A stretch of 46,931 nucleotides of DNA from Hydrogenophilales bacterium CG12_big_fil_rev_8_21_14_0_65_61_21 (GTDB lineage: Bacteria > Pseudomonadota > Gammaproteobacteria > Burkholderiales > Thiobacillaceae). The position numbers and the translations under genes were made by a program. Below are positions 1-46,931 of this stretch, in pieces. Where the stretch lies: positions 1 through 46,931 of the forward strand of contig PFGT01000011.1 of assembly GCA_002782005.1 (NCBI GenBank). The letters are read 5' to 3'. The notes under the pieces were generated by a model. It made no database searches. It was not told the origin of the DNA and worked only from the letters and a program-made list of their open reading frames with translations. Each line of letters opens with the position of its first letter. The first letter of the stretch is position 1.

Positions 1-259
1 TGGGCCGGGCCGGGTCGTCAGCGTAGACGATGCCGCAGTAGTTGTATTCGTGCTCCCGGCGCAGCAGGGCGTCCACCTCGGCCACGAATTTACCAAGCGC
101 CTCGGCATCCAGCGGCGCTTCGGGCGGCGCTTCGCCGGCCAGGCTGGCGTACCAGCCCTCCGGCTCGGCGCGCACCCGTGCCCACAGGTCATCCAGTTGC
201 GGCCAGTGCAGGATGCCCTGGAACGCACCGTTCATGCGGGTTGTGAATTCATTTTCCAT
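1..259 (-). CDS. conserved hypothetical protein, 3' end cut by window edge
   Basis: The frame opens at an ATG (257-259) and runs off the left edge with no stop, giving at least 86 residues. A GGAGCG stretch about nine bases upstream can serve as ribosome binding site. The visible part is acidic and soluble, with a Trp-rich N-terminal half (HWPQLDDLWARV), a helix with LLRREHEYNYCGIVYADDP near residues 65-82, and no signal peptide or membrane segment. I recognise the style of a small conserved protein found beside redox and sulfur genes in proteobacteria, but I cannot assign a function. It is the last visible gene of the long minus-strand series that includes the rhodanese and the RND pump. Confidence 0.6.
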   Translation of the reverse strand, partial: MENEFTTRMNGAFQGILHWPQLDDLWARVRAEPEGWYASLAGEAPPEAPLDAEALGKFVAEVDALLRREHEYNYCGIVYADDPARP

Positions 260-277
260 ATCAACGTGCGCTCCATA

Positions 278-465
278 TCAGGTAAAGGCCAGCGCCATAA
301 CCAGCAGCATGAACATCACTCCTGCCTTATGGAATGTGTGCATGACAGACTGGATGGCCTCCGACTTTTCGAGGTTTACCATCATTCAGCGACGACCTCA
401 TCGATCAGCTTGAGGGAACCCTTGCTGTTAGCGCTTCCGGCACCGAATACCCTGAGTTGAGACAT
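278..465 (-). pseudogene. decayed TM0996-like thioredoxin copy (CxxC changed to SxxS, broken frame)
   Basis: Two tiny overlapping frames follow the rhodanese stop by 12 bases. The first (382-465, 27 aa) begins MSQLRVFGAGSANSKGSLK and aligns without gaps to the start of the intact thioredoxin encoded at 6980-7276 (MDIKVLGTGCANCKTTLK); both active-site cysteines have become serine. It stops after EVVAE. The second (278-385, 35 aa), joined by an ATGA overlap, continues the homology with VNLEKSEAIQSVM against VQLKKVEDIHAIM and then diverges into a short hydrophobic end. The two together look like one ancestral gene broken by a small deletion and frameshift. The second frame has a fair SD (GAGGT, nine bases upstream), so the pieces could still be translated as peptides. 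Homology is seen directly; loss of function is inferred. Confidence 0.6.
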
Positions 466-477
466 GGCGCCCGCACT

Positions 478-1404
478 TTATAGCGCGAACTCCTCGTCGA
501 ACGGGGTTTCCCCAGTGACCACCGGCAGAGTGAAGGCGCGGTCCCAGATACCCCAGCCGCCATTGAGAACCCGCACATCCCGATAACCAAGCGATTTCAA
601 CTGTACCCAGCCCAAGCTCATGCGAAAGCCGTCGTGGCAGTAAAGATAGATGGTCTTGTCCTTGGCCGCTTGTTTGTAGAGGGCAGCCAGACGCTCGACA
701 TCGAACCACTTTTGAGTCTGGCCATCGGCGCCGTCCAGGCTGACCACGTTGATCGCGCCGGGGATGTGGCCGCCCTGCACGGAGTGCTTGATGACCTTGC
801 CGGTGTACATGTCGTGCGGCCGGGCATCGATCAGGACCACGTTGGGGTCGCGACGCGAGAGCACCTCGTCGTAGACCTGCTGCCATTCCACATAGTACTG
901 GCGCTTGGCCTGCTTGAGCGTGACTTTGCCAGCCTCGGGCGCGGCCGTGGCGACCTTGGTCAATTCGTTGAAGCCGCTCCACTCTTGCGCGCCGCCGTCG
1001 AGCAGCTTTACCCGGCTCATATCGAAACCATATAGGTCCAGCAGGTAATACAGTCGCGCGGCCAGGGCCGAGCGCGAATCGTCATACAGTACCAGGGTGG
1101 AATCGTCGTTCACGCCCCAGCCGCGCAGGGTGGACTCGAATTTTTCCTTGCTTGGGAACAACATGATCGAACGGCCGTCGTTGTCGCCCAGGTCCTTGAA
1201 CCGTTGCACCTGGATGGCGCCGGGAATGTGGCCAATCGTGAAATAGCGGTGCGGGTGATAGCGCACCTCCAGAACCACCAGCTTCGTATTCTTCCCTTTC
1301 TCGGCGGAAAGCCAGTCAGCGTCGACCAGGAAAGAACGGTCGGCGAAGGCGGGCAACGACAGAAAAGAAACCAGGACGATTAACAGACCCAGCCATTTAC
1401 GCAT
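478..1404 (-). CDS. periplasmic tandem-domain rhodanese (sulfurtransferase)
   Basis: A 308-residue protein with a Sec signal peptide (residues 1-21, ending AFA) and two rhodanese domains. The N-terminal domain (about 25-145) has Asp where the catalytic Cys would sit (VLYDDSRSALAARL), as usual for the inactive domain of tandem rhodaneses. The C-terminal domain (about 165-300) carries the active loop CHDGFR with Cys256. Enzymes of this family move sulfane sulfur from thiosulfate or a persulfide to a thiophilic acceptor; the signal peptide places this one in the periplasm. A GGAGGAGC ribosome binding site lies six bases before the ATG. It follows the RND gene across a small intrinsic terminator, so it may be partly uncoupled from the pump operon. 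The true substrate cannot be told from sequence. Confidence 0.9.
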   Translation of the reverse strand: MRKWLGLLIVLVSFLSLPAFADRSFLVDADWLSAEKGKNTKLVVLEVRYHPHRYFTIGHIPGAIQVQRFKDLGDNDGRSIMLFPSKEKFESTLRGWGVNDDSTLVLYDDSRSALAARLYYLLDLYGFDMSRVKLLDGGAQEWSGFNELTKVATAAPEAGKVTLKQAKRQYYVEWQQVYDEVLSRRDPNVVLIDARPHDMYTGKVIKHSVQGGHIPGAINVVSLDGADGQTQKWFDVERLAALYKQAAKDKTIYLYCHDGFRMSLGWVQLKSLGYRDVRVLNGGWGIWDRAFTLPVVTGETPFDEEFAL

Positions 1405-1415
1405 GATGCTCCTCC

Positions 1416-1439
1416 GAAAAAACGCGGCCGAAAGGCCGT
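1416..1439 (-). terminator. intrinsic terminator after the RND gene
   Basis: Read on the minus strand this is CGGCC-TTTC-GGCCG followed by CG and six T residues. It lies between the RND permease stop and the rhodanese ribosome binding site and would separate or attenuate the two transcripts. The stem is only five base pairs, so readthrough is plausible. Confidence 0.55.
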
Positions 1440-1457
1440 AAAACTTGAAGGGATAAG

Positions 1458-4400
1458 CTACCGGCCGTCGCTCATCGTTGATCTTTGTTTCACCCAGACA
1501 TAGAACATGGGCAGATAGAACAGCGAGAGCACGGTACCGATGAGCAGGCCGCCGATGGCGGTATCGGCCAGCGGCGACAGGCGTTCCAGGCCGACGGCGT
1601 GTTCCAGGGCCACCGGCAAGAGGCCGGCGATGGTGCCGAAGGCGGTCATCAGAATGGGGCGATAGCGCAGGCGGATGGAATCGCGCGCGGCGGTCAGCGG
1701 CGCATCGCCCTCACGCTCGCGGTGGTGGATGAAGTCGACCATCAGGATGGAGTTCTTGACGATGATGGAGAACAACAGAATGATGCCCAGGATGGCCGGC
1801 AGGGCCATGGCCTTGTCGAACAGCAAGAGGCCCCACACCGCGCCGATGGCCGACAGCGGCAGCACGAGCATGGCGATGCCGGCCAAGGTGAAGCTGCCGT
1901 AGGCCGGCACCAGCACCGCGAACAGCAGCAACATGCCCAGCCCCATGCCGGCCATCATGCGTTTGCTCGACTCCGTGCCCTCGCCGTTGTCGCCCTTCTC
2001 CACCAGGGTGACGCCGGGCGGTAGCACAGCACGGGCTGCGGCCTCGGCCTCACCGGCGAGTACGCTGGACGGCGCTTTCTCGCGCCAGGCCAGGATGTCC
2101 AGGCTGTATTGCATGCGGTCACGGGTCAGCGTCGAAACCGCCTGGGCACGGGCCAGGGTGCCGAGTTCGCCAAGGCTAACGGATTGACCATTTGGAAGCT
2201 GAATGGGCAGCAGCATCAGGGTGGCGGGCTCGGCCCGGTAGGCGTCGCTGAAGTAGCTCTTCACCGGGATCGCGCTGACCGTGGACAGCTTGGATAGGCT
2301 GGCCACTGCACCGCCTTTCAGCGGTAGTTGCGCCACCACCATTTCCGGCGTCAGGCCCAGGCTGCGCAGGCGTTCCTCGTCGAGCGCGAGCACGGTTTCC
2401 TGGGCGTCGGCATCCCACACGGTGGACACCGAGGTCAGACCCGGCACCCGGGACAAGGCTTCTCGTACCTTGGCAGCGGCTTCCGGCAGGCGGCGCCAGT
2501 CCTCGGAATAGAGGCGGATATCCACCGTCGCCTTGATGGTGGACATCGGGGTGATGCCGTAGCCATAGACGTCAGCGGCGGTGACGCCAGGCAACGCGGC
2601 CAGGCGTTTACGCAGATCGGCCTCGATCGCCCAAGTGTCCTCGGCGCGCTCAAAGCGGTTGACGTAGGCCAGGGTGAAGGTGGCCTCGGCCGGCAGTTGG
2701 CCGGAGCCGAGCGAGATCACCCCCGGCTCCGAACCGAACGCCAGGCTGACCCGTTTCAGTCGCTTGTCCCGCGTCAGTGCCTGCTCGAAGGCGGCCAGCC
2801 GGGCCTCCGCCACCGCCACCGGCTCGTTAGCGGAGAAGCGTACATGCGCCTTGATGATGCCGCTGTCCATCGGCGGCAGGGCGTCACGTCCCACCATGGG
2901 CATGATCAGTATGAAGCTGGCCGCCAGCAGTGCGTAGGCCGGCAGCACTAACAGCCAGCGACGCAAGGTGCCGCCAGCGAAGGCCCAATCCAGCCAGCGT
3001 ACATAAAGCCCGGCGCCCGGCCCCAGCGTGCGCTGATAGAGCCGTTCCAGAAAACGTTCGAAGCGGTTCTTCTCTGGCAGGCCGTTGCGGTACCAGAAGA
3101 AGGACAGGCGCGGGATGAAGGTGATGGCCACGAAATACGATACCAGCACGGCGATGATGAGTGGAAACACCAGATGCTTGAACATCTGTTCAGTGAAGTC
3201 GCCGACGAACATCAACGGCGCAATCACTACGACGGTGGCGATGGTGCCGACGAACACCGGGAACAGCACCTCCTCGGTCCCTTTGCGGATGGCGCTGGTG
3301 ACGTCCTCATGCAACTCGCCCAGGTGGCGTTCGATGTTTTCCAGCACCACCACGGCATCGTCCACCAGCATGCCCAGCGCCAGAATGATGGCGGTCAGCA
3401 CGATGGTGTTCATCTCCTTGCCGGTGAGCCAGAGCACGGCCAGGGTAATGAGGAACACCAGCGGGATGGAAATCAAGGCGGTAGTCACTGCACGCCAGTT
3501 GCCGAGGAAGAACAGGATGACGATGCTGGTGAAGATGATCGCGTCGCGCAGCGCCTCCATCATGTTGTTGTTAGATGTCTCGATCAGTTCGCCTTGGGTG
3601 TCGGCGACGGCGATTTCCAGGCCAGGGTAGCGCGCCCGCAGTTCCGGCAGTTTCGCCTCCGCCTCGGCGATAGCGTCGGCCACCGCGCCGCCAGGGGCAC
3701 GCTGGATGGCCACGGCGATGGCCGGCTTGCCATTGCCGTGATAGGCGGAGAAGCGTTCACCCTCGCCCAGCCGGATGTCGGCCAGATCGCCCAGCGCCAG
3801 GCCGGGCGCGACCGGCAGCAGGCGCAGGCGCTCGGCGTCGCTGCCTTCGCCGTAGATGGTCAGCGTGGTCGAAGCGCCGCCGCCTTGCAACGTGCCCAGC
3901 GGCCAGTCACGGTTGACCTTGGCCAGCAAATCCTGGAATTGGGCCTGCGAGAGGCCGTGGCGAGCCAGCTTCAAGGGATCGAACTCCACCCGTAGCGTCG
4001 GCTCATGACCGCCGAATATCTCGACGTTGGCGACATGTGGCTGGGTAATCAGCGCCGCGCGTAAATCGTTTTCCGCCAGCAGGCGGACTTGCGACAATGA
4101 GAGCCCGCTGCCCGCCTTGGGCGACACCGCCAGCACCATGACCGGATTGGTGAAACTGCCGATCGGGTAGATAGCGGACGGCGGCACTTCCGGCGGCAGC
4201 CTGGCGCGCACTTTTGAGAGTGCATTGGAGACGTCGACCAGGGCGGCGTCGAGACCTTTGGTGTATTCGAACTCGGCCTTGACGATGGACACCTCGTTCT
4301 TGCTGGTGCTCTCCACGTTACGCACGCCGGAGAGGGCATAGAGTTCCTGCTCGATGGGCCGCGACAACTTCTGTGCCACGGTCAGCGCCGCCGCGCCCGG

Positions 4401-4547
4401 CAACTGGGTGATGACCATGACCTGCGGCCGCTCCACGTCCGGATACATGTTGCGCGGCAGATTGAGATAACCCACCACCCCAAGCAGGGAGGCCATGAGC
4501 AGGATGATGGCCAGCAACTGGGGGCGGGCGTGGAAGAAGCGGAACAT
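1458..4547 (-). CDS. RND-family efflux pump inner-membrane permease
   Basis: At 1029 residues this has the normal length of an AcrB/HAE-type RND permease. An N-terminal membrane helix (about 10-28) is followed by a large periplasmic loop, then a helix bundle with LVDDAVVVLENIERH near residue 400, which holds the paired Asp residues of the proton relay. A second periplasmic loop (about 550-830) and five more helices complete the duplicated fold. The protein drives substrate/proton antiport together with an adaptor and an outer-membrane channel. Both partners lie directly upstream in the same operon (TolC-like, adaptor, then this gene, three bases after the adaptor stop). Substrate is unknown; the sequence lacks an obvious HME-type metal signature that I can name, and the ars-gene context is only suggestive. 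Confidence 0.92.
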   Translation of the reverse strand: MFRFFHARPQLLAIILLMASLLGVVGYLNLPRNMYPDVERPQVMVITQLPGAAALTVAQKLSRPIEQELYALSGVRNVESTSKNEVSIVKAEFEYTKGLDAALVDVSNALSKVRARLPPEVPPSAIYPIGSFTNPVMVLAVSPKAGSGLSLSQVRLLAENDLRAALITQPHVANVEIFGGHEPTLRVEFDPLKLARHGLSQAQFQDLLAKVNRDWPLGTLQGGGASTTLTIYGEGSDAERLRLLPVAPGLALGDLADIRLGEGERFSAYHGNGKPAIAVAIQRAPGGAVADAIAEAEAKLPELRARYPGLEIAVADTQGELIETSNNNMMEALRDAIIFTSIVILFFLGNWRAVTTALISIPLVFLITLAVLWLTGKEMNTIVLTAIILALGMLVDDAVVVLENIERHLGELHEDVTSAIRKGTEEVLFPVFVGTIATVVVIAPLMFVGDFTEQMFKHLVFPLIIAVLVSYFVAITFIPRLSFFWYRNGLPEKNRFERFLERLYQRTLGPGAGLYVRWLDWAFAGGTLRRWLLVLPAYALLAASFILIMPMVGRDALPPMDSGIIKAHVRFSANEPVAVAEARLAAFEQALTRDKRLKRVSLAFGSEPGVISLGSGQLPAEATFTLAYVNRFERAEDTWAIEADLRKRLAALPGVTAADVYGYGITPMSTIKATVDIRLYSEDWRRLPEAAAKVREALSRVPGLTSVSTVWDADAQETVLALDEERLRSLGLTPEMVVAQLPLKGGAVASLSKLSTVSAIPVKSYFSDAYRAEPATLMLLPIQLPNGQSVSLGELGTLARAQAVSTLTRDRMQYSLDILAWREKAPSSVLAGEAEAAARAVLPPGVTLVEKGDNGEGTESSKRMMAGMGLGMLLLFAVLVPAYGSFTLAGIAMLVLPLSAIGAVWGLLLFDKAMALPAILGIILLFSIIVKNSILMVDFIHHREREGDAPLTAARDSIRLRYRPILMTAFGTIAGLLPVALEHAVGLERLSPLADTAIGGLLIGTVLSLFYLPMFYVWVKQRSTMSDGR

Positions 4548-4550
4548 GGT

Positions 4551-5693
4551 TTACTTCCCTGCGATATAGGGCGCGCCGGCCAGGAGCCGGGTGAGGATGT
4601 CCGGGCTGGCGCAGGCGACGCGGGCGCCAGCGAGGGTTGTGTCGCTGCTTGCTACGCCCTCCTCGCCACTGGCGGCCACGGCGACGTCCAGACGTGCCAC
4701 GCGGCCGCCGTCAAGCAGCTTCAACACGGCGGCGTGCTGGCCGTCATCACCTAGCAGGCAGGCGCGCGGCAGCAGCACAGCGGTGTCGGCGCGAAAGATT
4801 TCCAGCCGGGCCGAGGCGCGGGAGCCAGGTTGCAGGGCGGCGTGGCTTTTGGCTTCAAAGCGGGCCATGCCCTGCCCCACCGCCTCCGGCCAGGGAGTGA
4901 GCGGCAAAGTTTCATTGCCGATATGCAGGGTTTTGGGGTGCAGGCCGTCCGGCACGTTCGCCAGCAGGCGCACGCCAGCGGACAGGTCCATCACCTTCAA
5001 CAAGGGCTTGCCGGGCGCAGCCAGGTCGCCGGGCTGGGCCAGACGCTGCGTCACCACGCCATCGAACGGCGCGGCGATCACGCCGTAACGCAGATTCTCG
5101 CGCGCCGCGCCGGCTTGCGCCTCGGTCGCCCGCAACAACGCGCGGTAACTCTTCACCGCGTTGCCGGCGGCGGTCTCGCGGGCACGCGCCGCTTCCAGGG
5201 CGGCTTGCGCGGCCTGCACCTGTTCCAGCGCCACACCGCCGATGGCGAGCAGGGATTCCAGACGCTGATTGCGCTCCTGCTCCGCCTTCAGGTTGCTACG
5301 CGCCGCAGCCAGGTCGGCGGCAACGCTGCTTTCCTGCAAGCGTACCCGCGCCAGTTCCGCCTCGGCGCGCAAACGGTCGGCCTCGGCCTGGGCCAGATCC
5401 AGCCGCACCAGCACCTCGCCCTTTTTGAAGCGGTCGCCTTCGAGGCGGGTCAATTCGGTGATGTTGGCAGAAAAGCGGCTGGCCAGCACCGCTTCACGCG
5501 CTGCCAGCACCTCGACGCTGGCGGGCAGGGTCAAGGTCACCGATCCGGCAGCGAGACTACGCGCCGCCACCACCACGGCGGGGATGCCAGCCACGGGGCG
5601 TTGGGCCACCTGGGCGCGCTTGTGCCTGACGGCCAGCACGGCGCCGACTATCAGGACCAGGAGGATCACGGCGATCAGGAGTTTTTTCATCAT
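4551..5693 (-). CDS. RND efflux periplasmic adaptor subunit (MFP/HlyD type)
   Basis: A 380-residue adaptor with an N-terminal membrane anchor (about 4-22). The first half of a lipoyl/barrel-sandwich domain (GDRFKKGEVLVRLDLAQAEA) leads into a long coiled-coil hairpin rich in Ala, Glu, Arg and Leu (about 105-205). The second half-motif (GVIAAPFDGVVTQRLAQPGD) and a C-terminal beta-barrel/membrane-proximal part follow. It bridges the RND permease to the outer-membrane channel in the periplasm. Its ATG overlaps the stop of the TolC-like gene (ATGA) and its stop is three bases before the permease, so all three are translationally coupled. Confidence 0.9.
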   Translation of the reverse strand: MMKKLLIAVILLVLIVGAVLAVRHKRAQVAQRPVAGIPAVVVAARSLAAGSVTLTLPASVEVLAAREAVLASRFSANITELTRLEGDRFKKGEVLVRLDLAQAEADRLRAEAELARVRLQESSVAADLAAARSNLKAEQERNQRLESLLAIGGVALEQVQAAQAALEAARARETAAGNAVKSYRALLRATEAQAGAARENLRYGVIAAPFDGVVTQRLAQPGDLAAPGKPLLKVMDLSAGVRLLANVPDGLHPKTLHIGNETLPLTPWPEAVGQGMARFEAKSHAALQPGSRASARLEIFRADTAVLLPRACLLGDDGQHAAVLKLLDGGRVARLDVAVAASGEEGVASSDTTLAGARVACASPDILTRLLAGAPYIAGK

Positions 5694-6949
5694 TTCGGGT
5701 CCAGTATCTCGATGTATTCGGTTTCCGGCGTACCCGCCAGCACCTGGGCAGCAGACCAGGCATAGGCGGCCTGGGCGCGGCTGCTGGCGAGGCGGTATTC
5801 GGCATCGAGCAGGTCGCGCTCGGTGCGCAGCAGGTTTTCCAGGGTCTGCGCGCCCAGCCGGGTCTTTTCCCGTTCCACCGTCACCACCTCGGTGCGATAG
5901 GCGCTTTCGCTTTCCAGGGCCACCGCCGTGGCGCGCGCGCTGTCATATGCGGCCTTCAAGCTGGTCAGTTGCTTTGCGGTCTCGCGTTCGGTGGCGCGAC
6001 GCTCGTCGTCCGCCACGCGCGCCCTGGCCGCCTCGGCGTCGGACTGATGCCAGGCGCTGGGCGTCAGCGGCACGGCCAGTTGCACGCCGGCTTCCCATAT
6101 CGCGTTGTCGGCGCCGCCGCCATGTTGGTCGAACCAACTGCCGTTGAGCGACAGTTGCGGCCGCAGACCGCGCCGGCTTTCGTCGGCCCGGGCGCGGGCG
6201 CTGCTGGCGCGGGTGGCGGCCAGTTTGACCGGCAGGGTCTCGGCCAGCGCCGCTACGCGCCAGGCCGGTTGCGCGATCGTCGCCTCCGCCGGACGGCGGC
6301 GCTGGCCGCTGGCTTCATCCAGTTCCGCCAACGCGGTGTCCACCCCTACCGCCAGTTGCGCCTCGTCGGCCAAAACCCGCTGGTATTCACTCTCGGCCAG
6401 GCGCAGAGATACGCGGGCAGTCTTGCCCAACGCAACCTCCTTTATCAGCCGGTCGCGGAAGGCGGTCACGCTGGCCTTGAGTTTGCCCAGCGCCTCGGCC
6501 TGCCGGACCAGGGCTTGCAGGCGGAACCAGGCAGCGGCGATTTGATGCATCCGCGCCAAGCGATCTTGAGTTTCAATCAGGCGGGCGGCTTGCAGGTTGC
6601 CTTCCGCCCGCTCACGGGCCTTCGCTACCACCCCGAATACGTCGATGGGCAGGCTGTAGATCACACCGGCGCGGGCGATGTCACGGCTCACGTCGGGCGG
6701 CGCCGGGTCGCCCGGCGTGTAGGCGCCCACCACGCGCGGATGCTCGAAACGAGACAGCCCCGCCAGCAGGCTGCCCTGACCGTAGTAGCGCGCCTTGGCC
6801 GCCTTCAGGTCGGCGCCGGCAGCAGCCACGTCGCCGGCGCGGGCGGCGGCGCGGGGATGGTCCAGGCTGGCATGGAGCAGGTCGGCCAGGGGACCGGCGG
6901 AAACCAGCGCCGGCCAGAGGGTTAACAGTAGGACGGACAATCGCTTCAC
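5690..6949 (-). CDS. TolC-family outer-membrane efflux protein
   Basis: A 419-residue protein with a signal peptide (MKRLSVLLLTLWPALVSAG) and two repeats of long Ala/Arg/Leu/Glu-rich helices, the pattern of the TolC trimeric channel; the length suits the family. It should form the outer-membrane exit duct for the RND pump whose adaptor and permease follow in the same operon. The adaptor start overlaps its stop by four bases. Thirty bases separate it from the thioredoxin gene upstream on the same strand, so transcription probably continues from the permease/thioredoxin pair. Confidence 0.87.
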   Translation of the reverse strand: MKRLSVLLLTLWPALVSAGPLADLLHASLDHPRAAARAGDVAAAGADLKAAKARYYGQGSLLAGLSRFEHPRVVGAYTPGDPAPPDVSRDIARAGVIYSLPIDVFGVVAKARERAEGNLQAARLIETQDRLARMHQIAAAWFRLQALVRQAEALGKLKASVTAFRDRLIKEVALGKTARVSLRLAESEYQRVLADEAQLAVGVDTALAELDEASGQRRRPAEATIAQPAWRVAALAETLPVKLAATRASSARARADESRRGLRPQLSLNGSWFDQHGGGADNAIWEAGVQLAVPLTPSAWHQSDAEAARARVADDERRATERETAKQLTSLKAAYDSARATAVALESESAYRTEVVTVEREKTRLGAQTLENLLRTERDLLDAEYRLASSRAQAAYAWSAAQVLAGTPETEYIEILDPK

Positions 6950-6979
6950 GACATCTCCTTGCCAGCAGTTATGACGATC

Positions 6980-7276
6980 TCAAGCGCAACCACCGCTACC
7001 ACAACAGCAGCCGCCAGCCTTGGCCGACGCCGGCGCGACGCTGGCAGCCGATAGCCAAGCGGCGATCTTGTCGCGGCTGGGTACGCCGCCGGCATGGACC
7101 ACCTTGCCGTCGATCACCACGCCTGGGGTGGACAGGACGCCATACGCCATGATGGCGTGGATGTCCTCGACCTTTTTGAGTTGGACCGTGATGCCTTTTT
7201 CAGCGGCGACCTCCTCGATCAGTTTAAGGGTGGTCTTGCAGTTGGCACAGCCCGTGCCGAGTACCTTGATATCCAT
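6980..7276 (-). CDS. TM0996-like small thioredoxin with Cys-rich tail
   Basis: A 98-residue thioredoxin-fold protein of the redox-active disulfide protein 2 type. The active-site motif C10-A-N-C13 follows strand 1, and the cis-Pro region is STPGVVIDGKVVHAG (residues 49-63). The start is the ATG at 7274-7276, where the domain begins; a longer open frame upstream overlaps the permease gene and is not supported. Unusually it ends in a tail with four Cys (CCCGSGGC, residues 90-97) that could bind a soft metal(loid) or add thiols. The gene sits 11 bases after the ArsP-like permease, a pairing often seen for this family. A likely role is cytoplasmic thiol/disulfide chemistry serving the permease or arsenical handling; that is inference. 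Confidence 0.85.
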   Translation of the reverse strand: MDIKVLGTGCANCKTTLKLIEEVAAEKGITVQLKKVEDIHAIMAYGVLSTPGVVIDGKVVHAGGVPSRDKIAAWLSAASVAPASAKAGGCCCGSGGCA

Positions 7277-7287
7277 GATTTCTCCAT

Positions 7288-8343
7288 TCACAAAACCAGA
7301 TTGAACACATAGCCTACCAGCAGGATGCCGGCGGCCACCACACCCGCGAAGGTGGCGATCAAACGGGGTTTGAGCACCTTGCGCAAGATAATCATTTCCG
7401 GGGCGGACAGGGCGATCACGCTCATCATGAAGGCCAGCACTGTGCCCAGCGCCGCGCCCTTGCCCATCAACGCCTCGACGATGGGGATGATGCCAGCCGC
7501 ATTGGTGTACATCGGCACGCCGATCAGCACCGCCGCCGGCACCGACCACCAGGGCGCGTCCTTGCCCATGATCGAGGCCATGAAGTCCTCCGGCACATAG
7601 CCGTGGATGCCCGCGCCCAAGGCGATGCCGGCGATGATGTAGGGCCATACCTTGCCGACGATCTCGCTGACATGATGGAAGCCGCTGGCGATGCGTTCGC
7701 CCCAGTTCGTTTCACTGCCTTCGACGGCAGCCGGCGGCTGACTGCTCTGCATGGCCCGCACCCAGTCTTCCAGGTGATTTTCCATGCCCAACTTGCCGAT
7801 GACCAGACCGGCGATTATGGCCACCGTCAGGCCCAGCCCCATGTAAAGCGCCGCGACTTTCCAGCCGAACATACCGAACAGCAAGGCCAGCGCCACCTCG
7901 TTGACCATAGGCGCCGAGATCAGGAACGAGAAGGTCACCCCCAGCGGTACACCGGCCTGCAAAAAACCGATAAATAGCGGCACAGCGGAACACGAACAAA
8001 ATGGCGTGACGATACCCAGACTTGCCGCCATCACGTTACCGACGCCCAGCCGCCGCCCGGACAGCATGGCGCGGGTGCGCTCCGGCGAGACGTAGGTGTG
8101 AATGATGCCCATGACGAAGACGATCCCGGTGAGCAGCAACAGCACCTTGGGCGTGTCATAGAAGAAGAATTGCAGCGCGCCACCCAGGTGGCTGGCGGGG
8201 TCCACCGGCAAGGCCGCGACCAGCGCTTCGGCCGCAGGCGCCAGGGCCCGGTAGAGGACGAACCAGAGCAGGCCAGCCAGGGGCAGGAAGAACAGCGGCT
8301 GCTCGATAGGCCAGCGTTTCAGTCGGGCGGCAAAGGCTTGCAT
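7288..8343 (-). CDS. ArsP/YraQ-type permease (DUF318 family), candidate methylarsenite exporter
   Basis: From the ATG at 8341-8343 the protein has 351 residues. This start has GGAG eight bases upstream; an in-frame start 13 codons earlier lacks support. The protein has about eight hydrophobic segments in two halves, typical of the PF03773 permease family. The signature TPFCSCS (residues 113-119, Cys116 and Cys118) matches the vicinal-Cys motif described in ArsP, the trivalent organoarsenical exporter, but the same motif also occurs in family members of unknown substrate. The second half repeats the fold with a YTNAAGIIP segment. It is co-transcribed with the Cys-tailed thioredoxin. The ArsM/Acr3/ArsC genes upstream on the same strand, beyond the phage remnant, favour an arsenical substrate. 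Confidence 0.8.
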   Translation of the reverse strand: MQAFAARLKRWPIEQPLFFLPLAGLLWFVLYRALAPAAEALVAALPVDPASHLGGALQFFFYDTPKVLLLLTGIVFVMGIIHTYVSPERTRAMLSGRRLGVGNVMAASLGIVTPFCSCSAVPLFIGFLQAGVPLGVTFSFLISAPMVNEVALALLFGMFGWKVAALYMGLGLTVAIIAGLVIGKLGMENHLEDWVRAMQSSQPPAAVEGSETNWGERIASGFHHVSEIVGKVWPYIIAGIALGAGIHGYVPEDFMASIMGKDAPWWSVPAAVLIGVPMYTNAAGIIPIVEALMGKGAALGTVLAFMMSVIALSAPEMIILRKVLKPRLIATFAGVVAAGILLVGYVFNLVL

Positions 8344-8433
8344 GTCAGGGTCTCCGTTTGAATTGGGCGAAGCAAAACGCACCTCACTGTAGAAGACGGT
8401 TTGCAGTAAAAAAAGATGCAGGCGATGAAGAAA

Positions 8434-8720
8434 TATCAGGAAGAAGCCTCGCGGCTCCTCCCTCCCACACCACCGGACGAACGGGTCACGTATCCGGCGG
8501 TTCGATGAATTGAATTCTTACCATGCGGCAAGGCTCGGTACTCCCAGGCGCAATGGTAAGGCCAAAGCCAGAGCGGGTGTCTTCGACCATCGCCATGGCC
8601 CGTGGGCGGACTTGCTGGTGTTCCACGCTTCGCGCACGGCGACGCCGCACCTGCACAGTTCCCTATAGCCCGCCGGCCCCCATTGTTCGCGATATTTTGT
8701 AAGGAGTGGCAAGTGATGCA
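8434..8720 (-). mobile_element. group II intron 3' remnant (intron-encoded RT C-terminus plus domains V and VI)
   Basis: On the minus strand, bases 8503 down to about 8470 read GAACCGCCGGATACG, then ACCCG, then CGTCCGGTGG. This is the domain V hairpin of a bacterial group II intron, followed by GTGGGAGGG and a domain VI-like GGAGCC/GGCTTC hairpin ending near 8434. Just upstream a frame ending at 8518 encodes AWNTSKSAHGPWRWSKTPA and then LALALPLRLGVPSLAAW, which resembles the C-terminal tail found on group II intron reverse transcriptases. The body of the reverse transcriptase and the intron 5' end are missing. It abuts the broken transposase gene at 8723. The assignment rests on remembered family patterns, not on a search. 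Confidence 0.6.
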
Positions 8721-8722
8721 AC

Positions 8723-10075
8723 TTAGCTAGACCTGACCCCACCGGTTTGACCCCACCGGTTTTGTGCTGACCCCACCGGTTTTGTGGTGGCCACGTCATG
8801 CCAAGAAATCATCCTGGCATACATCGTCGAACCGTCTGGCCGCAGGCATGGGATGTCCAGCGGCGAGACATCCCCGCACACCAAATCGCCCGGCATGAGC
8901 GCCCGCGCCGTACGCCGGACGGGCGTCAAGTTATCGTCGTAGATCGCCTTGCCGTCGCGCAAGGCCTTTCCCGAAACCCGGAAATGCTGCCCCTCGGCCG
9001 CCAAAAAGCGCCGCGCCGCCGGCAGCGTGAGCAGCCGCGCCAGCCACCCGTCAGGGCATCCTCCGGCGCGTAAATCCTTCGCCATCCAGGCCGTGGCCTT
9101 CAGCCAGCACTGCCGCTCGCCATCCGCCCCGCCCGTCCACGCCCCGCGCACCTTGTCACGCAGCATCTCGGCCAGTTTGGGCATGTCGTAGCCCCGCTCC
9201 GCAGCGCCTGGCCAGGCCGAGAGCAGCCCGGCGGCCCAAGCCTCGAACTCGCTCGACACCATCGCCCGCGCCACGCCCCGGTCGGCCCGTCTGCCCAGGC
9301 GGATGAGCGCATCCAGCCCGCCCACGCGTAACTTTTCCTCGTAGCGGTACACCTGCTGCCACGACCGGCCCAAATCCCGGGCGATCGCCTCCGCCATCGC
9401 CCGCCGTCCGCGGTGGCGGTCCGGCAGGGCCAGCAAGGGCTGCAATGCGGCCATGATCTTGCGCGCCTGCGTCACACGCGCCGCGTCCTGCTCGGACACC
9501 GGCGCCACCAGCGAGCCGATGAGAATCGAATGGGTGGCAGGGGTGGCCGCGCCCGCGACCTCGCTCAAGGCCCACTCGTCGAGGTGAGCCCCCCGCCGTG
9601 CGCCTCCGCCGGCAGCACGCCGTGCCGGAGTGCCACCCCCGCCGGGGAGCCCACCCGTCCCGGTGGCCGCCGGGATGGCCAACTGGCCGACGGGCGAGGG
9701 CACCCCCGTCTGGATGGACTCCCCGGCGGGGGCGGCCGGCATCACCGCGCCCGCTTCACATGCGGCAGATGTCCCATGCGCGGAGTGGCCCACGAAATCG
9801 CCGCAGCCTCCGCCTCCTGCCGAAATCGGGAGGCTGGGTTTAGCTGCTTGCTCGCCATTTATCCGCTCCTTCCGCTCTGTTTTTTCGGCCCTCGCCGCCT
9901 GCTGCGCCTCAAGCGGCAGACTGGACAGCGCGATCTCGATGCCCTTGCCTCGCACTTTTGAGCGATGCACGAGCAAATTTTTTTGGCTCATCCGCCTGAT
10001 CGACACCTCGTGTGTAGGCATCCCAGGCAACCGCATCGTAGCGATCTGCTGCGGCGTCAACCAAATCTCTCTCAT
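8723..10075 (-). pseudogene. Mu-type (MuA-like) transposase, 3' truncated
   Basis: From the ATG at 10073-10075 the frame begins MREIWLTPQQIATMRLPGMP and continues with a winged-helix end-binding domain like MuA domain I-alpha. A Gly/Ala/Pro-rich linker follows (about 85-195), then a second HTH block (RSWQQVYRYEEKLRVGGLDAL) like MuA I-beta/gamma, then the start of the DDE catalytic core at GDVSPLDI with its first Asp. After WHDVATTK (about residue 431) homology ends in a triple repeat and a spurious tail. MuA is 663 residues, so the other two catalytic acids are missing and the enzyme should be dead. The low-complexity linker is unusually long. It is the third gene of a minus-strand early operon facing the repressor. 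Confidence 0.7.
8734..8784. repeat. triple tandem repeat at the transposase/intron junction
   Basis: TGACCCCACCGGTTT occurs three times (8734-8748, 8748-8764, 8768-8784), with spacers of zero and a few bases. It lies exactly where the MuA-like reading frame loses homology. It may mark a recombination scar or serial insertion-sequence ends. Confidence 0.7.
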
Positions 10076-10212
10076 GATAATTCCCGGTACAACGCGGCGG
10101 CGATCTCTGCGCGCTGATCTTGCGGCATGCCGCGTCGGCAAGCCTCGTCGGCTGCGGCGATGCACCTCACCAACCGCTTGAACCACGCCCATCCGCCGCG
10201 CAGCCGCATCAT
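10072..10212 (-). CDS. small phage-type protein, function unknown
   Basis: A 46-residue frame (starts MMRLRGGWAWFKRLVRCIAA, ends ALYRELS) lies between the gp16-like gene and the transposase. Its start overlaps the stop of the upstream gene (TGATG) and its TGA overlaps the transposase ATG, so it is embedded by translational coupling on both sides. This is the strongest argument that it is a real gene. The product is basic and probably helical. I recognise no family; small early genes of this kind are common in transposable phages. Confidence 0.5.
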   Translation of the reverse strand: MMRLRGGWAWFKRLVRCIAAADEACRRGMPQDQRAEIAAALYRELS

Positions 10213-10442
10213 CGCACCGCCTCCAGTTCCACATCTGCTTCCAGCGTCCGCCGCAGATCGCGCATGATCGCCCGCTTGATGCCGCCCAGCGGCTCGTGGT
10301 CGTCCCGCATGCCCCAGTCATAGACCGCTCGGCGCGCCGTCACTGGCAGGTAGCCGTGCGCCAGTGCCCACGCGGAAAGACTGCGCCATCCGCGCAGGGC
10401 CAGCTTGCCGCGAACCTGATCCATCGTCCCTAGTTGCTTCAT
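10209..10442 (-). CDS. small phage regulator with HTH (BcepMu gp16-like)
   Basis: A 77-residue protein whose centre, LRGWRSLSAWALAHGYLPVT, followed by an aromatic-rich helix, resembles the short HTH proteins encoded next to the repressor in BcepMu-type transposable phages. It is the first gene of the leftward early operon, and the divergent repressor gene starts about 170 bp away. A TTGACA/TACACT promoter lies just upstream of its ATG (10440-10442). In Mu the equivalent position holds the Ner-type early regulator, so a role in the lysis-lysogeny switch is plausible. Only the motif and gene position support this. Confidence 0.5.
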   Translation of the reverse strand: MKQLGTMDQVRGKLALRGWRSLSAWALAHGYLPVTARRAVYDWGMRDDHEPLGGIKRAIMRDLRRTLEADVELEAVR

Positions 10443-10470
10443 AACTGCTAAACTCGTAGCTATTTAGTAC

Positions 10471-10501
10471 AGTGTAGCGCACTTTTGAGCTAGTATGTCA
10501 A
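10471..10501 (-). promoter_or_regulatory. leftward early promoter of the Mu-like remnant
   Basis: The minus strand reads TTGACA (10496-10501), a 19-base spacer, then TACACT (10471-10476), 28 bases before the ATG of the gp16-like gene. Two copies of ACTTTTGAGC (10481-10490 and 10504-10513, 23 bases apart) lie within and beside it. The spacer is slightly long for sigma-70. Confidence 0.5.
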
Positions 10502-10517
10502 CTACTTTTGAGCGATG

Positions 10518-10613
10518 TCGTGCACGATTCGCGCACGATTCGGATGCACTTTTCTCCCTGAATCGTGCATCCCAGTACGAATCGTGCGCACGATTCTCAA
10601 GAGCAAATCGTGC
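10518..10613. promoter_or_regulatory. repressor operator array (GCACGATT / AATCGTGC sites)
   Basis: The octamer GCACGATT or its complement recurs across the divergent control region. Sites are the palindrome TCGTGCACGA at 10518-10527 with the half-site continuing to 10529, a half-site at 10533-10540 exactly 11 bases on, AATCGTGC at 10561-10568, a perfect 18-bp palindrome GAATCGTGCGCACGATTC at 10579-10596, and AATCGTGC at 10606-10613 overlapping the repressor start. The phasing and palindromy are what cooperative repressor binding needs. The adjacent XRE protein is the obvious ligand. Confidence 0.75.
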
Positions 10614-11038
10614 ATGAATCGGACTTTCCTGCCCGCCTGAAGGAATGTATAGGCGATGAGTCAGTTGCGTCCTTTGCTCGACGCTGCGGCTTCTCTGAAG
10701 GTCTCATAAGGGCCTACCTTAAGGCCCAGAAGCGGCCAGGGATGGAGAGGATTGTTCGCATTGCCGAAGTCGCTGGCGTCACCCTGGACTGGCTGGCCAC
10801 AGGGCTCGGCCCGCGCCGCCGTGCAGACGCGCAACCCCGCGCCAGTATTGAAGATTTGGCAGGCCAGCACGCCCGCCGATGGGAGAAAATCATCACCCTC
10901 ATCGAGGGCATTGAGGACGAATCCGCTCACGTCGCCGCAATCGAGGAGCTTTTTACGCGCGCTCAATCTTCGGCAGAGATTGCCGATCTCCGTCAGGCCG
11001 TCAAAGCCCTGACCGAAGCCCAAAAAAAACGCGCCTGA
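10610..11038 (+). CDS. XRE-family phage repressor (Mu-like c)
   Basis: The protein has an N-terminal helix-turn-helix (VASFARRCGFSEGLIRAYLK) followed by ERIVRIAEVAGVTLDWLATG, the standard XRE/cI layout, then a helical C-terminal region. I chose the GTG at 10610 (142 aa), which has AAGAG six bases upstream. An in-frame GTG at 10565 (157 aa) would put operator sequence into the coding region and lacks an SD. There is no Ser/Lys autoprotease half, so induction would not be LexA-like. The gene is transcribed away from the transposase operon across a dense operator array, as expected for the lysogeny repressor of a transposable phage. It appears intact although the transposase is broken. Confidence 0.75.
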   Translation: MHESDFPARLKECIGDESVASFARRCGFSEGLIRAYLKAQKRPGMERIVRIAEVAGVTLDWLATGLGPRRRADAQPRASIEDLAGQHARRWEKIITLIEGIEDESAHVAAIEELFTRAQSSAEIADLRQAVKALTEAQKKRA

Positions 11039-11071
11039 CCCCTACAGCCAGGCGCATCACTAGATTTTTTT
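11031..11071 (+). terminator. probable terminator of the repressor gene
   Basis: GCGCCTG (11031-11037) pairs with CAGGCGC (11049-11055) across an 11-base loop, overlapping the repressor stop. A run of seven T residues begins nine bases later, so the geometry is not ideal. Confidence 0.4.
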
Positions 11072-11140
11072 CGTCGCACGCAATGCGAGCACGCCCCTCA
11101 CATGTCAAAACTGTGGAAAACTCGCCTAACCTACTGATTT

Positions 11141-11199
11141 CCCGCCCCTTCCCGCCCCTTCCCGCCCCTGTTCTGTCGCATCTACTTTGTCGCATCTAA
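11141..11199. repeat. tandem repeats at the right edge of the phage remnant
   Basis: The decamer CCCGCCCCTT occurs three times in a row (11141-11170, the last ending TG). Four bases on, TGTCGCATCTA occurs twice, 15 bases apart (11174-11184 and 11189-11199), and the second copy encodes the last codons of the sigma-factor gene. This is a good candidate for the right junction of the element. Nothing else is visible in 11072-11181. Confidence 0.55.
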
Positions 11200-11739
11200 T
11201 CTTTTCACTCCCAGTGGCCCCCTCGGCACGAAACAGCATACCTTCCCCGCTGCATCAAAGCGCACCTGGCAGGCGCTGGATAGATGTTCTCGTAGACGCT
11301 TGCGCGCCCGCTGCACGCGCGACTTGGCGCCGGGCAGGCTAAGACCTTTCAGGCGGGCATATTCCTCTTGGCCCAGGCCTTCCAGGTCGCACAAGGTGAT
11401 GGCCTCGCGGTCTTGCACGGACAGTTCCGCCAGGGCGCGCGGCAGGCATTGCACCAGGGTGTCCACCGGCACGGGGTCATCGATTTCGTGTACCAGATCG
11501 TCCGGCAGTTCAACCAGTTCCTTTTTCAAACGCAAGCGGTCGGCCAGGGCATTGCGCGCCACCTCGTACAGCCAGGCGCGGGGGTTATCGATCCGGCAGA
11601 ACTTTTTGTCCTGGCGCAGGGCCTTCAGAAACAGGTCCTGCAACAGGTCCTCGGCGTCGTGCTGATTACCCAGGCGACCCCGGAGCCAGGCACGCAGCTC
11701 GGCCTCATGGCGACGCCAGGCGGTCATCAGGCAGTTCAT
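11182..11739 (-). CDS. SigZ-like ECF/sigma-70 family RNA polymerase sigma factor
   Basis: I take the ATG at 11737-11739, giving 185 residues, close to Bacillus SigZ. A longer frame upstream would overlap arsM. Region 2 contains GNQHDAEDLLQDLFLKAL and the FCRIDNPRAWLYEVARNAL stretch. After a short linker, region 4 holds LSVQDREAITLCDLEGLGQE with the HTH YARLKGLSLPGAKSRVQRAR. It follows arsM by 16 bases, so it belongs to the ars operon. SigZ-like factors recur in such loci; whether it directs the downstream permease/RND genes is unknown. Its last codons lie in the repeat at the junction with the phage remnant, so the C-terminus may have been altered by the insertion. Confidence 0.8.
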   Translation of the reverse strand: MNCLMTAWRRHEAELRAWLRGRLGNQHDAEDLLQDLFLKALRQDKKFCRIDNPRAWLYEVARNALADRLRLKKELVELPDDLVHEIDDPVPVDTLVQCLPRALAELSVQDREAITLCDLEGLGQEEYARLKGLSLPGAKSRVQRARKRLREHLSSACQVRFDAAGKVCCFVPRGPLGVKRLDATK

Positions 11740-11755
11740 GGACGTTGCCAGGGTC

Positions 11756-12550
11756 CTAACCTGGCTTGACGGCCTGGATATTGGCCGAGGCGATGTAGTT
11801 CTCGACGCCGCGCCCCGGCGCCCATTGGCGGATGTAGTCGCGGCTGGCGTCTTTCGGCGCAATGTGGATTTCAACGAAGCCGGCCGCTTCGAGCAGGGCA
11901 GTCAGTTCGTTCACGCTGACCGCGCCGGCAACGCAGCCGGTGTAGAGGGCGACCTCGGCCTTCATGGCGTCCGGCAGTTCGGCGGTGAGTACGATGTCTG
12001 AGATGGCCAGCCGGCCGCCCGGCTTCAGCACCCGCCAGGCATCGCGGCAGACCTGGGCCTTGTCGGGCGCAAGGTTGATGACGCAATTTGAAATAATGAC
12101 ATCGACTGTGGCGTCGGCCACCGGCAGGTGCTCGATCTCGCCGAGGCGGAAGTTGACGTTGGCGTAGCCGCCCCTGGCGGCGTTGGCGTGTGCCTTGGTG
12201 AGCATGTCCGGGGTCATGTCGACACCGATGACCCGGCCGGTTGGACCGACCGCGTGGGCGGCCAGAAAGGCATCGAAACCAGCGCCGCTGCCCAGGTCGA
12301 GCACGGTCTCGCCCACCTTGAGATTGGCGATGGCCTGCGGATTGCCGCAGCCGAGTCCGAGGTTGGCGCCTTCCGGTACGGCGGCGGTCTCCTCGGCGCT
12401 GTAGCCGATGCCTTGTGTCAGCCGTTCGGCCGTCGATCGCTCCGTTGGCGTGCAGCAACTTGGGCCGCAACCGCAGCCGCCGGAACGGGCGATGACAGCA
12501 TAGGCGTCGCGGACTTGCTGGTGGATTTTGTCGTGTTCCAGGTCGCTCAT
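11756..12550 (-). CDS. arsM: arsenite S-adenosylmethyltransferase ArsM
   Basis: A 264-residue SAM-dependent methyltransferase with motif I VLDLGSGAGFD (residues 83-93). The arsenite-binding cysteines of ArsM are visible: C68 (NLGLGCGNP), C156 (IISNCVINL) and C206 (YTGCVAGA). There is also a Cys cluster at the N-terminus (GGCGCGPSCC, C26/C28/C32/C33). It converts As(III) to methylated arsenicals in the cytoplasm using SAM and a thiol reductant. It follows acr3 by nine bases and precedes the sigma factor. Production of methylarsenite gives a purpose to the ArsP-like permease found further downstream. Confidence 0.93.
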   Translation of the reverse strand: MSDLEHDKIHQQVRDAYAVIARSGGCGCGPSCCTPTERSTAERLTQGIGYSAEETAAVPEGANLGLGCGNPQAIANLKVGETVLDLGSGAGFDAFLAAHAVGPTGRVIGVDMTPDMLTKAHANAARGGYANVNFRLGEIEHLPVADATVDVIISNCVINLAPDKAQVCRDAWRVLKPGGRLAISDIVLTAELPDAMKAEVALYTGCVAGAVSVNELTALLEAAGFVEIHIAPKDASRDYIRQWAPGRGVENYIASANIQAVKPG

Positions 12551-12559
12551 GGATGTTCC

Positions 12560-13639
12560 TTAGTGAGAGGTAATGCCGGCTTCATACCAGCCTTTGCTTC
12601 GGTTGACGATCTTGACTACCAAGAGCATCACCGGCACCTCGATCAGCACACCGACCACAGTGGCCAACGCCGCGCCGGACTCGAAGCCGAACAACGAGAT
12701 GGCCGCCGCCACCGCCAGCTCAAAAAAATTGGAGGCGCCGATCAGGGCCGACGGGCAGGCGACGCTGTGCTTCTCGCCGACCGTGCGGTTGAGCCAGTAG
12801 GCCAGGGCCGAGTTGAAGAAGACCTGGATCAGGATCGGTACCGCCAGCAGCGCGATAATCAGCGGTTGGTTCAGGATCGCCTCGCCCTGGAAGGCGAATA
12901 GCAGCACCAGCGTGGCCAGCAGGGCCAGGATGGAGGCTTGGCCGAGCGTCGCCAGGGTGGCGTCAAACCGGACTTGACCCTGTTTCAGCAAGGCCTTGCG
13001 CCAGACCTGCGCCAGGAGCACCGGGATGACGATATACAGCAGCACCGAGGTGAACAGCGTCGCCCACGGCACGGTGATGGCCGACAGGCCCAGCAGCAAG
13101 CCAACGATGGGCGCGAAGGCGACGATCATGATGGTGTCGTTGAGCGCCACCTGGGACAAAGTGAAGTATGGGTCGCCATTGGTGAGCCGGCTCCAGACGA
13201 AGACCATGGCGGTGCAGGGCGCGGCGGCGAGCAGGATGAGACCGGCCACGTAACTATCCAGTTGTTCGGCTGGCAGGTATGGCGCGAACAGATGGCGGAT
13301 GAACAGCCAGGCCAGCAAGGCCATGGAAAAGGGCTTGACCGCCCAGTTGACCAACAGGGTGACGCCGATGCCGCGCCAGTGTTCCTTGACCTGAGCCAGT
13401 GCGCCGAAGTCGATCTTCATCAGCATGGGGATAATCATTACCCAGATCAACAAACCGACCGGCAGGTTGACCTGGGCGACCTCCATGCGGCCCAAGGCAT
13501 GAAACGGCGCCGGGAACAACTGGCCCAGGACCACGCCGGCGACGATGCACAGCGCGACCCACAGCGACAGCCAGCGCTCGAACAGGCTCATCGGGGCGCC
13601 GGCGGCGCGTTTGGCGGTGACTTCGCATTGGGCCGACAT
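12560..13639 (-). CDS. acr3: arsenite efflux permease Acr3
   Basis: A 359-residue protein with about ten hydrophobic segments, the BART-superfamily Acr3 type rather than ArsB. The N-terminus reads MSLFERWLSLWVALCIVAGV after a short hydrophilic leader. The conserved-Cys helix is LLAAAPCTAMVFVWSRLTNG, the site through which Acr3 recognises arsenite. It exports As(OH)3 across the inner membrane. The start is two bases after the arsC stop and the stop nine bases before arsM, so all three are co-transcribed. Confidence 0.93.
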   Translation of the reverse strand: MSAQCEVTAKRAAGAPMSLFERWLSLWVALCIVAGVVLGQLFPAPFHALGRMEVAQVNLPVGLLIWVMIIPMLMKIDFGALAQVKEHWRGIGVTLLVNWAVKPFSMALLAWLFIRHLFAPYLPAEQLDSYVAGLILLAAAPCTAMVFVWSRLTNGDPYFTLSQVALNDTIMIVAFAPIVGLLLGLSAITVPWATLFTSVLLYIVIPVLLAQVWRKALLKQGQVRFDATLATLGQASILALLATLVLLFAFQGEAILNQPLIIALLAVPILIQVFFNSALAYWLNRTVGEKHSVACPSALIGASNFFELAVAAAISLFGFESGAALATVVGVLIEVPVMLLVVKIVNRSKGWYEAGITSH

Positions 13640-13641
13640 GG

Positions 13642-14055
13642 TTACAACTCCAGCGCGGCGCGCACGGCGGGCACCAGTCGCTCGTGGATGGCGTCGCGCA
13701 CCGCGATGAACGACTCCAGCGGCTCACCGTGCGGGTCGTGGAAGGGCAGGTGGATGGACCGCACAGGCTTCGGAAAGATCGGGCAGGTCTCCTTGGCGTT
13801 GTCGCAGACAGTAACCACGAGATCGATGGGCTCGTTCAGGAACACGCTGACGTCCTTCGGGTACAGCCCGTCGGTGGCCAGGCCGATCTGATTCAGCGCC
13901 GCGACGGCGCCATCAGCCACCTTGGTCTGCGGCCGAGTGCCGGCAGAGACGGCGCGGGCCCGGCCGGCGAGGTCGTGGTTGACCAGGGCCTCGGCCATTT
14001 GCGAGCGACAGGAGTTGCCGGTGCAAAGTATAAGGACGGTGGGGAGTTTGTTCAT
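13642..14055 (-). CDS. arsC: arsenate reductase ArsC, low-molecular-weight phosphatase type
   Basis: A 137-residue protein with the P-loop CTGNSCRS (C11 to S18) typical of LMW-PTP-derived arsenate reductases, and a second Cys pair C84 and C91 (VCDNAKETCP) that would carry the disulfide relay reduced by thioredoxin. It reduces arsenate to arsenite for export by Acr3 and methylation by ArsM. It is the first gene after the second promoter/operator and lies two bases before acr3. This is the thioredoxin-coupled Bacillus/Staphylococcus type, not the glutaredoxin-coupled plasmid R773 type. Confidence 0.93.
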   Translation of the reverse strand: MNKLPTVLILCTGNSCRSQMAEALVNHDLAGRARAVSAGTRPQTKVADGAVAALNQIGLATDGLYPKDVSVFLNEPIDLVVTVCDNAKETCPIFPKPVRSIHLPFHDPHGEPLESFIAVRDAIHERLVPAVRAALEL

Positions 14056-14104
14056 GGCGCAATCTCGGTAGGGAAAAAGATCGGACAGCTTAGCCCGAAA
14101 ATCT

Positions 14105-14133
14105 TACATATATATGACATAGCATATATTCAA
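14105..14133 (-). promoter_or_regulatory. arsC promoter with ArsR-type operator
   Basis: The minus strand reads TTGAAT (14128-14133), 17 bases, TATGTA (14105-14110). The spacer and -10 hold an inverted repeat with arms ATATATG (14110-14116) and CATATAT (14123-14129). The GAATATA half resembles the operator ahead of arsR. It sits between the arsR stop and arsC, so arsC-acr3-arsM can be started separately. Confidence 0.55.
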
Positions 14134-14471
14134 GCACAGCAACGGACTGGCCGGCACACCATATCAGCCAGTCGTTTACTGTCCGCCTTGCCGAATGGAT
14201 TCGGGCTATCGCGGGCCAGCGTCTCCAGGATGCGATAGGCCCAGAGTGGCAATTGCGGATCGAGTCGGTAAAAAATCCAGGTACCTTCTCGGCGCAGGCT
14301 CAATAAACCAGCTTCGCGCATGATGGCCAGGTGGCGGGATGTCTTGGGTTGAGGCATGTCCAGGGCCGCAGTCAGTTCGCATACGCACAACTCACCCTGG
14401 ACCAGAAACAGTGACAATAACCGGCGACGAGTTGTGTCCGAGAGTATTCCGAAGAAGTCTTGAGTGTCCAT
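14130..14471 (-). CDS. arsR: ArsR-family arsenite-responsive repressor
   Basis: A 113-residue winged-helix repressor. The helix with the As(III) site reads ELCVCEL (C29 and C31), close to the classic ELCVCDL motif, followed by the recognition helix QPKTSRHLAIMREAGLL. A C-terminal CRPVRCCA (C106, C111, C112) adds further candidate ligands. I chose the ATG at 14469-14471 because the in-frame ATG at 14481-14483 lies inside the -10 hexamer of its own promoter; the resulting leader is very short or absent. It represses the ars genes and is released by arsenite. It is divergent from nothing; the whole cluster runs the same way. Confidence 0.9.
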   Translation of the reverse strand: MDTQDFFGILSDTTRRRLLSLFLVQGELCVCELTAALDMPQPKTSRHLAIMREAGLLSLRREGTWIFYRLDPQLPLWAYRILETLARDSPNPFGKADSKRLADMVCRPVRCCA

Positions 14472-14481
14472 CGTGTGCCAC

Positions 14482-14509
14482 ATTATATTCACAATAACGA
14501 ATATAACAA
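14482..14509 (-). promoter_or_regulatory. arsR promoter and autoregulatory operator
   Basis: On the minus strand TTGTTA (14504-14509), a 16-base spacer and TATAAT (14482-14487) form a sigma-70 promoter. A perfect inverted repeat TTATATTC (14483-14490) and GAATATAA (14499-14506) covers spacer and both hexamers, so bound ArsR would block polymerase. Confidence 0.7.
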
Positions 14510-14524
14510 GCAGCGAAATAGTGC

Positions 14525-15376
14525 TTATGGAATCTGTGCCAAGACCAACAGTGAGGCTAGGCTGAAGCCAAAATGGAGCCAGGCCCGCAACCGGTAGCGA
14601 TTGGTCAGTTGTTGCGGCGGAAAACTGGCGATGAGGAACGGCCGGCCGCTGCGTGGCCGGGTCAGGACATAACTGGCCAGGGCGGCATCCTGGCGCGCGG
14701 CCACCTCCCGCTGGGCGGCGGTCTGGGCGAGTTGCCATTCTTGCGAATCGATCTCGTCGTTACCGTCCAGGTCGAAACGACGATGTAGCGTGTCCCAATC
14801 CTGCTTCCATTCTTCCAGCACCTTGCCCTGTTCAGCACGCGGGTCGAGCTGGCCCTGGCTACCGAATTCGCCCAGGGCGTAGATCGGTGCATCGATCAGC
14901 AACAGCTCCTCTTCGAGCCGATAGTCGCCGTCACGGTAGCTCTCTTGCCGGTCGGTCAGGATTTCCGCGCCGTCCGGATCGATCTGGCAGCGGCCGGCAC
15001 CGTCGTCCAGGATAAACGGGCTATCGCTTTCGCCGGATTCGATCTGCCGCCATTTATCGTTGCTGAGTTTGAAACGGCGATAGCGATACCACAGGCAAGG
15101 CAGGCTGTGCGCGGGACTCAGCACCTCCTGGCCAGGCAGCGGCCGGCCCTTGCCGATCAGCTCGACATAGCCTTGGGCGGCCGATGCGATGCGCGAGGTC
15201 GGGGTGTCGCGGATGGCCCGCAGCCGGCGCAAAGCCAGCAACCAGGCAACCAGCGCCGACAACAAGGCGGCGACCAGGCAGGCGATCCGGATGGCGCGGC
15301 TGTGCGAGAAAAACCCGGCCGGAACCAGGATCAGGTAGCCGCCGCCGGACAGGAAGTCGCGCCAGATACGGAGCAT
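14525..15376 (-). CDS. GIDE-domain membrane protein with an EF-hand-like loop
   Basis: A 283-residue protein with hydrophobic helices at about 12-50 and at the C-terminus (about 262-282) flanking a soluble part. The block GYVELIGKGRPLPGQEVLSP and PCLWYRYR matches the bacterial GIDE domain, known from the E3-ligase-like partners of LemA. Unusually, residues 202-213 (DLDGNDEIDSQE) form a textbook EF-hand calcium loop. Its start overlaps the stop of lemA by one base, so the two are made together. Function is unknown; envelope-linked signalling or quality control is a guess from the pairing. Confidence 0.75.
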   Translation of the reverse strand: MLRIWRDFLSGGGYLILVPAGFFSHSRAIRIACLVAALLSALVAWLLALRRLRAIRDTPTSRIASAAQGYVELIGKGRPLPGQEVLSPAHSLPCLWYRYRRFKLSNDKWRQIESGESDSPFILDDGAGRCQIDPDGAEILTDRQESYRDGDYRLEEELLLIDAPIYALGEFGSQGQLDPRAEQGKVLEEWKQDWDTLHRRFDLDGNDEIDSQEWQLAQTAAQREVAARQDAALASYVLTRPRSGRPFLIASFPPQQLTNRYRLRAWLHFGFSLASLLVLAQIP

Positions 15377-15951
15377 CAGCCGCCGAATAAACGCTTGATG
15401 TCCACGTCGCGTTTTTCTTCGGCATCGAAGCTCAACATCTGCGCCCGGCGGAAGCTGAACATGCCGGCGACGATAGAGTCGGGAAACTGTTCGATGCGCA
15501 CGTTATTGATGTTGACGCTGGCGTTGTAGAGCTCGCGCCGATCGGCAATGGCGTCCTCCAGCGTGCTGATACGGCGCAAGAGTTGCATGAATTGCTGGTT
15601 GGCCTTGAGGTCCGGATAGGCCTCGACTACCGCGAACAATTGGCCCAGGCCGCTACGCAACGCCGTCTCGGCCGCGCCCAGCGCCTGGATGTCGCCGCTT
15701 TCCCGCGCCCGATGGACCTGGCCGCGCGCCTCGGTCACCCGCTCCAGCGTGGCCTGTTCGAATTCCTTGTATTGCCGGCAGGTCTCCACCAGCTTGGGCA
15801 GCTCGTCGTGGCGTTGCTTGAGCAGCACGTCGATGTTGGCCCAAGCCATGCCGACGTTGTATTTGATCTGGATCAGGGCGTTGTATACCGTGATGCCGTA
15901 GATTGCGATCAGTAGCAGCAACCCCAAAACGATAACGATGAGCGCCAGCAT
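15376..15951 (-). CDS. LemA family protein
   Basis: From the ATG at 15949-15951, preceded by GAGGGGGAAATC, the protein has 191 residues. An N-terminal membrane helix (about 2-20) is followed by YNALIQIKYNVGMAWANIDV and the helical LLKQRHDELPKLVETC that define LemA. The rest is a helical bundle ending in FSFRRAQMLSFDAEEKRDVD. It is membrane-anchored with the bulk of the protein outside the bilayer. The adjoining GIDE-domain gene is its usual partner. The biochemical role of LemA is not established. Confidence 0.9.
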   Translation of the reverse strand: MLALIVIVLGLLLLIAIYGITVYNALIQIKYNVGMAWANIDVLLKQRHDELPKLVETCRQYKEFEQATLERVTEARGQVHRARESGDIQALGAAETALRSGLGQLFAVVEAYPDLKANQQFMQLLRRISTLEDAIADRRELYNASVNINNVRIEQFPDSIVAGMFSFRRAQMLSFDAEEKRDVDIKRLFGG

Positions 15952-16037
15952 GATTTCCCCCTCTTGGGCTGGATGGTTTTGGCCGATCATAGTGGAAACG
16001 GTCTGGTATGGCGATCCCGAAGAAATGACGGTGTCCG

Positions 16038-16066
16038 TTGAAGGCCGCGCTGTGCCTACCTATACT
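16038..16066 (+). promoter_or_regulatory. sigma-70 promoter of the EF-G-like gene
   Basis: TTGAAG (16038-16043), a 17-base spacer and TATACT (16061-16066) lie 39 bases before the ATG at 16106. Both hexamers are close to consensus and the spacing is ideal. Confidence 0.7.
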
Positions 16067-16105
16067 GGGCGGATACCCGGTTTCTCAGTCCATCAGGAAT
16101 AGAAA

Positions 16106-18151
16106 ATGGCCAACTACGACATCGAACACATCCGCACCCTCGCCCTGGTCGGTCACGGAGGCGCCGGCAAGACCAGCCTCATCGAGGCGCTGTTAGCCAA
16201 GAGCGGCGCCATCACCGCGCCGGGCAGCGTCGACAAGGGCGACACCGTGTGCGATTACGATCCGCTGGAGAAGGCGCACCGACACTCGATGAAACTGGCT
16301 GTGGCCCATCTCGATCACGCCGGAACCCGCGTCCATCTGCTCGATACGCCGGGCTACCCGGACTTCATGGGTCAGGCCATGTGCGCCCTGGATGCGGTAG
16401 AAACGGTGGCCGTGGTAATCGATGCTCAGAAGGGCATCGAACTCACCGCCAGCCGCATGATGCACTGGGCCCAGACCCGCAACCTGGACCGCATGATCGT
16501 AGTCAACAAGATTGACGCGCCAGGCCTCGATTTGCCGGGTTTGCTGGCGAATATTCGGGCTGCGTTCGGGCGCGAATGCCTACCCATCAACCTGCCGTCG
16601 GCGGGCGGCGCCGATGTCGTGGACTGCTTCTTCACCCCGAGTGGCACGGCCGATTTTTCGTCCGTGGCCGAGGCCCATCAAGCCCTGGTCGATCAGGTGG
16701 TGGAGATGGATGAGGACCTGATGGCCGTCTATCTTGAGCAGGGTGAGGTGCGCCCGGAGCAACTGCACGCGCCCTTCGAGCAGGCCCTACGCGAAGGCCA
16801 TCTGGTGCCGGTCTGTTTCGTCTCGGCCCAGACCGGGGCCGGGGTTGCGGCGTTCCTGGACATCATGGTCAAGCTGCTACCCAATCCGGCCGAGGGTAAT
16901 CGGCCGATGTTCGTGCGCGGCGAGGGCGAGGCGGCCGAACCCTTCCGCTCCGAGCCGGACCCGGACAAACATGTCATCGGCCACGTATTCAAGGTGGAGA
17001 TCGACCCCTATGTCGGCAAGATAGGGGTATTCCGGGTTCATCAAGGCGTGGTTTCGCCCGGCAGCCAGCTTTATATCGGCGACTCACGCAAGCCCTTCAA
17101 GGTGAGCCATTTGTTCATGCTCCAGGGCAAGCAATTGACCGAGGTGGAGGCCTGCGGACCCGGCGACATCTGCGCCGTCAGCAAGATCGACGACCTTGAT
17201 TTCGATGCCGTGCTGCACGACGCCCCCGACGACGACCACATCCATATGGAGCCGCTCGATTTTCCCTATGCGGTATTCGGCCTGGCGGTGCGCGCCAGGA
17301 AACAGTCCGATGCCTCCAAACTGACCGAGGTGCTGCACAAGCTGGCGGCCGAGGACCTGGGCCTGCATGTCGAGCACGACGCCACCACCCACGAAATCGT
17401 CATTCGCGGTCTGGGCGAGCTGCACCTGGCCAATGTCCTGGAGAAGATGCGCGAGCAGTTTCACCTCGACGTGGACAGCCATCCGCCGGCCATTCCCTAT
17501 CGCGAGACCATCCTGACCCCGGCCGAGGGCCATCATCGGCACAAGAAGCAGTCCGGCGGCGCCGGCCAGTTCGGCGAGGTCTACCTGCGAGTCGAGCCTA
17601 TGGCCCGGGGCCAGGGTTTCGAGTTCATCGACGCGGTCAAGGGCGGCGTGATCCCCGGCGCCTTCATCCCGGCAGTGGAGAAAGGCGTGCGCCAGGCCAT
17701 GAACCTGGGCGCGGTGGCCGGCTTCCCGCTGCAAGATGTGAGGGTCACCGTCTACGACGGCAAGAATCACCCGGTCGATGGCAAAGAAGTCGCCTTCGTC
17801 GCGGCCGGCAAGAAGGCCTTCCTGGAGGCCATGAGCAAGGCCAGGCCCATTGTCCTGGAGCCTATCGTCAACATCGAGCTGACCATACCCGAGAGCCACT
17901 TCGGCGACGTCAGCGGCGAGATGTCCGGCCGGCGCGGCCAGATTACCGGCAGCCAGGCTGGACGCGGCGGTATGATGGTCATCGGCGGCCAGGCGCCGCT
18001 GGCCGAGTTGGACAACTTCCAGCAGCGCCTAAAGGCGCTGACCGGCGGCCAGGGTTCCTACACCCTGGAGATGTCGCACTACCAACAGGTGCCGGTCGAT
18101 GTCCAGCAACAACTGGCGGCCGGGTTCAGACCACATCCAGACGAAGACTGA
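16106..18151 (+). CDS. elongation factor G-like protein (FusA2 type)
   Basis: A 681-residue translational GTPase with P-loop GHGGAGKTSL (residues 17-26), DTPGYPDF as G3 and NKID as G4. A domain II-like segment follows (about 290-380), then EF-G domains III-V, with FGEVYLRVEP and GFPLQDVRVTVYDG in the C-terminal half. It is shorter than canonical EF-G and has the divergent sequence of the FusA2/EF-G-like paralogues found beside a housekeeping fusA elsewhere on the chromosome. It stands alone, with its own strong promoter and no str-operon genes. The role of these paralogues (stress or recycling variants) is not settled. Confidence 0.85.
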   Translation: MANYDIEHIRTLALVGHGGAGKTSLIEALLAKSGAITAPGSVDKGDTVCDYDPLEKAHRHSMKLAVAHLDHAGTRVHLLDTPGYPDFMGQAMCALDAVETVAVVIDAQKGIELTASRMMHWAQTRNLDRMIVVNKIDAPGLDLPGLLANIRAAFGRECLPINLPSAGGADVVDCFFTPSGTADFSSVAEAHQALVDQVVEMDEDLMAVYLEQGEVRPEQLHAPFEQALREGHLVPVCFVSAQTGAGVAAFLDIMVKLLPNPAEGNRPMFVRGEGEAAEPFRSEPDPDKHVIGHVFKVEIDPYVGKIGVFRVHQGVVSPGSQLYIGDSRKPFKVSHLFMLQGKQLTEVEACGPGDICAVSKIDDLDFDAVLHDAPDDDHIHMEPLDFPYAVFGLAVRARKQSDASKLTEVLHKLAAEDLGLHVEHDATTHEIVIRGLGELHLANVLEKMREQFHLDVDSHPPAIPYRETILTPAEGHHRHKKQSGGAGQFGEVYLRVEPMARGQGFEFIDAVKGGVIPGAFIPAVEKGVRQAMNLGAVAGFPLQDVRVTVYDGKNHPVDGKEVAFVAAGKKAFLEAMSKARPIVLEPIVNIELTIPESHFGDVSGEMSGRRGQITGSQAGRGGMMVIGGQAPLAELDNFQQRLKALTGGQGSYTLEMSHYQQVPVDVQQQLAAGFRPHPDED

Positions 18152-18223
18152 AAAAAACCGTCATACCTAGCAAGTAACGCCATCCTCGAATGCTTTCGTC
18201 TGGGACGGGTTCCAGCCACTGGC

Positions 18224-18646
18224 TCAGAACGTGGCTTCATGCACCTCCGGCATCCCGTCGGCCACCCAACGGGCATAGCCGCCGTCCAGGTCGAGCACGT
18301 TCTTGAAGCCCATCATTTGCAACACCGCCACGGCCATGGCCGAGCGGCCGCTGGTGGCGCAGTAAACGACCACTTGGCGGTTACGGGCATTGCACAGTTC
18401 GGGCAGGTGCTTCGGATAGGCCGGGTCGGCGGCGGCCTCGATGATGCCGCGTGGCACCAGGTAAGCGCCCCGGATGTGGCCGGCCTCATATTCACCGTGT
18501 TCGCGCACGTCAATCAGCAGCAGGTCTTCCTTGGCGCTGAGCTTGTTCAGCAGTGTCTTCGGGTCGATTCCCTTGACGCAGGACTTGGCGGCGCGGACGA
18601 AGTCCATCAGACTCATGGGGTGCTGGGGGTGGAAGGTGTTGTACAT
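18224..18646 (-). CDS. single-domain rhodanese
   Basis: A 140-residue protein from the ATG at 18644-18646, which has AGGAG nine bases upstream. A 15-codon upstream extension is not supported. A short helical N-terminal part (MSLMDFVRAAKSCVKGID) leads into one rhodanese domain with LLLIDVREHGEYEAGHIRGA and the active-site loop CATSGRS. No signal peptide is seen, so it should act in the cytoplasm as a persulfide carrier or thiosulfate sulfurtransferase. It faces the convergent EF-G-like gene and is divergent from nfeD. The 110-bp gap to nfeD holds AT-rich promoter-like DNA. Confidence 0.88.
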   Translation of the reverse strand: MYNTFHPQHPMSLMDFVRAAKSCVKGIDPKTLLNKLSAKEDLLLIDVREHGEYEAGHIRGAYLVPRGIIEAAADPAYPKHLPELCNARNRQVVVYCATSGRSAMAVAVLQMMGFKNVLDLDGGYARWVADGMPEVHEATF

Positions 18647-18756
18647 TGGCCGGACTCCTAAGGTTATTGAATCGGTAATCGAAAATATCACATTGCGCGA
18701 TTATTCTGTCTCGTTAACATGATGGGCAGGTGTTGAAACACGGTTGAGAGAGCGAG

Positions 18757-19200
18757 ATGGAACTGGCTTGGTGGCATTGGATGGTGTTGGGCATGACCCT
18801 GGTGGCGCTGGAGATGCTGGTCACCACGTTTTTCCTGATCTGGTTTGGCATGGCCGCCCTGCTGGTCGGCGTGCTGATGCTATTTGCGGCGCCGGACTTT
18901 GCGACTCAGATGGTGCTGTGGGCGATATTGTCGGTGGCCATGACCGGCGCCTGGCTGAAATTCTTCAAGAATCCGGATCGCACCCGGCTAGGTCAGGCCA
19001 AGGAAGGGGTCAAGGGCCTTAGTGGCCTGATGACCAAACCGGTGACCGAAACCAATGCCGGCGAGATGATGTTCCAGCGCCCGGTGCTGGGCGCCGACCG
19101 TTGGCCCGTGGTGGCCGATGAACCGATTGCCGCCGGCGAGCGGGCGCGAGTGGTCGATGTCCTTGGCCAAACTTTGAAAGTTGAAAAGATAGGAGGTTGA
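18757..19200 (+). CDS. NfeD family membrane protein
   Basis: A 147-residue protein with two or three N-terminal membrane helices (about 7-66, MVLGMTLVALEMLVTTFFLI) followed by a C-terminal OB-fold domain with PVLGADRWPVVADEPIAAGE and a VVDVLGQTLKVEK strand. This is the short NfeD form that pairs with a stomatin-like protein. The stomatin gene begins three bases after its stop, confirming the pair. Such pairs organise membrane microdomains; no direct substrate is known. Confidence 0.88.
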   Translation: MELAWWHWMVLGMTLVALEMLVTTFFLIWFGMAALLVGVLMLFAAPDFATQMVLWAILSVAMTGAWLKFFKNPDRTRLGQAKEGVKGLSGLMTKPVTETNAGEMMFQRPVLGADRWPVVADEPIAAGERARVVDVLGQTLKVEKIGG

Positions 19201-19202
19201 TT

Positions 19203-20054
19203 ATGGGTGGCCAGATCGTTTCCCTGGTGTTGATAGGTTTCCTGTTCCTGACCCTATGGAAGGGCGTGCGCATCGTCCCGCAGGGCGAAGAGTGGGTGGT
19301 CGAGCGGCTGGGCAAGTACCGGGATACGCTGTTGCCGGGCCTGCACATCCTGGTGCCTTACATCGATGACGTGTCCTACAAGGTCACCACCAAGGACCTG
19401 ATCCTGGACATCCCACAGCAAGAGGTCATTACCCGCGACAATGCGGTGCTGGTCACCAACGCCATCGCCTTCGTCAAGGTCACCGACACCCAGAGCGCGG
19501 TCTATGGCGTCACCAATTTTCAGCTCGGGGTGACCAACCTGGTGCAGACCACCTTGCGGGCGATCATCGGCGACATGGACCTCGACCAGGCCCTGTCCAG
19601 CCGCGACCATATCAAGGCCAGACTGAAGACCTCCATTGCGGATGAGGTCGCCGATTGGGGGCTGACCCTCAAGTCGGTTGAAATCCAGGACATTTCACCG
19701 TCGGCAACGATGCAGAAATCGATGGAATTGCAGGCCGCTGCCGAGCGCGAGAGGAAGGCGACGGTCACCCGCGCGGAGGGCGATAAACAGGCCGCCATCC
19801 TGGAGGCCGAGGCGCGGCTGGAATCGGCCAGGCGCGATGCCGAGGCCCAGGTGCTGCTGGCCGATGCCTCGGCCGAGGCCATCCGGCGCATCGCCGCCGC
19901 CATCCCTGACCGGGAGCTGCCGGCCATGTACATGCTCGGGGAAAAGTACATTACGGCGTTGAAGGCGATGGCGTCTTCCAGCGGCAGCAAGACCGTCATG
20001 TTGCCGGGCGATCTGGTCAAGAGCATCGAGGGGCTGCTGAGCCGGCGCGCCTGA
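19203..20054 (+). CDS. stomatin/SPFH-family membrane protein (QmcA-like)
   Basis: A 283-residue protein starting at the ATG at 19203, six bases after a perfect AGGAGG. A TTG two codons earlier lies too close to that SD. One N-terminal membrane helix is followed by the SPFH/PHB domain (GEEWVVERLGKYRDTLLPGL) and then a long Ala/Glu/Arg coiled coil from about 175 to 235. The nfeD-stomatin gene order is widespread, and the protein should form large ring or cage oligomers at the inner membrane, sometimes with proteases. Confidence 0.9.
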   Translation: MGGQIVSLVLIGFLFLTLWKGVRIVPQGEEWVVERLGKYRDTLLPGLHILVPYIDDVSYKVTTKDLILDIPQQEVITRDNAVLVTNAIAFVKVTDTQSAVYGVTNFQLGVTNLVQTTLRAIIGDMDLDQALSSRDHIKARLKTSIADEVADWGLTLKSVEIQDISPSATMQKSMELQAAAERERKATVTRAEGDKQAAILEAEARLESARRDAEAQVLLADASAEAIRRIAAAIPDRELPAMYMLGEKYITALKAMASSSGSKTVMLPGDLVKSIEGLLSRRA

Positions 20055-20101
20055 TTTTCGGCACATGTTAAAATGGCCTTGCGCACAGTTAAACCTTTTT
20101 C

Positions 20102-20128
20102 TAAAGTATCAAGCATAACTGTCGATAA
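20102..20128 (+). promoter_or_regulatory. sigma-28 (FliA)-like promoter
   Basis: TAAAGTAT (20102-20109), 11 bases, then GTCGATAA (20121-20128). This matches the FliA consensus TAAAGTTT-N11-GCCGATAA at 14 of 16 positions with exact spacing. It lies 38 bases before the GTG of the PBP7-like gene. Confidence 0.5.
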
Positions 20129-20166
20129 TGTCGGTGTTAATGAAGCGGGTTTAACTGGAGTTTCTA

Positions 20167-21291
20167 GTGCGAAAGTGGCTGCTCATACTGTTATCCGTTG
20201 TGCTCGCCACGGCCATGCCATCGGTCGAGGCAGCCGGCAAGAAACACAGCAAGGCGGGCGTGTCCACACAAGCTGCCAAGGCAACCAAATCGACCGCCGC
20301 CTCCAAACACCGCAAACAGGCCCACAAACAACATAGCAAGCAGGCAACCAAGGTCCATAAACGCTTGGCTCGCCACGGTCATCGCCATCATGGCGCCACG
20401 GTCCATGCCGCCGTCCCGGCCGTTGTACAGGCCAGCGGCAATGCGCTGAAGCCAAGTCAGAGCGTCGTGCAAGAGACCCCGGCCGGGACCAACCTGGGCC
20501 TTCGCTCCGCCGCCGCGCTGGTGGTGGACCAGAAAACCGGTGAGGCGCTCTATGCCAAGAACGCCGACGTGCAGACCCCCATTGCCTCGATCACCAAGTT
20601 GATGACCTCGCTGGTCGTACTGGATAAAGGCCAGTCCCTATCCGAGCGGATCACCGTCAGCGACGCGGATGTGGATCGCCTCAAGAGCACCCATTCCCGC
20701 CTGCCGGTTGGCGCGACGCTGACCCGAGGTGAATTGATGAATCTGGCGCTCATCGCCTCGGAAAACCGCGCGGCGGCGGCCTTGGCGCGTTCCTATCCGG
20801 GCGGCGCCGAGGCCTGCATCAAGGCCATGAACCGCAAGGCAACCGAATTGGCCATGACCAGCACCCATTATGTTGATGGCACCGGTCTGAGTAGCGGCAA
20901 CCGCTCCACCGCCGCAGATTTGGCGAAGCTGGTTAATGTGGCGTCCGGAAACCCGACCATCCGCCAGATCACCAGCACCGGCGAGTACGGCATCGATCTG
21001 CCCGGTTACCGAACCGTGCGCGTGCGGCAGCATGGCAAGACCCGTCGAGTTTCCCGCGAGGTGGAGCGACGGGTAGCCTTTCACAACACCAATGTGCTGA
21101 CCCGTGACCCGGATTGGGAAATCGGCCTGTCCAAGACCGGCTTCATCAACGAAGCTGGCCATTGTCTGGTGATGCAGACCAGGATCGCCGACCGCAAGGT
21201 CATCATGGTGTTGCTCGACTCCGAAGGCAAGATGACGCGGATCGGCGATGCCAACCGGGTCCGCCGCTGGCTGCAAGGTGAGGCCGGCTGA
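20167..21291 (+). CDS. pbpG: penicillin-binding protein 7-type D,D-endopeptidase/carboxypeptidase
   Basis: A 374-residue periplasmic serine peptidase of the S11 family. The signal peptide spans 1-22, and all three motifs are present: S141-I-T-K144, S198-E-N200 and K323-T-G325. It cuts D-Ala cross-links or tails in peptidoglycan. The GTG start has GGAG eight bases upstream. Residues 24-80 form an unusual Lys/His/Ala-rich linker with repeated KHSK, KHRK, HKQHSK and HGHRHHG, strongly basic and about 50 residues long. It may tether the enzyme to anionic envelope polymers or bind metal. No gene neighbour shares the pathway. A sigma-28-like promoter sits upstream. Confidence 0.87.
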   Translation: MRKWLLILLSVVLATAMPSVEAAGKKHSKAGVSTQAAKATKSTAASKHRKQAHKQHSKQATKVHKRLARHGHRHHGATVHAAVPAVVQASGNALKPSQSVVQETPAGTNLGLRSAAALVVDQKTGEALYAKNADVQTPIASITKLMTSLVVLDKGQSLSERITVSDADVDRLKSTHSRLPVGATLTRGELMNLALIASENRAAAALARSYPGGAEACIKAMNRKATELAMTSTHYVDGTGLSSGNRSTAADLAKLVNVASGNPTIRQITSTGEYGIDLPGYRTVRVRQHGKTRRVSREVERRVAFHNTNVLTRDPDWEIGLSKTGFINEAGHCLVMQTRIADRKVIMVLLDSEGKMTRIGDANRVRRWLQGEAG

Positions 21292-21415
21292 ACGTTCGGC
21301 CGGTTGGCGCGGGCGGTGTTCGAGCCCGATCACAAATTTACCAAATAGTAAGACGTTGCGCTTTGCCGGATACGGTTTTGTCGGTATCCTCCGTTGCCTG
21401 ACGAAAACCGAAGTT

Positions 21416-22069
21416 ATGTCCGATACCCCTTATCTTTCTGTCCATGAACTTGCCTGCGCCCGCGGCGAGCGGACGCTATTCTCCACCATGAATTTCCAGC
21501 TCGGGACCGGCCAGTTGCTGCTGGTGCAGGGTGGTAACGGCCGGGGCAAGACCAGCCTGCTCCGCTTGCTGTGCGGTCTGGCCCAGCCGCTGGCGGGCGA
21601 AGTGCGCTGGCGCGGTCAAGCGATCGGCCCAGCGCGCGAGGAATACCATCGAAACATGGCCTATATCGGCCATGTCAACGGCATCAAGGACGACCTGACG
21701 CCGATGGAGAATCTCCGGCTGAGCGCCGCCCTGGCGGGCCGCGATCTGGACGAGGCGACGGCCACGCAGTCGCTGGTCAAACTGGGCCTGGAACGCTGCC
21801 TCGACCTGCCGGCGCGGGTTTTGTCCTTCGGTCAACGTCGGCGCGTGACCCTGGCTGGACTAATGACCGCCGGCGCGCTGCTCTGGATACTGGACGAGCC
21901 GCTGACTGGTCTGGATATCCATGGCGTCGCCCTGGTGGAAGGGTTGCTGCGCGATCACGTAACCGGTGGCGGCATGGTGGTGATGACTACCCATCAGCCG
22001 CTTTCGCTCGACGGCGTGGCCACCGTGCCGTTGCAAGTCGGTCCGCTGCTTCAACCCGACGAGGTCTGA
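21416..22069 (+). CDS. ccmA: haem exporter ATPase CcmA
   Basis: A 217-residue ABC ATPase from the ATG at 21416; a longer open frame upstream is not supported. The Walker A loop is GGNGRGKTS (39-47). The signature reads LSFGQRRRV, with Phe in place of the usual Ala, and Walker B is LLWILDEPLTG. With CcmB and CcmC it forms the ABC complex that releases holo-CcmE for cytochrome c maturation. It is the first gene of an eight-gene operon. The 124-bp gap after pbpG holds a GGATAC/GTATCC inverted repeat near 21368-21389, which could be a weak terminator or leader hairpin. Confidence 0.93.
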   Translation: MSDTPYLSVHELACARGERTLFSTMNFQLGTGQLLLVQGGNGRGKTSLLRLLCGLAQPLAGEVRWRGQAIGPAREEYHRNMAYIGHVNGIKDDLTPMENLRLSAALAGRDLDEATATQSLVKLGLERCLDLPARVLSFGQRRRVTLAGLMTAGALLWILDEPLTGLDIHGVALVEGLLRDHVTGGGMVVMTTHQPLSLDGVATVPLQVGPLLQPDEV

Positions 22070-22075
22070 GCCGTC

Positions 22076-22744
22076 ATGTTGCACTTCCTGCTCACCGTCA
22101 TCCGCCGCGATCTACTGCTGGCCGCTCGACGCAAAGGCGACTGGCTGACGTCGCAATTCTTTTTCATCATGGTGGTGAGTATGTTCCCGCTGGGCATCGG
22201 CCCGGAACCGGAAATGCTGCGCCGAGTGGCGCCGGGCGTGATGTGGGTGGCCGCGCTGCTGGCCTCGCTGCTGTCGCTGTCTCGCTTGTTTGCCGAGGAT
22301 TACCGCGACGGCAGCCTGGAGCAGATGCTGCTGTCGCCCGAACCGCCAGTGCTGCTAGCGCTGGGCAAGGCCCTGGCGCATTGGCTGATCTACGGTATTC
22401 CGCTGCTGCTGATTGCGCCGGTGCTGGGCCTCCAGTTTGGTTTGCCGGCCGATGTTATCGGTGTGCTGATGCTGTCTCTGCTGATCGGCACGCCGGTGCT
22501 TTCGTTGCTTGGCGGCGTCGGCGCGGCATTGACTTTGGGCCTGCGCGGCGGAGGGGTATTGTTGACGTTGTTGATCCTTCCCTTGTATGTTCCGGCCTTG
22601 ATCTTCGGCGCTGGCGCGGTGGACTCCGCCTTGGCCGGTTTGGGGCCGGAAGCCAATTTGTCGTTGCTGGCCGCCTTCGCTGTGTTGACCTTGATGGTGG
22701 CGCCTTGGGTGGCCGCCTCCGCCTTGAAAATTTCGATCGAGTGA
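22076..22744 (+). CDS. ccmB: haem exporter membrane subunit CcmB
   Basis: A 222-residue, six-helix membrane protein. RRDLLLAARRKGDWL at the N-terminus and FAEDYRDGSLEQMLLSPEP near residue 75 are hallmarks of CcmB. It works with CcmA and CcmC in system I cytochrome c biogenesis at the inner membrane. It starts six bases after the ccmA stop and ends three before ccmC. Confidence 0.94.
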   Translation: MLHFLLTVIRRDLLLAARRKGDWLTSQFFFIMVVSMFPLGIGPEPEMLRRVAPGVMWVAALLASLLSLSRLFAEDYRDGSLEQMLLSPEPPVLLALGKALAHWLIYGIPLLLIAPVLGLQFGLPADVIGVLMLSLLIGTPVLSLLGGVGAALTLGLRGGGVLLTLLILPLYVPALIFGAGAVDSALAGLGPEANLSLLAAFAVLTLMVAPWVAASALKISIE

Positions 22745-22747
22745 ATT

Positions 22748-23485
22748 ATGGCTTTCTCAATCTATAAATACGCCTCGCCCATGACCTTCTATGGTCTGGC
22801 CGGCAAGCTGATTCCATGGTTCGCCTGGGGCGCAGGCATCCTGACCGTGCTGGGGCTATACATCGCCTTTTTCATGGCGCCCACCGATTTTCAGCAAGGC
22901 GAGGCCTATCGGGTCATCTTCATCCATGTGCCCGCCGCCTGGATGTCGATGTTCATCTACATCATCATGGCCTTCTGGTCGGCCGTCGGCCTGGCCTGGA
23001 ATACCCGGCTGTCGTTCATGATGTCGCGGGCCTTGGCGCCCACCGGCGCGGTGTTCGCCTTTCTGTCGCTGTGGACCGGCGCATTGTGGGGCAAACCTAT
23101 GTGGGGCGCGTGGTGGGTGTGGGATGCTCGACTGACGTCGTCACTGATTCTATTTTTCCTGTATGTCGGCATCATGGCCCTATGGTCGGCCATCGACGAC
23201 CGCCGGCGCAGCGATAGGGCCGGGGCCTTGCTGATCCTGGTTGGCGCAATCAATGTGCCGATCATCTATTTCTCGGTGAAATGGTGGAACACCCTGCACC
23301 AAGGGGCATCGGTCAGCCTGATGAAGTCGCCCTCGATGGCCAGCATCATGCTGATCGGTATGCTGGTACTGGCCATTGCCGCCTGGTTCTATGCCATCGC
23401 CACCGCCTTAACCCGGGTGCGCGGCATCATCCTGGAGCGGGAGCGGCAGACCGAGTGGGTCAAAGAATTGTTGGAGAAAATCTGA
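22748..23485 (+). CDS. ccmC: haem handling protein CcmC
   Basis: A 245-residue membrane protein with six helices and the tryptophan-rich WWD motif ([20 protein letters not shown], residues 115-134) flanked by conserved His residues ([18 protein letters not shown]). It loads haem onto CcmE. Its stop overlaps the ccmD ATG by one base. Confidence 0.94.
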
Positions 23486-23658
23486 TGCAGTGGGCGAGCT
23501 GGAGCGCATTCTGGGATATGGGTGGTTATGGCCTGTATGTGTGGGGTTCCTATGGGGCTTTGTTTTTTCTCATCCTGGCGGAAACGTTTTTCTTGGTACG
23601 CGGTCGGAAACGGACATTGCAGCGAATTCGCCGCATGAAGAACTGGGAACAACAATGA
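23485..23658 (+). CDS. ccmD: haem exporter small subunit CcmD
   Basis: A 57-residue protein from the ATG at 23485: a short N-terminal segment [20 protein letters not shown], one membrane helix ([16 protein letters not shown]) and a basic C-terminal tail ([15 protein letters not shown]). That is the usual CcmD plan. It assists release of holo-CcmE from CcmABC. It overlaps ccmC by one base and ccmE by four. Confidence 0.88.
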
Positions 23659-24110
23659 AGTCACGCAACAAGAAACTACTGGCCATCGGCCTGGCGGTGG
23701 TCGGTCTGGCCATCGTCGCCGCTCTGGTGCTCAACGCCTTCCGCAACAACCTGGTGTTCTTCTTTACGCCGACCCAGGTAGCCAATGGCGAGGCGCCCAA
23801 GGACAGGGCCTTCCGAATTGGCGGTCTAGTCGTGGCCGGCACGATCAAGCGCTCGGCCGATGGCATGAACGCAACCTTTGTCGTCACCGATACCGCCAAG
23901 ACCATGCCGGTCATCTACAGCGTCAAGGACAACGGCCCGTTGCCCGACCTGTTCAAGGAAGGCAAGGGCATGGTGGCCGAAGGCAAGCTGGGCGCAAACG
24001 GTGTTTTCGCCGCGACCCAAGTACTGGCCAAACACGACGAGAATTACATGCCGCCCGAAGCCGCCAGCGCCATCGCTCAGGCGCAGAAGGCCCAGACACT
24101 GGTCAAATAA
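23655..24110 (+). CDS. ccmE: periplasmic haem chaperone CcmE
   Basis: A 151-residue protein with a basic N-terminus, one membrane anchor (about 8-27) and an OB-fold domain. The haem-binding motif is KHDENYMP, with H127 as the covalent haem ligand and Y131 conserved. It receives haem from CcmC and passes it to CcmF/H. The ATG overlaps the ccmD stop. Confidence 0.94.
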
Positions 24111-24149
24111 TTGCGTGGCAAATATCCGCCACGGTAGAGGAGAAATCCA

Positions 24150-26126
24150 ATGATTCCTGAAATCGGCCATTTCGCCCTAATCCTCGCCCTGTTGCTGGCG
24201 TTGGTCCAGGCCATCCCCCCCCTGATCGGCGCCCATCGCGGCAATGCCACATTGATGGCCGTGGCGCGGCCAGCCGCTCAGGGCCAGTTTCTGTTCGTGG
24301 CGATCGCCTACGGTTGCCTGGCCTACTCTTTCCTGGTCAACGACTTCTCGGTGGCGAACGTGGCGCGTAACTCGTTCTCCCAGTTGCCGGCGGTCTATCG
24401 CTTCGCCGCCTCCTGGGGTTCCCACGAGGGTTCCATCCTGCTCTGGGCGCTGATCCTGGCCTTGTGGACCACAGCGGTCACGATCTGGAGCCGACATTTG
24501 CCCGAGGATATGTCCGCCCGGGTGATCGGCGTCATGGGGCTGGTCAGCTTCGGTTTCCTGCTCTTTATCCTGGTCGCTTCCAACCCCTTTGCGCGCCTGT
24601 TCCCGGCGCCGATGGACGGCAGCGACCTCAATCCGCTGCTGCAAGACCCCGGCATGGTCTTCCACCCGCCTATGCTGTACATGGGCTATGTCGGTTTCTC
24701 GGTGGCCTTTGCCTTCGCCATCGCTGCCTTGCTGTCCGGCAAGATGGACGTCGCCTGGGCGCGCTGGTCACGGCCCTGGACCGCCGTCGCCTGGGTGTTC
24801 CTGTCGATCGGCATCACCGGCGGTAGTTGGTGGGCCTATAACGAGCTGGGCTGGGGCGGCTGGTGGTTCTGGGATCCGACCGAGAACGCCTCCTTCATGC
24901 CTTGGCTGGCCGGCACGGCGCTGCTTCATTCCCTGGCGGCGACGGAAAAACGCGGCGCGTTCAAAAACTGGACGGTGCTGCTCGCCATTCTCGCCTTCTC
25001 CATGAGCCTGGTGGGCACCTTCCTGGTCCGTTCTGGCGTGCTGTCGTCGGTTCATGCCTTTGCCACCGACCCGACTCGCGGCATCTTCATACTTGGCTTC
25101 CTGGGCGTGGTGATCGGCGGCTCGCTGACCTTGTTCGCCTTCCGCGCCGCCAAGATGCCCACGGGCGGCAGCTTTACCTGGTTCTCGCGCGAATCGCTGC
25201 TGCTGGCCAATAACGTGGTGCTGGTCGCCGCCTTGGGCGCGGTGCTGCTGGGCACGCTCTATCCGTTGTTCATGGATGCCCTGGGCATGGGCAAAATATC
25301 GGTCGGCCCACCCTACTTCAATTCGGTGTTCGTGCCACTGATAACGCCACTGCTGTTCCTGATGGGGGTCGGCCCATTGGCCCGCTGGAAGCAGGCCAGC
25401 CTGCCCGGCATGGCCAAACAGTTGCGGGTCGCCCTGGCCGTCGCGGCAACCACCGGCGTGCTGGTCTCGCTGGTCTCGGGCAGCTTCAAGCCGATGGTCA
25501 GCTTCGGCGTTGCGCTGGCGGCCTGGATCGTGATTACCATCTATCTCGGCTTTGCCGAGCGGCTGAAGTATATCGGCGGAGAGAAGCTGCCCGCATTGCT
25601 GAAGATTCCGCGCGGCTTCTGGGGTATGCAGATGGCCCACCTGGGCTTGGCCTGGGTGCTAGCCGGCATCACCCTGGTATCCGGACTCGAAACCGAGCGC
25701 AACGTCAAGATGAACATTGGCGACACCACTCACCTGGCCGGTTACGATTTCACCTTCCAGGGCATAAGCCCGTTTGAAGGGCCTAACTACCGGGCCGCGC
25801 GCGGCAATATCGAGGTGGCATCCGGCGGCAAGCAGCTCTTCGTATTGCATCCCCAGAAACGGATCTACAACGCCTCCGGTATGCCCATGACCGAAGCCGC
25901 CATCGACTACGGCTTCACTCGCGACGTCTATGTGGCGCTGGGTGATGAGCTGGACAACGGCGCCTGGACGGTCCGGGTGTTCCACAAACCGTTCATCAAC
26001 TGGCTATGGATTGGCGGCTTCTTCCTGGTCCTGGGCGGCGTGTTGGCGGCCTCCGACCGACGCTATCGCATCGCCCTGCGGGGGGCCGAGCAGCCTGCGG
26101 TCGTGCCACAGGGAGCGCAAGCATGA
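24150..26126 (+). CDS. ccmF: cytochrome c haem lyase subunit CcmF
   Basis: A 658-residue polytopic membrane protein with about 15 helices. The WWD domain (GWGGWWFWDPTENASFMPWL, near residue 235) and flanking His residues identify CcmF, as does the late periplasmic loop before the last helix. It attaches haem to CxxCH apocytochromes in the periplasm together with CcmH. An AGAGGAGA site lies 6 bases before its ATG, and its stop overlaps ccmG. Confidence 0.95.
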   Translation: MIPEIGHFALILALLLALVQAIPPLIGAHRGNATLMAVARPAAQGQFLFVAIAYGCLAYSFLVNDFSVANVARNSFSQLPAVYRFAASWGSHEGSILLWALILALWTTAVTIWSRHLPEDMSARVIGVMGLVSFGFLLFILVASNPFARLFPAPMDGSDLNPLLQDPGMVFHPPMLYMGYVGFSVAFAFAIAALLSGKMDVAWARWSRPWTAVAWVFLSIGITGGSWWAYNELGWGGWWFWDPTENASFMPWLAGTALLHSLAATEKRGAFKNWTVLLAILAFSMSLVGTFLVRSGVLSSVHAFATDPTRGIFILGFLGVVIGGSLTLFAFRAAKMPTGGSFTWFSRESLLLANNVVLVAALGAVLLGTLYPLFMDALGMGKISVGPPYFNSVFVPLITPLLFLMGVGPLARWKQASLPGMAKQLRVALAVAATTGVLVSLVSGSFKPMVSFGVALAAWIVITIYLGFAERLKYIGGEKLPALLKIPRGFWGMQMAHLGLAWVLAGITLVSGLETERNVKMNIGDTTHLAGYDFTFQGISPFEGPNYRAARGNIEVASGGKQLFVLHPQKRIYNASGMPMTEAAIDYGFTRDVYVALGDELDNGAWTVRVFHKPFINWLWIGGFFLVLGGVLAASDRRYRIALRGAEQPAVVPQGAQA

Positions 26127-26644
26127 AACGCTGGATACCGCTGCTGATCTTCGTCGCGTTGGCCGGTTTTCTGTATGTCGGCTTGCATCGCGACCCGCGG
26201 GAAGTGCCGTCGCCCTTCATTGGCAAGCCGGCGCCCGCGTTCACCCTGCCGGTGGTCGGCCAACCGGGCAAGACCTTCTCGCCGAGCGACTACAAGGGCA
26301 AGGTCTGGCTGCTCAATGTCTGGGCGCCTTGGTGCGTATCCTGCCGCCAGGAACACCCCGTATTGATGCAGTTGGCTCAGGCCGGCATCGTCCCCATCGT
26401 TGGTCTGAACTGGAAGGACAAGGACCGCGAGGCCGAGGCCCTGCTGGCCCGTCTCGGCAGCCCCTATACGGCGGTGGCAGACGATGTCGGCGGCCAGACC
26501 GGCATCAACTACGGCGTCACTGGAACCCCGGAGACCTATGTTATCGACAAGAAGGGCATCATCCGGATGAAACATATCGGGATCATCAACGAAGAGGCGT
26601 GGCAGACCAAGTTCGTGCCGCTGCTCAAGGAGTTGAACCAATGA
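26123..26644 (+). CDS. ccmG: thiol:disulfide interchange protein CcmG/DsbE
   Basis: From the ATG at 26123 the protein has 173 residues: a membrane anchor (about 4-20) and a periplasmic thioredoxin domain with WAPWCVSCRQEHP (C71, C74). The cis-Pro segment is GVTGTPETYVID. It reduces apocytochrome thiols before haem ligation. Both ends overlap neighbours by four bases (ccmF and ccmH). Confidence 0.93.
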   Translation: MKRWIPLLIFVALAGFLYVGLHRDPREVPSPFIGKPAPAFTLPVVGQPGKTFSPSDYKGKVWLLNVWAPWCVSCRQEHPVLMQLAQAGIVPIVGLNWKDKDREAEALLARLGSPYTAVADDVGGQTGINYGVTGTPETYVIDKKGIIRMKHIGIINEEAWQTKFVPLLKELNQ

Positions 26645-27096
26645 AACGCTGGCTACTCGCTTTGACGATGTTACTGGCCGCCCCGCTGTGGGCAGCCGAG
26701 GCCGTGCCGGTCGGTGAAGACCCGGCGATCGAACAGCGCATGGTCAATCTCTCAACCGACCTGCGCTGCCTGGTCTGCCAGAACGAGACCCTGGCCGGTT
26801 CCCATGCCGAACTGGCCGAGGATCTGCGACGTGAGATTCGCCAGCAAATGAAGCAGGGCAAGAGCGACTCAGAGGTCATTCAGTATCTGACCGACCGCTA
26901 TGGCGACTTTGTCCTCTACAAACCGCCCTTCCGCAGCTACACCCTGTTGCTCTGGTTCGGACCGTTCATCTTCCTGCTGGGCGGCGCAGCGGTCTGGTAT
27001 TTCACCCTGAAAAAACGACGCGCCATGAAACCGGCCAACCAGGCTGGCTCGGAAGCCCTCAAGCAAGCCGTCGACCTACTGGAAAAAAGAAACTAA
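26641..27096 (+). CDS. ccmH: cytochrome c maturation protein CcmH (CcmL-type)
   Basis: A 151-residue protein with a signal peptide (1-19) and the redox motif LRCLVCQN (C43, C46) followed by a three-helix bundle. A C-terminal membrane helix (about 101-120) and a short basic tail complete it. It is the short CcmH/CcmL form; the TPR protein CcmI, which normally follows or is fused, is not present here. It ends the ccm operon. Confidence 0.93.
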   Translation: MKRWLLALTMLLAAPLWAAEAVPVGEDPAIEQRMVNLSTDLRCLVCQNETLAGSHAELAEDLRREIRQQMKQGKSDSEVIQYLTDRYGDFVLYKPPFRSYTLLLWFGPFIFLLGGAAVWYFTLKKRRAMKPANQAGSEALKQAVDLLEKRN

Positions 27097-27326
27097 GGCT
27101 CTACGGACTTATTCGTTTTTCGTCGTTCCAGCGCAGGCTCCCAGGAGCCTGTCGAACTTATGCGGATCGAAGCGAAGCGGGTCAAGCAGGCAAACCGCAA
27201 AGCGGCTGGACGAGGACAGATTTTTGCCGGCCAATAGGCGTTACTTTTGACCCGCAGTGAAATATGGACCGCCCAGGCAGTTTCGCAGCCGATTTCCTTT
27301 AAGTCCGACAAACTTCTAGGATTATT
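27097..27326. repeat. non-coding stretch with REP-like hairpin
   Basis: No credible gene is seen between ccmH and tRNA-Arg. CAGGCTCC-CA-GGAGCCTG (27133-27150) is a perfect eight-base hairpin with GTCGAAC beside it. This resembles the scattered GTTCGACAGGCTC-type intergenic repeats of proteobacteria. It has no T-run on either strand, so it is a poor terminator. Confidence 0.35.
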
Positions 27327-27403
27327 TGGTGCGCCCGACACGATTCGAACGTGCGACCCCTGCCTTCGGAGGGCAGTACTCTATCCAGCTGAGCTACAGG
27401 CGC
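27327..27403 (-). tRNA. tRNA-Arg (anticodon CCG)
   Basis: The minus strand folds into a full cloverleaf beginning GCGCCTGTAGCTCAGCTGGA. The anticodon stem CTGCC/GGCAG closes the loop CTCCGAA, giving anticodon CCG, which reads CGG. The T loop is TTCGAAT, and the acceptor pairs GCGCCTG with CGGGCGC (one G-T/G-U pair), followed by A and an encoded CCA. Confidence 0.95.
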
Positions 27404-27500
27404 GTGGGTTGGGGATACCCTGTGATCTTCCGGCGATGAGTGTCATTTACTGTCCATACATGAGACCCCATGCCGAGTGGCGCAGAATACCATATGCGCC

Positions 27501-27530
27501 TTCCTGTTGGCAGCGGTTTACTTCTATAAT
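27501..27530 (+). promoter_or_regulatory. candidate promoter of the dihaem cytochrome gene
   Basis: TATAAT (27525-27530) is a perfect -10. The best -35 is TTCCTG (27501-27506) at 18 bases, which is weak. The cytochrome ATG is 39 bases downstream of the -10. Confidence 0.4.
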
Positions 27531-27568
27531 TGCCTAGTTTTGCAATCCCGCTGCAAGGATAAGTAAGA

Positions 27569-28387
27569 ATGGCCGAACACCATGAAATGCCCCAAACGAC
27601 CCCGATGGAGTTTCTATCCGCGTTACTGGGAGGGTTGTTCGCTCCCTTACTGGCGATCATATTGATCGTCGGCCTGGTGGTCAGCATCCAAGCCAAGCAC
27701 GTCGACCAAGACCCAGCCGCCGTAACCGACCGGGCAAACCGTGAACGCATTCAGCCCATTGGCCAATCGCTGGCCATCGACCCAAACGTTCCTCATGTGG
27801 ATATGACCGACGAACAGGTCTACAACAACGTCTGCACCAACTGCCACGGTTCCGGCGCCTTGGGCTCACCCAAGTTCAAGGATGCGACTGCCTGGGGCAA
27901 GCGCCTTGGCCAAGGCTATGACACCTTGCTGTTGCACGCACTGAACGGCATCCGCAAGATGCCCGCGCGCGGCGGCGAACCCGACCTGACCGACCTGGAG
28001 GTCGCCCGTGCCATGGTCTACATGACCAATGCGGCCGGCGCTAAATTTGAGGCGGTATTGAGCCGGGAAGTCGAGCCTACAGCCGCGCAACTGTCCAAGG
28101 GCCAGCAGGTTTATGCCGATAACTGCGCGTCCTGCCATGACACCGGCCTTACCGGCGCCCAAAAACTGACCGATACCAAGGCCTGGGATGCCCTCATCAA
28201 GCAGGGTAAGAAATATCTTTATCCCGCTGCCATCAATGGCACCTTCGGCGGCCCCGCCAAGGGCGGTAATGACAAATTGAGCGACGAAGACACCAAGGCC
28301 GCCGTCGATTATATGGTGAACGAGGCCAAGGCCGCCCTAGCGGCGGCCAAGGTCACTGACGCCAAAGTGACGGCAGGCCGCAAATAG
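27569..28387 (+). CDS. membrane-anchored dihaem cytochrome c (c5 type)
   Basis: A 272-residue protein with an uncleaved N-terminal helix (about 15-40) and two cytochrome c domains of about 80 residues each. The haem sites are C89-T-N-C92-H93 and C186-A-S-C189-H190, each followed by a Met-containing segment (GIRKMPARGG for the first). In the second domain the corresponding region reads AINGTFGGPAKGG with no obvious Met ligand. It would carry electrons in the periplasm, tethered to the inner membrane. The substrate oxidase or donor is not adjacent. Placement just after the ccm operon may be incidental. Confidence 0.87.
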   Translation: MAEHHEMPQTTPMEFLSALLGGLFAPLLAIILIVGLVVSIQAKHVDQDPAAVTDRANRERIQPIGQSLAIDPNVPHVDMTDEQVYNNVCTNCHGSGALGSPKFKDATAWGKRLGQGYDTLLLHALNGIRKMPARGGEPDLTDLEVARAMVYMTNAAGAKFEAVLSREVEPTAAQLSKGQQVYADNCASCHDTGLTGAQKLTDTKAWDALIKQGKKYLYPAAINGTFGGPAKGGNDKLSDEDTKAAVDYMVNEAKAALAAAKVTDAKVTAGRK

Positions 28388-28418
28388 GCCGCTGATTCCG
28401 GTTGCGCCCTTGTCGTTT

Positions 28419-30404
28419 CTAACCACCCAGCATGGCCTTGAGGTCGGCCAATCGTTGCTTGCCGGCCGCCCGGGCGGCTTCGGGATCGGCGGGTTGACCG
28501 CTGCGGCTGACCTCGCCGGCGTCCATTTCCGCCAGGAAGCGGGACGGCTCGCAAGGTAGCCAGTCCTGGCCCCGCTTACGGCGCTTGCACCAGGTCAGGG
28601 TCAGGCCGCGCCGGGCACGGGTGATGCCGACGTACATCAGGCGGCGCTCTTCTTCCAGTCGGTCGCCATCCAGGCATTCCCGGTGCGGCAAGGTTTCTTC
28701 CTCCACACCGACCAGAAACACATGCGGGAACTCCAACCCCTTGGCGGCATGTAGGGTCGACAGGCGGACCGCGTTGACCTCCGCGTCTTCCCGGCCCTCC
28801 AGCAGGTTCATCAAGGCCACGGTCTGACTGAGTTCGATCAGTGTCTTGCCCTCGTCGGCGCCCTTCTTGGTCAGCCAATCAACGAATTCGCCGACATTCT
28901 CCCACCTGGTGCGCGCGACGCGATCGTCTTCCACGTCATAAAGCCAGGTCTCGTAGCGAGTGGCCGCCAGCAGGTCCTGTAGCAGCGTGCCGGCTGGTTC
29001 CCGTTCAGCCCGCAAGGCCAGGCGGTTGATGAATTCGCCAAATTCCAGCAGCGGTTGTAATTGCTTGGCGGGCAGCGTGGCCTGGACGCCGGCCTCGAAC
29101 AGCGCGGCGAACAGGCTGACATGGCGGTCGGCGGAATAGTGGCCGAGCCGTTCCAGGCTGGCGGGACCGATCCCCCGACGTGGCGTGGTCACTGCCCGGA
29201 TGAAGGCCGGGTCGTCGTCCGGGTTGGCGATCAGGCGCAGATAGGCGGTGATGTCCTTGATCTCGGCACGGTCGAAGAAGGACTGGCCGCCGGACAGTAC
29301 ATAGGGAATCCGGGCCGACCGGAAGGCCTCTTCCAGCACCCGCGCCTGATGATTGCCGCGATACAGCACGGCATAGTCCGAAAAGCGGTTACGGGTCTGG
29401 AAGCGATGGCCGTCGATGCGGGTGGCCACGGTCTCGGCCTCGTGCCGGTCATCTTTGCACTCGACGATCTGGATCGGCTCGCCGATGCCCAGCTCGCTCC
29501 ACAGGTTCTTGTCGGATAGCCGGCTATTGTGGCGGATGACCCGGTTGGCGGCTTCGAGTATCCGCTGGCTGGAACGGTAGTTTTGAGTCAGCGGGATCAG
29601 CTTGAGCCGGCGATAGTCCTCGGACAGCCGGCGCAAGTTTTCGACATCGGCGCCGCGCCAACCATAGATGGCCTGGTCATCGTCGCCCACGGCGGTGAAA
29701 CGGCCGACCGGGCCGGCCAGCAGCTTCATCAAGGCGTACTGGGCACCGTTGGTGTCCTGGTATTCGTCCACCAACAGGTAACGTAGCCGTCCCTGCCAGC
29801 GGCCAAGCACCTCGGCCTCGGTCTGAAACAACGCTAGCGGCAGGCGGATCAGATCGTCGAAATCCATCGCCTGATAGGCCTTGAGGGTCGTCTGATAGCT
29901 GAGATAGGCGCGGGCCAACTGGACTTCCACCTCGTCGCCGGCCTGTTGCATGGCCGCCTCCGGGTCCAACAAAGCATTCTTCCAGTTCGAAATAACCGCT
30001 GCCGCCCGCCGCAGGCTGGACTTATCCGGCGACTTGACGATGTCGGACAGGATGGCCTGGGCGTCGGCTGCGTCCAGTACCGAGAAACGCGGCTTGTAGC
30101 CGAGATGTCGAGCCTCCTGGCGCAGGATCGACAAACCCAGCGAATGGAAGGTCGAAATGGTCATGCCCTTGGCCTGGCCGCCGTCCAGGAGTTCACCCAC
30201 CCGTTCCCGCATCTCGCGCGCCGCCTTGTTGGTGAAGGTGATGGCGGCGATGTGGCGCGGGTTGAAGCCGCATTCCTTGACCAGATAGGCGATCTTGCGG
30301 GTAATCACTCGGGTCTTGCCGGAGCCAGCGCCGGCAAGCACCAGAAGTGGGCCGTCCAGGTATTTCACGGCTTCGCGTTGCGGGGGATTGAGATCGGACA
30401 GCAT
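28419..30404 (-). CDS. rep: ATP-dependent DNA helicase Rep
   Basis: I start at the ATG at 30402-30404 (661 aa), because LNPPQREAVKYLDGP aligns with the normal Rep N-terminus. A longer frame adds 18 unlikely residues. The superfamily 1A motifs are in order: Walker A AGAGSGKT (24-31), ITFTNKAAREM (Ia), DEYQDTN (II), GDDDQAIYGWRGAD (III), QNYRSS (IV), and VRLSTLHAAKGLEF (V) with YVGITRA (VI). It unwinds DNA 3' to 5' and helps forks past obstacles. Divergent from apaH with about 55 bases between starts. Confidence 0.93.
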   Translation of the reverse strand: MLSDLNPPQREAVKYLDGPLLVLAGAGSGKTRVITRKIAYLVKECGFNPRHIAAITFTNKAAREMRERVGELLDGGQAKGMTISTFHSLGLSILRQEARHLGYKPRFSVLDAADAQAILSDIVKSPDKSSLRRAAAVISNWKNALLDPEAAMQQAGDEVEVQLARAYLSYQTTLKAYQAMDFDDLIRLPLALFQTEAEVLGRWQGRLRYLLVDEYQDTNGAQYALMKLLAGPVGRFTAVGDDDQAIYGWRGADVENLRRLSEDYRRLKLIPLTQNYRSSQRILEAANRVIRHNSRLSDKNLWSELGIGEPIQIVECKDDRHEAETVATRIDGHRFQTRNRFSDYAVLYRGNHQARVLEEAFRSARIPYVLSGGQSFFDRAEIKDITAYLRLIANPDDDPAFIRAVTTPRRGIGPASLERLGHYSADRHVSLFAALFEAGVQATLPAKQLQPLLEFGEFINRLALRAEREPAGTLLQDLLAATRYETWLYDVEDDRVARTRWENVGEFVDWLTKKGADEGKTLIELSQTVALMNLLEGREDAEVNAVRLSTLHAAKGLEFPHVFLVGVEEETLPHRECLDGDRLEEERRLMYVGITRARRGLTLTWCKRRKRGQDWLPCEPSRFLAEMDAGEVSRSGQPADPEAARAAGKQRLADLKAMLGG

Positions 30405-30459
30405 GGGGCGTGGCCCGGTAAAATCACTGCTAATTTTACCATCCGGGCAGATAACCACC

Positions 30460-31287
30460 GTGGCGACTTATGTGATCGGCGATGTCCAGGGCTGCTTCGA
30501 GGCCTTCCAGGAGCTATTGGTGGCCATCGCCTTCAACCCGGCCCGCGACCGGCTCTGGCTGGCCGGCGACCTGGTCAATCGGGGTGAGAACTCGATCGGC
30601 ATGTTGCGCTGGTGCATGGCCCACGACGACCGGATCGTCGCCATCCTGGGTAATCATGATCTGCACCTCTTGGCGGTGGCGGAAGGCTTTGTGCCGCCCC
30701 ACCGCAACGATACCCTGGACGAGATACTCGACGCCCCGGACCGCGCCGAGGTGCTGGACTGGCTACGGCATCGGCCCATGTTGCATCGGCAGGGCAAGTG
30801 GCTGATGGTGCACGCCGGCCTGTTGCCCAACTGGACGCCCGATCTGGCGGAGGCCCTGGCCCGCGAGTTGGAAGCGGCGCTGCGCGGCCCCGACTGGCGC
30901 CGGTTCCTGGCCGACATGTACGGCAACGAGCCGCGCCGCTGGGCAGCCGCTCTGGTCGGTCAGAACCGGCTGCGCCTGATCGCCAATGCCATGACCCGGC
31001 TGCGCTTCCTGCATCAAGACGGCAACATGGAGTTCCAGCACAAGGGCGCGCTTGCGGATGCCCCGCCGGAACTGATTCCGTGGTTCGATTTCCCCGGCCG
31101 GAAGAATCTCGATGTACAGGTATTTTTCGGCCACTGGTCAACCCTCGGCCTGCTGCAACGGGCGGATGTGGTGAGTCTGGATACCGGCTGCCTGTGGGGC
31201 GGGCAGCTCAGCGCCTTCAGGCTGGAGGACGGTCGGTTGATTCAAGTTGGCTGTCGGGCGCGTCGGCAGCCAAAAGCCCACGAATAG
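30460..31287 (+). CDS. apaH: symmetrical bis(5'-nucleosyl)-tetraphosphatase ApaH
   Basis: From the GTG at 30460 (VATYVIGDVQGC) the protein has 275 residues, close to the E. coli enzyme. Metallophosphatase motifs are GDVQG (7-11), GDLVNRG (36-42) and GNHDLH (64-69), with the C-terminal FGHW and LDTGCLWGG also conserved. It hydrolyses Ap4A to two ADP in the cytoplasm. Gln replaces the His found in some relatives at the first motif, which I believe is common in ApaH. Its last 71 bases overlap the convergent acyltransferase gene. Confidence 0.92.
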   Translation: MATYVIGDVQGCFEAFQELLVAIAFNPARDRLWLAGDLVNRGENSIGMLRWCMAHDDRIVAILGNHDLHLLAVAEGFVPPHRNDTLDEILDAPDRAEVLDWLRHRPMLHRQGKWLMVHAGLLPNWTPDLAEALARELEAALRGPDWRRFLADMYGNEPRRWAAALVGQNRLRLIANAMTRLRFLHQDGNMEFQHKGALADAPPELIPWFDFPGRKNLDVQVFFGHWSTLGLLQRADVVSLDTGCLWGGQLSAFRLEDGRLIQVGCRARRQPKAHE

Positions 31288-32008
31288 CCTGCTCGGCTCG
31301 GGCCGCCAGTTCGCGGCGATGCAAGCCTCGGCTGGCAATCGGCGTCAGGAACTCGATCTCGGCATAAACCGCTGGCTCCCGAACGATGCGGCGCAGTGAA
31401 TCGAACAGGCTCATTTCGCCGTAATAGGCGGCCTCATCGCAGCGTCGGCCATCCCTATCCAGATAGCGGATCAGCGCCGGCAACACCATCGCCTCCACCT
31501 CGACGGCCGGCTGGAACAGGCTGGAGTAGAACGGCAGCAATTCCGAGCCATCGGTCGTCGTCCCCTCGGGAAACAGTGCTAGACACTCACCGGCGCGCAG
31601 ATGATCGGCCATCTTGCTATTCACTCGCTTAGCGTCGGCCTTGCGGGCGCGCTCCAGAAACAGGGTGCCGCCCGCCTTGTCCGCCAGCCAACCGATGACC
31701 GGCCAGTCGCGCACCTGAGCCTTGGCGACGAAGCGGGCCGGCAACAGACTGTGGATGATATGGATGTCCAGCCAGGACACATGGTTGGCCACAATCAGCA
31801 CCCCACCGACTCGCGCCACCGGTGCTTGCCCCTTGACCGTCACCTGAACGCCGACGATTTGCAGCAACCTGGCCGCCCAGCGCACCAGGCGCCTTTCCTG
31901 TTCGGCCGCGGCCAGGAACGGAAACCGGATCAGAACGGTGAGCACGCCGCCTAGTACATGTCCCTGCAAGGACAATAAACGGCGACCAGAACGCAACCGG
32001 GCCGTCAA
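31217..32008 (-). CDS. 1-acyl-sn-glycerol-3-phosphate acyltransferase (PlsC family)
   Basis: A 263-residue acyltransferase with the catalytic NHVSWLD (HX4D) motif and FPEGTTTDG as motif III, plus a hydrophobic N-terminal segment that binds the membrane. It transfers an acyl chain to lysophosphatidate or a related acceptor. The frame can only begin at a TTG at 32006-32008 or at later GTG codons; I keep the TTG with low certainty. It follows the PfkB kinase by nine bases and overlaps apaH at the 3' end. Confidence 0.83.
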   Translation of the reverse strand: MTARLRSGRRLLSLQGHVLGGVLTVLIRFPFLAAAEQERRLVRWAARLLQIVGVQVTVKGQAPVARVGGVLIVANHVSWLDIHIIHSLLPARFVAKAQVRDWPVIGWLADKAGGTLFLERARKADAKRVNSKMADHLRAGECLALFPEGTTTDGSELLPFYSSLFQPAVEVEAMVLPALIRYLDRDGRRCDEAAYYGEMSLFDSLRRIVREPAVYAEIEFLTPIASRGLHRRELAARAEQAIRGLLAADAPDSQLESTDRPPA

Positions 32009-32017
32009 AATGCCGTC

Positions 32018-32950
32018 TCAGAGCGCATACCCATATTCGGCCTTGAACCGCTCAACCACCTCGTCTAAGCCGAAGCGATGATTCTGGCCGCCGCGCCGGG
32101 CGATCTTGATGGCGCCGATCAGTCCGGCCAGCCGCGCCGCGGTCGGCCAGTCATAGCCGTGCAAAATGCCATACATCAGGCCGGCCCGATAGGCATCGCC
32201 ACACCCGGTCGGGTCCATGACCGCCTGGGCCTTGGCCGGCGCGATCTCGTGGACCCGGCCATCGGCATAAATGCGCGAACCCTTGGCGCCCAGGGTGACG
32301 ATCAAGGCGCTCACTTCTGGCGCGATCTGCTCCAGCGAACGACCGGTCCGCTCTTGCAGCAACTGTGCCTCGTAATCGTTCACCGCCAGGTAATCGGCCA
32401 GGCCAATGAAGTCCTGCAACTCGGCGCCACTGAACATAGGCAGCCCCTGGCCCGGATCAAAGATGAACGGGATACCCGCCTCGTGGAACTGCCTGGCATG
32501 GTCCAGCATACCCTGACGGCCGTCCGGGGCGACGATGCCGAGCTTGATGCTGGCCGCCTGGCCAACCTGGTTTTCGTGGGAGAAACTCATCGCCCCCGGA
32601 TGAAAGGCGGTGATCTGGTTGTCGTCCAGATCGGTGGTGATGAACGCCTGGGCGGTGTAGCTGCCGGCCACCTGGCGAACATGGCCGGTCTCGATAGCCA
32701 GCCCATCCAGGCGTTCCATATAAGCGCCAAAATCGTCGCCCACCGTGGCCATAATCACCGGCTCTCCGCCCAGCAGTTTGAGGTTATAGGCGATATTACC
32801 CGCACAACCGCCAAACTCTCGCCGCATGTCCGGCACCAGAAAGGCCACGTTCAGGACATGAATCTTTTCCGGCAGGATGTGATTCTTGAACCGGTCGTGG
32901 AACACCATGATGGTGTCGTAGGCCATGGAACCGCAGATCAGAGTGCGCAT
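32018..32950 (-). CDS. PfkB-family carbohydrate/nucleoside kinase (adenosine kinase-like)
   Basis: From the ATG at 32948-32950 (MRTLICGSMAYDTIMVFHD) the protein has 310 residues, which suits the family. Open codons upstream (to 33025) are less likely, and neither start has a clear SD. PfkB motifs are GGCAGNIAYNLKLLGG near the N-terminus and DPTGCGDAYRAGLMYG near the C-terminus, with the catalytic Asp in GCGD. Family members phosphorylate ribose, fructose or adenosine. The adenosine kinase label is the common annotation of this proteobacterial subgroup and is not proved here. Confidence 0.83.
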   Translation of the reverse strand: MRTLICGSMAYDTIMVFHDRFKNHILPEKIHVLNVAFLVPDMRREFGGCAGNIAYNLKLLGGEPVIMATVGDDFGAYMERLDGLAIETGHVRQVAGSYTAQAFITTDLDDNQITAFHPGAMSFSHENQVGQAASIKLGIVAPDGRQGMLDHARQFHEAGIPFIFDPGQGLPMFSGAELQDFIGLADYLAVNDYEAQLLQERTGRSLEQIAPEVSALIVTLGAKGSRIYADGRVHEIAPAKAQAVMDPTGCGDAYRAGLMYGILHGYDWPTAARLAGLIGAIKIARRGGQNHRFGLDEVVERFKAEYGYAL

Positions 32951-33034
32951 ATCGTGATAACCGTGAGTCATTAAAAACGAACCGATTTTCCCTGTTTCGG
33001 CCCAATTTGTCGTGGCCAAATACACCCCATAAGC

Positions 33035-33063
33035 TTGACTGCGAATACGATTCAGGCTTTAAT
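33035..33063 (+). promoter_or_regulatory. sigma-70 promoter of tRNA-Phe
   Basis: TTGACT (33035-33040), exactly 17 bases, TTTAAT (33058-33063), 42 bases before the tRNA. Between them and the gene lies a GC hairpin GGCCGGG-CAA-CCCGGCC (33076-33092) that may be a leader structure or the end of another transcript. Confidence 0.7.
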
Positions 33064-33104
33064 TCGCGCCTTCTCGGCCGGGCAACCCGGCCTGAAGTAA
33101 AGAT

Positions 33105-33180
33105 GGCCAGTTAGCTCAGTTGGTAGAGCAGCGGATTGAAAATCCGCGTGTCCTTGGTTCGATTCCGAGACTGGCCACCA
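33105..33180 (+). tRNA. tRNA-Phe (anticodon GAA)
   Basis: A complete cloverleaf beginning GGCCAGTTAGCTCAGTTGGT. The acceptor GGCCAGT pairs with ACTGGCC, and the anticodon stem GCGGA/TCCGC encloses TTGAAAA with anticodon GAA. The T loop is TTCGATT, and A plus an encoded CCA ends the gene at 33180. Confidence 0.96.
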
Positions 33181-33196
33181 GTCAATTCCTGCACTT

Positions 33197-33222
33197 AGGT
33201 CACCCATCGTGGTGACCTTTTT
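33197..33222 (+). terminator. intrinsic terminator of tRNA-Phe
   Basis: AGGTCACC (33197-33204) pairs perfectly with GGTGACCT (33211-33218) around a six-base loop and is followed by a T-run. The same DNA encodes the last residues of HoxW on the other strand. Confidence 0.8.
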
Positions 33223-33673
33223 GCTTACTGGTTGTAGCGCAAGATGAGGTCATGCAAGACAACGCCTGTTCCAGGTTGTGTACCGCTTGCGGGCTTAGCC
33301 CTTTACCCAGTTCGAATTCGTAACCCCTGATTGCCAACACCCAGGCCGCCGGCGGTTCGCCGTAGAGCTGGCGGTAGGTTTGCAGCAACGCGGCCGGCGA
33401 AAGGGCATGGCTGCTGTAGCTGCTGTCCGCTGCCGGTTCGATTTGTTTGAATTGATACGGCTCGGCGCCGCCGATGCTGGCATCGACGAAGATTACCTTC
33501 TCTCTACCTTGCAGGTCGATGGCGTACTCGATCTGGAGCTGGAAGTCGGTGAGCAGTTCGATGCCCGCCAGGTTCAAGGCGGTTAGCCGTTCAACCAGCA
33601 AAGGCCCAAGGGCGTCGTCGCCCCGGCTGGGGTTGCCGATGCCGACGATCAGTATCGGAGCGGTCAACAACAA
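33200..33673 (-). CDS. hoxW: hydrogenase maturation protease HoxW
   Basis: A 157-residue protein with GIGNPSRGDDALGPLLVERL at the N-terminus, the nickel-binding Glu/Asp region of hydrogenase-specific endopeptidases. The next conserved block is IFVDASIGG. It removes the C-terminal extension of HoxH after nickel insertion. Its start overlaps the hoxH stop by ten bases. The last codons (QKGHHDG) lie in the tRNA-Phe terminator, and the tail after about residue 140 is poorly conserved in style and may be a recent extension. Confidence 0.88.
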   Translation of the reverse strand: MLLTAPILIVGIGNPSRGDDALGPLLVERLTALNLAGIELLTDFQLQIEYAIDLQGREKVIFVDASIGGAEPYQFKQIEPAADSSYSSHALSPAALLQTYRQLYGEPPAAWVLAIRGYEFELGKGLSPQAVHNLEQALSCMTSSCATTSKQKGHHDG

Positions 33674-35163
33674 CTCCCGCTGTCGCGGGTCAGGCGGCCG
33701 ATTTCAGTACCCTCGGCATCGAGCAATTCAATCTTGAGCGGCATCTTGCCCAGGGCGTGGGTGGCGCAGGACAGGCAGGGGTCGAAGGCGCGGATGGCGA
33801 CCTCGATGTGGTTGAGCAGACCCTCGGTCAGTTCGCGACCGTCCAGATATTTTCTGGCCACGGCGGCAATGGCCTCGTTCATGGCCTGGTTGTTGTGGGT
33901 GGTGGAGACGATCAGGTTGGCGCGGATCACCAGGTCATTCTCATCCACCCGGTAGTGGTGAATCAGGGTACCGCGCGGCGCCTCCAGCACCCCGACGCCG
34001 CGCGCTCGACGCTCGCCCTTCACCACCAGGTCGTCACCCATGAGATCGTCGTCGTGCAGCAATCCTTCAATCGCCTCGGCACTGTGCAACAGCTCGATCA
34101 TCCGTGCCCAGTGGGTGCCCAGGGTCGCACCCGCAGCCCGGCCGGCGTCATAGGCCAGGAACTCGCGCCGCTCGGCGTCGGCCAGCGGGGTGGGGATGAA
34201 GTCACACTGGGTCACCCGGGTCAGCGGCCCGACCCGATACCAGCCCTGGTCGGGGCCGAGCTGGCGCAGAAATGGGAACTTCATGTAGGACCAAGATTTC
34301 ACGTCCTCATAGATGTGGTCCCAGTAGTGGCTGTAGTCTTCATGATCGAACAGGGTGTTGCCGTCCCGGTCGCGCGCCCGCAGGCCACCGTGGTAGAGGT
34401 CCATGGCGCCGTCGGCACGGATCAGGCTAAGGCTGTTGGCCCGGAAACGGCCGAACTCGTTGTACAACTCGGGGCTTTGCTCGAACAACCGGCGGGCCAT
34501 GGCCACCGCGTCCTGACACCGAGCGATGACCTGGCCGATGTCGGCCAGCAAGTAGTCGCGTTCTGCCCGATCAAGGTTCTTGTTGACCCCGCCCGGTATG
34601 GCGCCGGTGCCGTGGACCCGCTTGCCGGCGGTCAGGCGGATGACCTCCTGGCCGTATTTGCGTAGCAACACGCCCTGGCGGGCGATCTCGGGATATTCGG
34701 CGGCGACGCCAACGATGTTGCGCCGGGCCAGGTCCGAGTCGAAGCCGAACAGCAGGTCCGGCGAGGCCAAGTAGAAAAAGTGCAGGGCGTGGGATTGCAG
34801 TATCTGGCCATAGTGCATCAGCCGGCGCAGCTTCTCGGCGCTGGGCGTCAGCCGGTCGACGCCGACCACCTGGTCCATGGCCTTGCAGGCGGCCAGGTGG
34901 TGCGAGACCGGGCAGATGCCGCACAGCCGTTGCACCATGACCGGGATTTCCCAATACGGCCGACCCTGGACGAATTTTTCAAAGCCGCGAAATTCGACGA
35001 TGTGCAGCCGCGCCTGCTTAACGTGGTTGTTCTCGTCCAGCAGCAAGGTCACCTTGCCATGGCCCTCGACGCGGGACAGCGGCTCGATGGCAACGCGGCG
35101 AAGGCCGCTTGTAGGAGCGGCCTTCGCCGCGATTTTGGCCGGGTCGTGGGCGGTATCAGTCAT
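33664..35163 (-). CDS. hoxH: NAD-reducing [NiFe]-hydrogenase large subunit HoxH
   Basis: A 499-residue subunit with both Ni-Fe ligand pairs: RLCGICPVSHH (C81, C84) and DPCLSCATH (C463, C466). The 30 residues after H469 should be removed by HoxW. It oxidises H2 (or reduces protons) at the NiFe centre, partnered by HoxY. Residues 11-24 are encoded by a perfect 16-bp inverted repeat of REP type, giving an N-terminal extension of about 20 residues compared with the usual start at the RVEGHGK segment. It overlaps hoxY by eight bases and hoxW by ten. Confidence 0.93.
   Translation of the reverse strand: MTDTAHDPAKIAAKAAPTSGLRRVAIEPLSRVEGHGKVTLLLDENNHVKQARLHIVEFRGFEKFVQGRPYWEIPVMVQRLCGICPVSHHLAACKAMDQVVGVDRLTPSAEKLRRLMHYGQILQSHALHFFYLASPDLLFGFDSDLARRNIVGVAAEYPEIARQGVLLRKYGQEVIRLTAGKRVHGTGAIPGGVNKNLDRAERDYLLADIGQVIARCQDAVAMARRLFEQSPELYNEFGRFRANSLSLIRADGAMDLYHGGLRARDRDGNTLFDHEDYSHYWDHIYEDVKSWSYMKFPFLRQLGPDQGWYRVGPLTRVTQCDFIPTPLADAERREFLAYDAGRAAGATLGTHWARMIELLHSAEAIEGLLHDDDLMGDDLVVKGERRARGVGVLEAPRGTLIHHYRVDENDLVIRANLIVSTTHNNQAMNEAIAAVARKYLDGRELTEGLLNHIEVAIRAFDPCLSCATHALGKMPLKIELLDAEGTEIGRLTRDSGSCC
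35094..35131. repeat. REP-type palindrome inside hoxH
   Basis: CGCGGCGAAGGCCGCT (35094-35109) and AGCGGCCTTCGCCGCG (35116-35131) are perfect complements of 16 bases around the six-base loop TGTAGG. TGTAGGAGCGGCCTTCGCCG is the typical look of dispersed REP elements. It lies in frame near the 5' end of hoxH. Confidence 0.85.
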
Positions 35164-35692
35164 ATTGGATCAGTCCATGGCCCAGGTGCGGGGTCCTGCC
35201 GGCGATCAGGTCGCTCAGGAACTGCCAGATGGCGTCGGCCGAGGGTGGGCAGCCGGGCAGAAAGTAATCCACCTTCACCACCTCGTGCAGCGGATGCACC
35301 TTGTCCAGCGGCAGCGGCAGTTCCGGGTCGTTGGGGATGCCGCCGTTGGCCAGGCCCGGTTCGGTCAGGTAGACCTCGGTCAGGCAGGCATCCAGGTCCA
35401 GATGGTTGCGTTGGGCGGGCAGGCCGCCGGTCACCGCGCAGGCGCCAAAGGCGACCAGCAACTTGCAGTTGCGGCGGAATTCACGCAGCACCTCGACGTT
35501 TTCCGCGTTGCAGATACCGCCCTCGATCAGGCCGATGTCGCACGGGCCGCAGTGCTTGATGTCGGTCAGCGGGCTGCGGTCGAATTCGACCTGTTTCAAG
35601 AGTTCGAACAGGCGCTCGTCGATGTCGAGCAGCGACGTGTGGCAGCCGAAACAGCCGGCCAGCGAGGTCGTGGCGATGCGCAGCTTGCTCAT
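35156..35692 (-). CDS. hoxY: NAD-reducing hydrogenase small subunit HoxY
   Basis: A 178-residue small subunit of the HoxY type, carrying one proximal [4Fe-4S] cluster. Ligand candidates are in LAGCFGCHTSLLD at the N-terminus, FGACAVTGG in the middle and LPGCPPSADAIW near the C-terminus. It passes electrons from the NiFe site of HoxH to HoxU/HoxF. The ATG overlaps the hoxU stop (ATGA). No Tat signal, in keeping with a cytoplasmic enzyme. Confidence 0.93.
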   Translation of the reverse strand: MSKLRIATTSLAGCFGCHTSLLDIDERLFELLKQVEFDRSPLTDIKHCGPCDIGLIEGGICNAENVEVLREFRRNCKLLVAFGACAVTGGLPAQRNHLDLDACLTEVYLTEPGLANGGIPNDPELPLPLDKVHPLHEVVKVDYFLPGCPPSADAIWQFLSDLIAGRTPHLGHGLIQYD

Positions 35693-36417
35693 GCCCCGTC
35701 ACCTATTGCCGCCGGCCTGGGCGCATCGGCCAGGGCCTGGGCGCTGATCGGGGCGATGTCAAAGCGGCGCTGGCCGATGGGCACCGCGAAACCGACCCGT
35801 TTTTTCAGGATGGCCCCCACCGGACAGACGCTCACGGCCTTGTCGTCGAGGCCGATAGCGCTATCCGCCAGCCGGCCCGATAGCGAATTCACCACCAGGT
35901 GCTTGTCTATGCCCCGACCCGACAGGGCGAACACGCACTTGCCGTCCACCTCGCAAGAGGCCCGGACGCACAGCTCGCACAGGATGCAGCGGTTGAAGTC
36001 GAGCCAGATGTCGGGATGGCTGGCGTCGACCGGGCGGTCGGGAAAGAAGTGGCGGAAACCGGCGGTGACGACGCCCAGGTCGTAGCCCAGGGCCTGCAAC
36101 AGACAGTTACCGCTCTTCTCGCAGGAGGGGCAGAAATGGTTGCCCTCGGCGAACAGCATCTGCACCAGGGTGCGGCGCAGGCCATTGATCTCTTCGCTAT
36201 CGCTGACTATGACCAGGCCGGCCTGGGCGGGCAGGGTGCAGGCGGCGGCCGGGCGACCGTTGGCCTGTACCGTGCAGAGTTTGCAACTGCCATGCGGTTT
36301 GAACTCCGGGTGGTAACACAGGTGGGGGATGTAGCGGCCTGCCTCCAGGGCGGCCTGAAGCACCGTTTGGCCGGGCGCAAATGGAATCGCCGTGCCATCG
36401 AGGGTGAATGAATTCAT
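35689..36417 (-). CDS. hoxU: hydrogenase diaphorase subunit HoxU
   Basis: A 242-residue iron-sulfur protein homologous to the start of complex I NuoG. An N-terminal [2Fe-2S] domain with CYHPEFKPHGSCKLC is followed by the HFCPSCEKSGNC segment and a ferredoxin-like part with CILCELCVRASCEVDGK and SVCPVGAI. It wires electrons between HoxY and HoxF. Start and stop overlap its neighbours by four bases each. Confidence 0.93.
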   Translation of the reverse strand: MNSFTLDGTAIPFAPGQTVLQAALEAGRYIPHLCYHPEFKPHGSCKLCTVQANGRPAAACTLPAQAGLVIVSDSEEINGLRRTLVQMLFAEGNHFCPSCEKSGNCLLQALGYDLGVVTAGFRHFFPDRPVDASHPDIWLDFNRCILCELCVRASCEVDGKCVFALSGRGIDKHLVVNSLSGRLADSAIGLDDKAVSVCPVGAILKKRVGFAVPIGQRRFDIAPISAQALADAPRPAAIGDGA

Positions 36418-38198
36418 GGCTCGCTCCTGATATGGGCCCCGGCGTCGTCCCGGCCGGTCATGGCGCGGGCCCGGGCCAGGGCGCCATCGAGGTCGAAGGC
36501 CGGTTCGAAATCAAGCGTCTTCAGCCGCCGCTCAAAGGTCGGACGGAAGCGCTTGAGCATGTCCAGGGTCGGGTTGCAGGCGCTATGGCCGAGGCCGCAA
36601 TGGGCCGACTGTTGCAGCACCCGGGCGAGCTGCGCGATCTGATCGAGTTCGTGCCGGGTGCCGTGGCCGGCGGCGATCTTGGCCATGATGTCCTGCAGCA
36701 TGGCGGTGCCCACTCGGCAGGGAGTACAAAAGCCGCAGGATTCGCGAGCGAAGAACTCGGTAAAGTTGTGCGCCGCCTCGAACAGGTCGCGGCGGCCGTC
36801 AAAGATCACCAAGGCCCCGGCGCTGGCCAGGTCCTCGAAGCACAGCCGCCGGTCGAACTCGTCCGCCCCGATGCAGGCGCCGGATGGGCCGCCGACCTGG
36901 ACCGCCTGGCTATCGGTGGCGCCGCAATCGGTCAGTACCTGGCGCACGGTAACCCCGAACGGATATTCGTAGATGCCCGGTCGGGCACAGTCGCCGGACA
37001 CCGACAGCACCTTGGTGCCGCTGGACTGTTCGGTGCCGATGGCCCGGTAGCCGTCGCCGCCGCTCAGGGCGATCAGGGCGGCGGCGCAGAAGGTCTCGAC
37101 GTTATCGACCACGGTGGGTTGCTGCCGATAGCCATGAGTGACCGGGAACGGCGGCCGGTTGCGCGGGATGCCGCGCTTGCCTTCCAGCGATTCGATCAGC
37201 GCCGACTCCTCGCCGCAGATGTAGGCCCCGGCGCCGAGATGGATCGCGATGTCGAAGTCGAAGCCGGCCCGGCCCTGGATCGCCGCACCCAACAGGCCCG
37301 CCGCGCGGCGTTGGGCCAGGATCGCTTGCAGCGGCTCCAGCAGGTAACGGTACTCGCCGCGCAGGTACAAAAAACCCTGCCGGGCGCCGATGGCCAGGGC
37401 GCAGACGGTCATGCCCTCAAACAGCAGGTCGGCGTGGCGGGTGAGCAGGACGCGGTCCTTGAAGGTGCCCGGTTCGCCCTCGTCTGCGTTGCCGACCACA
37501 TAGCGGGCGTCGCCTGGCGCCTCCCGGCAGGCCCGCCACTTGCGGCCAGTCGGGAAGCCGGCACCGCCCCGACCGCGCAGGCTGGCGCGCTCCAGTTGCA
37601 CGATGACCCCTTCCGGCCCGCGCGCCAGGCCCGCCGCCAGCGCCGCGCCAACCATAGGTCCACTGTTCAGCAGCCGATCGCGGCGGCGGATGTGGTCGGC
37701 AACCCGGAAAAACTCGGCCGGCCAGTCGGCGACCGGCGCCTCGGCTCGGATCAGATCGGCGATCGTGTCGATCCGGCGCGGACTCAGCCGGGTAATTGGC
37801 CAGCCATTGGCCAGCAGGGCCGGGCCCTGGTCGCACATCCCGATGCAGGAGGTGGTGGTCACGCTGACCAAGCCGTCCTCGGAGACCTTGCCCGGCTCCA
37901 GCCACAGCCTGCCGCACAGGGCGCTCATCAGGGCCTGGCTGCCAGCCATGCGGTCGGTGATGTCATCCGAGAACAGCAAGCGAAAACGACCAGCGGGTTC
38001 GGAACACAGAAAGGAATAAAAACCGATCACCCCGCGCACCCGGGCTAGCGGAATGGCCAGCGCCTCGGCCACCTGCACGGCCAGGTCGGCAGGTATATGG
38101 TTATGAACCGCCTGGATGTCGCACAAGACCTGCAACAGCGACTCCGGCCGCCGTGGATGACGGGCCAGGAGGGTATCCAGATCGACGGCAGAGGGCAT
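36414..38198 (-). CDS. hoxF: NAD-reducing hydrogenase diaphorase subunit HoxF
   Basis: At 594 residues this is the Cupriavidus-like HoxF with a fused HoxE/NuoE-like N-terminus. The NADH site GRGGAGFPTGRKW, the FMN region GAGAYICGEESAL, and the [4Fe-4S] ligands ESCGFCTPC plus a later Cys (HCGLG) are all present, so the diaphorase half looks functional. In the N-terminal domain only C118 and C122 (SCIGMC) remain of the usual four thioredoxin-like [2Fe-2S] ligands; the expected first pair near residues 78-83 reads SDDITD. It reduces NAD+ with electrons from H2. First gene of the hox operon; maturation genes hyp are not in this window. Confidence 0.93.
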   Translation of the reverse strand: MPSAVDLDTLLARHPRRPESLLQVLCDIQAVHNHIPADLAVQVAEALAIPLARVRGVIGFYSFLCSEPAGRFRLLFSDDITDRMAGSQALMSALCGRLWLEPGKVSEDGLVSVTTTSCIGMCDQGPALLANGWPITRLSPRRIDTIADLIRAEAPVADWPAEFFRVADHIRRRDRLLNSGPMVGAALAAGLARGPEGVIVQLERASLRGRGGAGFPTGRKWRACREAPGDARYVVGNADEGEPGTFKDRVLLTRHADLLFEGMTVCALAIGARQGFLYLRGEYRYLLEPLQAILAQRRAAGLLGAAIQGRAGFDFDIAIHLGAGAYICGEESALIESLEGKRGIPRNRPPFPVTHGYRQQPTVVDNVETFCAAALIALSGGDGYRAIGTEQSSGTKVLSVSGDCARPGIYEYPFGVTVRQVLTDCGATDSQAVQVGGPSGACIGADEFDRRLCFEDLASAGALVIFDGRRDLFEAAHNFTEFFARESCGFCTPCRVGTAMLQDIMAKIAAGHGTRHELDQIAQLARVLQQSAHCGLGHSACNPTLDMLKRFRPTFERRLKTLDFEPAFDLDGALARARAMTGRDDAGAHIRSEP

Positions 38199-38241
38199 GA
38201 CTGATTTCCGGAAAGGTGGCTCCTTCAGTCTAGCCTGTCTA

Positions 38242-39810
38242 TTACCAGGCGGGTGTCGCCGCTACCGAATGGACGAACAGCCGGTAGTGCCGGCGCCGGT
38301 CACGCGGTCGATAGCCATCCCAGATCGCCCGCATGGTTTCGTCCCCGGCCGGCTGCGCCTGGCTGGTCAGCCAGTAGGCGCATTCGCCATCGGCGCGGTA
38401 ACGTTTGCCAAGATGCAGGCGCAGCATGGCGGTCATGGCCGGATCGACATCGGCCTTGAGGCAGGCGTTGGCCGGCAGTTGTCGGGCCAGGTCGTCGATG
38501 ACCGGCCGATAACCCCAGCCGGCTTCGGCCCAGGGCCGGAACAGCAGGATCAAGAGAAACCAGGTCAGCGCCATGCCGGTGGCCCAGACCAGGACCGGTC
38601 GGGCCTTGGCGCGGGGGAACAGCGGAATGACCAGCAACCAAGACAAGGTGATGGCCGCCGCTGCCAGCAGCGTTCCAGGATCGATGTCGCCGCCCTGATA
38701 AAGCGGGGTCATCTGTTTCAGGTGTTTGGCGATCGACACGGGCCAACCCCATTCCAGGGCGGCGAAATAGACCCAGAAGGCGACTGCGAAGAACAGGAAG
38801 CAAAGCACGCCGAACCAGTAGAAGCCTTGCGCGCCGCCGCGCTTGAGGCTGGCCACGCCATGACTGGCGAGGAGAGACAACGGAATCAGCAAAGGCAAGG
38901 GGCTGCCGCCGGAATGGCTGGGCCAAAGCCCGAGCACCAAGGTCACCAGGAGGGCAGCCAGGACCGGATGCAGCTCGCTTGCCCGGTTCAGTCGCCGGTG
39001 TTCATGCCAGATGGTCCAGAGTGCGAGCGGCCAGACCGGCCAAGCGAACCAGGACAACAGGTTGAGCAGCGCGACAGGGTTCTGGTCCGGCAACAGCCGG
39101 GCAGTGAACTGCTCCCACCAGGCGGCAAGATCATGGTCGCCGGACAGCGATAGCGCGATCAGCCACAACGCCAGCAGGACGGCCAGCCCAGACAGCCCGA
39201 ACCACGCCGCGCGGCGATAGTCGCGGTTCTGCCAGGTGCGGGACAGCAAGGGCAACAAAACGATCAGGATGACGGCCAGTAGATCGGGCAGCCCCCGGCT
39301 CAGGGTCAGGACCCAACCGGCCAGGGCAATGGCGGCCGCGCCCCGGCCGACGTTTTCCCGGGCCAGGGAAACGCCGTAGAGCAGCCAGGCATAGCCCATC
39401 AACAGGGCCGTCTCCGGCAACAGCGCGTGGGCCCGCAGCATCAGGCCGAAGCTGCCCATCAAGGCCAGGGCGGCGGCCGCGCCATAGCCGGGGCCGAACA
39501 GGTTGCGGGCGGCCAGCGCGGTAAAGATCAGCGCCGCCAAGGTCAGCGCGCCGCTGGCCAGGCGAGCGCCGTCCTGAATGTCCAGCCAAGGCTGACCAGC
39601 CCAGGCGAACAGACCGGCAATCAGGGTGTGAAAGGGCGCGGGCGAGGCGGCAGCCAGGCCGCCGTGCTCCAGCCAGTCCAGGATCGGCGCCAGGGCCAGG
39701 GCCTCATCCGGCTTCCAGGCATCGCGGCCGGCCAGGCCGAAGAAGCACCAGATCGCCAGAAAGGCGAACAACCCGATCTTCTCGGCGCGGCTGGGGGCGT
39801 GCATAGTCAT
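38242..39810 (-). CDS. polytopic glycosyltransferase of the ArnT/PMT superfamily
   Basis: About 522 residues with roughly 11 membrane helices. DAWKPDEALALAP near residue 35 provides the acidic pair in the first periplasmic loop that marks GT-C glycosyltransferases using polyprenyl-phosphate sugars. A C-terminal soluble part with a Cys pair (ANACLKADVD; GECAYWL) completes it. It would move a sugar from a lipid carrier to lipid A, protein or another lipid in the periplasm. The start is uncertain: ATG at 39808-39810, ATG two codons later or a TTG at 39822; none has a clear SD. Its start region overlaps the rpmE terminator. Acceptor unknown. Confidence 0.75.
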   Translation of the reverse strand: MTMHAPSRAEKIGLFAFLAIWCFFGLAGRDAWKPDEALALAPILDWLEHGGLAAASPAPFHTLIAGLFAWAGQPWLDIQDGARLASGALTLAALIFTALAARNLFGPGYGAAAALALMGSFGLMLRAHALLPETALLMGYAWLLYGVSLARENVGRGAAAIALAGWVLTLSRGLPDLLAVILIVLLPLLSRTWQNRDYRRAAWFGLSGLAVLLALWLIALSLSGDHDLAAWWEQFTARLLPDQNPVALLNLLSWFAWPVWPLALWTIWHEHRRLNRASELHPVLAALLVTLVLGLWPSHSGGSPLPLLIPLSLLASHGVASLKRGGAQGFYWFGVLCFLFFAVAFWVYFAALEWGWPVSIAKHLKQMTPLYQGGDIDPGTLLAAAAITLSWLLVIPLFPRAKARPVLVWATGMALTWFLLILLFRPWAEAGWGYRPVIDDLARQLPANACLKADVDPAMTAMLRLHLGKRYRADGECAYWLTSQAQPAGDETMRAIWDGYRPRDRRRHYRLFVHSVAATPAW

Positions 39811-39818
39811 GGAGATAA

Positions 39819-39845
39819 ACAAAAAAGGCAGCCTTGAGCTGCCTT
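39819..39845 (-). terminator. rpmE intrinsic terminator
   Basis: On the minus strand AAGGCAGC pairs with GCTGCCTT (39825-39832 with 39838-39845) around a five-base loop and runs into TTTTTTG. It lies 23 bases after the rpmE stop. Confidence 0.85.
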
Positions 39846-39867
39846 CCTTGCCAGTATCCCTGAAGGA

Positions 39868-40074
39868 TTATTTCTTCAGGCCATACTTCTGGCGGAACTT
39901 CTCGATCCGGCCGGCGGTGTCGACGATCTTCTGCTTGCCGGTGTAGAACGGATGGCAAGCGGAGCAGACTTCCACGCGCAGGTCTTTACCCATCGTGGAA
40001 CGGGTTTTGAAGGTTTCGCCGCAGCCGCAGACCACGTTGATTTCTTGGTAATCGGGGTGAATGCCGGATTTCAT
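39868..40074 (-). CDS. rpmE: 50S ribosomal protein L31
   Basis: A 68-residue ribosomal protein of the zinc-binding L31 form, with C16-G-C18 and C37-S-A-C40 as ligands. It begins [20 protein letters not shown]. The gene has its own promoter and terminator. The zinc form (rather than the Zn-free paralogue) implies that zinc is normally sufficient. Confidence 0.97.
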
Positions 40075-40111
40075 GTCGTACTCTTTTCAATACAGACCGG
40101 GAAGGCCGGCG

Positions 40112-40140
40112 ATTATCCATGAAAGGTCGGCCATGGGCAA
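40112..40140 (-). promoter_or_regulatory. sigma-70 promoter of rpmE
   Basis: TTGCCC (40135-40140), 17 bases, GATAAT (40112-40117) on the minus strand, 37 bases before the rpmE start. Confidence 0.55.
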
Positions 40141-40209
40141 GCGGAATTACCGGCGGTGTCAGCCCAAAGTAGCAATGTCCGCTGTTGACGCCCTCGCTGT
40201 GGTTAAAAA

Positions 40210-40464
40210 TCATGGCGGATAGGGCGCAAAATTAGCCAGCCGAAAGCAGCGGAACGGATGGGCGTCAACACCCGTCAGGCGCGCCGCCCAACGTGGAAGT
40301 AACTCCGCACGCTCAACACCCAAATTTACTCGGCCGTTCTCAATGGCGGAGCTGGTGGCTTGCGGAATGCCCGTGAGTTCAGACAGTTGGCTTTGGCTCA
40401 GTTCCTGGAGTTCCCCCAGGATACGGACGGACTCTCCCACCGAGACCTCCACGGCAAGCGTCAT
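40210..40464 (-). CDS. orphan XRE-type antitoxin-like protein, probable C-terminal frameshift
   Basis: An 84-residue frame with an XRE helix-turn-helix: LQELSQSQLSELTGIPQATS followed by SAIENGRVNLGVERAELL. This is the pattern of RelB/HigA-type antitoxins whose domain normally continues as LARAL-x-HP-x-VLLFP. After ERAELL the residues turn to PRWAARLTG and lose that pattern, while RPSVPLLSAG followed by a stop appears in another frame, so a frameshift is likely. No toxin gene is seen on either side: rpmE lies downstream and a REP pair upstream. It is best read as a relic or solitary regulator. Confidence 0.5.
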   Translation of the reverse strand: MTLAVEVSVGESVRILGELQELSQSQLSELTGIPQATSSAIENGRVNLGVERAELLPRWAARLTGVDAHPFRCFRLANFAPYPP

Positions 40465-40512
40465 CCTAGTGTAGGGTTACATCCTTTGGAACCCTTATAC
40501 GCAAACCCTTTT

Positions 40513-40626
40513 AGATCGGGTTTTACCCCGACCAACCGGGCATGTCAGCGGGGTTCTGTAGGTCGGGATTCATCCCGACGACGCGGATTCCATGGGCCTT
40601 GGTTGTCGGGATAGATCCCGACCTAC
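40513..40626. repeat. REP pair (BIME-like)
   Basis: GTAGGTCGGGATTCATCCCGAC (40558 on) and its inverted partner ending GATCCCGACCTAC (to about 40625) are 22-base inverted copies with only two mismatches. Each is itself a palindrome (GTCGGGAT...ATCCCGAC). A third, decayed unit, GATCGGG-TTTTA-CCCGACC, lies at 40514-40532. The rest of 40465-40727 shows no gene; this is non-coding DNA between the antitoxin and purC. Confidence 0.8.
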
Positions 40627-40727
40627 GCCCAACGCATTGGCCTTTCCCTGTTCACATATGTGCCAAACAACGTGCAACACCGCACTAGCGCCATGGGCGC
40701 TCGGGAGGTAGCTCGCTTCGTCTGGTC

Positions 40728-41609
40728 TCAGCCGATCAGCCGGCGCAAGGCTTCCTGGTACTTCTCGGCGGTCTTGGCCGCCACCTCGGCCGGTAGTTCC
40801 GGCCCCGGCGCTTGCTTGTTCCAGCCGGAATCGGTCAGCCAGTCGCGCACATATTGCTTGTCGAAACTGGGCGGGTTGCCGCCAACCTGGTATTCGGCCA
40901 CCGGCCAGAAGCGCGATGAGTCGGGGGTCAGCACTTCGTCAATCAGGGTCAGCGCGCCGTGTTCGTCAAGGCCAAATTCGAACTTGGTGTCGGCGATGAT
41001 GATGCCGCGAGTCAGGGCGTAGTCGGCCGCAGCCTGGTATAGCGCAATGGCGGCGGCGCGTACCTGGGCGGCTATCGCCGCGCCAAGCAGTTTCTCGCAT
41101 TGGCCGAAGTCGATGTTTTCGTCGTGCGCGCCCAGGGCGGCCTTGGTCGACGGTGTAAACAGCGGCTCGGGCAGCTTTTCGGCTTGTTTGAGCCCGGCAG
41201 GCAACTTGATGCCGCAGACCGCGCCGGTTTTTTGGTAATCGGCCCAGCCGGAGCCGACCAGGTAGCCGCGCACGATGGCCTCTATCGGCAGGGCCTTGAG
41301 CTGCTTCACGACGATGGCGCGGCCGGCCACCTGATTGTGCTCGCCGGGCGCTACCACCGTCTCCGGGGCGATGCCGGTCAACTGGTTGGGCAGTATGTGG
41401 GCGAGCTTCTTGAACCAGAAATCGGCCACGGCGGTGAGCACCTTGCCCTTGCCCGGAATCGGGGTCGGCAACACGACGTCGAAGGCCGATAGCCGGTCGG
41501 TGGCGACGATCAGCATGCGCCGTTCGTCCACCGCGTAGATGTCGCGAACCTTGCCTTTGTGGATCAGTGGCAGGGATTTGATCGAGGTTTCGAACAGTGC
41601 ATCGGTCAT
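40728..41609 (-). CDS. purC: phosphoribosylaminoimidazole-succinocarboxamide synthase
   Basis: A 293-residue SAICAR synthetase. [19 protein letters not shown] and [20 protein letters not shown] near the N-terminus, with [20 protein letters not shown] and [11 protein letters not shown] later, are family hallmarks. It joins aspartate to CAIR in purine synthesis. It is the long form of about 295 residues. It follows fba on the same strand, separated by a terminator hairpin. Confidence 0.95.
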
Positions 41610-41632
41610 GCTGGGTCTCGGGTTTGGAAATG

Positions 41633-41658
41633 AAAGGGGCAGCCGCAGCTGCCCCTTT
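41633..41658 (-). terminator. hairpin after fba
   Basis: AAAGGGGCAGC (41633-41643) and GCTGCCCCTTT (41648-41658) form an 11-bp perfect stem with a four-base loop, 20 bases after the fba stop. The T residues are mostly in the stem, so termination may be partial and let purC be read. Confidence 0.6.
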
Positions 41659-41677
41659 ATCTTACAACAACAGTCGA

Positions 41678-42745
41678 TCAGTTGACCTTGGGGTCGAGCC
41701 CGCCTTTGGCGTAGCGCTGATGCATCTCGTCCAGGTTATAGACCTTGCCGATTTTGCTGGCCATGCCTGCCGCGCCAAAGGCCTCATAGCGGTCCTTGCA
41801 GATGCCGGCCATGGCCTTTTGCGCTTCCTTGTAGAATTTGCGCGGGTCGAAATTGGCCTTGTTCTCGGCCAGGTGCTTGCGGATGGCGCCAGTGGAGGAC
41901 ATGCGCAGGTCGGTGTCGATATTGACCTTGCGCACGCCGCTTTTGATGCCTTCGACGATTTCGCTGACCGGCACGCCGTAAGTCTGGCCCATGTCGCCGC
42001 CGTAGCTGTTGATGATCGCGAGCCAATCTTCAGGCACCGAGGAGGAGCCGTGCATCACCAGATGGACATTGGGGATGCGGGCGTGGATTTCCTTGACGCG
42101 GTCGATGCGCAGCACCTTGCCGGTGGGCTTCTGGGTGAACTTGTAGGCGCCGTGACTGGTGCCGATGGCGATGGCCAGGGCATCGACCTTGGTCTTGGCG
42201 ACGAAGTCGGCGGCCTCATTGGGGTCGGTCAGCAGGGCGGAATGATCCAGCACGCCTTCGGCGCCGTGGCCATCTTCCTCGCCCATCTTGCCGGTCTCCA
42301 GAGAACCCAGACAGCCCAGCTCGCCCTCGACCGAAACGCCGCAGGCATGGGCCAGTTCGGCCACCTTGGCGGTGGTATTGACGTTGTATTCGTAGCTGGA
42401 TGGCGTCTTGGCGTCGGCCATCAGCGAACCGTCCATCATCACCGAACTAAAGCCGGACTGGATGGAACGGAAGCAGACATCGGGAGAGGCGCCGTGGTCC
42501 TGGTGCATACAAATGGGGATCTGCGGATACATCTCGATCGCCGCCAGCAGCAAGTGGCGCAGGAACGGCTCGCCGGCATAGGTGCGGGCGCCGGCGGAAC
42601 CTTGCAGGATGACCGGGCTGTCGGTGGCAGCGGCGGCCTCCATGATCGCCTTCACCTGTTCCATGTTGTTGACGTTGAAGGCCGGCAGGCCGTAGCTATG
42701 CTCGGCGGCATGGTCTAGCAGTTGACGCAGTGAAATAAGTGCCAT
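41678..42745 (-). CDS. fba: class II fructose-bisphosphate aldolase
   Basis: A 355-residue zinc aldolase of the Calvin-cycle/FbaA-like type. [18 protein letters not shown] holds the zinc-binding His and catalytic Asp, [10 protein letters not shown] follows, and [14 protein letters not shown] and [10 protein letters not shown] complete the active site. It splits or forms fructose-1,6-bisphosphate (and sedoheptulose-1,7-bisphosphate in autotrophs). It follows pyk by 18 bases. Confidence 0.95.
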
Positions 42746-42763
42746 CTTGGAATCTCCTTTTGG

Positions 42764-44194
42764 TTAAGACTTCTTGCGTTCGCCGACGCGAACAATCTTC
42801 ATGGTATTGGTGCCGCCCGAGCGGCCGATCGGTTCGCCGATGGTGAGCAGTATCAGGTCGCCGGTGCGCACCGCGCCGCGTCGTCTGAGTTCGTCTTGGG
42901 CCTCGGCCAGAAGCTGATCCCGGTCTTCGCTGGATGGTCTGAAATTCACCGGATAGACGCCCCGGAATAGCGTGACCTTGCGCCGGGTGTTGACCTCGGG
43001 GGTCAGCGCGTAGATCGGCACATGGGTGCTGATGCGCGATATCCAGAGCGCGGTGGAGCCGGATTGAGTCATGGCGGCGATGGCCTTGACGTTCAGATGC
43101 AGGGCGGTAAAAACGGCCGATTTGGCGATGGCTTCATCCACCCGCAGTATGTCGGCATGTTTGACGCCGAAGGCCGGCGGTTCGATCTCCTTCTCAGCCT
43201 CCACGCAAACCCGGTTCATGGCGGCGATGGCCTCGACCGGAAACTTGCCCGCCGCCGTTTCGGCGGACAGCATCACGGCGTCGGTGCCGTCCAGTACGGC
43301 GTTGGCCACATCCGACACCTCGGCGCGGGTCGGGATCGGGCTTTCGATCATGGATTCCATCATCTGGGTGGCGGTGATGGTGAGCTTGTTCTTCTCCCGC
43401 GCCATCCGGATCATGCGTTTTTGCAAGGCCGGCACGGCGGCGTCGCCAACCTCCACGCCGAGGTCGCCACGCGCCACCATGATGGCATCGGAGGCATCCA
43501 GGATGCCGTCCAGGGCCTCGATGGCCTCAGCCCGCTCGATCTTGGCGACGATCCACGACTTGCCGCCGGCGGCGTGGAGTATCTCCCGCGCCTGCTCGAT
43601 GTCGGCCGCCGAGCGGGGAAAGGACACGGCCAGATAATCCGCCTTCAACAAGGCTGCCGTCTTGATGTCCTCGATGTCCTTATCGGTCAGCGCGGCTGCG
43701 GACAGGCCGCCGCCCTTGCGGTTGATGCCCTTGTTGTTGGATAGCACGCCGCCCTGGACCACCTTGCAGGTGATGACGCCACCCTTGACCTCCTCGACCC
43801 ACATCTCGATCCGGCCATCGTCGAGCAGCAAAGTAGCGCCGCGCGAAACGTCGTAGACCAGGTCTTTGTAATCCAGGCCAACCTTGGTCTGATCGCCCAG
43901 CTCGCAATCGACGTCCAGACGAAACGGGTCGCCCGGCCTCAGGGTGATCTTGCCGTCCTTGAACCGGCCGATGCGGATCTTCGGACCCTGCAAGTCGACC
44001 AGGACGCCGATGGCACGGCCCCGCGACTTGGCCAGCGAGCGCACCATCTCGGCGCGCTGGATGTGTTCTTCGGGCGTGCCGTGGGAGAAGTTGAGGCGGA
44101 CGACGTCCACCCCAGCTTCAATCATTTTGTCCAGCACCTTGGGGTCCGAGCAGGCGGGACCCAAGGTGGCGACGATTTTGGTTCTACGAGGCAT
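42764..44194 (-). CDS. pyk: pyruvate kinase
   Basis: A 476-residue enzyme with RRTKIVATLGPACSDPK at the N-terminus, VRLNFSHGTPEEH, ILVARGDLG-like MVARGDLGVEVG and the MTQSGSTALWISR segment. It makes pyruvate and ATP from phosphoenolpyruvate. The C-terminal allosteric domain is full length. Position between pgk and fba is typical for betaproteobacteria. Confidence 0.95.
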   Translation of the reverse strand: MPRRTKIVATLGPACSDPKVLDKMIEAGVDVVRLNFSHGTPEEHIQRAEMVRSLAKSRGRAIGVLVDLQGPKIRIGRFKDGKITLRPGDPFRLDVDCELGDQTKVGLDYKDLVYDVSRGATLLLDDGRIEMWVEEVKGGVITCKVVQGGVLSNNKGINRKGGGLSAAALTDKDIEDIKTAALLKADYLAVSFPRSAADIEQAREILHAAGGKSWIVAKIERAEAIEALDGILDASDAIMVARGDLGVEVGDAAVPALQKRMIRMAREKNKLTITATQMMESMIESPIPTRAEVSDVANAVLDGTDAVMLSAETAAGKFPVEAIAAMNRVCVEAEKEIEPPAFGVKHADILRVDEAIAKSAVFTALHLNVKAIAAMTQSGSTALWISRISTHVPIYALTPEVNTRRKVTLFRGVYPVNFRPSSEDRDQLLAEAQDELRRRGAVRTGDLILLTIGEPIGRSGGTNTMKIVRVGERKKS

Positions 44195-44252
44195 AGGTAT
44201 CCAGTGGGGAATGGTGATTGAGGAGTGAGGGGATGCTCACTCCCCGGGCGCG

Positions 44253-45437
44253 TCAGCCCGCAGCACGCTTCTCCAGGATGTCCACGGCGGGCAGAACCTT
44301 GCCTTCGAGGTATTCAAGGAAGGCACCGCCGGCGGTGGAGATGTAGGACACCTTATCGTAGATGTCGTACTTCTGGATGGCGGCAATGGTGTCGCCGCCG
44401 CCAGCCAGGGTGAAGGCCTTGGTGTTGGCGATGGCCATGGCCACGGTCTTGGTACCGGCACCAAACTGGTCGAACTCAAACACGCCGACCGGGCCGTTCC
44501 AGACCACGGTGCCGGCCTGCATGATGATGTCGGCGAGTTGCTGGGCGGACTTGGGACCGATGTCGAAGATCATGTCGTCGTCGGCCACCTTGTCGGCATC
44601 CTTCAGCACGGCGGGCTCGTTGGCATCGAATCGTTTGCCGCAGACGACATCGACGGCGATTGGAATGGTGGCGCCGCGGGCGGTCATTTTCTTCATCAGC
44701 GCCTGGGCTGTGGGTACCAGGTCGTCTTCGCACAGCGACTTGCCGACGTTCTTGCCAGTGGCCTTGAGGAAGGTATTGGCGATGCCGCCGCCGACCACCA
44801 GTTGCTCGCACTTTTCGGACAACGCTTCCAGCACGGTCAGCTTGGTGGAGACCTTGGAGCCGCCGACGATGGCAACCATCGGCCGGGCCGGGTTGGCCAG
44901 CGCCTTGTTGAGCGCGTCGAGTTCTTCGGTGAGCAACAGGCCGGCGCAGGCGACAGGGGCGAATTGGGCGACGCCGTAGGTCGAGGCCTCGGCGCGGTGG
45001 GCGGTGCCGAAGGCATCCATGACGAAGATGTCACACAGGGCGGCATACTTCCTCGCCATTTCTTCGGCATTCTTCTTCTCACCCTTGTTGACGCGGCAGT
45101 TTTCCAGCAGGACGACCTCGCCCTCTGCCACGTCGAAGCCGTGGTTCACCCAGTCCTTAATCAGACGCACGGGCTTGCCCAGTTTTTGCGACATGACGGC
45201 GGCGACCGGGGCCAGGGAGACCTCCTCGCTCCATTCGCCCTCGGTCGGGCGGCCCAAGTGGGAGGTGACCATCACGCGCGCCCCGGCCTTGAGGGCGTGT
45301 TCTATAGTAGGCATGGAGGCGGTTATACGGGCGTCGGAGGTGACTTTGCCATCCTTGACCGGCACATTTAGATCGGCGCGGATGAACACGCGCTTAGCCC
45401 TAAGATCAAGATCGGACATGCGGAGGAATTTGGCCAT
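44253..45437 (-). CDS. pgk: phosphoglycerate kinase
   Basis: A 394-residue kinase with [37 protein letters not shown] and the nucleotide site GGSKVSTKL. The C-terminal GGGDTIAAI segment is present. It interconverts 1,3-bisphosphoglycerate and 3-phosphoglycerate in glycolysis and the Calvin cycle. The 132-bp gap to gap upstream shows no gene. Confidence 0.96.
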
Positions 45438-45569
45438 TGGGGTTCTCCTTGGAGTGTAAGTGGTAAGGGTTGAGTGGTCTCAGGCCTTACGGCTCACGGG
45501 GAGTTAGGCGTGATAAGGAAGAAGGTGGGGGTGTTGCCCCTCAGCCTTCTCCCCTCACTCCTCACTGCC

Positions 45570-46931
<1,362 letters not shown>

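Follow-up and report, generated by a model that had tools for sequence, protein, structure and literature searches.

Accounts of arsenic efflux in bacteria usually stop at the inner membrane. Among the components of arsenic (ars) operons, ArsP is a permease for trivalent organoarsenicals (excerpt of PMC11653729, citing Chen 2015), and redox-active disulfide protein 2, a thioredoxin, as well as CcdA are known operon members (PMC2963123). Published ars operons with ArsP and redox-active disulfide protein 2 have these parts in common with the locus described here; the word RND is absent from the paper. ACR3 and ArsP, both present in our locus, belong to the ars-operon transporters surveyed by Yang 2015. 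The table of this survey, with more than 700 transporters, has no RND family among its entries, eight of which are 'hypothetical', and the word RND does not occur (PMC4435449), which fits the statement of a first-pass annotation that no described system has the composition reported below. The available excerpt of PMC7060636 places arsP in an ars operon and names RND proteins separately. Among the titles and abstract openings listed by searches of open-access full texts, none dealt with an RND pump with ArsP; some of the listed papers, PMC7060636 and PMC2848651 among them, contain both terms. Likewise, none dealt with ECF sigma factors in ars operons.

The locus lies in a window of 46,931 nucleotides, the whole stretch of DNA that was analysed, from a Hydrogenophilales bacterium (contig PFGT01000011.1). 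According to its deposited annotation, the island on plasmid pSCD of Sulfuricella denitrificans skB26 (NC_022358.1) has, like the window, arsR, rhodanese, arsC, acr3, an ArsP-type permease, arsM, a thioredoxin, a SigZ-like sigma factor, TolC, membrane-fusion protein (MFP) and RND, all on one strand. Rhodanese, RND and sigma factor are 63%, 66% and 76% identical between the two, and pSCD carries a perfect copy of the promoter motif described below. The pSCD island is larger than that of the window and adds a periplasmic thioredoxin, CcdA, OsmC, TauE, FmdE and a second RND; moreover, its rhodanese adjoins arsR and its motif immediately precedes tolC instead of arsP. Arsenite-oxidase (arx) genes of S. 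denitrificans are located on a plasmid, as stated in an excerpt of PMC6549141. The ars loci of enterobacterial plasmids, of an arsR-arsH-sigma-arsD-arsA and a sigma-permease-thioredoxin type, resemble the window in their sigma factor (41-51% identical) and in a motif that occupies the intergenic space behind its gene, but in the stretches inspected no TolC-MFP-RND set adjoins that gene. In the arsH/arsD-type loci, including the arsH-type ones of Klebsiella and Salmonella, the -10 element reads CGTT in place of CGTC.

Gene content and gene order of the window were established by computation (Table 1). The first-pass annotation had described one island read in a single direction. The genes it named are indeed on the minus strand, but the phage remnant within the island has its repressor on the plus strand and only its transposase (phrog_310) on the minus strand. 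As judged from the ORF ends, arsR and arsC are separated by 74 bases, arsC and acr3 by 2, acr3 and arsM by 9, and arsM and the sigma factor gene (sigZ) by 28, or 16 counting from an earlier ATG. Then follow 2838 bases, with the phage remnant inside, up to arsP. This spacing is only 51-123 bases in L023, L042, L180, L183, L184 and L188, and the gap from acr3 to sigZ is 2 bases in L180 and 6 in L183. Downstream, arsP and the thioredoxin gene (trx) are 11 bases apart and trx and tolC 30, tolC and mfp overlap by 4 bases, and the gaps from mfp to the RND gene and from there to the rhodanese gene are 3 and 53 bases.

Table 1. Features of the island in the window, from arsR to the contig end.
Feature	Position	Strand	Basis or remark
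ArsR-operator-like palindrome TATATTC-N8-GAATATA	14484..14505	-	read from sequence; putative function
arsR, metalloregulator	14130..14471	-	PF01022 4.6e-15; start 14471 or 14483, by eye
arsC-like arsenate reductase	13642..14055	-	LMW-PTP fold, Cys triad by eye; NF010053 5.8e-23, under cut-off
acr3, arsenite efflux transporter	12560..13639	-	TIGR00832 above cut-off
arsM, arsenite methyltransferase	11756..12550	-	NF008823 above cut-off
SigZ-like ECF sigma factor, closes ars operon	11182..11727	-	TIGR02959, PF04542, PF08281
phage remnant separating sigZ from its presumed target promoter	8723..11038	.	phrog_310, phrog_3037, phrog_8503
terminator-like hairpin upstream of motif	8438..8463	-	overall, no excess of such sites over shuffles
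ECF-type promoter motif TGCATCTTTTT-N11-CGTCTTC	8392..8420	-	sequence motif search
arsP-type permease, 351 aa, TPFCSC motif	7288..8343	-	PF03773 1.2e-77
ArsE/MTH895-type thioredoxin, 98 aa, Cys-rich tail	6980..7276	-	TIGR00412 above cut-off
TolC-type outer-membrane channel	5690..6949	-	PF02321
membrane-fusion protein	4551..5693	-	PF16576; TIGR01730 below cut-off
RND permease, distinct subfamily, no cysteine	1458..4547	-	PF00873 1.5e-171
terminator-like hairpin, RND gene / rhodanese gap	1425..1438	-	hairpin scan
two-domain rhodanese, signal-like N-terminus	478..1404	-	PF00581 x2; signal by eye
decayed thioredoxin copy (SxxS, early stop)	351..455	-	DNA comparison with intact trx
hypothetical gene 5' part (family 'c45'), cut at contig end	2..259	-	relatives

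Concerning the upstream genes, Acr3 (378 bits, cut-off 283) and ArsM (363 bits, cut-off 263) belong to their HMM families. The arsC-like product is placed by fold and motif only and scores below the cut-offs of the thioredoxin-type ArsC models NF010053 (82/215 bits) and TIGR02691 (72/174 bits). The palindrome ahead of arsR overlaps a sigma-70-like promoter (14509-14482) found by promoter scan. The sigma factor is an ECF sigma factor, with regions 2 and 4 above the cut-offs of PF04542, PF08281 and TIGR02937; since it narrowly misses the SigZ model TIGR02959 (167.0 bits, cut-off 168.65), we call it SigZ-like. The permease is a member of the ArsP family (261 bits, PF03773 cut-off 32). Its sole cysteines, Cys116 and Cys118, form a C(S/T)C motif within the tPF-C(S/T)C signature that the accessible part of Yang 2015 gives for ArsP cluster 2 (PMC4435449), and it stays below the NCBIfam cut-offs for SaoE (135/325 bits) and SO_0444 Cu-Zn efflux (103/300 bits). 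The thioredoxin is of the MTH895/ArsE type (99.9 bits, cut-off 62), has cysteines at positions 10, 13, 90, 91, 92 and 97, and shows weak similarity to ArsD in its second half.

This layout is best explained by a relay in which a sigma factor connects two transcription units, and on balance we consider this probable. ArsR would control the first unit, arsR followed by arsC-acr3-arsM-sigZ. Once derepressed by arsenic, this unit would allow the cell to reduce arsenate, export arsenite and carry out methylation, and would also supply the SigZ-like sigma factor, which would bring RNA polymerase to a TGCATC-N16-CGTC promoter before arsP and switch on the second unit, arsP-trx-tolC-mfp-RND. ArsP may pass a trivalent (organo)arsenical into the periplasm, with the Cys-tailed thioredoxin acting either as a carrier or as a reductant, and the MFP-RND-TolC pump may then clear the ArsP product from the periplasm to the outside. 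Three links are inferred: the motif is read by the window sigma factor, the second unit is induced by arsenic, and the pump has such a cargo. If true, a co-regulated RND-TolC pump would extend arsenic efflux across the outer membrane too, and sigma factor and motif would constitute a second regulatory layer for arsenic operons beside ArsR.

The predicted regulatory link between sigma factor, motif and second unit is well supported at the sequence level. The motif TGCRTCYTTTT-N11-CGTC begins 77 bases ahead of arsP and heads the second unit; in the window's own genome this is the sole site at two mismatches or fewer. Computation ties it to the sigma factor: a perfect motif occurs in 10/16 sigma-positive and 0/284 sigma-negative genomes (p 6e-15), and at no more than one mismatch the counts are 13/16 and 15/284. 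Sites at this threshold are lacking in the sigma-positive genomes G163, G195 and G256. Over roughly 2 Mb of sequence from the fetched loci, at up to one mismatch and with the duplicate loci L176 and L017 left out, the spacer of 11 gave 36 matches (reversed pattern, 1), against 0-2 for any of the other spacer lengths in the range 8-14 (reversed pattern, 0-4); the motif was first spotted in the same loci as counted, only G111, G034 and the plasmids being unseen beforehand. A spacer of 10, also tried, missed the window site. Among 38 distinct sites, 28 precede an island-family gene by no more than 350 bases; this gene is arsP in 12 cases and tolC in one (pSCD). In G034 the site is 1145 bases ahead of the arsP match. 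Plasmids of Klebsiella, Citrobacter and Ideonella, fetched after the motif had been defined, carry it as well (L279, L280, L281, L285). As the motif predicts a regulon in any genome, the regulatory idea is directly testable.

Plasmids encode the sigma factor widely: 1365 of 72,556 plasmid records contain a match (E up to 1e-15). Its gene was inspected in nine of these, and in seven annotated arsenic-operon genes adjoin it. In the L285 plasmid a thioredoxin gene and a perfect motif are adjacent, and the Vibrio plasmid (sigma factor 27% identical) has neither arsenic-operon genes nor thioredoxin or motif beside it. The window sigma factor ends in a C-terminal Cys...Cys-Cys arrangement. Among sigma-factor tails in the order, the first Cys is kept in 16/16 and the CC pair in 10/16; since the pair is not found in every tail, arsenic sensing by the sigma factor is a guess. 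It is a tentative proposal, which may well be wrong, that SigZ-like factors with Cys...Cys-Cys sense trivalent arsenic and drive motif-class promoters in arsenic islands of Beta- and Gammaproteobacteria, enterobacterial plasmids included, and that the window lineage recruited RND-MFP-TolC for efflux across both membranes.

The pump itself belongs to the RND superfamily (PF00873, 573 bits, 1-1019) and remains under the cut-off of every NCBIfam model listed. Like HAE-1 pumps of the MdtBC/AcrB type it shows the RND fold, an Asp pair in TM4 and a Lys in TM10, although it reaches only 360/940 bits with the HAE-1 model TIGR00915 and is only 25-33% identical to its own-genome paralogues. The Asp pair aligns with that of MdtB, and D396, D397 and K931, invariant in ten relatives, presumably form the proton relay of HAE-1 RND pumps. 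A metal pump of the CusA/CzcA (HME) type was rejected (TIGR00914, 306/701 bits), and so was arsenic binding by RND thiolates, the permease having zero cysteines. A rival reading takes the trio for a common pump of the HAE-1 type for drugs or solvents, which owes its expression from the arsP promoter solely to its position and has a cargo other than arsenic. This would agree with the lack of cysteine and with the closest solved relatives, which are drug pumps such as MdtB. We regard this as unlikely, and gene neighbourhoods bear on it from both sides.

Neighbourhoods were compared in 81 RND loci, left after removal of duplicate copies, named and unnamed, of single loci and of six distant loci (L099, L102-L106); 56 of them are well flanked, their flanks adding up to 10 kb or more. 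A single marker (arsP, acr3, arsC, arsM or ArsE-type thioredoxin, at least 60 bits) sufficed for a locus to count as ars-linked; arsR was not counted, and statements on it come from a PF01022 profile search and deposited annotation. Within 10 kb, 17/56 well-flanked RND relatives had a marker, as opposed to 1/37 same-order RND paralogues (Fisher p 9e-4), with unequal flanks of up to ~8 kb per side in the controls and 10 kb in the cases. Two or more kinds of marker were found at 13 of the 17, and in the one marker-bearing control (L209) arsP, acr3 and arsC are on the opposite strand. In total, 24 of the 81 loci are ars-linked. They span several phyla, and on the RND tree (77 rows, 4 of the 81 being too short) the linkage arose more than once, with 14 label changes, 13 of them forced by well-supported branches, and 10 with well-flanked rows only. 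The remaining 39/56 well-flanked relatives have no marker, which speaks for the drug pump and shows that the pump is not arsenic-only. The tie between RND trio and arsenic drawn in the first-pass annotation, which had named RND neighbourhoods free of ars genes as the check on it, is thereby weakened: an arsenic-dedicated trio, invariably accompanied by ars genes, is not what we found, but linkage above that of paralogues, in several phyla and behind a sigma-type promoter common to ars-island genes, is. Among the nearest relatives, L028 (91%) has arsP and trx nearby, but markers are absent from L029 (90%) and from L022, a partial one (93%).

The gene directly before tolC was read by hand from a table in 47 scored loci, those with less than 1.4 kb upstream or without tolC being excluded. 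It is a TetR gene in 17/47, as would suit a drug pump, including 15 of the 28 marker-free loci, and trx in 9/47; both together occur in 0/47, so none of the nine trx-tolC loci has TetR in between. A trend of TetR being swapped for ars regulation was not accepted as proven: Fisher's test gave p 0.005, but the median p over independent pairs was 0.375. The trx gene shares 4 bases with tolC in L074, and also in L058 and L060 if the earliest start is taken, so that bins from two other phyla may have this overlap. The overlap, the lack of TetR between trx and tolC and the sigma motif before tolC in pSCD argue against a pump placed beside arsP by position only and for the sigma-factor relay; against the relay, L091, one of the nine, has only a shortened thioredoxin. 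Methylarsenite as a general cargo was rejected, since arsM is present in only 4/24 ars-linked RND loci (the window, L107, L033 and L056). The very different ArsP (52-55%) and Acr3 (30%) make it probable that the Nitrospirota islands were assembled separately. Chance merging of unrelated resistance genes would account for the mobile-element remnant and for contents that differ among loci; an identical order in unrelated lineages and the common promoter motif render it very improbable.

The rhodanese has the active-site loop CHDGFR in its second domain (by eye) and is below the cut-off for 3-mercaptopyruvate sulfurtransferase (NF008557, 80/250 bits). As read from maps, relatives stand in 13 places (12/300 genomes), 11 of them ars-linked and four directly before arsP. 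Its inclusion in the merged island holds in so far as it is ars-linked, but among these 13 places only in the window does it follow the RND gene, behind a terminator-like hairpin; it is probably an ars-linked accessory, here only partly co-transcribed. A reactive-sulfur module, in which rhodanese, thioredoxins, CcdA, OsmC, TauE/SafE and the RND trio handle persulfide or thiosulfate and the ars genes lie nearby since sulfidic habitats abound in arsenic, seems improbable to us. The rhodanese fold is confirmed, the islands repeatedly contain OsmC, TauE/SafE, FmdE, periplasmic thioredoxin and CcdA, several carriers are sulfur oxidisers by name, and the Citrobacter plasmid stretch has TauE, FmdE and rhodanese. 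However, Acr3 and ArsM are arsenic families, a rhodanese lies within 10 kb of only 2/81 RND loci (the window and L107), and on stretches of Klebsiella and Salmonella plasmids arsenic genes adjoin the sigma factor gene together with the motif or a CGTT form of it, while none of the sulfur genes just named is annotated there, although L279 carries a SulP anion transporter.

The gene cut by the contig end has relatives in four further places (L042, L055, L125, L188), of which that in L042 has no match in Pfam or NCBIfam. Beside it, the thioredoxin remnant is 71% identical in DNA to trx over 113 alignment columns (E 5e-10), with both active-site Cys changed to Ser and a stop after 27 codons.

The window is a complete contig (G000:C69); its genome measures 2.27 Mb and is split into 126 contigs. 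Its minus-strand gene row comprises arsR, arsC, acr3, arsM, a SigZ-like ECF sigma factor gene (sigZ) and a phage remnant, followed by genes for an ArsP-type permease, a 98-aa ArsE-type thioredoxin (trx) with a Cys tail, TolC, MFP and RND, and then by a two-domain rhodanese gene, the remains of a second thioredoxin gene and, truncated by the contig end, a hypothetical gene. All island genes named in the first-pass annotation were thereby recovered. The single direction it described holds for the island genes and not for the repressor of the phage remnant. Most intergenic gaps (between ORF ends) are short, as it had stated, except for 74 bases 3' of arsR, 53 bases 5' of the rhodanese gene and 2838 bases between sigZ and arsP, the last containing the phage remnant. 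A single-domain second rhodanese-like ORF was noticed by eye outside the island.

Coordinates and layout of features in the window and in loci gathered for comparison (L-numbers; L107 is the Sulfuricella denitrificans plasmid pSCD)
Feature	Position	Context	Remarks
Island gene row	window 14471-478	minus strand	arsR to RND and rhodanese
Promoter motif	window 8392-8420	minus strand, before arsP
Phage remnant		between sigZ and arsP	transposase and plus-strand repressor
Decayed second thioredoxin	window 351-455		both active-site Cys changed to Ser, then early stop
c45 small hypothetical family	window 2-259; L042, L055, L125, L188		no Pfam/NCBIfam match
Second rhodanese-like ORF	window 18224-18691	outside island	single domain
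Approximately 100-aa protein	L107:8429-8740 and relatives	between arsP and thioredoxin	C-terminal end typically ...CCTPTxSGxxCC
Second TolC-MFP-RND set	L107:24647-30284	downstream in same gene row
Citrobacter amalonaticus Y19 plasmid gene set	L281:7604-12597		three motif sites
arsR-arsH-sigma-arsD	L282, L283, L286, each 4959-5580		CGTT motif in 75-base gap 3' of sigma gene

CcdA is a described ars-operon member, as are ArsP and a thioredoxin-like redox-active disulfide protein 2 (PMC2963123), ArsP exports methylarsenite (PMC11653729, citing Chen 2015) and an S. denitrificans plasmid bears arx genes (PMC6549141). The word RND is absent from the available text of an ars transporter survey (PMC4435449) and, by word search, from a review (PMC6205960). 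Among titles and abstract openings of the open-access literature, neither an RND pump with ArsP nor an ars-operon ECF sigma factor was found, and the earlier statement that no system of this composition has been described agrees with our finding none in that literature. Since the ars parts are known and the tie is undescribed in the literature found, the novelty lies in the RND trio being joined to known ars parts through a sigma factor and a promoter, both without a description that we could find.

Of 300 genomes examined from the order, 11 encode close relatives of the RND, which are clearly separated (62-93% identity) from paralogues (at most 31%). An ArsP-type permease is encoded in 10 of these 11 genomes versus 34 of the other 289, a distribution which follows families and hence is not independent evidence. 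An alignment of ten RNDs gave 79 loci from the genome collection, complemented by order loci and two plasmid hits, and neighbours were mapped with profiles made from window and pSCD proteins; the arsR profile was unreliable and enters none of the counts. The relatives are mostly metagenome bins with fragmented contigs. At least one ars marker (arsP, acr3, arsC, arsM or ArsE-type thioredoxin) lay within 10 kb of 24 of 81 distinct loci. Among the 56 loci with at least 10 kb total flank, 17 had a marker, 13 of them two or more kinds. Of 37 paralogous RND loci from the same order's genomes only one had a marker, with its ars genes on the opposite strand; control flanks reached up to ~8 kb per side versus 10 kb for the cases, an inequality slightly favouring the cases. 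Mapping the ars label onto an RND tree of 77 rows required 14 changes versus 20.0 under label shuffling; 13 of these changes were forced by well-supported branches, and 10 changes were counted with well-flanked rows only. Because of these marker counts, the paralogue control and the label changes, we conclude that the pump is not arsenic-specific, yet has entered arsenic loci several times. The proposed role of the trio as an arsenic component is partly supported, by a linkage exceeding that of paralogues, but 39 of the 56 well-flanked loci lack a marker within 10 kb.

Ars-linked RND loci are found in Pseudomonadota, Nitrospirota, Acidobacteriota and bins whose titles give Deltaproteobacteria or Thermodesulfobacteriota; Campylobacterota may be a further group (a single short contig with a weak acr3-profile match). 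Nitrospirota islands share 52-55% identity with the window in ArsP and 30% in Acr3 and therefore probably were assembled separately. Immediately 5' of tolC, 9 of 47 scorable loci carry a thioredoxin gene (shortened in L091), 17 a TetR gene and none both; trx and tolC overlap by 4 bases in L074, and with the earliest possible start also in L058 and L060. arsM is not general across RND-linked arsenic loci. The nearest solved structures of the RND are drug pumps. The second pump set on pSCD adjoins a CDF transporter, and its RND likewise lies under NCBIfam cut-offs.

The arsP upstream regions of sigZ-bearing loci have TGCRTCYTTTT-N11-CGTC in common, which we take to be an ECF-type promoter layout. 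In ~2 Mb of loci, a spacer of 11 and at most one mismatch gave 36 sites versus 1 for the reversed pattern, and other spacers from 8 to 14 gave 0-2 sites each (reversed, 0-4). Twenty-eight of 38 distinct sites (spacers 10-12) lie at most 350 bases 5' of an island-family gene, namely arsP (12), trx, tolC (pSCD), acr3, ptrx/ccdA, fmdE, cdf, sufC, mfp or c45. The motif begins 7-50 bases past the matched sigZ end in L023, L028, L107, L180, L181, L183, L184 and L188; in the window the phage remnant separates the two and leaves the promoter, the sole site of its genome at up to two mismatches, intact. Of the 300 genomes, 16 encode a SigZ-like protein (E up to 1e-25), and 10 of these contain a perfect TGCATCYTTTT-N11-CGTCWYC, which none of the other 284 does; allowing one mismatch, the numbers were 13 of 16 versus 15 of 284, with no site in the sigma-positive G163, G195 and G256. 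The reversed motif gave 9 matches in total versus 34 for the real one. As the motif was derived from these same loci, weight falls on the unseen cases, which are two genomes, with sites 50 (G111) and 1145 (G034) bases 5' of an arsP match, and later-added plasmids.

On plasmids, Klebsiella huaxiensis has a site with 0 mismatches, Ideonella dechloratans one with a single mismatch and Citrobacter amalonaticus Y19 three with 0-1; these precede permease, TauE or FmdE genes adjoining an ars operon; a Klebsiella variicola locus has a perfect site as well. The Y19 sites lie before tauE-cdf, arsP-thioredoxin-rhodanese-DUF2703 and, on the other strand, fmdE; together these genes make a candidate arsenic regulon. 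Three Klebsiella/Salmonella plasmids carry a 41-44% identical sigma factor gene between arsH and arsD, and the same spot there reads a diverged CGCATCTTTTT-N11-CGTT, recognised by eye and outside the list of the CGTC scan. Sigma factor matches (E up to 1e-15) were obtained in 1365 of 72,556 plasmid records, and the sigma-arsD stretch was matched in 62 of 5426 E. coli genomes, in 42 over at least 80%. The neighbourhood of Vibrio SigZ (27% identical) is not an arsenic locus; a one-mismatch site lies ~2 kb upstream of its gene.

In the window sigZ is the final ars-operon gene, and in L180 and L183 it lies 3' of acr3 by 2 or 6 bases. Upstream of arsR, a palindrome overlies a sigma-70-like promoter. 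Both features point to a putative relay that would run from ArsR through sigZ to arsP-trx-tolC-mfp-RND; cargo, induction and sigma-promoter contact we infer from sequence.

The gap before the rhodanese gene contains a terminator-like hairpin 3' of the RND gene, and because of both, expression of the rhodanese may be weaker or independent; terminator-like sites in the stretch are overall not above shuffles (13 found versus 10.9 expected). The rhodanese family occupies 13 places in 12 of 300 genomes, and 11 of the 13 places are near ars markers by map reading (exceptions L169, L175). It lies immediately 5' of arsP in L170, L171, L172 and L177; the pSCD rhodanese gene, whose product is 63% identical to that of the window, lies 3' of arsR.

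The Cys tail of the thioredoxin (Cys 90, 91, 92, 97) is similar in some relatives and absent in others, and the second half of the protein weakly matches ArsD (E 1e-5, just below the Pfam cut-off). The approximately 100-aa protein, possibly a trivalent-arsenic carrier, has no Pfam or NCBIfam match, is absent from the window and has relatives in L170, L171, L172, L177, L178, L185-L187, L191, L193, L033 and others. The c45 family adjoins trx or acr3 in L042, L055 and L188, not in L125, and in L042 a one-mismatch motif lies 326 bases 5' of the matched c45 part.
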